In this document: in pieces, positions 1-35,150 of the stretch
How positions within the stretch are numbered: the first letter of the stretch is position 1
Layout of the letters: every line of letters starts with the position of its first letter
Assembly (NCBI RefSeq): GCF_001904745.1
Contig: NZ_MRCD01000091.1
Span: forward strand, 1 to 35,150
DNA from: Calothrix sp. HK-06
Lineage (GTDB): Bacteria; Cyanobacteriota; Cyanobacteriia; Cyanobacteriales; Nostocaceae
Length of the DNA stretch: 35,150 bases
Direction: 5' to 3'
Program-made: the position numbers and the translations under genes
Notes under the pieces: model-generated
What the model was told of the DNA's origin: nothing
Seen by the model: only the letters and a program-made list of their open reading frames with translations
Database searches by the model: none

Positions 1-464
1 TTACTATTATCATCACTTGCAAAATAATGCTTATTTAAATTATTTATAATATCATCTATATCTTGAGGCTCACTAAGCTCAATATTGTCTGTTGCCGCGT
101 TAGGTGGTAAAATTTGTAGGTAGCACTTTTAAAGTATACTAAAATCTATTTCTTTCAATACAAATTTAATATTTTCTATCTCATCTTGTGTAAGAGAATT
201 TAAATAATTATTTTTAAATTCTCTTAATTGAGGATTTCCTGGATTATAACTTTGCGCGGCACCTAAAAGTTCTTTAAGTTTTCCTTGAGATTCAGCATGT
301 TCAATTAAATCAAACACCTTATCAATATTATTTTTACTTTCACTGGTTATGTCATATAAATTTTTTCCACATTTATCCTTTAGCATTATTTCCAAGTTGT
401 TGTCGGGAAAAGCAGCTATCAGGGCTTCCCGAAATTTTTTCCTTTGCTCTCCTGTCAATTCCAT
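1..464 (-). pseudogene. EAD1-domain protein interrupted by an in-frame stop (or short EAD1 protein, 129-464)
   Basis: The intact reading frame (129-464, 111 aa) is an effector-associated domain 1 (EAD1). It opens LTGEQRKKFREALIAAFP and ends near NPGNPQLREF at about residue 82, followed by a short tail. EAD domains are known as death-fold-like adaptors that pair conflict-system proteins carrying the same EAD type. The TAA at 129-131 is followed in the same frame by 42 sense codons running off the window edge, including ILPPNAATD. This suggests a longer EAD1-plus-effector protein broken by one nonsense codon. It lies 30 bp downstream of a CHAT protease with the same EAD1, so the two products may interact. 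Alternatively it is a real short adaptor and the downstream frame is chance. EAD1 identity is fairly sure; the interruption is inferred. Confidence 0.6.
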
Positions 465-494
465 TTCAGTGTGCTAAAATTTAAAATAATTGAA

Positions 495-1916
495 TTATAA
501 ATAAAAATTGTGTAATGTAGTATTCCCAGAATTACTCCTTTTTGCGGCTTCAAGAAGTTCTACGAGCTTTCCATGAGATTCGGCATGTTTAATTAAATCA
601 AATACAGTTTCAGCAGTATTATTACTTTCACTGGTTATTTCATCTAAATTCCACTCCAATTCCTCACTCAACATTATCTTTAATTTCATTTTACCGGGAA
701 AAGCAGACATTAAGGCTTCACGAAATTCTTTTCGCTGTAATGGATTCATATTAACAGAGCTAGAAATTTTTGATTCTTGTTCATTGTTCATTGCAGATTC
801 TGTATTAAACAAATAACCATCTTGTACGCGCATAAAAATAACAGGCGCCGCAAAATCACGTTTACGATATTGATTAGTACTCAAAGCTATGGCATATCGA
901 CCTTCTTGTACTGCTATATCTACAGGGACGCCTCGTGCTAGTCTTTTGTAGAAATTACAAGCGAAGCGAGAAGCTGTAGCGTTACTAACTTCGTATTGCA
1001 TAGCTACGACAACGGGAATATTTTGCTGTACCACCCTAGAAGCAACACCAACAAAAGCCTGTGATTCAGACAGCATAGCACCTTCACACGCTTGCAACAT
1101 CATCACTCCTGGGCGATGTCGGTTAAATAATTGACTAAAGTAACTTGCATCAACCCACATTGCCTCACCAAAGTCGTCTACAAATGCTATTTCTCCCACT
1201 TGCTGTTTATTTTCATTTTCAAAACGACCATGCCCAATAAAATGAAAAATATGTGGCTCAAGAGCTAAAATCTCATCAACCGCTTCGGGGTTAGCTTCGT
1301 TTACAACTGGTAAAAACTCAACTTGTGTAGCTTGTTCCAAAGCTAGTTTCTCTAAAGCTTGTTTGACTCGCTCATATTCCACGTGACCTAAATTACTAGG
1401 CGCCGACACAACCAAAGCAATCCTCAGCTTTTCGTTTTTACTCAACGCAATAGGTTGTGCTGGAGTCCATTGTACACGACGACGGGAAAAAACAATATCA
1501 GGGGTTGTGCCCAACCAAATTGTACCTAAATTAGCACTTTGGGGTAAGCACATAAATTCCCAAGGTAATGCCGCGACTTCAGGCATGTTTTGCTCATCAA
1601 TGTCTAATTCAATCCGCAGTAGCTGCTTTTTCTGTTGCACTATATCGTAGTAAAAGTTAACAAAGTCTTGGCGAAGTACTTCATCGAATAAGCAATTAAA
1701 TAAAGCTTCTCCGAGTAAGCGCGCTTTATCACTATCATTTAGTTCACTTTTACCAGTTAAATTGAGGAGTTGTTGAATTTCTAGAGTCAAACAGTCCTGA
1801 TAACGAAATTTCCCAGAGGGTTGACCAAGAGATTGACGCTGAGAATCCCACTTTTCAACCTGCACATGTTTATCATTGGCTACACGGATGCGGTAAGTGT
1901 AATAGACTTTGGACAT
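495..1916 (-). CDS. CHAT-domain caspase-like protease with C-terminal EAD1
   Basis: A 473-aa protein with two parts. Residues about 110-365 form a CHAT domain (caspase/HetF-associated). The probable catalytic His229 lies in HFIGHG and Cys277 in LQACEGA, each after a hydrophobic strand as in caspase-like peptidases. A linker leads to an EAD1 domain at about residues 390-473, which starts NPLQRKEFREALMSAFP and closely resembles the EAD1 encoded just downstream. CHAT proteases with EADs are known in multicellular cyanobacteria as predicted effectors of NTP-dependent conflict systems. No NTPase is seen here. The EAD1 stops slightly short (NTTLHNFYL). The gene starts 72 bp after the upstream gene's stop and is probably in one operon with it. 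No strong ribosome site precedes the ATG. Substrate unknown. Confidence 0.85.
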   Translation of the reverse strand: MSKVYYTYRIRVANDKHVQVEKWDSQRQSLGQPSGKFRYQDCLTLEIQQLLNLTGKSELNDSDKARLLGEALFNCLFDEVLRQDFVNFYYDIVQQKKQLLRIELDIDEQNMPEVAALPWEFMCLPQSANLGTIWLGTTPDIVFSRRRVQWTPAQPIALSKNEKLRIALVVSAPSNLGHVEYERVKQALEKLALEQATQVEFLPVVNEANPEAVDEILALEPHIFHFIGHGRFENENKQQVGEIAFVDDFGEAMWVDASYFSQLFNRHRPGVMMLQACEGAMLSESQAFVGVASRVVQQNIPVVVAMQYEVSNATASRFACNFYKRLARGVPVDIAVQEGRYAIALSTNQYRKRDFAAPVIFMRVQDGYLFNTESAMNNEQESKISSSVNMNPLQRKEFREALMSAFPGKMKLKIMLSEELEWNLDEITSESNNTAETVFDLIKHAESHGKLVELLEAAKRSNSGNTTLHNFYL

Positions 1917-1988
1917 GATGAAGCTTTTCTTGGTTAACCTTATTTTTCTACATAACGGCGCCTTAAGATTCAGTAAAAAATGTTTATT

Positions 1989-2888
1989 TTATTTTGGTAG
2001 ATTTAGAGTCCATTGTTTTTCGTCACCACGCGAAAGTTCTTTGGCTGCTTCGTCTTTACGTTTAAACAGGTTTTTTAACGTTTGTTTTAACTCGCTGGCA
2101 GCGTCGCGAATATCAGCAAACAACCAATCCATATTTGCTTCAGCCCATACTGTACCGTGTAAATTAATAGATGTACATTCTTTCGGCACTTTAAAGACAA
2201 CGGCAAATTTGACTGTTGCCATCTGCTGAATATCCGCTTCTTCGATACGCCAAAAACATTCGGAACTACCCGAACCTTGAGCAATTATTTTAAAAAACCC
2301 ACCTTCATAAGTGTAGTCAGGTACAGCAACAAATGCTTTTAGCTCATTTTTGGTACTTACACTAGCATTAAAATCAGGAATATTCGCCAGTTCTGCAAAT
2401 GTAGATGTATCAATTCCTACACTCCACTCTAAGTTTTCGTTCAAACCGAGGTTCATGCCAACCCCAAATTTCATTAAAGATTGCCACTTACTTTCTGGGA
2501 AAATAGTCTGAACAATTGGCTCTTTGTCTCCTTTGGGACTAAAATCAAGTAGGCAAGATAGGCGCCAAAATTTAACGTTTGGTTTAGGACGTAAATCTAC
2601 GGTGACAGTCATGTAATAAAAATCATAATTGTCACGCATTTGCTGTTTGTAAATACTGTTTAGCTCTACCCCAACTTCTTTAAAGGTTTCTTCTGTAAGT
2701 AGTATTAATTTATCATTCGGGTTGCCAAAGTTAACTTTGGTTTGCATTAAGCTTTGGACAGATGCGGTGCCTCTACCTAGTGTACCTCTTGAAGAGAGTG
2801 TGCCTTCCCACTTTTGGACTTCTTCAAATAGTTCGTTTAATAGAATGTCGGAGTTTTGAAGGTTAGGAGGCCTAGTTAAATCAACCAT
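1989..2888 (-). CDS. Uncharacterised 299-aa protein, first gene of the CHAT/EAD1 group
   Basis: I do not recognise a family. There is no signal peptide, no membrane segment and no obvious catalytic motif. Residues about 90-250 read as alternating short hydrophobic and polar stretches with several Trp residues, consistent with a beta-rich fold. The C-terminus (about 255-290) is helical and charged (ELKQTLKNLFKRKDEAAKEL). The ATG has a good AGAGG ribosome site 5 bases upstream. It is the promoter-proximal gene of a minus-strand group with the CHAT-EAD1 protease and the EAD1 gene, so it may be a sensor, substrate or partner of the protease. That role is inference from position only. Confidence 0.7.
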   Translation of the reverse strand: MVDLTRPPNLQNSDILLNELFEEVQKWEGTLSSRGTLGRGTASVQSLMQTKVNFGNPNDKLILLTEETFKEVGVELNSIYKQQMRDNYDFYYMTVTVDLRPKPNVKFWRLSCLLDFSPKGDKEPIVQTIFPESKWQSLMKFGVGMNLGLNENLEWSVGIDTSTFAELANIPDFNASVSTKNELKAFVAVPDYTYEGGFFKIIAQGSGSSECFWRIEEADIQQMATVKFAVVFKVPKECTSINLHGTVWAEANMDWLFADIRDAASELKQTLKNLFKRKDEAAKELSRGDEKQWTLNLPK

Positions 2889-3024
2889 TATTCCTCTAAG
2901 CTCATGAACTATAGACTATAGATAATATACAGTGTTGCTGACCCACTTGGCAGAACTGGCGCCTGAAGCAAAACTTGGGATCAAAGAAAAAAATAAATAT
3001 TTTATACAAATATTACTTCAGTAT

Positions 3025-3216
3025 TAGAGGTTGTTTGAAAAGTGTCTGTCAATGTCATGCTGAGGCACGTTAACGCAGTTTTCCCGAAGGGTAGCATCTC
3101 AGTATATAGTTTGAAACCCTAGATTCTAGCCTGCGGCAAATGCTCCGCATTACGTTCCGTTGCACTCCACTCAGAATGACAATTTATACCTTACCTGACT
3201 TTTCAAACATCCTCTA
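3025..3216. mobile_element. MITE-like element with 19-bp terminal inverted repeats
   Basis: The left end TAGAGGTTGTTTGAAAAGT (3025-3043) and right end ACTTTTCAAACATCCTCTA (3198-3216) are inverted repeats matching at 18 of 19 positions. The 192-bp element has no coding capacity. Both outermost dinucleotides are TA. If these are the target duplication, the element would start GAGG and fit a non-autonomous IS630/Tc1-type element. The interior (3120-3180) contains a GC-richer segment ending CACTCAGAATGAC that looks like a dispersed cyanobacterial repeat. No transposase is in the window. Confidence 0.65.
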
Positions 3217-3257
3217 AAGCTAATTGTTTTTCATCCTGACACTAAGGAGATTGTTTT

Positions 3258-3632
3258 ATGGAGAAACTAAATTATTACGACATAGTTGAAAAAATCCTAA
3301 ACCCGTATGTAAATATTACTGTCGGTGAAGGTGCCAAAGTTGAATCTATCGCAGATCGAGCTAATGGTCATTATTTGATTATGTTTGTTGGTTGGCGAGA
3401 TGGAGCTCATGTGTATGGGAGTTTGATTCATATTGATATTAAAAATAATCAGATTTGGATTCAACAAGATGGCACCCAAGAGGGTATTGCTCAACAATTA
3501 GTGAAAGCGGGTGTTCCTCAAAGTGATATTGTGTTGGGCTATCGTTCTCCTTTTGTTCGCCAATTTTCTGGGTTTGGTGTGGGAGTTGAGAATAAATCTG
3601 AGGTTAAGCCGTTAAAAGAGGTTTCTAGATAA
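3258..3632 (+). CDS. xisI: XisI-family protein (fdxN element excision controlling factor homologue)
   Basis: A 124-aa protein with the features of the XisI family: an N-terminal helix (YYDIVEKILNPYV), a central VGWRDGAHVYGSLIHIDIK block, the conserved IWIQQDGT motif, then GIAQQLVKAGVPQSDIVLG and a PFVRQFSGFGVG ending. XisI was named as a controlling factor for excision of the fdxN element in heterocysts, but the family is widespread in multicopy form in cyanobacteria, usually beside xisH. No xisH is present within several kilobases, so this is an orphan. TAAGGAGA 7 bases before the ATG is a strong ribosome site. The MITE-like element ends about 40 bp upstream and may lie in its promoter region. 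The family call is firm; a role in excision here is unproven. Confidence 0.85.
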   Translation: MEKLNYYDIVEKILNPYVNITVGEGAKVESIADRANGHYLIMFVGWRDGAHVYGSLIHIDIKNNQIWIQQDGTQEGIAQQLVKAGVPQSDIVLGYRSPFVRQFSGFGVGVENKSEVKPLKEVSR

Positions 3633-3968
3633 AAAGTATCTAAAATTTTCTAGTGGTGGGCGCCCTTGCTAGCTCTAATATATATGCTTGGGTATATTGT
3701 TGGGTTTCGTTCCTCTACCCAACCAACATAATTAGATAACTCTGTGTTCTCTGTGGCTATGTGGTAAAAAAGATACATGGTATGGGCAGGCAGGGATGCC
3801 TGCTCCACAATATAGTTATTTAAAATCACCTATCCGTTACATCCGTTTTATCGGTTGCCACTTCGGTTTCTTCTACCTTGGGTTTGGCTTTGCGGGTTGT
3901 ACGGATTTGTTAGACTAATCACAACAGCAAGCAATCTTAACAAAACCACTCCTCTAGTAGAGCGACTT
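3633..3968. repeat. Repeat-rich intergenic region between xisI and tldD
   Basis: No gene is supported in this stretch. It holds at least four dispersed-repeat fragments. One is an inverted repeat TGTTGGG...ACCCAACCAACA at 3698-3728. The second, AACTCTGTGTTCTCTGTGG (about 3739-3757), matches the opposite strand near 24762-24780. The third is a GCAGGCAGGGATGCCTGC palindrome at about 3785-3802. The fourth, TATCCGTTACATCCGTT at 3831-3847, recurs exactly before eboE. A tldD promoter presumably also lies here. Confidence 0.6.
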
Positions 3969-5444
3969 ATGCTAATTACAGATAATTTACTAGTTTCTAA
4001 GCAACTCCCGACTCTTGAATATTCCTCGACGCAGGAAAGATTCGATGATACTTGGGAAGCTCCTTTGTCTACCCTTCTGGGTTTAGGACGTGCGGCAGGC
4101 GCCGATTTTTTGGAATTTTTTCTAGAGCGTGTTAATTATATAAGTTGTCTTGCTGAGGATGATACTATCACTAGCATTACTCCTCGCCTTTCTACTGGTG
4201 CAGGTGTACGTGTATTCTTGGGCAAAGCCGATTGCTATGTTACAACTAACGACCTTTCATTTAATGGTTTGAAAGCTGCGTTAGAAAAAGCTCTTGGAAT
4301 TATGGGTTTGCAGTTGCCTGCTCCTAATGCTTTTATTCCTGAAATTAATTTAGAACTTTTACGAGATTACGCTACTAAGCGCGGTAAAGATGGCTGGTTG
4401 CCCTTGTGTAGTGAAATACGCGAGATGGGTGAAGTTCTCCTTGATGGTACTGGACAACTTCAAAAAACTGCTAGCCATATTCAATCTCGTCGCGCGACTT
4501 ATTTCCGTGACTGGCAAGAAGTTTTAGTTGCTGCGAGTGATGGTACATTTGCTCGCGATATTCGCCTAACTCAGTCGGTAGGTTTCAATTTGTTGTGTGC
4601 TGATGGCGCCAACCGTACTTCTATTGCTGAACGTGCAGGTAATACAAGTGACCCTAATTTCTTGCGTACTTGGGATTATAAAGAAGCATCAGAACATATT
4701 TCTGAGTCGGCGGGTAAAATGCTGTACGCCGACTATGTAGAATCAGGTACTTATCCAATTATCATGGCAAACCACTTTGGTGGTGTAATTTTCCATGAAG
4801 CTTGTGGGCACTTACTCGAAACTACTCAAATTGAACGCAAAACAACCCCCTTCGCTGATAAAAAAGGTGAGAAAATTGCTCACGAAAGTTTAACAGCATG
4901 GGATGAAGGTCGTTCTGAGAATGCCTTCGGTACTATTGATATGGACGACGAAGGAATGCCAGCACAACGCACTTTGTTAATTGAAAAAGGCGTTTTGAAG
5001 AATTTCTTGGCTGATAGAGCGGGTTCAATGCGTACTGGACACCCCCGTACAGGTAGCGGAAGACGACAAAATTTCACGTTTGCGGCTGCTAGTAGAATGC
5101 GAAATACTTATATCGCAACTGGTGATTACACTCTTGATGATGTTTTTGCCTCTGTTGACAGAGGTATTTACTGTAAAAAAATGGGTGGTGGTAGCGTTGG
5201 CGCCACTGGACAATTCAATTTTGGTGTTGATGAAGCTTATTTAATTGAGAATGGCAAAATTACTAAGCCGCTTAAAGGCGCCATTTTGATTGGGGAAGCT
5301 AAGGAAATTATGAACAAGATTTCGATGTGTTCACAAGATTTATCTTTGGCGCCTGGTTTCTGTGGTTCTGTAAGTGGCAGTATTTATACTACTGTGGGTC
5401 AACCTCATATCAAGGTTGATTCGATTACTGTTGGTGGACGTTAA
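3969..5444 (+). CDS. tldD: TldD metallopeptidase subunit
   Basis: TldD of the TldD/TldE (PmbA) peptidase, which in other bacteria degrades unfolded peptides and trims modified peptides such as microcin B17 precursor. The zinc motif HEACGH (His276, Glu277, His281) is present, with family blocks GAGVRVF, the [15 protein letters not shown] region and a C-terminal APGFCG segment. From the ATG at 3969 the protein is 491 aa, the usual size. The frame is open upstream to 3855, but that stretch contains a dispersed repeat and encodes an unrelated sequence, so I reject the longer start. The partner tldE follows 64 bp downstream. Confident call. Confidence 0.93.
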
Positions 5445-5454
5445 TTGTTTTATG

Positions 5455-5488
5455 TGTTGGGTTGCGCTCTTAGCTCCACCCAACCTAC
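5455..5488. repeat. Small dispersed inverted repeat between tldD and tldE
   Basis: TGTTGGGTTGCGCT pairs with AGCTCCACCCAACC across a short loop. The same kind of element, with GTTGGGTTTCG and CTACCCAACC arms, is at 3698-3728. These resemble REP-like palindromes common in filamentous cyanobacterial intergenic regions. It could also modulate tldE expression. Confidence 0.5.
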
Positions 5489-5508
5489 TATTCATCTAAT
5501 ATACAAAT

Positions 5509-6855
5509 ATGGCAAAAATTCAAGAAATCGCATCTGCGGCGAAGGATAGCGCAAACAAACTTGGAATTAAGAAGTTTGATATTTATGGTTCGAGTGTTGA
5601 TTCTACCAGTGTACAGGTAGATCAAGGTGAACCTAGACAAGTTAAGGCTTCTAATTTGTCGGGTGTGACTGTGCGGGTTTGGAATGAACAAAATACTGTT
5701 GGTGTCACTAGTACTACTGATGTTGACCCCAAAGGTTTAGAATTGGCTCTGAAAACAGCGTATGAAGCAAGCTTTTTTGGCGTAAAAGAAAATGTTCCTG
5801 ACTTTAGCCCAGAAGCAACAGCACCTCTAAATATAGATAATTCTTCCACAGAAAAAGTTGAACAGGCGCCTGTTAATGAGTTAATTCAAAGCTTGATATC
5901 AGCCGAAAAAGAGTTAATGGCGAAGCATCCTGCAATTAAGGGTGTACCGTACAATAATTTATCGCAGCGTGATGTCGATAGATTTTACCTTAATAGTGAT
6001 GGCGCCCTGAGAACTGAGTCACACTCGTTAGCTTCTGTGTATCTATATAGTAAGACAGAACAAGAAGGTAAAAAACCTCGTAGCGGTGGAGCGTTTAGAA
6101 TTAGTCATGGTATCAAAGATTTAGATGTCGATGGCTGTATTCAAGAAACTGCTGATAAAACCATTAGCCATCTCAATTACGAAAAAGTTCAAACTGGTAA
6201 ATACACTGTCGTATTTTCACCCGAAGCTTTTTTGAGTTTGCTTGGCGCCTTTTCTAACTTATACAACGCTCAAAGTATTCTCGATAAGCAAAGCCTTTCA
6301 ACTCCCGATGATATTGGCAAGCAAATAGCATCACCTTTACTTAGCGTATATGATGATGGATTGCACCCAGCGAATGTTGGCGCCGAATCTTTTGATGGTG
6401 AAGGAACTCCAACACGTAAAGTTTCTTTAATTGAAAATGGAGTTTTAAAAGGATTCCTTCATAGTGCAGGTACAGCAAAGCGACTCAATGCTCAACCTAC
6501 AGGAAATGCGAGTATTGGCGCCAAAGTTAGTGTTGGCCCCAATTTCTACCATGTGTACTCTGGGGCGCCTGCGGAGAAAGAATATAGCTTAGATACTGCT
6601 GAAAATGTCATTTTAATAGATGATTTGCAAGCACTTCATGCAGGTGTGAAGGCGCTTCAAGGTTCGTTTTCATTACCTTTTGACGGATGGATGGTCAATA
6701 AAGGGGTGAAGACGAGTATCGAATCAGCAACTGTTGCAGGTGATTTTCTGTCAGTTTTGAATTCGATTATATATATAGAGAAGGAACCTGAATTAACTCC
6801 TTCTGGTGTTTGCCCACGAGTTTGGGTTGAAGGACTTTCTATTACTGGAGAGTAA
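5509..6855 (+). CDS. tldE: TldE/PmbA-type metallopeptidase subunit
   Basis: A 448-aa protein of the TldD/PmbA superfamily, the non-metal-binding partner of TldD. Family features visible are the N-terminal DIYGSSVDSTSVQVDQGEPRQ segment, the GVTVRVW block, ASPLLSVYDDG with the following DGEGTPTRKVSLIENG, and the C-terminal WVEGLSITGE. It lacks an HExxxH motif, as expected for this subunit. It sits 64 bp after tldD with a small inverted repeat between them and probably shares its transcript. It is rich in GGCGCC sites (six), mostly read as Gly-Ala or Ala-Pro codon pairs. Confidence 0.92.
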   Translation: MAKIQEIASAAKDSANKLGIKKFDIYGSSVDSTSVQVDQGEPRQVKASNLSGVTVRVWNEQNTVGVTSTTDVDPKGLELALKTAYEASFFGVKENVPDFSPEATAPLNIDNSSTEKVEQAPVNELIQSLISAEKELMAKHPAIKGVPYNNLSQRDVDRFYLNSDGALRTESHSLASVYLYSKTEQEGKKPRSGGAFRISHGIKDLDVDGCIQETADKTISHLNYEKVQTGKYTVVFSPEAFLSLLGAFSNLYNAQSILDKQSLSTPDDIGKQIASPLLSVYDDGLHPANVGAESFDGEGTPTRKVSLIENGVLKGFLHSAGTAKRLNAQPTGNASIGAKVSVGPNFYHVYSGAPAEKEYSLDTAENVILIDDLQALHAGVKALQGSFSLPFDGWMVNKGVKTSIESATVAGDFLSVLNSIIYIEKEPELTPSGVCPRVWVEGLSITGE

Positions 6856-6865
6856 AATTAATGTA

Positions 6866-6885
6866 GAACAGGCAGATGCCTGTTC
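6866..6885. terminator. Perfect hairpin between convergent genes
   Basis: GAACAGGCA, a GA loop, then TGCCTGTTC: a perfect 9-bp stem 11 bases after the tldE stop and 11 bases before the end of the convergent pentapeptide gene. The position suits a bidirectional terminator, though no U-run follows. The AGGCAG.TGCCTG core also resembles a dispersed repeat (compare about 3785-3802). Confidence 0.45.
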
Positions 6886-6895
6886 CACAAATCTA

Positions 6896-7357
6896 TTAAT
6901 ATTCTCCACCAATGCCGATGTTAACGTTGTAAATTTCGGTTCCTGTCCAGTTAACACCAATAACAGTGGCGCCATCGAGGTCATTGCTAACAAAATGCGC
7001 TGCTGTGAGGTTGGCGTTAGTTAAGTTGGCATTGTTCATACTAACGCTGTTGATAAATGCTGATGTGAGGTTGGCAGATTGAAGATTCGCACCTGTTAAA
7101 TCTGCTCCTTCTAAGTTGGCGTTCTTGAGGTTGGCGCCTTTTAAGTTAGCGTTTCGCAAATCTGCCCCTATCAAATGGGCGCCTTGAAGATTTGCACCAC
7201 TGAGGTTACATCCACTACACTCTCTGGTTTCAATTAATTTCCGGACGTTATTGCTGACGCTTGTATTTGTATTTGTAGTAGTTCCTTGCGCTCCAGCAGG
7301 AGATACAAAAGCAAAAGCACTCATTAGAGCAACTGCCGCAAAAAATTTAGTTTTCAT
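6896..7357 (-). CDS. Exported pentapeptide-repeat protein
   Basis: From the ATG at 7357 (153 aa) the protein starts MKTKFFAAVALMSAFAFVSPAGAQG, a clear signal peptide probably cut after AGA or AQG. Residues about 45-130 are A(N/D)LxG pentapeptide repeats (ANLQG, ADLRN, ANLKG, ANLEG, ADLTG and similar), which fold as a right-handed quadrilateral beta-helix. A Cys pair, CSGC, precedes the repeats. A start 9 codons upstream is possible, but GGAGG lies 7 bases before the chosen ATG and the signal peptide begins there. Such proteins are abundant in cyanobacteria and mostly of unknown role. Periplasmic or thylakoid-lumen location is inferred. Confidence 0.87.
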   Translation of the reverse strand: MKTKFFAAVALMSAFAFVSPAGAQGTTTNTNTSVSNNVRKLIETRECSGCNLSGANLQGAHLIGADLRNANLKGANLKNANLEGADLTGANLQSANLTSAFINSVSMNNANLTNANLTAAHFVSNDLDGATVIGVNWTGTEIYNVNIGIGGEY

Positions 7358-7384
7358 GTTTTTTTCCTCCACGCTATCTAACAC

Positions 7385-7708
7385 TTTGTATAAACAACTA
7401 GTACTGTAGGCTGGTTGAAATCAACACGATAGTACTATTTTGCTGGGTTTTTCAACCTCTTACTTATTTGCTACAACTTCATTGTCGCCCATTCCAGAAA
7501 AATTACATCGTGCTTCAGTAGTACTTATAAATCTCTCGCTGGGTTGAAAGCCTTTTAATACAAAGCGCGTGGGGATATACGTATATATATATAGAAACTT
7601 ATTGGGTTTTAGATAAGCTTTACTCGAATAAATGGTGCCAGACCAAAAACTGTCACAAGTGTATTTTCTTACTAGGCGCATTGAATGCTAATATAGTGAC
7701 TATACGAA
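7385..7708. other. Intergenic region without a supported gene
   Basis: About 320 bp. A 73-codon minus-strand frame has no recognisable protein character. A short alternating GTATATATATATA run lies near 7580-7592. It presumably contains the promoter of the pentapeptide gene; I see nothing else. Confidence 0.5.
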
Positions 7709-8143
7709 TCAAGCTGGTGTTGTTTGTTTTGAAGATTGGTGTAAGATTGTATGGTTTACAAATGCACAAGCAAACTCAACCAAATTCTGCTTAACATAAC
7801 AGATTGACACCGAGACGTTTACGGTTAGATTAGTCTTTGTCTGGTAATGTGATAGTAATTTAGTTGAACCGTTTTTTTTAAGAAGCTTCCATATATCATT
7901 CCAGTTTTGCGATACAAGGGAAGTATCTATATCGAATAATGTCATTCCTAAAAGTTCTTCACGTGAGTATTCGGTTAAACAACACATGGCATCATTGATA
8001 TAAATAAATTGCCCATACTGATTTACACAAAATTCAGCTTGTATGGCACAACCTATATTTAAATTATTGGATAAGCAATTTTCATCTAGTCCATATCGTA
8101 AATGCAAATTAATTTCTAACAACTTGTTATCGTAAAAATCCAC
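7709..8143 (-). CDS. Stand-alone PAS-domain protein
   Basis: A 144-aa protein that is essentially one PAS fold (about residues 28-130: AEFCVNQYGQFIYINDAMC, then the conserved YSREELLGMTLFDID). It has no output domain. It strongly resembles the first PAS domain of the histidine kinase encoded nearby (9562-11454), which reads SFCINESGSFLYVNDAMC and YSRDQLMKMSLFDID at matching positions. It is probably a partial duplication of that domain. Lying on the same strand beyond the response regulator, it could serve as an accessory sensor or be a decaying remnant. Ligand unknown. Confidence 0.7.
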   Translation of the reverse strand: MDFYDNKLLEINLHLRYGLDENCLSNNLNIGCAIQAEFCVNQYGQFIYINDAMCCLTEYSREELLGMTLFDIDTSLVSQNWNDIWKLLKKNGSTKLLSHYQTKTNLTVNVSVSICYVKQNLVEFACAFVNHTILHQSSKQTTPA

Positions 8144-8582
8144 TGTAATAGGTTACCTTATTTTGTAAAGAGATAATAACGTAAGTTGAACATATGTACT
8201 CAAAGTCGCAAGCCAAAAACATTGGAGCCCTCAACACAGCAGTAAGAGTAAGCCACAAAATGAATTAGCCTGCGGTGTCATAAGTAGCGAACGTTAATAT
8301 CGTTTACACTGCGTTCAGAATGACCGAAAAGCATTTTTTCGTGGAGTTCTTCAAGTATATATAAACATTACTTAGTAGCATTGTTACTAAATTCTACTTA
8401 TATCAGTATTAGCAGCGTCATCTATCTCAAGGAATAGGTTAAGATACCAACGCATATATATTAAATTTGGACATCTACCACTTGGTAGATAAAGGCTATA
8501 TGTGTCATGAAGGGGAGGAGTAGATTAGTCAACAGTGTTTTAACTCGTCCCCTAAGTTATAGGTTTCATTTCAGCAAGCAGC
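8144..8582. other. Intergenic region with a degenerate dispersed repeat
   Basis: About 440 bp with no supported gene. The segment at about 8262-8330 (CCTGCGG... CTGCGTTCAGAATGAC) resembles the interior of the MITE-like element at 3025-3216, so it is probably a decayed dispersed repeat. A plus-strand frame starting at 8507 is antisense to the response regulator and rejected. Confidence 0.45.
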
Positions 8583-9413
8583 TCAACCTGTCAACATGTT
8601 TCTTAATCTACGCATTGACTGATGCTTCTTTCTCCAAGTTTGTGGGGGAATATCATGATGTTGACGGAATTGACGTGAGAAGTGACAGGCATTTTGATAG
8701 CCAAGAGAGGTAGAAATTTGCTCAATAGTTTGTTTGCTTTCTTGAAGTAATTCGCGTGCAGCAGACATTCGTCGTTTAACAATCCAGCCATTTACGGTAT
8801 CTCCCGTTTGTTTTGCAACTCGGTGTGTTAAGTATGCTGCTGAATAACCAACTGCACTAGCTACGTCGCATAATGTAATGCCTAAATGGAAATTAGCTTC
8901 GATATAATCGAATACTTCCTGAAGCTGAGTATTTTTGGGAAATATAGACTCTGGCTTTGAAGTTGCGTTTTTATCTAGCGAAACATTTTCTACTATTTGG
9001 TTGCATTCGCGGGTGTACCATTCTTTCAAATGCTTTTGTTTTCTTAACTGAGCTGTAATTGTTCGTGTCAACTCATCTAAGGTTGATGGCTTCGTAACAT
9101 AGTCATCTGCTCCCATTTCCATACCTTTGCGAATGTCTGTTTTGGCGCCACTTCCAGCTAAAAAGATGAATGGAATAATTGCGGTTACTGGGTCTTCTTG
9201 CAATATGCTTAAAACATCATAACCGCTGATATCTGGCATTACGACATCGCAAATAATAATATCGGGAAGATGCGTTTGCACTTTTTGGATGCCAGTTATA
9301 CCGTTTTCAGCGCCAATTGTGTTGAACCCTTCAGCAGATAACCCATCTAAATATAAATTACGAGTAGTTCTGTCGTCTTCGATGATTAGGACTGTTTTGG
9401 ATGGTGGTTTCAT
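8583..9413 (-). CDS. Response regulator, REC plus AraC-type DNA-binding domain
   Basis: A 276-aa regulator. The receiver domain (about 5-125) has acidic residues at IEDD (12-14), the phospho-acceptor Asp56 in IICDVVMP and Lys108 in YVTKPS. The switch Thr/Ser position before GSG is Ala86. Residues about 163-268 form an AraC/XylS two-HTH domain (DVASAVGYSAAYLTHRV, then ISTSLGYQNACHFSRQF). It lies 148 bp downstream of the histidine kinase and on its strand, so they form a two-component pair. In Nostoc punctiforme the response regulator in this position (Npun_F1278) has been reported as essential for scytonemin synthesis. Equivalent control of scyA here is inferred from synteny. Confidence 0.88.
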   Translation of the reverse strand: MKPPSKTVLIIEDDRTTRNLYLDGLSAEGFNTIGAENGITGIQKVQTHLPDIIICDVVMPDISGYDVLSILQEDPVTAIIPFIFLAGSGAKTDIRKGMEMGADDYVTKPSTLDELTRTITAQLRKQKHLKEWYTRECNQIVENVSLDKNATSKPESIFPKNTQLQEVFDYIEANFHLGITLCDVASAVGYSAAYLTHRVAKQTGDTVNGWIVKRRMSAARELLQESKQTIEQISTSLGYQNACHFSRQFRQHHDIPPQTWRKKHQSMRRLRNMLTG

Positions 9414-9470
9414 AGCTAGTAATCAAATTGTGTAAATAGTTAATTCTAGACTTTCGTAATTGATAATTCT

Positions 9471-9551
9471 AGAAACCGGGTTTTTAGTTGAAATTTTGTT
9501 ATAAAAATAACGATTTGTCTGCGACAATGAATGGCTATAAACCCGGTTTCT
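9471..9551. repeat. AGAAACCGGGTTT dispersed repeat, copy A
   Basis: Inverted ends AGAAACCGGGTTT and AAACCCGGTTTCT flank about 55 bp of AT-rich DNA. Related copies are at 12194-12260, 22268-22334 and 24657-24722. It lies between the kinase and response regulator genes and could form a hairpin in their mRNA. Confidence 0.7.
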
Positions 9552-9561
9552 GAGCGTAACT

Positions 9562-11454
9562 CTAAGTAGGTAAGGTGACTACAAACTGAGTTCCAGTACC
9601 TACCTGACTTTCAACGCTAATTTCACCGCTGTGTAACTCAACAAGAGTTTTTACAATTGATAAGCCCAACCCAGTACCCGCAATACTATCAATATTGCTG
9701 CCTCGGTAAAATGGCTCAAATATATGCGGTTTATCAATGGCTGGAATACCAATGCCTGTGTCTTTTACTTGAAAGAGAATACTTCTATCTTTTCGCATAA
9801 TTTCTAAGGTTACGGTACTACCTAGCGGAGAGTATTTAATAGCATTCGACAATAAATTATTGAGAATGTGATGTAAAAATTTGGGATCTAAGCAAACTGC
9901 TGTAAACTTTTCGTGGCTGATTACGTGAATAAATTTCTGATTGCCGTTAGCTATTTGAACTTGTATGGCAATGTCACGACAGAATTTATCTAGGTCAATT
10001 TCACTAGGATGAATTTCTAACTTAGCTGCATCTGCTTTACCGTATAAAAGAATGTCATCTAATAAATGACTTAGTTGTTCAACAGCAGTTAAAATTAAAT
10101 CTAAATAAGAACGATTTTTTTCTTCGTTCCACTGGTGAATGTGTCGTCTCAACAAATCTGCTGAAAACGAGACTATATTCAACGGTGTACGAAATTGATG
10201 GCAGAGCATTGAAACAAACCTTTCGCGTAACTCGCTAAGATGTTTTGCTTGTTCCAAAGCTTGACGCACTTCTGACTCAGCTTGTTTGTAATCGGTAATG
10301 TCGATTGCTGTGATTAATTCTACAGATTCGTCGCTGAAATCAAAAATGCCATTAGTTAATGTAACAGTACAAGCTAACCATCTTTTAACTCCATTTTTAG
10401 TAACAACCTGCATTTCCTGATATTCACTTCCACCTCCACTAGACTTATTAACCTGTCGTAAGCGTTTGTTTACTAGCAGTTCATTTAGAGGAACCTCATA
10501 TAACAGTTGTTCGAGTGTATATCCAGTAAGAGTTTCAGCCGCTGGGTTAACATAACATAAATTTGAATCTTTAATTAGAAAAATGCTAGCTTGATTTGTT
10601 TCTGCTAAAACCCGAAAACGAGCTTCATTAAGTCGTAGCGCTTGCTCAGTTTTTTGGGACTCTGTAATATCCCATATACTCCATACCCGACCGATAATTT
10701 TGTTGTCTAAACGATGCGGTTCGGAGTAATGTGCGAAAATTCTGCCGTCTTTGAGTTCAATTAAATCATAACGCTCTATTTCTAATTGCGCTGGCATCTC
10801 CCAAACAGAGGAACGAAAAGCTTCTATGTCTTTAACCTTAGACTCGAAAAATGCTTTTGCGCGTCCACAACCTTTAGTCAAACGAACCTCTGAAGGCAGA
10901 TGCCACATATCCATAAATTTTTGGTTGTAACAGAGAATTTCACCTTCAAAATTAACGGCAAGTATTCCGTTAGCCGAAGACTCAAAGGTCGAACGCAAAA
11001 GTGCAAGCGATAACTCCAACTCTGCTTCTTTCTTTTTATAAGCAGAAGAAAATTCAGTTGATGAAAATTCAGTAGGAGAATATAAGTTTGTACTTACCTG
11101 GTCTAAATCTTTTGGATGATGTACATATCCACATCCAATACTTAGCTCATTTTCTTCAGCGTAAACAATCGACATTTCAATTGGAATTAATTGACCAATT
11201 TTAGTAGTTAATTGTGAAGCTAAATTTACTCTCGTATGCTGCAACTCTTGCCATATGTTTTCCCAATTATTAACAATCTCCGCATCGATATCGAATAAAG
11301 ACATTTTCATTAACTGGTCGCGCGAGTATCCGCTTAAATGACACATCGCATCATTAACATACAGAAAAGACCCTGACTCATTGATGCAAAATGATGCATC
11401 AGCGGCTCGATTTAATATTAAATCAGCGAATAATCGGTTTTCTAATACAAACAT
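9562..11454 (-). CDS. Soluble multi-PAS sensor histidine kinase
   Basis: A 630-aa kinase with no membrane segment. The domain order is PAS1 about 12-115, PAS2 about 150-265, PAS3 about 275-392, a short coiled coil, HisKA with the phosphorylated His419 (SMLCHQFRTPLN), and HATPase_c with N box NNLLSNAIKYSP, G1 DTGIGIP and G2 GTGLGLSIV. It is encoded divergently from scyA and just upstream of an AraC-type response regulator, the arrangement of the scytonemin two-component system in N. punctiforme (Npun_F1277/F1278). It probably senses a UV-A or redox-related cytoplasmic cue; the signal cannot be read from the sequence. The gene contains no GGCGCC site, unlike most genes in the window. Confidence 0.92.
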   Translation of the reverse strand: MFVLENRLFADLILNRAADASFCINESGSFLYVNDAMCHLSGYSRDQLMKMSLFDIDAEIVNNWENIWQELQHTRVNLASQLTTKIGQLIPIEMSIVYAEENELSIGCGYVHHPKDLDQVSTNLYSPTEFSSTEFSSAYKKKEAELELSLALLRSTFESSANGILAVNFEGEILCYNQKFMDMWHLPSEVRLTKGCGRAKAFFESKVKDIEAFRSSVWEMPAQLEIERYDLIELKDGRIFAHYSEPHRLDNKIIGRVWSIWDITESQKTEQALRLNEARFRVLAETNQASIFLIKDSNLCYVNPAAETLTGYTLEQLLYEVPLNELLVNKRLRQVNKSSGGGSEYQEMQVVTKNGVKRWLACTVTLTNGIFDFSDESVELITAIDITDYKQAESEVRQALEQAKHLSELRERFVSMLCHQFRTPLNIVSFSADLLRRHIHQWNEEKNRSYLDLILTAVEQLSHLLDDILLYGKADAAKLEIHPSEIDLDKFCRDIAIQVQIANGNQKFIHVISHEKFTAVCLDPKFLHHILNNLLSNAIKYSPLGSTVTLEIMRKDRSILFQVKDTGIGIPAIDKPHIFEPFYRGSNIDSIAGTGLGLSIVKTLVELHSGEISVESQVGTGTQFVVTLPT

Positions 11455-12655
11455 TCTGTCGAGCCAGCACTTAATGGTTAATAGACACAGATTTTTGTAC
11501 CTCTTTTGTCTCTAGCTTGTAAAAAATCTAGTTTTAGATTTACCAAGCTTTGGACTAATGGAGATTTACAGTTAATTCAGTTGTTGGAACCTAGCCGATG
11601 TCGGTAACACTTAGGAATACTATAAACAATATTAAAATAAATATATAGTTCTTCAACATAAAATTCACAATTTCTTTATATTTGCATTTGGACAAGATTT
11701 TGAATGCACAAAATGCGGCGTTTGCTTTTTTAAACAAACCCGTTTGCAGACTTTATATAGATTAAAAAATTATTAGTAAATTAAAATTATGAATAATATA
11801 AATTTAAGCCGGAAATCCAAACGCAAAAATAGATCTTTGTATAAATCATTGTAGAATTCGTGATATTTATTAGTTCGATAAAATAAATTTCTATTCTCTA
11901 AAAAATTTAAGCGTAATTTTACTGATATACCTCTGTGTGTACAGATTCAATAAGAATACTTAGCTTAAATCTTAGTAGAATAGTAATCATTTTTGCCTTT
12001 GTTATTGCCTTCTTTGGGATTTAACTACAAATATGTTTACAAAGTCATCTATCGTAAGAAATACGGTAAAGCATGAGTCTACTGAGTTTTTATTATGCAT
12101 CTATCTAAAGGCAGACATTATGTGTAGGTATAATGTATGCATCATCACATTCATTTGGTTTAAGCTCAGGGTAGAGCAGTAACACAAAATTGTAGAAACC
12201 GGGTTTTTTAGTTGATAACTTGTAATTAAAATAAGGATTTTTCTTAAAAACTGGGTTTCTTAGTGATAATATGCTTTTGCGTATATTACAAGTAGTAGAT
12301 GGTATAAGTAGTAGTATCACTCCATGTATAGATGTATATCTAATAAAAAACGATAGCTATTGTTATAGAGCATACACAGAAAGAATTGATAACCCAATCA
12401 AAAGAAAATTCATTGCAGTTAAGAATGAAGCTCTTGTACTGTTACTAGTGTGAAAACAAATTAAAACAATTGTTAAGTTTTTCACTCACTACTCAAATGT
12501 AGCGGGTGTTACAGTTTTCTTCAGATTAATTCAAGCTGTTTTTACGCTCGTTGTGAGAGTCAAGCAGTTCACGGCGCCGATGTTTTGGCTGTAAGTGTAG
12601 GTTCAGCTTGGATGATAGATAACAAGCGACGGCAAGTAATTTAGGAATCAACAAC
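11455..12655. promoter_or_regulatory. 1.2-kb divergent control region between kinase gene and scyA
   Basis: AT-rich, with no supported gene (small frames at 12105-12453 look random). It must hold the promoters for the kinase operon and for the scy operon. It contains a dispersed repeat at 12194-12260, and a GGCGCC at 12573, the first in over 3 kb. Before scyA there is a weak ribosome site, AGGA, about 9 bases from the ATG. I cannot assign a -10/-35 pair or a regulator box with confidence. Confidence 0.55.
12194..12260. repeat. AGAAACCGGGTTT dispersed repeat, copy B
   Basis: The left arm AGAAACCGGGTTT is followed by TTTAGTTGATAACTTGTAAT and closed by AAACTGGGTTTCT. The inner segment GATAACTTGTAAT also occurs in copy C, showing common descent. 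Here it lies in the scyA/kinase control region. Confidence 0.7.
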
Positions 12656-14497
12656 ATGAGCCATAACAACACCACATCTGCAATTGCCTCTAAAACCCAG
12701 GTAAGTACAAGATATACATCAGGTGATGGCGGTTCAATAGAACCAAGAACTAGTAATTTAAAACAAACTCTTCCAGTACAACCGCTTAACGTTGCTGAAG
12801 CAGTTGTACAAATGCTAGAGAATTTAGGAATCGAAAGCGCGCACGGTGTTGCTGGTGGAGCAATGGCGACATTATGGGGAGCGCTATCGAACAGCAAGGT
12901 GCAAGTTCTTAACTACCGCCATGAAACAGGCGCCGCATTTGCTGCTGCCGAAGCGTACTTTGCATCAGACTGTCCAACTGTGACTTTTACCACGGCAGGT
13001 CCAGGTATTACCAATGCCCTAACTGGATTATTCGCAGCGCGCGGTGAAGGAGCAAAAGTTATTTTACTCTCAGCTTGTACTTCTGCTCCACAACGTGGAC
13101 GTTGGGCAATACAAGAAACGAGTAGTCATACTTTACCTACCGACGGCATTTTTACGTCAGGTACACTATTTAATTACGCGATTACAATTGAGTCACCCGC
13201 TCAACTACCGCAAATTTTCCGCCGATTAGCATTAGGTTTAGCACAACCAGGCGGTTTTGTAGCGCATTTAAGTATTCCCACAGCGGTTCAAAATACCCCC
13301 GTTGATAGCGTCATCATTCCTCAAATGACAGCGCAGTCTTCTTCAATGGGAGTAAATGAAAATGTAATCACGCAAACAATCCAGATGCTTAGTGAGGGAC
13401 CCTTCGCTATTTGGTTAGGGTTTGGTGCCCGTCATGCAAGTAAAGAAATTCTTGAACTTGCCGAACGTACTGGCGCCGCTGTAATGTGTTCACCACGTGG
13501 AAAAGGTATTTTCCCAGAAAACCACTCACAATTTATTGGTGTAACAGGATTAGGTGGGCATGGTTCAGTTATGACCCACATGCAAGAGCAGACTCCTTTG
13601 CATACTTTAGTACTAGGAACTCGTTTGGGTGAGCCAACATCGTTTTGGAATCCGACAATGATTCCTCCTGGCGGTTTTATTCACGTAGATAGTGACCCAG
13701 AAGTACCTGGAGTTGCTTTTCCAAATGCTCCAACTTTTCCGATTCAATGCGATATCAAAACTTTTTTGCAAGCACTTCTCGACCGTTTGCCAAAAGACTT
13801 TCCTTCAACATCGACATTGACACTTCCCAATCCTGAGAAAGACGAAATTGCAGAAGCCACTGTACCACTTGTACGCCCTGAAGTGTTGATGGAAGCAATT
13901 CAAAAAGTAATTGTCGAAGGTAGTGATGCCATTGTAATGGCTGAGTCAGGAAATTCTTTCACTTGGTCAACACATTGTCTAAGATTCAGTAACGCAAATC
14001 GTTACCGCGTTAGTACTGGTGTTGGTTCAATGGGTCATGTTACGACTGGAGTCGTTGGTGCCGCATTTGCACGTAAAGGTAAAGCAGTTGCAATAGTTGG
14101 CGACGGTTCGATGTTGATGAATAACGAAATCAACACTGCCGTAAAATATGGAATTCCTGCTGTGTGGATTGTACTCAACGATGCCCGCTACAACATGTGT
14201 TATCAAGGTATGCAAATGTTGGGGATGACAGGCGCCGATGCGACAATGCCCGAAACCGACTTTGTAATGGTTGCTCGTGGTATGGGCGCCGAAGGAGTTC
14301 GTGTTGAAGAAGAATCAGATTTAGAAAGCGCACTTGAAATGGCGATGAAATCATCTGAACCCTTCGTGATTGATGTGATGATAGACCCAAATAGAAGGGC
14401 GCCTTCAAAAGGACGTAACCAAGGTTTAGCATCGCTTGGAGTCAAATCAACTCCAGCCAAAACAACAACAGAACAAATTTCATTCCCCAATATTTAA
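12656..14497 (+). CDS. scyA: ScyA, thiamine-diphosphate-dependent acyloin synthase of scytonemin synthesis
   Basis: A 613-aa homologue of the acetolactate synthase large subunit. Known ScyA couples indole-3-pyruvate with 4-hydroxyphenylpyruvate, losing CO2, to give the labile beta-keto acid precursor of the scytonemin monomer. The N-terminal pyrimidine-binding domain has the activating Glu90 in NYRHETGAAFA. The C-terminal diphosphate domain has the ThDP motif GDGSMLMNNE starting at Gly482 and closing near Asn508. An approximately 40-residue polar N-terminal extension precedes the first domain. It is the first gene of a plus-strand run with scyB and scyC close behind, which excludes a housekeeping ilvB role. 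Expected location is cytoplasmic. Confidence 0.95.
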   Translation: MSHNNTTSAIASKTQVSTRYTSGDGGSIEPRTSNLKQTLPVQPLNVAEAVVQMLENLGIESAHGVAGGAMATLWGALSNSKVQVLNYRHETGAAFAAAEAYFASDCPTVTFTTAGPGITNALTGLFAARGEGAKVILLSACTSAPQRGRWAIQETSSHTLPTDGIFTSGTLFNYAITIESPAQLPQIFRRLALGLAQPGGFVAHLSIPTAVQNTPVDSVIIPQMTAQSSSMGVNENVITQTIQMLSEGPFAIWLGFGARHASKEILELAERTGAAVMCSPRGKGIFPENHSQFIGVTGLGGHGSVMTHMQEQTPLHTLVLGTRLGEPTSFWNPTMIPPGGFIHVDSDPEVPGVAFPNAPTFPIQCDIKTFLQALLDRLPKDFPSTSTLTLPNPEKDEIAEATVPLVRPEVLMEAIQKVIVEGSDAIVMAESGNSFTWSTHCLRFSNANRYRVSTGVGSMGHVTTGVVGAAFARKGKAVAIVGDGSMLMNNEINTAVKYGIPAVWIVLNDARYNMCYQGMQMLGMTGADATMPETDFVMVARGMGAEGVRVEEESDLESALEMAMKSSEPFVIDVMIDPNRRAPSKGRNQGLASLGVKSTPAKTTTEQISFPNI

Positions 14498-14538
14498 GTA
14501 AATAGTGAGTAGTGAGTAGCAACTAGCAATCGTAAAAA

Positions 14539-15603
14539 ATGGTTAATTTATTTGAAAACGTCAGCGAAATGGGTCATGAGCAAGTACTTTTTTGTCATGG
14601 TAAAGACCCAGATATCAAAGCAATAATCGCTATCCATGACACAACTTTAGGCCCAGCAATGGGAGCAACACGTTTGTACCCGTATCCAAACGAAGAAGCT
14701 GCACTTAATGATGCATTGCGTCTAAGTCGCGGCATGACGTACAAAGCTGCATGTGCTAATATTCCTGCGGGTGGTGGTAAAGCTGTAATTATTGCTAAAC
14801 CCGAACAAAAAACCGATGAATTGCTCCGTGCTTACGGGCAATTTATTCAAAAATTAAATGGACGTTTTATCACTGGACAAGATATAAATCTTACCCCAGC
14901 AGATGTACGTACAATTAGTCAAGAAACAAAATTTGTTGTTGGAGTAGAAGAAAAATCGGGTGGTCCTGCTCCTGTAACTGCTTGGGGAGTATTTTTAGGT
15001 ATTAAAGCTGCCGTACAGTTTCAATTAAAAGCTGTAGATTTACAAGGCATTAGAGTTGCCGTGCAAGGTTTAGGGAATGTTGGCAAGAATGTTTGCCAGC
15101 ATTTATATGAAAACGGCGCCAAATTATATGTTACTGATATAAGTCCCGAAAAAGCTGAAGAAATCAGGAACTTGTATGGTGCAACAGTAGTAGAACCAGA
15201 CGAGATTTTTTCACAAGACGTAGATATTTTCTCACCTTGTGCGATGGGTGGTATTTTGAATAGTCAAACAATACCACAATTGCGCGCTTCGATAGTAGCA
15301 GGTGCCGCAAATAATCAGCTTGGACAAGAAAAACTTCATGGTCAAATGTTAACCGATAAAGGTATTACATATTGTCCAGATTATGTAATCAATGCGGGTG
15401 GACTTATCAACGTTTATAACGAAATGATAGGTTATAACGAAGAGAAAGCTTTCCAACAAGTAAATAATATTTACGATACTTTACTAGAAATATTCACTCG
15501 TGCCCACGAGAGAGGTATCACAACTAATGATGCTTCTAAGCTCATAGCTGAAGACAGAATTATGAAAGCAAGAAAGAGTAGTTATCAACCTATTGCTGCA
15601 TAG
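14539..15603 (+). CDS. scyB: ScyB, tryptophan dehydrogenase (Leu/Phe dehydrogenase family)
   Basis: A 354-aa NAD-dependent amino acid dehydrogenase. Known ScyB oxidatively deaminates tryptophan to indole-3-pyruvate for ScyA. Visible features are the substrate-domain sequence SRGMTYKAACANIPAGGGKA with catalytic lysines Lys69 and Lys81, the downstream TGQDINLT block, and the Rossmann motif VAVQGLGNVGKNV. Length and layout match leucine dehydrogenases. It starts 41 bp after scyA, with short direct repeats AGTGAGTAGTGAGTAG in the spacer, and ends 9 bp before scyC, so the three are surely cotranscribed. Confidence 0.95.
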   Translation: MVNLFENVSEMGHEQVLFCHGKDPDIKAIIAIHDTTLGPAMGATRLYPYPNEEAALNDALRLSRGMTYKAACANIPAGGGKAVIIAKPEQKTDELLRAYGQFIQKLNGRFITGQDINLTPADVRTISQETKFVVGVEEKSGGPAPVTAWGVFLGIKAAVQFQLKAVDLQGIRVAVQGLGNVGKNVCQHLYENGAKLYVTDISPEKAEEIRNLYGATVVEPDEIFSQDVDIFSPCAMGGILNSQTIPQLRASIVAGAANNQLGQEKLHGQMLTDKGITYCPDYVINAGGLINVYNEMIGYNEEKAFQQVNNIYDTLLEIFTRAHERGITTNDASKLIAEDRIMKARKSSYQPIAA

Positions 15604-15612
15604 GTAAACAAC

Positions 15613-16584
15613 ATGGAAAAAAATACATTTGCTACATCAGCTTATATTGCGACCTCACCCGATACAGCTTTCGACTATCTTTGTAGTCTTAAAAATTTGG
15701 ATGAGTGGACATTATATAGTCGAATGACAGAACAAGTTGATGAAAATACCTGGATGGGAACAGCTTCTGGGTATCACAAACCCTTGTACTATCACGTTAA
15801 GAAACTAGAGCATCCATTTTTCTACGGTATTGAATGGCACTGTGGACTTGAGTATCAAAAATATCATCAAGTTTACCCTGTTCTGCTTTTCCCTAGTAAT
15901 TATATCGAACCGGGAACCGATGAAAAAGGTGTTTATTTGCATTGGTTGAGTTTTGTTGACCCAAAACGACAAACTCAAATGATTATGCAAGGTATTCATA
16001 CTGTACATACTTCTGAATGTCGCTCGCTTAAAGGTAATTTAGAACGTAAAGCTGGTTTAAACGGCGCCGCTAAAGGTAAGTACTATATAGATACTGACAC
16101 CATTTATGTTGATGCTCCCATTGAAGTTGGGGTTGAATATTTATCTGACCTCAATAACATGAATGACTGGGCACACTTGCTGAGACCAGATGGGGAAGTT
16201 TCTGCTTTTGAAGGTAATTATTTTGATGAGTACGACCAAAAAGTAAAAGCTACCTTGCGAGTCCAACCTACTAGCAAATGGTATTTGGTCGAGCATGAAT
16301 TCTTTTATCCAGACCAAAACTTTTATCAGCGTTGTCCTAGCATGTTGATACCAGCATCTTATGCTTTTGGTGACCCAGAGGCGCCTGGTTTTATTCTGCA
16401 CCGTATCGCATTTTGGAAACATGGTGAACAATTACCTCACGGTAAACTTCAAATTGAAGACTTTGGCGCCGAAAGTATGAATATTAAGCGTTTAACTGAA
16501 GCTAAAGCTGGTAATTTAGATGCGTTTAACCGTGGTCAAAGTTATATTCCAGTTGCAAAGCGAGAATTAGCAACAGTAGGGTAG
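15613..16584 (+). CDS. scyC: ScyC, scytonemin monomer cyclase
   Basis: A 323-aa protein in the ScyC position. Known ScyC closes the ring of the ScyA product to give the tricyclic ketone scytonemin monomer. The sequence looks like two related halves of about 150 residues. Half one has SAYIATSPDTAFDYLCSLKN, LDEW, a YP.LLFPSNY block and ERKAG. Half two has DTIYVDAPIEVGVEYLSDLN, MNDW, a CPSMLIPASY block and EAKAG. The pattern suggests tandem SRPBCC/polyketide-cyclase-like domains; that fold is inferred. There is no signal peptide, so it should be cytoplasmic. The stop codon lies inside a strong hairpin (16581-16605). Confidence 0.93.
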   Translation: MEKNTFATSAYIATSPDTAFDYLCSLKNLDEWTLYSRMTEQVDENTWMGTASGYHKPLYYHVKKLEHPFFYGIEWHCGLEYQKYHQVYPVLLFPSNYIEPGTDEKGVYLHWLSFVDPKRQTQMIMQGIHTVHTSECRSLKGNLERKAGLNGAAKGKYYIDTDTIYVDAPIEVGVEYLSDLNNMNDWAHLLRPDGEVSAFEGNYFDEYDQKVKATLRVQPTSKWYLVEHEFFYPDQNFYQRCPSMLIPASYAFGDPEAPGFILHRIAFWKHGEQLPHGKLQIEDFGAESMNIKRLTEAKAGNLDAFNRGQSYIPVAKRELATVG

Positions 16585-16605
16585 GGTGGGCACTGCCCAC
16601 CTTAC
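16581..16605. terminator. Hairpin overlapping the scyC stop codon
   Basis: GTAGGGTGGGCA and TGCCCACCTTAC pair around a single C, about 11 of 12 positions. The scyC stop (16582-16584) is within the stem. No U-run follows, so it is a processing or attenuation site or a dispersed REP-like repeat rather than a classic terminator. It separates scyABC from scyDEF and could set different expression levels. Confidence 0.5.
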
Positions 16606-16690
16606 TGATGAATACACTCTTGTTACAGAGCTATCCGCTTTGTAACTTTTATCTGTAAGGTGCTTTATTCCTTAAAAGTAATATTTACAT

Positions 16691-17833
16691 ATGATTCAAG
16701 AACTTACAAAAACACAGTTTACAGTACTTGCTGATAAACTTGACAATCCGAAGGGTCTTTGTTTTGGTCCCGACGGTAATGTTTATGTAACAGAAGCAGG
16801 AATAGGGGGTAATGGAATTTCCATACCCGCAGCGAGCGGTCAAGGTAATTTACATTATGGTGCAACAGGCGCCGTTACAAAAATTGAAATTGATAGTGAA
16901 AATAGTAAAACTCAACGTGTAATTACAGGACTACCTTCTGTTGCATTTGCAGATGGAACTGGAGCAGCAGGCCCTCACGATATTAAATTTGATTCTAATG
17001 GTTTAGCTTACGTTTTACTTGGCTATGCTGCGAATCCGGAGTTCCGCCATGTATTAGGTGATACCGAGCTTGGCAAAATTGTCAAAGTTGATTTTAATAC
17101 AAATTCTTGGAGTTCTATTGCTGACATTGCTGACTACGAACTCCTAAACAACCCAGATGGAAATGATATAGTTAGCAATCCTTTAGCCTTCATTATTGAT
17201 GAAGAAGAAACTTTACAGAATCTTCTTATTGCGGATGCGGGAGCTAATGATATACTCAGTGTATGTACTGAAGGAAATAATCTTAAGCTTCAAGCTGTAC
17301 TTCCTTCTCAAGTATTAACTAATCCAATCTTTCCAGGTTCTGGCGCCCTAAATTTTGACAAGGGACACACACCACCACCCGGTGCTTATAGTGATACGCG
17401 ACCATCACAAATAAAAATAGCACCAGTCCCTACAAGTATTGTCAAAGGCCTTGATAAAGCTTATTACATCAGCACATTCACTGGTTTTCCTTTTCCTGAA
17501 GGTGAAGCAAAAATCTATCGTGTTGATACTGACGGACAAATAACAGTTTTTGCGGATGGCTTTACACAACTGATTGATTTAGCTTTTGATGCTAAGGGTA
17601 ATTTATACGCCTTACAGCATATGAATCAATCAGGCTGGAAAGGAAAGAATGAAGGCTCACTAATAAGAATAGCACCCGATGGTACTCGCACGACTCTTTT
17701 AAGTGGTGAGGGGTTAGAGGCGCCTGCTGCTTTAGTTATTGGTTCTGATAATGCCTTTTATTTAATAAATCGAGGTGGGCGCCCAGGTCAAGGGCAAGTC
17801 ATCCGCATTGAAATGAAGCACTTAAGTGCTTAA
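16691..17833 (+). CDS. scyD: ScyD, NHL/beta-propeller protein of the ScyD/ScyE family
   Basis: A 380-aa beta-propeller-like protein with repeated DNPKGLCFGPDGNVYVTEAG-type blades, HDIKFDSNGLAYVL, and a C-terminal LAFDAKGNLYALQHM. It is a clear paralogue of the next gene product, ScyE. It has no signal peptide, and an in-frame stop just upstream of the ATG (16679-16681) rules out a longer start. It also lacks the PEP-CTERM tail found on ScyE and ScyF, so it should be cytoplasmic unless exported another way. Its biochemical role in scytonemin maturation is unknown. Confidence 0.9.
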   Translation: MIQELTKTQFTVLADKLDNPKGLCFGPDGNVYVTEAGIGGNGISIPAASGQGNLHYGATGAVTKIEIDSENSKTQRVITGLPSVAFADGTGAAGPHDIKFDSNGLAYVLLGYAANPEFRHVLGDTELGKIVKVDFNTNSWSSIADIADYELLNNPDGNDIVSNPLAFIIDEEETLQNLLIADAGANDILSVCTEGNNLKLQAVLPSQVLTNPIFPGSGALNFDKGHTPPPGAYSDTRPSQIKIAPVPTSIVKGLDKAYYISTFTGFPFPEGEAKIYRVDTDGQITVFADGFTQLIDLAFDAKGNLYALQHMNQSGWKGKNEGSLIRIAPDGTRTTLLSGEGLEAPAALVIGSDNAFYLINRGGRPGQGQVIRIEMKHLSA

Positions 17834-17863
17834 TACGAGTATCCAATATTTAATTTACAAAAC

Positions 17864-19261
17864 ATGAAACTCAAGAATTTAACTCTTACATTTGTCGGTG
17901 TTTCAATGGCAGTATTTGCTGTACCGCAAGTAGCACGAGCAGTTTCACTGTCGGTAATTGCTGACGGGCTTGATAACCCACGCAACTTTGCTTTTGCCCC
18001 TGACGGAAGCATTTATTTGACCACAAGCGGTAAAGGTGGAGATGGTGCCGACGGTAGATGTATTGCATCACCTAGCGCCCAATATATTCCGTTATGCGCT
18101 GCAAGTAATGGTAGCTTGCTAAAGATTGCTCCGGATGGAACAAAAACAGCTATACTTCCAAACCTCACATCTATAGCATTAACGCCATCTGGGGAACAAG
18201 CTGCTGGTCCTGCGGACTTCAAATTCGATTCCCAAGGTAACGCTTATCTTTTGACGGGTTTAGCTGGTAATCCAGCAGAGCGCGACACCACTTTAAAAGC
18301 GCCTGACCTTGGAAAATTATATAAAGTAGACTTAGTAACCCAAGCATTGACACCTCTTGCAGATTTCGGAGCTTATGAGCTGGCAAACAATGCTGACGGC
18401 ACTGACCTAATTTCCAACCCCTATGCATTTGCAATTAAGGGTAACAATGCTTACGTAGTTGATGGGGGTGCAAACACTATTTATCAAGTGGGACTTGATG
18501 GCAGTGGTATCAAGACAGCAAAAGCCTTCCCTCAAGAAGTCTTATCCCTAACTACAGACCAATTCCCTAAACTTCCCGAAGGAACAGTAGACCCAACAGG
18601 AGGCGCCGAACTGCCCCCAGGTTATACGCAAGCTGCTAACGGCCTTCCAGTGTCAAATCAATCAGTACCAACAGGTATTACACTTGCTCCAGATGGGAGT
18701 TTAACAGTTAGTGAATACACTTATTTCCCCTACCCAGAAGGAGCAGCACGTCTTTGGCAAGTTGACGATAATTTGACAACAACAGGAATAGGTGTTAACA
18801 ATACGCAACTGACAGGTACAGAAATAGCTACTGGTTTTACACAGCTTACTGGTGTGGCATACGACCCTGAAGGTAACTTGTATGCGCTTCAACACATCAA
18901 TAGTTCTGAGTGGAAGGAAATCCAACAAGGTGGTGTAATCACTGGTGATATCAGCGGTTCTATCATCAAGATTGCCAAAGATGGTACTCGCGAAACAATT
19001 TGGAGTGGTAACGGTTTAGAAGCTGCCTCTGGCTTGGAATATTACAATGGCAGTCTGTATACTTCAAACCGGGCAAGACTTGCAGGAACAGGACAACTTC
19101 TCAAGATTGACCTTAAAGGTGGAAGTGAAGGTAGAAAAGTTCCTGAACCAGCAACAATAGCAGGATTGGTTGCATTTAGCGCATTGGCAACCAGATTACG
19201 CAAACGCAAACAACAAGAAGAGTTAGGCGAAGAGTTGCTAGCAAAAGTAGAGACGCTTTAA
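17864..19261 (+). CDS. scyE: ScyE, exported beta-propeller protein with PEP-CTERM anchor
   Basis: A 465-aa ScyD paralogue. A signal peptide (MKLKNLTLTF...VARA, probably cut after Ala26) is followed by propeller blades such as LDNPRNFAFAPDGSIYLTTS, DFKFDSQGNAYLL and GVAYDPEGNLYALQHI. The C-terminus is a PEP-CTERM sorting signal: VPEP at 426-429, a hydrophobic helix and RLRKRKQ, which exosortase systems process. Unusually, about 12 more residues (ELGEELLAKVETL) follow the basic cluster, and ScyF shares them. ScyE is expected in the periplasm or envelope, where monomer dimerisation is thought to occur. It is 30 bp after scyD. Confidence 0.93.
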   Translation: MKLKNLTLTFVGVSMAVFAVPQVARAVSLSVIADGLDNPRNFAFAPDGSIYLTTSGKGGDGADGRCIASPSAQYIPLCAASNGSLLKIAPDGTKTAILPNLTSIALTPSGEQAAGPADFKFDSQGNAYLLTGLAGNPAERDTTLKAPDLGKLYKVDLVTQALTPLADFGAYELANNADGTDLISNPYAFAIKGNNAYVVDGGANTIYQVGLDGSGIKTAKAFPQEVLSLTTDQFPKLPEGTVDPTGGAELPPGYTQAANGLPVSNQSVPTGITLAPDGSLTVSEYTYFPYPEGAARLWQVDDNLTTTGIGVNNTQLTGTEIATGFTQLTGVAYDPEGNLYALQHINSSEWKEIQQGGVITGDISGSIIKIAKDGTRETIWSGNGLEAASGLEYYNGSLYTSNRARLAGTGQLLKIDLKGGSEGRKVPEPATIAGLVAFSALATRLRKRKQQEELGEELLAKVETL

Positions 19262-19363
19262 TTTAATACTCCTCACACTGTTCACACGAAAAAGTTCCCA
19301 GACTAGGTCGGGAACCAAGTTAACTCAAAGAAAGAGTATACCTTACAAAACCGAGTATTAACT

Positions 19364-20569
19364 ATGGGATTAGTAAAAAATCTGTCTCTCACAATCGCTA
19401 GTGCTGGATGCATGTTTTTAGCAGCAACCAGCCAAGCGTTCGCTGTGTCATTGACCTTCGACAAGCAAATTGGCGAACCAGGTTTCGGTCCTCCAATTGG
19501 CGAACCTGGCGAACTATTTGTACCCCAAGGTATCACAGTAGAAAAATCAACAGGGAATGTTTATGTTAGTAACGGTCGTGGTCTAAATCCAGACGGCACT
19601 TTTAACCCAGCCATTGGCAACCGAGTCGAAGTATACGATCAAAACGGTACTTGGATTAAGGCAGTTGGAGAAGGTGGTAAAGGAATTGGACAGTTCGACG
19701 AGCCATCAGCTTTAGAATTCTCTCCAAAAACTGGGAATCTCTATGTAGGTGACGTTTTTAACAACCGTGTTAACGTCTATGACCCTAACGGTAACTTCAT
19801 CAACTCATTCGGTGAGTTTGGAGGTTTAATTCCAGGTAGAGCATTCTTTGGACCATCTGGTGTGACATTTGACAAAGACAACAACGTGTATATAGGTGAT
19901 TTTAGCGGCGATAAAATTAACAAATACACTCCAGATGGTCAGCTAATTGGTAGCATTGGTACTAGCGGAACGGCGCCTGGTCAGTTCCAAGGACCTGCAG
20001 GTGTAAGAATTTCCCCAGTTAGTGGCAATTTTTATGTGTCTGACCAGTTTAACAACCGTGTTCAAGTTCTTGACCCAACAGGTAAACCTCTTTTAACCTT
20101 TGGCGAACAAGGTACTGGCCCAGGACAGTTTAATCAACCAATTGGTATAGAAGTAGATGATCAGGAGAATATCTATGTGGCTGACTCTATCAACAGCCGC
20201 GTTCAGGTATTCGATAAAAACGGTAAATTCTTAACTTCCTATGGCGAAGTTGCGCGCGATGCATCAGGTAATCCTGTAGCGCCTCCAAAACTAGGCGAAC
20301 CGCCTTTTGGCACAACCCTTGACCTTACACCAGGCAGGTTTAACTGGACTGCTGGTACAGCATTAAGTGGTGACAAGCTTTACGTTGGTGACTTCTTCCA
20401 AGGTCGCGTTCAAGTATTGAATATTGACAAAGGCAGTACTAAAGTACCCGAACCAGGTGCATTATTTGGCTTTGGTTTACTTGGACTTGCTGCTACTAAT
20501 TCAGTAATCAAGCGTCGGCGCCAGCGTAAGTTGGGCAAAGATTTACTTGCAAAAGTGGAATTAGTCTAA
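19364..20569 (+). CDS. scyF: ScyF, exported six-bladed NHL-repeat protein with PEP-CTERM anchor
   Basis: A 401-aa NHL-repeat protein. The signal peptide (MGLVKNLSLTIASAGC...AFA) is probably cut after Ala27. At least five NHL blades are visible from repeats of GQFDEPSALEFSPKTGNLYV, NNRVNVYDPNG, FGPSGVTFDKDNNVYI and GPGQFNQPIGIEVDDQENIYV. A PEP-CTERM signal (VPEP at 361-364, hydrophobic helix, IKRRRQRK) closes with GKDLLAKVELV, the same tail as ScyE. ScyF is proposed in other strains to act in the periplasm on the monomer; no catalytic residue can be assigned. The gap of 102 bp after scyE is larger than its neighbours'. Confidence 0.93.
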   Translation: MGLVKNLSLTIASAGCMFLAATSQAFAVSLTFDKQIGEPGFGPPIGEPGELFVPQGITVEKSTGNVYVSNGRGLNPDGTFNPAIGNRVEVYDQNGTWIKAVGEGGKGIGQFDEPSALEFSPKTGNLYVGDVFNNRVNVYDPNGNFINSFGEFGGLIPGRAFFGPSGVTFDKDNNVYIGDFSGDKINKYTPDGQLIGSIGTSGTAPGQFQGPAGVRISPVSGNFYVSDQFNNRVQVLDPTGKPLLTFGEQGTGPGQFNQPIGIEVDDQENIYVADSINSRVQVFDKNGKFLTSYGEVARDASGNPVAPPKLGEPPFGTTLDLTPGRFNWTAGTALSGDKLYVGDFFQGRVQVLNIDKGSTKVPEPGALFGFGLLGLAATNSVIKRRRQRKLGKDLLAKVELV

Positions 20570-20614
20570 TTGATCCCCCGCTAACCCCCTTAATAAGGGG
20601 GGTTGGGGGATCAA
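20570..20614. repeat. Long palindromic repeat/hairpin after scyF
   Basis: TTGATCCCCC...TAACCCCCTT, an AAT loop, then AAGGGGGGTT.GGGGATCAA: an almost complete palindrome of about 45 bp starting right at the scyF stop. This sequence type is a frequent cyanobacterial intergenic repeat and would form a very stable mRNA hairpin, so it may act as a terminator or RNA-stability element between scyF and eboA. Confidence 0.65.
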
Positions 20615-20656
20615 ATCCTAAATATAAATCATCCTCTTCATCACAAGTTAATAATT

Positions 20657-21364
20657 ATGTTAGCTACAATTAATTCAGATATAAATAACATTGTTGTCGC
20701 TAACCTTTTACAAAGTTGGTTAGTCGCGCGAGTTAGCACAGAAGCATTTAATTGGCTTGAGACAAAGTGTAATGCAATAAAATCAGGCGCCGAAGTAAGT
20801 ATATTCTATGCTGCATTTAGCGCAGTGCCACGTTATACAGGTAAGCAAGATTTAAATTTAACAAGTGAAGAATTAGAAGCGGCTTTAAATGTACACAAAG
20901 GTTGGTTTCCAAGCAATTGGAGTGTAGACCAAGCCGCGCGCACATTACTTGTATTATCTTTACCATACAGCAATCAAAAGCAATATTTACATATATTAGA
21001 GCAATTATTTAATGCTGCTGATGTTGGTGAACTTATTGCTTTATACCAAGCTCTACCGCTTTTATCTTATCCTGGACGATTACAAAAGCGCGCGGCAGAA
21101 GGTGTTCGTAGTAATATGACTGCTGTATTTAACGCTGTGGCTTTGAATAATCCTTATCCAAGTGAGTATTTCGATAACCAAGCTTGGAATCAAATGGTGT
21201 TAAAAGCGCTGTTTGTAGGAAGCCCTTTATCTAAAATTCAAGGTTTGGAACAACGTGCAAATTCTCAGCTTGCACAAATGTTAAATGATTATGCTAGTGA
21301 GCGTCAAGCAGCAAAACGTACCGTGGCGCCTGAACTTTGGCAATTACTAGAAAAATGTAAGTAA
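20657..21364 (+). CDS. eboA: EboA-like protein
   Basis: From the ATG at 20657 the product is 235 aa. An upstream TTG at 20603 would add 18 residues encoded by the palindromic repeat and is rejected. The protein is largely alpha-helical (LLQSWLVARVSTEAFNWLETKC, AARTLLVLSLPY), with no signal peptide or membrane span. It resembles EboA by its position directly before the TatD-like and UbiA-like ebo genes; I recognise it mainly by context. The ebo genes are needed in N. punctiforme for moving the scytonemin monomer to the periplasm, but EboA's own activity is unknown. eboB starts 13 bp downstream. Confidence 0.82.
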   Translation: MLATINSDINNIVVANLLQSWLVARVSTEAFNWLETKCNAIKSGAEVSIFYAAFSAVPRYTGKQDLNLTSEELEAALNVHKGWFPSNWSVDQAARTLLVLSLPYSNQKQYLHILEQLFNAADVGELIALYQALPLLSYPGRLQKRAAEGVRSNMTAVFNAVALNNPYPSEYFDNQAWNQMVLKALFVGSPLSKIQGLEQRANSQLAQMLNDYASERQAAKRTVAPELWQLLEKCK

Positions 21365-21377
21365 GTAAGTAGGATTT

Positions 21378-22292
21378 ATGATGTACATTGACCCTCACAT
21401 TCACATGAGTTCGCGCACTACCGATGATTACGAGCGGATGCGTGATGCTGGTATTGTTGCTGTTATTGAACCCGCGTTTTGGTTCGGGCAACCGCGTACT
21501 AATATTGGTTCGTTTCAAGATTACTTAAGTAGTTTAGTAGGTTGGGAAAGGTTTCGAGCATCGCAGTTCGGTATTAAACATTACTGCACTATTGGCTTGA
21601 ATTCTAAAGAAGCTAATAATGAAGCTCTTGCCGAGCAAGTCATGGAGCTTTTACCGCTATATGCTTGTAAAGAGGGTGTGGTAGCTATTGGCGAAATTGG
21701 TTACGACGATATGACACCTGCTGAAGATAAATATTTTCGTCAACAGCTTGAGTTAGCAAGAATGCTTGATATGTTAGTGCTAATTCATACACCACATCGC
21801 GATAAGAAAGCAGGTACGAACCACAGTATGGATGTTTGTATCGAACATGGCTTAGACCCTGCGCGCGTAATTGTGGATCATAATAATGAAGAAACTGTTC
21901 AGTCAGTACTTGATAGAGGTTTCTGGGCAGCGTTTACGATTTACCCGCATACAAAAATGGGTAATGCGCGTATGGTTGAGATTGTTCGTGAATACGGATG
22001 TGAGCGCATTATTGTTGATAGCAGTGCTGACTGGGGTGTAAGTGACCCTTTGGCTGTTCCTAAGACTGCTGCGTTAATGCGCGAACGCGGTATACCTGAA
22101 AGTCATATTGGCGCCGTTTGTTATGACAATGCTTTGAAAGCGTATGGGCAAAGTGGGCAGTTTAATGAGTCTGATTGGGTTAATCCGTTGCCCGTTGACC
22201 AACGTCAATTGTTTCAGGGTAATTCGGTATTGCGGGGGCAGAAACCTGTTGTTGACCGTGAGTTAGCAGAAACTGGGTTTCTTATTCGATAA
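21378..22292 (+). CDS. eboB: EboB, TatD-like metal-dependent hydrolase
   Basis: A 304-aa TatD-family amidohydrolase. Metal ligands are visible in order: His7-x-His9 (DPHIHM), the Glu in GEIGYD, His in IHTPH, His in VDHNNE and Asp in VDSSADWG. The substrate is unknown. It belongs to the ebo set tied to export of the scytonemin precursor. The start is the first of two adjacent ATGs, with AGGA about 5 bases before. The last seven codons (ETGFLIR) and the stop lie inside a dispersed AGAAAC repeat (22268-22334), so its native C-terminus has probably been replaced or extended. Confidence 0.9.
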   Translation: MMYIDPHIHMSSRTTDDYERMRDAGIVAVIEPAFWFGQPRTNIGSFQDYLSSLVGWERFRASQFGIKHYCTIGLNSKEANNEALAEQVMELLPLYACKEGVVAIGEIGYDDMTPAEDKYFRQQLELARMLDMLVLIHTPHRDKKAGTNHSMDVCIEHGLDPARVIVDHNNEETVQSVLDRGFWAAFTIYPHTKMGNARMVEIVREYGCERIIVDSSADWGVSDPLAVPKTAALMRERGIPESHIGAVCYDNALKAYGQSGQFNESDWVNPLPVDQRQLFQGNSVLRGQKPVVDRELAETGFLIR

Positions 22293-22334
22293 CTTGTAAT
22301 AAAAATGACGATTTTGCATAGAAACCCGGTTTCT
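22268..22334. repeat. AGAAACCGGGTTT dispersed repeat, copy C, overlapping the eboB end
   Basis: AGAAACTGGGTTT at the left and AGAAACCCGGTTTCT at the right enclose a GATAACTTGTAAT segment shared with copy B. The left 25 bases encode the EboB C-terminus and stop; the right end stops 11 bases before the eboC start. Confidence 0.75.
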
Positions 22335-22345
22335 AGGATTTATTT

Positions 22346-23275
22346 ATGACTATTACTGTTGGTGGAACTAATCGTGTTTGGGCTTATTTGCAGTTGATGC
22401 GACCTGCTAATGTAATTACTGCATGGGCTGATATACTCGCTGGGGTTGCTGCTTCTGGGTTTATTACTACATTTTATGAAGAAGTTGAACAGGGAGTAAT
22501 ACTAAGTAATTTTCTACCTTTGGGGTATTTACTTATTGCTACTAGTTGCATATATAGTGGTGGTGTTGTGTTAAACGACGCTTTTGATGCTAGTTTGGAT
22601 GCACTTGAACGACCTGAGCGTCCTATACCCAGCGGTAGAGCTTCACGTCAAGGCGCCTTCCTTGTTGGTGGCTCACTACTGTGTGCAGGTATTCTATTTG
22701 CTTGTTTGGTTTCTTTAACAAGTGGTATTTTAGCTGCGTCTGTCGCTATTGCTGCTGTTCTGTACGATGCTTTTGGTAAACATCATCCTTTTTGGGGTCC
22801 TCTCAATATGGGTGTATGTCGAGGTGCTAATTTACTACTTGGTGTCAGCATAGTATCAGGAATAGTTAGTAACTATTGGTTTTTAGCTTTAATTCCAATT
22901 ACTTATATTGCTGCCATTACCAACTTAAGTCGAGGTGAGGTCACAGGTGGTAGCACAGCTAACTCGATTGTTAGTATGGTTTTGATGAGTACTGTTTTCG
23001 TTGCAATTTTGGGATTGGGGTTGTTGAAATATAGCTTACTCGCAGTTTTACCATTCGCTTTACTTTTGGCAATTAGGGTCTTTGTACCTTTAGTTAAGGT
23101 ACTTAAAGAACCTAGTGCAGCGCAAATTCGGTTGGCTGTACGTGCATGTGTCTTGTCGATGATTGTTTTAAATGCTACATTGAGTACAAGTTTCGCTGGT
23201 TTACCATATGGCTTGCTAGTGTTGCTTTTACTGCCAATTTCAATGAAATTAGCAGAGGTGTTCGCGGTAACTTAA
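22346..23275 (+). CDS. eboC: EboC, UbiA-family prenyltransferase-like membrane protein
   Basis: A 309-aa polytopic membrane protein with about eight hydrophobic segments. The UbiA first Asp-rich motif NDAFDASLD (Asn77, Asp78, Asp81, Asp85) is followed by ERPERPIPSGRAS, as in prenyltransferases. The second motif is weaker (LYDAFGKHHPFWGPLNMG). The family transfers isoprenoid chains to aromatic or polar acceptors. EboC's acceptor is unknown; in the ebo set it has been tied to export of the scytonemin monomer. It lies in the cytoplasmic or thylakoid membrane. The gene starts 53 bp after eboB, separated by repeat copy C. Confidence 0.92.
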   Translation: MTITVGGTNRVWAYLQLMRPANVITAWADILAGVAASGFITTFYEEVEQGVILSNFLPLGYLLIATSCIYSGGVVLNDAFDASLDALERPERPIPSGRASRQGAFLVGGSLLCAGILFACLVSLTSGILAASVAIAAVLYDAFGKHHPFWGPLNMGVCRGANLLLGVSIVSGIVSNYWFLALIPITYIAAITNLSRGEVTGGSTANSIVSMVLMSTVFVAILGLGLLKYSLLAVLPFALLLAIRVFVPLVKVLKEPSAAQIRLAVRACVLSMIVLNATLSTSFAGLPYGLLVLLLLPISMKLAEVFAVT

Positions 23276-23386
23276 CAGGAGTATAACTTTGATATTTAAA
23301 ACTTATTTTCTTAAAAATATAAATAATTCGGATTGTACATTCCAATTATTTTAACTATCTAGTTCTCTTCACAAAGATTCTGTCCC

Positions 23387-24658
23387 ATGCATATTCTGAT
23401 TTATTCCTACAACTACTATCCTGAACCAATCGGTATTGCTCCACTAATGACCGAGTTGGCAGAAGGGTTAGTGGAACGGGGACATGAAGTTCGAGTCATT
23501 ACAGGAATGCCAAATTACCCTGAGCGAGAAATTTACGAAGGGTACAAAAATAAATGGTACGTTACAGAAAAAAAGAATGGTGTAACGATTCAGCGCTGTT
23601 TTCTGCGAATTAAATCGAAACCTAACTTGTTAGATAGACTTTTACTTGAGTTAAGTTTTGTAGTTAGCAGTTTACCACAAGCACTCAACGGTTGGCGCCC
23701 AGATGTAATATTATTAACCGTACCCCCATTATTTGTAACATTGCCTGCTTGTTTTTTGGGTTGGCTTTATAATTGTCCGGTAGTATTGAACGTACAAGAT
23801 ATATTACCAGAAGCAGCCGAGCGAATTGGATTAATTAAAAATAAGTTAATGATTCGCGTTTTATCGGCATTAGAAAAATTTGCTTACAAAAACGCTCATA
23901 CAATCAGTGTTATTGCAGAAGGTTTTGTAGATAATTTAACTAAAAAAGGCGTGAGTGCAAATAAAATAGCTTGTATATATAACTGGGTAGATATTAATTT
24001 TATTCGTCCTTTGCCTAAAGAAAATAAGTTCCGTAGAACTCATAATTTAGAAAATAAGTTTGTTGTACTTTATTCCGGAAATATTGCTTTAACACAGGGT
24101 TTAGAAACTGCCATTGCTGCCGCAGCGAAACTACGTCAAGTTAAAGATATTGTTTTTGTTATAGCTGGCGAGACTAAAGCATTAGAGGAATTGAGAAAAT
24201 GCTGTTACAAGTACGGCGCCGATAATGTATTGTTATTACCCTTACAGCAGCGTTCCGAACTACCAAGAATGTTAGCAGCAGCAGATGTTGGTTTGATATT
24301 GCAAAAACGAAACGTTGTTTGCTTTAATATGCCTTCTAAAATTCCCTTACTGTTAGCAAGTGGACGCCCTATTATTGCATCAGTTCCCAAATTAGGTACA
24401 GCAGCATCATCGATTAAAAAAAGTGGAGGTGGTATAGTTGTGGCGCCTGAGTCACCAAATGCCTTAGCTCATGCTGTCATGGACTTATATAAAAATCCTG
24501 CAAAAGCAGCAGCGTTAGGTGCAAGAGGACGAAAGTTTGCCGTTGATAAATATTCGTTTGAAAGTGCAATAGCTCAGTACGAAGCTTTGTTTAGTAATGC
24601 AGTAGCTAGTAAAGCTGATGAATTAGAAGTTTTACCATTGAGTACTACTGATATTTAG
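23387..24658 (+). CDS. Group 4 (WcaI-like) glycosyltransferase
   Basis: A 423-aa GT-B glycosyltransferase. The N-terminal half begins MHILIYSYNYYPEPIGIAP, with ELAEGLVERGHEVRVITGMP, typical of WcaI-like GT4 enzymes. The C-terminal half has LYSGNIALTQGLE, VIAGETKAL, LLPLQQRSELPRMLAAADVG and a donor-binding SKIPLLLASGRPIIA region. These enzymes usually build exopolysaccharide or modify small molecules. A glycosyltransferase gene also occurs at the end of the N. punctiforme scytonemin locus, so it may belong to sheath synthesis; its substrate is unknown. Here it splits eboABC from eboDE. Its TAG stop falls within dispersed repeat copy D. Confidence 0.88.
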   Translation: MHILIYSYNYYPEPIGIAPLMTELAEGLVERGHEVRVITGMPNYPEREIYEGYKNKWYVTEKKNGVTIQRCFLRIKSKPNLLDRLLLELSFVVSSLPQALNGWRPDVILLTVPPLFVTLPACFLGWLYNCPVVLNVQDILPEAAERIGLIKNKLMIRVLSALEKFAYKNAHTISVIAEGFVDNLTKKGVSANKIACIYNWVDINFIRPLPKENKFRRTHNLENKFVVLYSGNIALTQGLETAIAAAAKLRQVKDIVFVIAGETKALEELRKCCYKYGADNVLLLPLQQRSELPRMLAAADVGLILQKRNVVCFNMPSKIPLLLASGRPIIASVPKLGTAASSIKKSGGGIVVAPESPNALAHAVMDLYKNPAKAAALGARGRKFAVDKYSFESAIAQYEALFSNAVASKADELEVLPLSTTDI

Positions 24659-24722
24659 AAACCGGGTTTTTTACGATAAGCTACATTTTTAAATATAATC
24701 TCTCAACAGAAACCCGGTTTCT
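24657..24722. repeat. AGAAACCGGGTTT dispersed repeat, copy D, supplying the glycosyltransferase stop
   Basis: AGAAACCGGGTTT and AGAAACCCGGTTTCT ends with an AT-rich centre. The glycosyltransferase stop codon TAG is 24656-24658, so its last two bases are the first two of the repeat. It is followed by a second repeat type, CTCTGCGCCTCTGTGG...GAGAACACAGAG (to about 24781), whose reverse complement is near 3739-3757. Confidence 0.72.
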
Positions 24723-24790
24723 CTGCGCCTCTGTGGTAAAAAAATTACTTATTTCATTACAGAGAACACAGAGTTCACAGAGTAAATACC

Positions 24791-25618
24791 ATGAGACACG
24801 AGGTTTTTTCTACTTTAACAGCTCGCGTAGGCGCCTCCCATAATCTTCCTAAAGTTATCACCATAGTTGGTGGAAATGGTAGAATGGGTAAGTTCTTCAA
24901 TAACCAATTGACCGCAGCAGGGCATCGAGTAAATATAGTAGGAAGCAATTGGCAAGGCGCCGATAGTTTACTTCCTCAAGCTGATTTAGTATTAACTAGT
25001 GTTCCCATAGAATGTACTTGTGAAATAATTGAACGCACGGCTCAATATTTAACGCCCCATACAGCTTTAGCTGATATTACTAGCATTAAAATAGAACCTG
25101 TAAGAGCAATGCTAGAACATCATTCTGGTGCCGTTATGGGATTACATCCAATGTTCGGCCCCAGCGTTAAATCGTTTGCACAACAAAAGGTAGTGGTATG
25201 TTCCGGAAGAAATGATGAAGCTTTTGATTGGTTATTAGATTTAATGCGAAATCAGCAAGCGGAACTAATATTTTCTACACCAGAAGAACACGACCAAATG
25301 ATGGTGATGATTCAAGCGACACGACATTTTTGTCGTTTAACTCAAGCTGTATATTTGGCGCAAGAAAAAATTGATATAAACAAAAGTTTATCAATGTCAA
25401 GTCCTGTCTATCGTCAAGAAATAGATATTCTCAAACGTTTGCTCAATCAAAACCCGCAATTGTGTATTGATATCATGCTTGCTACCGAAGAACGGTGCCA
25501 AGCTATAAAATTACTTGCCGATACTTATAATCGTTTGGCACGACTGATAGAAACTAAAGACCGCGAAGGATTAGTCAAAGAAATTGAATTCACTCAAAAC
25601 TTTTTTAGCAAACAATAG
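24791..25618 (+). CDS. tyrA: TyrA, prephenate dehydrogenase
   Basis: A 275-aa NAD-dependent dehydrogenase that converts prephenate to 4-hydroxyphenylpyruvate. The Rossmann motif VGGNGRMGKFF is near residues 26-36, the catalytic His119 is in GLHPMFGP, and the C-terminal helical part has EEHDQMMVMIQATRHF, as in the dehydrogenase half of enterobacterial T-proteins. The chorismate mutase half is absent. 4-Hydroxyphenylpyruvate is the direct co-substrate of ScyA, so this copy probably serves scytonemin rather than tyrosine. It starts 68 bp after repeat copy D and ends 9 bp before the cyclase gene. Confidence 0.92.
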   Translation: MRHEVFSTLTARVGASHNLPKVITIVGGNGRMGKFFNNQLTAAGHRVNIVGSNWQGADSLLPQADLVLTSVPIECTCEIIERTAQYLTPHTALADITSIKIEPVRAMLEHHSGAVMGLHPMFGPSVKSFAQQKVVVCSGRNDEAFDWLLDLMRNQQAELIFSTPEEHDQMMVMIQATRHFCRLTQAVYLAQEKIDINKSLSMSSPVYRQEIDILKRLLNQNPQLCIDIMLATEERCQAIKLLADTYNRLARLIETKDREGLVKEIEFTQNFFSKQ

Positions 25619-25627
25619 AGAGTCAAA

Positions 25628-26821
25628 ATGGTAGTAGATGTTAGACCAAAAAATATACTGAGCTTAGAACCAATTCAGCAGCGTGTTGCCGTTAGCTTTG
25701 ACTATCCAGTGCATTTCACTACAGGATTATTTCACCTGCGAAATTCTTTACTCGCGCGTATCATCGCTGGTAATGAAATAAAACCTAAAAAAGTTATCAT
25801 CATTATTGATGATGGTTTATTAGAGTGCCACAAAGGATTAATATCTCAAATTAATATATACGCGAAACGTTACGCCAGCATTATGACACTAATGGCGAAA
25901 CCAATGGTTGTCCCTGGTGGTGAAGCAGCGAAAAACGATACTAAGTTAATAGATCAAGTTCATGGTTTGATTAACGATGTCGGATTGTGTCGTCACTCAT
26001 ATATATTAGCTATTGGTGGCGGCGCCGTTCTTGATATGGTTGGATATGCAGCTGCTACAGCACATCGCGGTATTCGTCTCATTCGTATTCCAACCACTGT
26101 ACTTGCACAAAATGATTCGGGTGTTGGTGTTAAGAACAGCGTTAACGCATTTGGGAAAAAGAACTTTTATGGTACTTTTGCACCACCATATGCAGTATTG
26201 AACGACTTTAGTTTTTTGACGACTTTAGGAGATGCAGATTGGCGTTCGGGTGTTGCTGAAGCTATTAAAGTGGCTTTAATTAAAGATGGTGACTTTTTTG
26301 ATTTAATAGCAATGAACGCTCATAAAATTGCAAATCGTGATATGGGCGCCATGCAATCAGTTATTTACCGATGCGCGCAATTACATCTAAATCATATTGC
26401 CACAAGTGGTGATGCTTTTGAAATGGGTTCATCCCGTCCTTTAGATTTTGGACATTGGGCAGCACATAAACTTGAACAACTCACACATTATAATTTGCGT
26501 CATGGTGAAGCCGTAGCTATTGGTATTGCACTAGATAGTACTTATTCGTACTTACTTGGTTTACTTCCCCGTAAAGATTGGCAGCAAATAATAAATACGC
26601 TCAAGGTATTAGGTTTTACCTTATACGTTCCTGAACTTAGCGAAGAACTATTCAATTTTGAAAACCCACGCTGTATTTTCCGAGGGTTGGAAGAATTCCG
26701 TGAGCATCTTGGAGGCAAGTTAACTATAACGCTCTTAGAGTCCATCGGAAGGGGGGTTGAAGTTCACGAAGTCAATCTGTCTTTATATAGAGAAGCAGTG
26801 AAAGTTCTCAGCGAAGAGTAG
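25628..26821 (+). CDS. eboD: EboD/AroB-like sugar-phosphate cyclase
   Basis: A 397-aa member of the 3-dehydroquinate synthase superfamily. The NAD-binding motif is AIGGGAVLDMVGYAAATAHR, and the metal and substrate regions include GVAEAIKVALI, DFGHWAAHKLE and LRHGEAVAIG. Several positions differ from housekeeping AroB: AQNDSGVGVKN replaces AQVDSSVGGKT, and FGHWAAHKLE replaces a FGHAIE-type sequence. This suggests a different cyclase substrate. The next gene is eboE, which favours EboD. An aroB-annotated gene sits in the N. punctiforme scytonemin cluster and may be the same protein, so a shikimate role cannot be excluded. Probably cotranscribed with tyrA. Confidence 0.78.
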   Translation: MVVDVRPKNILSLEPIQQRVAVSFDYPVHFTTGLFHLRNSLLARIIAGNEIKPKKVIIIIDDGLLECHKGLISQINIYAKRYASIMTLMAKPMVVPGGEAAKNDTKLIDQVHGLINDVGLCRHSYILAIGGGAVLDMVGYAAATAHRGIRLIRIPTTVLAQNDSGVGVKNSVNAFGKKNFYGTFAPPYAVLNDFSFLTTLGDADWRSGVAEAIKVALIKDGDFFDLIAMNAHKIANRDMGAMQSVIYRCAQLHLNHIATSGDAFEMGSSRPLDFGHWAAHKLEQLTHYNLRHGEAVAIGIALDSTYSYLLGLLPRKDWQQIINTLKVLGFTLYVPELSEELFNFENPRCIFRGLEEFREHLGGKLTITLLESIGRGVEVHEVNLSLYREAVKVLSEE

Positions 26822-26836
26822 TTGGCAACGGATAAG

Positions 26837-26916
26837 AACGGATGTAACGGATGGTTAGTTGTTCAACAAACAGCTTATCCGTTACATCCGTTACATCCGT
26901 TACATCCGTTACATCC
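26837..26916. repeat. Inverted repeat plus 9-bp tandem repeat before eboE
   Basis: AACGGATGTAACGGAT (26837-26852) pairs perfectly with ATCCGTTACATCCGTT (26877-26892), a 16-bp stem. The right arm runs into four tandem copies of GTTACATCC (26881-26916). The same TATCCGTTACATCCGTT block is at 3831-3847. The frame stays open through the repeat because nine is a multiple of three, but this is not coding. Confidence 0.75.
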
Positions 26917-26932
26917 GTTGCAAAGATTATAT

Positions 26933-28135
26933 ATGAAAATAAATAACAACCATCTCACCTATTGCACAAACATTCATCCAGGTGAACATTGGCATGAAGT
27001 ATTTGCAAATTTACAGCAGTACATACCCGAATTAAAAGCGCAACTTGGCTGGGATAAACCTTTTGGTATCGGTTTACGATTAGCGAATGTTGCAACGCAC
27101 GAGTTATTGGAATCCGACACTTTAGCAAATTTCCAAGCTTGGTTACAACAAAATGATTTATATGTATTTACCCTAAATGGCTTTCCTTACGGTGGTTTTC
27201 ACTTCTCGGTTGTGAAAGACAAAGTTTATGCGCCAGATTGGACGAAATCTGAAAGGCTCGAATATACATTAAGATTAGCAAGAATTTTGGCGCCGCTTTT
27301 GCCAGATGGAGTTGAAGGAAGCATTTCGACGCTACCGCTTTCGTATAAACCTTGGTTTAAGAATAATAAATCAGATTTATCATCGGTAACAGTGAGTGCA
27401 ACACATAATCTTGTGCAAGTTGTCGCGGAACTAGTTCGCATTAAGGAAGCAACTGGAAAAATATTGCATTTGGGGTTGGAGCCAGAGCCAGATGGATTAA
27501 TTGAAAACGCTGTAGAAGTTGTTCAGTATTTTAAAGAGTATTTGATACCTATTGGAAGTTCATACTTAGCAAAAGAATTGCAAATTTCCGAATCTGATGC
27601 AAAAACGCTTGTACTTGAGCATGTGCGGGTATGTTATGATACATGTCATTTTGCTGTTGAATACGAAAATCCTGTTTCTGTTGTAAAGCAGTTTGAGGAG
27701 GAAGGTATAAAAATAAGCAAAATTCAAATTAGTGCGGCATTACAGGTTAATTTACCAAAGGATGTTGAGCAAAGAAGTACGTTAAAACAGAAGTTACAAA
27801 CCTTTGCGGAGTCTACGTATCTACATCAGGCAATCGCACGAAAAGCTGATGGTATTAGGAGTCATTACTCCGATTTAGATGTAGCTTTGGTAGATTTTGA
27901 AGGCGCCGAGGAATGGCGGGTACACTTCCATGTGCCAATTTTCGTTCGTGATTATGAAGGTTTGCAATCGACTCAAGATGATATTATTGATGTTCTGGAT
28001 TTACTAAAAAAAGATAATTTTTGCACCCACCTAGAGATAGAGACTTACACATGGGAAGTTTTACCATCGAGTATGAAGTTAGATTTGTTAGCTTCGATTA
28101 AACGGGAATACGAATGGATATTAAGCTTTTTATAA
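26933..28135 (+). CDS. eboE: EboE, xylose-isomerase-like TIM-barrel protein
   Basis: A 400-aa protein from the ATG at 26933, starting MKINNNHLTYCTNIHPGEHW. The frame is open back to 26822 only because of the 9-bp repeat (LHPLHPLHP), and that extension has no family resemblance. Blocks such as LHLGLEPEPDG, VRVCYDTCHFAVEYENP and WRVHFHVPIFV, with ordered His, Glu and Asp residues, fit a metal-dependent TIM barrel of the AP-endonuclease-2/xylose isomerase type. EboE is known only as part of the ebo set required for scytonemin precursor export. Its reaction is unknown. No eboF follows; trpE is next. Confidence 0.88.
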   Translation: MKINNNHLTYCTNIHPGEHWHEVFANLQQYIPELKAQLGWDKPFGIGLRLANVATHELLESDTLANFQAWLQQNDLYVFTLNGFPYGGFHFSVVKDKVYAPDWTKSERLEYTLRLARILAPLLPDGVEGSISTLPLSYKPWFKNNKSDLSSVTVSATHNLVQVVAELVRIKEATGKILHLGLEPEPDGLIENAVEVVQYFKEYLIPIGSSYLAKELQISESDAKTLVLEHVRVCYDTCHFAVEYENPVSVVKQFEEEGIKISKIQISAALQVNLPKDVEQRSTLKQKLQTFAESTYLHQAIARKADGIRSHYSDLDVALVDFEGAEEWRVHFHVPIFVRDYEGLQSTQDDIIDVLDLLKKDNFCTHLEIETYTWEVLPSSMKLDLLASIKREYEWILSFL

Positions 28136-28473
28136 GTGTAGATGAAAATTGAATATCTTTCTGATCTCTTTTTTATATCTAACTTTAGGAAGAAGCTAAA
28201 TTCCATTTATATAGTGAAAAAAAAACCAAAATATTATTAGTCCAATTATCTAAAAAACTGGCACATCTAGCGAAAAAATGTTCATGAAATAGGCGTAAGT
28301 AATTTAGCAATATTGAACTAATATGAAATAGCGATTAAACATTTCATTTTGTAGCTGTAAAGGCGCAGTAAAAGGTGTTTCTACAATGCAAAATTTACGA
28401 ATGATTTAGAAATGCTATAGTTATTTAAATCTGAATATTTGAATGACGAATAACTAATCTCAAAACATTGCTC
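28136..28473. promoter_or_regulatory. Upstream region of the trp genes
   Basis: About 340 bp of very AT-rich DNA with no supported gene. It is the largest gap in the plus-strand run after scyA, so a separate promoter for trpE onward is likely. I could not recognise a Trp-codon leader peptide, a T-box or a clear hairpin. Confidence 0.45.
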
Positions 28474-30672
28474 ATGACTGATACTTACTCCTATGTAACA
28501 GAAGGTGGTGTTCGCGTCTCACGCTGCATTACCGAGGTTAAAATGGATACTGCGCTAGACGATATACTATTTCGTTTAGATTCGCAGCGTGGCGGATTGC
28601 TTAATAGTAGTTATGAATACCCAGGTCGCTATCGACGATGGGCAATTGGCTTTGTAAACCCACCCTTGGAATTAGCGACACGAGAAAAAAGTTTTACGTT
28701 TACAGCGCTGAATGAGCGAGGTCAAGTTTTCATCCCGCTACTTTACGAACATTTATCAGCGCATGAGCAGTTGTGCGAAGTTGTTCAAAGTCATAACTGT
28801 ATTACTGGAAATATAAAGCCTGCTACTGAAACGTTTACAGAAGAAGAACGCAGTAAGCAACCCTCGGCATTTAGTGTGGTTCGTGAGATTTTACATGTCT
28901 TGGCTAGTGATGATGACGAGCATTTGGGGCTTTACGGTGCCTTTGGTTATGATTTAGTTTTTCAGTTTGAACCAATCGAGCAAACCTTGCAACGTCCAAG
29001 TGACCAGCGCGATTTGGTACTATATTTACCTGATGAGCTTGTAGTAGTTGATTATTACCAGCAGAAAGCGTACCGGGTAGAATATGAATTTGAAATCAAC
29101 GGGCGTAGTACAAACACTTTAGCGCGAGTAGGTGAGTCAATTAATTATCGCGGTAAAAATACTCAAGTTACATCAAAGGCAGACCACGCACCAGGAGAAT
29201 ATGCTTCTTTAGTAACAGTCGCGCTCGATTATTTTAAACGTGGCGATTTGTTTGAAGTTGTTCCAAGTCAAAGCTTCTTTGAGAGTTGTGATGAGTTGCC
29301 AAGCAAGTTATTTCAAACTTTAAGGCAAATTAATCCTAGTCCTTACGGGTTTCTATTTAACCTTGGTGGTGAATTTTTAATTGGCGCCTCTCCAGAAATG
29401 TTCGTGCGGGTTGAAGGTAGGCGCGTTGAAACTTGTCCTATCAGTGGTACTATTACACGCGGGCAAGATGCGATCGACGATGCCGACCAGATTCGTCAAC
29501 TGCTTAACTCATATAAAGATGAGTCAGAGTTAACGATGTGTACCGATGTTGACCGTAATGATAAATCGCGTATTTGTGAACCAGGTTCAGTACGAGTTAT
29601 TGGTCGGCGCCAAATTGAATTGTATAGTCATTTAATTCACACCGTAGACCATGTTGAAGGTATATTACGTCCAGAGTTTGACGCTTTAGACGCATTTTTA
29701 ACGCATACATGGGCTGTAACTGTAACAGGCGCCCCAAAACGCTGGGCAATGCAATTTATTGAACAGCACGAACGTAGCGCTAGACGTTGGTATGGTGGTG
29801 CTGTTGGTTGGTTAAGCTTTAACGGTAATTTTAATACCGGGTTAATTTTGCGAACAATTCGATTAAAAGATACTGTAGCAGAAGTTAGAGTTGGCGCCAC
29901 AGTACTCTACGACTCAATACCACAGGCAGAAGAACAGGAGACAATTACAAAAGCGGCAGCATTATTTGAAACGATTCGTCGCAGTAAGCACATAGAAGAG
30001 ATAGTAAAAATCAACTCTAGTTTTAACGTAATCGACACTATACCAGATGTTGAACCTGGAAAACACATTTTACTTATAGACCACGAAGACTCGTTCGTTC
30101 ATACCCTTGCTAACTATATTCGCTCTTGCGGTGCCACAGTTAAAACCTTAAGACACGGGTTTTCGGAATCAGTCTTTGATGATGAACGTCCTGATTTGGT
30201 GGTATTATCTCCTGGTCCTGGTAGACCAAAAGATTTCAAGGTTCCAGAAACAGTACATGCCTGTGTTAAACGTAATATTCCAATATTTGGTGTATGTTTA
30301 GGTTTGCAAGGTATAGTTGAAGCATTCGGTGGTGAGCTAAATATTCTTGACTACCCGCAACATGGTAAACCATCGCAACTAATAGTCAAAGATAGCAATA
30401 GCGTACTGTTTAAAGGTTTACCCGAAACTTTCCCCGTCGGTCGTTATCACTCGTTATACGCTAACGCAGAAAAATTACCATCCCAACTAAAGGTAACAGC
30501 AATAACTGAAGACGAAGTAATTATGGGAATTGAGCATCAATCATTACCCATAGCAGCAGTACAATTTCATCCTGAGTCAATAATGACTTTAACAGGAAAT
30601 ATTGGTTTAGCAATCATTAAAAATGTGGTTGCTAAATATACACAATACGACAAGCTCATACTTAACACATAA
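28474..30672 (+). CDS. trpE: Fused anthranilate synthase TrpE-TrpG
   Basis: A 732-aa fusion. The N-terminal chorismate-binding TrpE part (about 1-515) has PSPYGFLFNLG, GASPEMFVRV, CPISGTITRG and VTGAPKRWAMQFI. The C-terminal glutamine amidotransferase (about 530-725) has LIDHEDSFVHTLANY, nucleophile Cys608 in FGVCLGLQG and the dyad His699/Glu701 in QFHPES. It makes anthranilate from chorismate and glutamine. An SGGXLL-like Trp feedback site is not obvious: the segment near residue 40 reads GGLLNSS. I chose the ATG at 28474 over a TTG two codons upstream. Such fused copies accompany scytonemin loci and add to the housekeeping trp genes. Confidence 0.93.
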   Translation: MTDTYSYVTEGGVRVSRCITEVKMDTALDDILFRLDSQRGGLLNSSYEYPGRYRRWAIGFVNPPLELATREKSFTFTALNERGQVFIPLLYEHLSAHEQLCEVVQSHNCITGNIKPATETFTEEERSKQPSAFSVVREILHVLASDDDEHLGLYGAFGYDLVFQFEPIEQTLQRPSDQRDLVLYLPDELVVVDYYQQKAYRVEYEFEINGRSTNTLARVGESINYRGKNTQVTSKADHAPGEYASLVTVALDYFKRGDLFEVVPSQSFFESCDELPSKLFQTLRQINPSPYGFLFNLGGEFLIGASPEMFVRVEGRRVETCPISGTITRGQDAIDDADQIRQLLNSYKDESELTMCTDVDRNDKSRICEPGSVRVIGRRQIELYSHLIHTVDHVEGILRPEFDALDAFLTHTWAVTVTGAPKRWAMQFIEQHERSARRWYGGAVGWLSFNGNFNTGLILRTIRLKDTVAEVRVGATVLYDSIPQAEEQETITKAAALFETIRRSKHIEEIVKINSSFNVIDTIPDVEPGKHILLIDHEDSFVHTLANYIRSCGATVKTLRHGFSESVFDDERPDLVVLSPGPGRPKDFKVPETVHACVKRNIPIFGVCLGLQGIVEAFGGELNILDYPQHGKPSQLIVKDSNSVLFKGLPETFPVGRYHSLYANAEKLPSQLKVTAITEDEVIMGIEHQSLPIAAVQFHPESIMTLTGNIGLAIIKNVVAKYTQYDKLILNT

Positions 30673-30675
30673 AAC

Positions 30676-30696
30676 GGTACGGTGGGCTTCGGCCCA
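30676..30696. terminator. Short GC-rich hairpin between trpE and trpC
   Basis: GGTGGGC, a TTCG tetraloop, then GCCCAGCC: a stable stem with one mismatch or bulge starting a few bases after the trpE stop. There is no U-run. It resembles the dispersed GGTGGGC...GCCCACC repeat at 16581-16605 and may tune expression rather than terminate. Confidence 0.35.
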
Positions 30697-30725
30697 GCCA
30701 ACACGACGAATAAATAAAAGCATCC

Positions 30726-31568
30726 ATGCCAAAATCACAATCAGTCACTCGTCATATTCTTGAAGAAATTGTGCTGCATAAGACAAAAGAAGTCGCACAA
30801 ATGGAAGAAGAACTGCCATTAACTTCTTTACAGCAGCAATTAAATCAATCTTTACCAGCACAGAATTTTTTGCAAGCACTACAGCAAAGTCCTTATTACC
30901 CAAGTTTAATTGCTGAAGTAAAAAAAGCTTCTCCAAGTAAGGGAGTAATTAGAGAAGACTTTGATGCAGTTGAGATAGCGCGCGCTTATGAAGATAATGG
31001 CGCCGCTTGCATATCGGTGTTAACTGATAAGAAGTTTTTTCAAGGTAGTTTTGATAATCTTCGCAAAATTCGTTCAGCGGTCAAACTACCTTTACTATGT
31101 AAAGAATTTATTATCAAACCTTATCAAATATACCTGGCACGAAATAATGGCGCCGATGCTGTATTGCTAATTGCGGCAATACTAAGTGATTCTCAACTTC
31201 AGTCATTTCTAGAAACAATTCATAATTTAGGAATGACAGCTTTAGTAGAGGTTCACACTTTAGAGGAACTCGATCGAGTATTGAAACTTGATGGTGTGTC
31301 TTTAGTCGGTATTAACAACCGTAATCTCGAAAATTTTAGTCTAGACATTCATGTTACTGAACAATTATTAACGCAGCGACAGCAACAAATTCAAGATTTA
31401 AATATAACTATTGTCAGTGAGTCTGGGATATATACATCTGAAGATTTAAGCTTCGTTAAAAAGGCAGGCGCCCGTGCCGTCTTAGTCGGAGAATCACTAG
31501 TCAAACAACCTGATATCAAACAAGCAGTACGTCATCTCTTAGGTAACACATCAAATGATAATATCTAA
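30726..31568 (+). CDS. trpC: Indole-3-glycerol phosphate synthase
   Basis: A 280-aa TIM-barrel enzyme that closes the indole ring in Trp synthesis. Family motifs are [44 protein letters not shown] with the catalytic Lys, LVEVHT, GINNRNL and SESGI. It is monofunctional, without a trpF half. Its 3' end overlaps trpA by 14 bases, so translation is probably coupled. Confidence 0.96.
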
Positions 31569-32370
31569 TCGCTTTCAAGCTTTACGAAATCGCAATCAAT
31601 GTGCGCTGATTCCCTTCATTACAGCATCAGACCCTGATATAGCCACCACCGCAAAAGCACTTCGGATTTTAGACAGTAATGGTGCTGACTTTATTGAATT
31701 AGGTGTTCCCTACTCTGACCCATTAGCAGATGGTCCGGTTATTCAAGCGGCGGCAACTCGCGCACTTTTACAAGGAACAAAATTAGAACATGTGCTAGAA
31801 ATGCTAGCAGAAGTAGCTCCTGATTTGCAGGCGCCAATCATTTTGTTCACATATTACAACCCCATTCTCAACCTTGGGACTGAGACATTTTTACAAGAAA
31901 TAGCTAAAGTAGGAGTTAAAGGATTAGTCGTTCCCGATTTACCTCTTGAAGAATCTTCACCCTTAATTCAAGCTGCAACAGAATTTGGAATTGAAGTGAT
32001 TTTACTTGTGGCGCCGACAAGCTCAAAAGATAGAATTGAAGCAATTGCTCATTCCTCACAAGGGTTCATATATCTAGTTAGCTTGACAGGCGTAACAGGT
32101 ATGCGAAATCAAATCCAAGAGCGAGTCAAAGATTTAATTGTAGAAATGCGAGATATTACAGACAAACCAATTGGTGTAGGTTTTGGAATATCAAGCCCAG
32201 AACAAGCTAAACAAGTACGTGAATGGGGAGCAGATGCAGTAATTGTAGGCAGTGCTTTTGTTCAACGTCTTGCTGCTGAAAATCCTGAAGATGGTCTTCA
32301 AGCAGTTAAACAACTGTGTCAAGAACTAAAAGAAGCTGTTTCTCCATCACTACAAACTGCTTCAAGATAG
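31555..32370 (+). CDS. trpA: Tryptophan synthase alpha subunit
   Basis: A 271-aa TIM barrel. The catalytic Glu48 and Asp59 lie in [19 protein letters not shown]. Further family blocks are [28 protein letters not shown] and GFGISSPEQ. It cleaves indole-glycerol phosphate and passes indole to TrpB. It overlaps the end of trpC. trpB is 165 bp further on with a strong hairpin between. Confidence 0.96.
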
Positions 32371-32403
32371 TAATTAAAACAGTCAACTCGTAAACGCGAA
32401 GAA

Positions 32404-32442
32404 AGCAGAAGCTCTTTAATATGCATTACCAGAGCTTCTGCT
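32404..32442. terminator. Perfect 12-bp inverted repeat between trpA and trpB
   Basis: AGCAGAAGCTCT and AGAGCTTCTGCT form a perfect stem with a 15-base loop, followed by CAATAAAAAG. It could terminate or attenuate transcription after trpA, or protect the mRNA. trpB has its own strong ribosome site (GGAGG) downstream. Confidence 0.5.
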
Positions 32443-32535
32443 CAATAAAAAGCATAAGCTGAAATTATAGCTTGATAACAGCGAGTATCACCCTCTAATT
32501 TCAGTAAAGTTAACAATTGAGGAGGATATCAGATA

Positions 32536-33771
32536 GTGGTTAGCATTGCCAATATTACAACTTCTGATTCAGACACAACACAACGTCCTGGTAAAAATGG
32601 TAGGTTTGGTCGATTTGGTGGTAAATATGTACCAGAGACTTTAATGCCTGCACTTGCAGAGCTAGAAACAGCATATTACAACTATTGTAACCAAGCTGAC
32701 TTTCAAGAAGAACTGCAAGGTTTACTTCGTGATTATGTAGGCAGACCTAGCCCATTGTATTTTGCTGAACGTCTGACAGAATACTATGCTCGTCCAGACG
32801 GTAGTGGTGCCCAAATTTACTTAAAGCGCGAAGATTTAAATCATACAGGCGCCCATAAAATCAATAATGCTTTAGCACAGGTTTTGTTAGCAAAACGCAT
32901 GGGCAAAAAGCGGATTATTGCAGAAACTGGAGCGGGACAGCATGGAGTCGCAACTGCGACTGTGTGCGCGCGTTTCGGTCTTGAGTGCATCATTTATATG
33001 GGTGTTCAAGATATGGAGCGTCAAGCATTAAACGTGTTTAGAATGCGTTTGATGGGCGCCGAAGTTCGTCCAGTCGAAGCAGGTACAGGCACTCTAAAAG
33101 ATGCAACATCAGAAGCAATTCGCGACTGGGTTACAAACGTTGAAACCACTCATTACATATTAGGTTCAGTTGCAGGTCCTCATCCTTACCCGATGATAGT
33201 ACGTGACTTTCATGTAGTAATTGGTAAAGAAACTCGCGTTCAATGTCAGGAAAAATGGGGTGGACTGCCTGATATCTTACTTGCTTGTGTAGGAGGTGGT
33301 TCCAATGCAATTGGCTTATTTAGCGAATTTGTTGATGAACCAAGAGTGCGTATTATCGGTGTTGAAGCAGCAGGTGAAGGAGTTAATACCGATAAACATG
33401 CTGCAACCTTAACATATGGACGTGTAGGAGTTTTGCACGGTGCAATGAGTTATTTGTTGCAAGACGATGACGGTCAGGTAATCGAAGCACATTCAATTAG
33501 CGCTGGTTTAGATTATCCAGGTGTTGGACCTGAACACAGCTATTTAAAAGATATTGGACGTGCAGAATATTACAGTGTCACCGACAAAGAAGCACTGGCT
33601 GCATTCCAACGTTTAGCAAAACTTGAAGGCATAATTCCAGCCTTAGAAACAGCACACGCAATTGCTTACTTAGACAAACTTTGTCCGCAAATTGAAGACA
33701 ATGCGCGCATCGTTATCAACTGCTCTGGTAGAGGTGATAAAGATGTCCAAACTGTTGCAAAAGTCATATAG
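32536..33771 (+). CDS. trpB: Tryptophan synthase beta subunit
   Basis: A 411-aa PLP enzyme condensing indole with serine. It has [16 protein letters not shown], the PLP lysine Lys108 in [19 protein letters not shown], the phosphate loop GGGSNAIG and the C-terminal CSGRGDKD. The start is a GTG with TGAGGAGG about 10 bases before it. The length is normal for TrpB1. The gene ends 12 bp before the 77-bp tandem array. Confidence 0.96.
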
Positions 33772-33783
33772 ACCAAAAAGCCT

Positions 33784-34014
33784 GTAAGGGCGGGTTAACG
33801 AAATATCTAGAACATTTTTAGTATATCTGTAAACCCGCCCCAACAAAAACCCAAAACCCCGTAAGGGCGGGTTAACGAAATATCTAGAACATTTTTAGTA
33901 TATCTGTAAACCCGCCCCAACAAAAACCCAAAACCCCGTAAGGGCGGGTTAACGAAATATCTAGAACATTTTTAGTATATCTGTAAACCCGCCCCAACAA
34001 AAACCCAAAACCCA
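33784..34014. repeat. Three tandem copies of a 77-bp hairpin repeat
   Basis: Units start at 33784, 33861 and 33938, near-identical at 77-bp spacing. Each has GGGCGGGTT and AACCCGCCC as a 9-bp perfect stem around a 35-base AT-rich loop, then a CAACAAAAACCCAAAACCC tail. The array ends in further CCCAAAA runs just before the DAHP synthase ATG. It is a long-repeat or STRR-type element between trpB and aroG. It is not CRISPR: the units are contiguous with no unique spacers. Confidence 0.9.
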
Positions 34015-34028
34015 AAACCTAAAATCTT

Positions 34029-35096
34029 ATGTTAGTAGTTCTTAAACCTGGTACTCCAGCAGTTGAAATTGAGCATATCGTTGAAGAAGTTAACCAATCT
34101 TTGAACGTTACAATCGAGAAAAGTATTGGTAAGCATAAAGTTGTGCTAGGACTTATTGGTGATACTGCCACTGTTGACCCATTCCACATCCAAAAAATAA
34201 GCCCTTGGATTGAACAAGTATTGCATATCGAGAAAGCATTCAAGCGTGCGAGTCGTGAATACCGTTACGGTGAAGCGAGTGAAATTGTTGTTCCCACTCC
34301 TAACGGTGATGTTTACTTTGGCGAAAATCATCCCGTTGTCATAGTAGCAGGGCCTTGTTCAGTTGAAAACGAACAAATGATTGTTGAAACTGCACAACGA
34401 GTCAAAGCTGCGGGAGCTAAGTTTTTACGAGGAGGCGCCTTTAAGCCTCGTACTTCACCATATGCATTCCAAGGACACGGCGAAAGCGCACTTCAATTAT
34501 TAGATGCAGCACGTAAAGCGACTGGTTTAGGCATCATTACTGAAGTTATGGATACTGCTGACTTAGCAGCTATTGGTAGTGTTGCGGACATTATCCAAGT
34601 TGGCGCCCGCAACATGCAAAACTTCTCGCTGCTTAAAAAAGTCGGCGCACAAAATAAGCCTGTGTTGTTAAAACGCGGTTTATCTGCCACCATCGATGAA
34701 TGGTTAATGTCAGCAGAATATATTCTTGCAGCAGGAAACCCAAATGTAATTTTCTGTGAGCGCGGCATTAGAACATGCGATGATAAATACACCCGCAACG
34801 TCTTAGATTTATCAGCAATTCCAGTACTGCGTCAGCTAACACACTTACCAATTATGGTTGATCCGAGTCATGCAACTGGTAAATCAGAATACGTGGCACC
34901 AATGGCAAAAGCAGCTATTGCAGCAGGCGCCGACTCATTAATGATTGAAGTGCATCCAAACCCAGCTAAAGCATTATCTGATGGTCCTCAATCTTTAACT
35001 CCCGACAGTTTCGACAAGCTGGTTAAAGAAATTTCAGTTTTTGGTAAAGCTGTTGAGCGTTGGGAAGAAACATCGTTAATACCAGCATTGGTGTAA
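34029..35096 (+). CDS. aroG: 3-Deoxy-7-phosphoheptulonate synthase (type I-beta)
   Basis: A 355-aa enzyme catalysing the first step of the shikimate pathway from phosphoenolpyruvate and erythrose 4-phosphate. An N-terminal ferredoxin-like regulatory domain (about 1-85, VVLKPGTPAVEIEHIVEEV) precedes the TIM barrel. The barrel has VIVAGPCSVE, GAKFLRGGAFKPRTSPYAF, VGARNMQNF, KRGL, CERGIRT and VDPSHATGK. The I-beta layout with the N-terminal domain is typical of copies regulated by aromatic amino acids; a different set-point for this secondary-metabolism copy is possible but not readable. The 77-bp array abuts it upstream. It may be named aroF or aroG. Confidence 0.94.
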   Translation: MLVVLKPGTPAVEIEHIVEEVNQSLNVTIEKSIGKHKVVLGLIGDTATVDPFHIQKISPWIEQVLHIEKAFKRASREYRYGEASEIVVPTPNGDVYFGENHPVVIVAGPCSVENEQMIVETAQRVKAAGAKFLRGGAFKPRTSPYAFQGHGESALQLLDAARKATGLGIITEVMDTADLAAIGSVADIIQVGARNMQNFSLLKKVGAQNKPVLLKRGLSATIDEWLMSAEYILAAGNPNVIFCERGIRTCDDKYTRNVLDLSAIPVLRQLTHLPIMVDPSHATGKSEYVAPMAKAAIAAGADSLMIEVHPNPAKALSDGPQSLTPDSFDKLVKEISVFGKAVERWEETSLIPALV

Positions 35097-35150
35097 TTAG
35101 TATAAATTAAAATTTATTCATTTCATCTTCCCATAAATGCATTACAAAAA

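What the first reader, a model, noticed from the sequence alone, without database searches (positions are those of the whole stretch)
844..34931. GGCGCC is a highly iterated palindrome here, while GCGATCGC (HIP1) seems absent
By eye I count about 65 GGCGCC sites in 35 kb, one per roughly 540 bp. At about 40% GC, chance predicts around two. Sites are in most genes and also in intergenic DNA (for example 1957, 2958, 3659, 12573). In genes they are mostly read as Gly-Ala or Ala-Pro, using GGC/GCC codons in genes that otherwise prefer GGT, GCT and GCA. I found no GCGATCGC, the iterated palindrome known from many cyanobacteria. This looks like a replacement HIP-like motif, perhaps kept by a methyltransferase, repair or chromosome-structure function.
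Basis: partly seen in the sequence, partly recalled or inferred. Interest (0 to 1): 0.8.

Follow-up and report, generated by a model that had tools for sequence, protein, structure and literature searches.

The report
Genus-wide replacement for cyanobacterial HIP1
In one genus of filamentous cyanobacteria the short DNA word GGCGCC has taken the place of HIP1, the word that most cyanobacteria repeat thousands of times; it is probably marked by a DNA-methylating enzyme that has lost its cutting partner, and its six letters are kept better than the DNA around them.

Summary
In detail: 65 GGCGCC in 35,150 bp (3.1 expected), no GCGATCGC; 15,449 GGCGCC in the 10-Mb genome. It is not new in kind: Elhai (2015, PMC4390886) named GGCGCC the alternative HIP of Calothrix PCC 7103, a congener (G005). 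New here: (1) it marks the whole genus, 7 of 7 genomes at 1,150-1,711 per Mb, against at most 1,053 copies in each of 210 other family genomes, contrary to "sporadically, not in clades". (2) All 7 have a HindV-type m5C methyltransferase but no HindVP nuclease, and lack an m5C methyltransferase found in 87 of 93 relatives. (3) Decay runs mainly to GGTGCC/GGCACC, pointing to the inner C as the methylated base (weaker in the codon-matched test). (4) Sites arose by substitution; synonymous change inside the motif is suppressed, and the effect ends at its edge. Use drops within about 75 bp of another site but not at kilobase range, against the published repair-ratchet set point. I favour selection for a methylated mark. 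Methylation and function were not observed.

The parts
844..849 (.). GGCGCC site 1 of 65
1399..1404 (.). GGCGCC site 2
1957..1962 (.). GGCGCC site 3 (intergenic)
2561..2566 (.). GGCGCC site 4
2958..2963 (.). GGCGCC site 5 (intergenic)
3659..3664 (.). GGCGCC site 6 (intergenic)
4098..4103 (.). GGCGCC site 7
4605..4610 (.). GGCGCC site 8
5199..5204 (.). GGCGCC site 9
5277..5282 (.). GGCGCC site 10
5348..5353 (.). GGCGCC site 11
5865..5870 (.). GGCGCC site 12
6001..6006 (.). GGCGCC site 13
6244..6249 (.). GGCGCC site 14
6379..6384 (.). GGCGCC site 15
6517..6522 (.). GGCGCC site 16
6564..6569 (.). GGCGCC site 17
6968..6973 (.). GGCGCC site 18
7133..7138 (.). GGCGCC site 19
7178..7183 (.). GGCGCC site 20
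9144..9149 (.). GGCGCC site 21
12573..12578 (.). GGCGCC site 22 (intergenic)
12929..12934 (.). GGCGCC site 23
13472..13477 (.). GGCGCC site 24
14231..14236 (.). GGCGCC site 25
14285..14290 (.). GGCGCC site 26
14398..14403 (.). GGCGCC site 27
15115..15120 (.). GGCGCC site 28
16063..16068 (.). GGCGCC site 29
16380..16385 (.). GGCGCC site 30
16465..16470 (.). GGCGCC site 31
16868..16873 (.). GGCGCC site 32
17342..17347 (.). GGCGCC site 33
17719..17724 (.). GGCGCC site 34
17778..17783 (.). GGCGCC site 35
18602..18607 (.). GGCGCC site 36
19972..19977 (.). GGCGCC site 37
20517..20522 (.). GGCGCC site 38
20786..20791 (.). GGCGCC site 39
21325..21330 (.). GGCGCC site 40
22110..22115 (.). GGCGCC site 41
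22652..22657 (.). GGCGCC site 42
23694..23699 (.). GGCGCC site 43
24215..24220 (.). GGCGCC site 44
24442..24447 (.). GGCGCC site 45
24830..24835 (.). GGCGCC site 46
24956..24961 (.). GGCGCC site 47
26021..26026 (.). GGCGCC site 48
26345..26350 (.). GGCGCC site 49
27289..27294 (.). GGCGCC site 50
27902..27907 (.). GGCGCC site 51
29383..29388 (.). GGCGCC site 52
29606..29611 (.). GGCGCC site 53
29728..29733 (.). GGCGCC site 54
29893..29898 (.). GGCGCC site 55
30999..31004 (.). GGCGCC site 56
31149..31154 (.). GGCGCC site 57
31467..31472 (.). GGCGCC site 58
31830..31835 (.). GGCGCC site 59
32010..32015 (.). GGCGCC site 60
32848..32853 (.). GGCGCC site 61
33055..33060 (.). GGCGCC site 62
34434..34439 (.). 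GGCGCC site 63
34602..34607 (.). GGCGCC site 64
34926..34931 (.). GGCGCC site 65 of 65
   Evidence: the methyltransferase gene itself lies on other contigs

Best explanation
GGCGCC is the alternate highly iterated palindrome (HIP) of a whole Calothrix-type genus (members include Dulcicalothrix desertica PCC 7102 and Calothrix PCC 7103). SHOWN: it stands in place of HIP1 in all 7 held genomes of the genus; its sites arose by point substitution; the genus has a HindV-type m5C methyltransferase (MTase) without its HindVP nuclease and lacks an m5C MTase that most relatives have. INFERRED: that orphan MTase methylates the inner cytosine (GG-m5C-GCC), which leaks by deamination to GGTGCC/GGCACC. INFERRED: a force acting on these six bases, most likely selection for a methylated mark that the cell's DNA maintenance machinery (strand discrimination, recombination or nucleoid folding) elsewhere reads at HIP1 and here reads at GGCGCC, removes decayed copies and keeps about 1.2-1.7 sites per kb. 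The useful part of a HIP would then be the methylated GC-rich palindrome, not its particular letters.
For: Genus restriction: 7 of 7 genomes have 7,475-20,380 GGCGCC (1,150-1,711 per Mb); 210 other family genomes 0-1,053. HIP1 31-163 per genome in the genus, 535-7,734 in 53 other genera of the family. MTase: A1 family in 7 of 7 congeners, PCQ and ENV motifs invariant; outside the genus 20 of 93 have it at E<=1e-60, and 18 of these 20 also match RE_HindVP PF09519 (11 full-length without stops, 7 broken or partial); in the genus PF09519 is 0 of 7. Relatives with the MTase have fewer GGCGCC (median 0.86 vs 7.69 per Mb, 20 vs 73 genomes, p=0.00055), as expected if it belongs to a restriction system covering GGCGCC. 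In a 53-row tree the genus's subfamily-1 MTases form one clade (100/99) among mostly nuclease-linked ones. The other m5C MTase: 0 of 7 in the genus, 87 of 93 outside. Inner C: in polarised alignments inner CpG transitions 37/41/39 against 17/20/27 expected from context, all other changes 9/9/7 against about 31/29/36; among one-off words only GGTGCC/GGCACC exceeds a first-order expectation, 150 vs 91. Conservation: synonymous GCC>GCN 2 of 110 inside the motif vs 40 of 140 outside (p=1.3e-9; gene bootstrap of the difference -0.36 to -0.19); hexamer kept in G003: genic 251 of 331 vs 3,052 of 7,690 other GC-rich hexamers, intergenic 25 of 39 vs 460 of 1,049; flanks at background identity. Restoration, small numbers: GGT|GCC to GGC|GCC 3/5, 2/4, 2/2, 2/2 vs 1.5, 1.2, 1.5 and 6% before other G-codons. 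327 of 659 Gly-Ala pairs are GGC GCC, 8.8 expected.
Against: No methylation data were available. The codon-matched test of the inner C is weak: GGC>GGT inside the motif 31/251, 31/217, 26/248 vs 5/91, 5/86, 7/88 outside (p=0.07, 0.05, 0.68), and in the deep comparison reversed, 18/126 vs 8/26 (p=0.08). Under a second-order model two other one-offs are not depleted (GCCGCC 1.15, GTCGCC 0.95), and the standing excess of GGTGCC is clear in G000 and G005 only. Raw parsimony counts more losses than gains (77/89/74 vs 8/8/8); slow decay is not excluded, and G000 and G005 carry most T forms (68-69 vs 30-46). Against G001, position by position, own sites are at or below background at positions 1, 3, 4 and 6 (0.77-0.81 vs 0.80 in flanks), since many sites are younger than that split or decayed. 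An orphan HindV-type MTase is not sufficient: G027 has one, with 277 GGCGCC in 6.5 Mb, and four named relatives in its MTase clade show 0-1 GGCGCC per locus. GACGTC, also a GRCGYC site, is nearly absent (3 vs 40 expected), though scarce in G024 and G028 too. The tie of the other m5C MTase to HIP1 is not absolute (G097 lacks it at E<=1e-80 with 8,259 HIP1). Motif-specific biased repair would leave much the same footprint as selection. The three close comparisons share G000 and G003.
Confidence: 0.55

Rival explanations
1. By-product of biased mismatch repair (Elhai's model): a methylated GmC steers repair so that changes creating GG-m5C-GCC are kept, filling the genome up to about one site per kb with no function of the sequence itself.
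For: Proposed for PCC 7103. GGTGCC/GGCACC return to GGCGCC above background (5/16, 4/18, 4/13 vs 0.3-0.4 expected). GRCGYC forms other than GGCGCC are depleted. The model required methylation at the inner C, to which the spectrum points.
Against: The model saturates at about 1,000 nt, but use of GGCGCC at Gly-Ala pairs is flat from 100 to 1,000 bp (0.52-0.61) and falls only below about 75-100 bp. Conservation ends at the motif edge, whereas repair steered by a nearby mark should cover a region. The second MTase copy that the paper thought may have been critical is missing in G001 and G004, which have 1,150 and 1,701 sites per Mb with one A1 match each. The exceptional HIP is a clade character, contrary to the paper's sporadic picture.
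Confidence: 0.28
2. A DNA-binding protein of the genus needs GGCGCC, and methylation is incidental.
For: Conservation is sharp at the six bases and sites closer than about 50 bp are scarce (gaps under 30 bp: 7 of 667 vs 32 expected in G000), as an occupied footprint would give. The codon-matched inner-C test is weak.
Against: The inner-C transition excess points to methylation, and the absence of one m5C MTase and of a nuclease partner across the genus is then coincidence. No invariant flanking base in the window's 65 sites.
Confidence: 0.11
3. DNA uptake word, mobile repeat, codon or G+C bias, or assembly artefact.
For: High copy number resembles uptake words.
Against: All three codon phases (327/112/160 vs 8.9/9.9/9.4 under a synonymous null) and intergenic DNA (O/E 18.6) are enriched; outgroup positions hold other hexamers rather than gaps (3 gaps of 64 in G028); same result in 7 genomes. 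The reversed word CCGCGG occurs 6 times in the genome, but it is itself avoided, so that control flatters.
Confidence: 0.04

Closest known systems
Alternate HIP GGCGCC of Calothrix PCC 7103 and D253 (Elhai 2015, Life 5:921, PMC4390886; parts 1-6 of 8 of the text read)
   Same: Same word, HIP1 nearly absent, GATC depleted, GRCGYC-type MTase; PCC 7103 is G005 of this genus (contig C7 length 8,793,494 equals NZ_KB217478.1).
   Different: One genome of 97 there; here 7 of 7 of the genus, with nuclease absence, MTase tree, inner-C signature, conservation tests, short-range exclusion, and a test against the kilobase set point.
HIP1 (GCGATCGC) of most cyanobacteria
   Same: GC-rich perfect palindrome, about one per kb, tied to an m5C MTase (Elhai 2015); reported as conserved in and between genes (Xu, Lawrence and Durand 2018, recalled, not read).
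   Different: Other sequence, and a candidate MTase whose relatives are linked to a restriction nuclease, rather than the widespread MTase that the genus lacks.
HindV/HindVP (GRCGYC) type II restriction-modification
   Same: MTase about 55% identical to plasmid MTases, one of them annotated hindVM; in relatives the HindVP nuclease lies next to it.
   Different: In the genus the nuclease is not found, and GGCGCC is enriched instead of avoided.

Membership tests
Alternate HIP (Elhai 2015) | GC-rich palindrome, strongly over-represented, about 1 per kb | tested here: met
   Window: most over-represented 6-mer, 65 vs 3.06; genome 1.55 per kb.
Alternate HIP (Elhai 2015) | HIP1 low or nearly absent in the same genome | tested here: met
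   88 GCGATCGC in 10 Mb, 31-163 in the genus.
Alternate HIP (Elhai 2015) | Genome encodes a MTase able to methylate the word | tested here: inconclusive
   HindV-type m5C MTase by homology and by nuclease neighbourhood in relatives; activity and specificity not shown.
Alternate HIP (Elhai 2015) | Occurs sporadically, not in clades (the paper's description, not a definition) | tested here: not met
   7 of 7 genomes of the genus, 0 of 210 others in the family at comparable density.
HindV-type restriction-modification system | Cognate HindVP nuclease | tested here: not met
   PF09519 0 of 7 in the genus, 18 of 93 outside.
HindV-type restriction-modification system | MTase specificity GRCGYC | tested here: inconclusive
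   Family link and C>T at position 3 (weak); no biochemistry. GRCGYC as the HindV site is recalled; Elhai lists GrCGyC MTases for PCC 7103.
GmC-dependent repair ratchet (Elhai 2015) | Gain saturates within about 1 kb | tested here: not met
   Use flat from 100 to 1,000 bp.
Very short patch repair | Vsr endonuclease | tested here: not met
   PF03852 0 of 60.

The most novel reading that the evidence does not exclude
HIP function is portable: cyanobacteria need a widely available m5C mark in a GC-rich palindrome, and whichever orphan m5C MTase supplies it decides the letters. A former restriction MTase took over the job in this genus, and thousands of sites per genome were rewritten by point substitution and are now under selection, with a local redundancy length of only some 50-75 bp.
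Probability: 0.32. Interest if true: 0.82.

Novelty: new member of a known kind. Interest (0 to 1): 0.52.

Why it matters
Whether HIPs are selected or are debris of repair is an old open question. A genus where the word, the MTase set and HIP1 differ together is an independent replicate. Its substitution spectrum points to the methylated base, its spacing speaks against a simple kilobase set point, and two natural controls (G027: orphan MTase with HIP1 kept; G028: HIP1 and GATC depleted, no match to this MTase at E<=1e-60) show no comparable GGCGCC gain.

Tried and rejected
Very short patch repair as driver: Vsr 0 of 60 genomes, and GGTGCC is not depleted. The 370-aa m5C MTase present in 7 of 7 congeners (L028 group) as the driver: it is 69-70% identical to G009's and similar hits occur in HIP1-rich relatives, so it is not specific to the genus. 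The second-copy idea: G001 and G004 have a single match to A1. Even spacing at kb scale: gaps are near exponential, CV 0.99. Plain codon bias: the synonymous null gives 28 coding sites, 599 seen. Proteome drive: Gly-Ala excess is small (O/E 1.01-1.15 in the genus vs 0.81-1.02 in G028, G024 and six named loci). The short-range exclusion was not controlled for Gly-Ala-rich repeats. The PF01555 MTases were listed but not resolved by specificity, so an N4 or N6 enzyme on GGCGCC is not excluded. DNA binding, methylation calling and mutation accumulation could not be run.

Full report
Observation. The window holds 65 GGCGCC, 3.1 expected, largest of 100 shuffles 8, and no GCGATCGC, 0.2 expected. GGCGCC is the most over-represented 6-mer of the window, 65 vs 3.06. 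The genome (G000, 9,990,453 bp, 243 contigs; the window is contig C235) has 15,449 GGCGCC and 6 of the reversed control CCGCGG, and 88 GCGATCGC. CCGCGG is itself avoided here (0 vs 30 expected in 435 kb), so it is a flattering control; the shuffles and Markov models are the fair ones.

What is known. A full-text search for GGCGCC with HIP1 and cyanobacteri gave one paper: Elhai 2015, PMC4390886, of which I read parts 1-6 of 8. It reports GGCGCC as the alternate HIP of Calothrix PCC 7103, one genome of 97, and of the fragments of strain D253, with two GRCGYC MTases, a truncated CGATCG MTase and GATC at 16% of expectation. It proposes a GmC-dependent repair ratchet with a set point near one site per 1,000 nt, and says that exceptional HIPs occur sporadically, not in clades. 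A search for GGCGCC with overrepresented, methyltransferase and bacteria gave three papers, the other two by their titles on halobacteria and on GcrA/CcrM (listing only). (HIP and Dulcicalothrix terms) were seen as listings. The library holds open-licence papers only. PMC4752239 was searched for terms: GGCGCC 0. Xu, Lawrence and Durand 2018 is recalled, not read.

Distribution. Of 100 genomes, the 7 of the own genus have 7,475-20,380 sites, the 53 other same-family genera 0-530, other families of the order at most 2,493. Over the 217 family genomes held, only the 7 of the genus exceed 1,053. HIP1 is the mirror image within the family; in other families it can be low too (G066 134, G077 206).

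Enzymes. The genus has 9-17 matches to PF00145 per genome. Among the ORFs of the 70 loci taken, two m5C groups occur in 7 of 7 genomes: a 370-aa group and subfamily 1 of a group of about 320 aa. The second (alignment A1) is of HindV type: outside the genus 20 of 93 genomes have it at E<=1e-60; 18 of the 20 also match RE_HindVP, 11 of them full-length without stops, 7 broken or partial; the exceptions are G027 and G050. The genus has the nuclease 0 of 7. In the genus subfamily 1 lies beside a RuBisCO-like gene and a GHL10-type gene or part of it in 6 of 7 (read from the ORFs; Pfam run on the G004 locus only). In G000 an intact copy lies elsewhere (C60), and pieces of another lie at the ends of C29 and C207. 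A1 match counts are 3, 1, 3, 3, 1, 2, 2 for G000-G006, fragments included. A tree of 53 rows puts the subfamily-1 MTases in one clade, with mostly nuclease-linked relatives around it; a second nuclease-free clade (Tolypothrix, Hassallia, Spirirestis, Plectonema, G027) is separate. A different m5C MTase of 425-467 aa, in 8 of 8 family genomes examined, has only 35% identical matches among the genus MTases at hand; searched in 100 genomes at E<=1e-80 it is in 87 of 93 outside and 0 of 7 inside. That this is the CGATCG enzyme DmtC is my inference from Elhai's account, not tested. The six outside genomes without it are G026, G037, G066, G089, G090 and G097, with 134 (G066) to 8,259 (G097) HIP1.

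Natural controls. G027 keeps HIP1 (6,611) and the widespread MTase and has the orphan HindV-type MTase: 277 GGCGCC. G028 has few HIP1 (535) and GATC 14 vs 402 expected, but no A1 match: 326 GGCGCC in 10.7 Mb. The genus has both changes and 1.2-1.7 sites per kb. One or a few genomes per cell: a lead, not proof.

Inner cytosine. In 435,150 bp of own DNA with GGCGCC masked, one-off words are depleted under a first-order model (O/E 0.19-0.70) except GGTGCC/GGCACC, 150 vs 91; under a second-order model GCCGCC (1.15) and GTCGCC (0.95) are not depleted, and GGTGCC is 2.08. Against their own unmasked expectations the other genomes show 91/81 (G006), 78/76 (G002), 126/75 (G005), 63/70 (G003) and 89/70 (G001), so the standing excess is clear in G000 and G005 only. 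In polarised alignments the inner CpG transitions exceed the context rate (37/41/39 vs 17/20/27), while all other changes are about a quarter of expectation (9/9/7 vs about 31/29/36). The codon-matched version is weaker: GGC>GGT inside the motif 31/251, 31/217, 26/248 vs 5/91, 5/86, 7/88 outside (p=0.07, 0.05, 0.68), and 18/126 vs 8/26 in the deep comparison, reversed (p=0.08). Fast loss with later restoration or removal would give both results, but so far this is a reading.

Origin and conservation. Own sites aligned to relatives are kept in 412/486 (G006), 373/438 (G002), 331/439 (G005), 276/381 (G003) and 153/328 (G001), and in 0/64 and 0/69 in two other genera, with 3 gaps of 64 in G028. 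At Ala GCC codons the wobble base changed in 2 of 110 cases inside the motif and 40 of 140 outside (G000, G003, outgroup G001; p=1.3e-9); in the close comparisons 4/224 vs 18/288 (p=0.015), 6/192 vs 18/272 (p=0.13) and 3/225 vs 19/281 (p=0.003). Against G003 the six positions stand at 0.89-0.94 with flanks at 0.85-0.86, against G002 0.94-0.99 with flanks 0.94; against G001 positions 2 and 5 stand at 0.88-0.90, the others at 0.77-0.81, with flanks at 0.80. Intergenic sites are kept above other GC-rich intergenic hexamers in all five comparisons, with small numbers: 36/45, 31/44, 34/44, 25/39, 6/19; against all other intergenic hexamers the G005 and G001 differences vanish. Raw parsimony gives 77/89/74 losses to 8/8/8 gains. 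Among the 25 commonest six-genome patterns, T forms are mostly in one strain only, and the stem of the close clade shows 19 gain-type and 5 loss-type cases. Recent losses that do not accumulate fit purifying selection or rapid restoration; slow decay is not excluded.

Spacing. At Gly-Ala pairs GGCGCC is used in 0.025 of cases within 15 bp of another site, 0.30 at 15-50, 0.38 at 50-75, 0.49 at 75-100, 0.52-0.61 at 100-1,000 bp, and 28 of 61 beyond (six homologous genomes pooled; singly). Gap counts agree: under 30 bp 7 vs 32 expected in G000, 8 vs 20 in G003, 2 vs 12 in G001. Saturation at about 1 kb, as in the ratchet model, is not seen. Gly-Ala-rich repeats were not controlled for.

Plasmids. 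A 50-kb stretch of the PCC 7716 plasmid has 64 GGCGCC and 0 HIP1; a metal-efflux stretch of NIES-4105 plasmid 1 has 31 GGCGCC and 9 HIP1, as if imported HIP1 DNA were part-way converted.

Verdict. A real, genus-wide alternate HIP, known in kind since 2015 from one member of the same genus. I favour a methylated mark held by selection on the motif, set by an orphan HindV-type MTase, over the repair ratchet, by about two to one.

Noticed in passing
window 12656-35096: Scytonemin-type gene cluster: TPP enzyme (scyA-like), ELFV dehydrogenase (scyB-like), NHL proteins, TatD, UbiA (Pfam), followed by genes that read as tyrA, aroB, trpE/G, trpC, trpA, trpB and aroG (names recalled from the translations, not searched).
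   Followed up: partly
window 7184-12572: Only one GGCGCC in 5.4 kb, over a response regulator with an AraC-type domain (8583-9413) and a PAS histidine kinase (9562-11454): a sparse patch inside the cluster, perhaps imported.
   Followed up: no
own genome, 435 kb sample: Several palindromes are missing: TGCGCA 0 of 112 expected, TTCGAA 0 of 138, CCGCGG 0 of 30, GATC at 12% of expectation; CGCGCG 4.5-fold over.
   Followed up: partly
G067, G095 (another family of the order): 2,493 and 1,031 GGCGCC with CCGCGG at 38 and 21: a possible second, milder case; base composition not checked.
   Followed up: no
L136-L139, G027: A separate nuclease-free clade of HindV-type MTases in Tolypothrix, Hassallia, Spirirestis and Plectonema, with HIP1 kept and GGCGCC not enriched.
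   Followed up: partly
G028: GATC 14 vs 402 expected in 160 kb and HIP1 reduced, although the widespread m5C MTase is present.
   Followed up: no
L334 (AP018291.1:100001-150000): Metal-efflux stretch of a NIES-4105 plasmid with 9 HIP1 and 31 GGCGCC, GATC 48 vs 115 expected: looks like half-converted imported DNA.
   Followed up: partly
L132:5204-8495: A 658-aa m5C MTase whose C-terminal part has no Pfam match (run on the G000 copy), followed by a 435-aa unknown protein, about 3 kb from the HindV-type MTase in PCC 7103.
   Followed up: no
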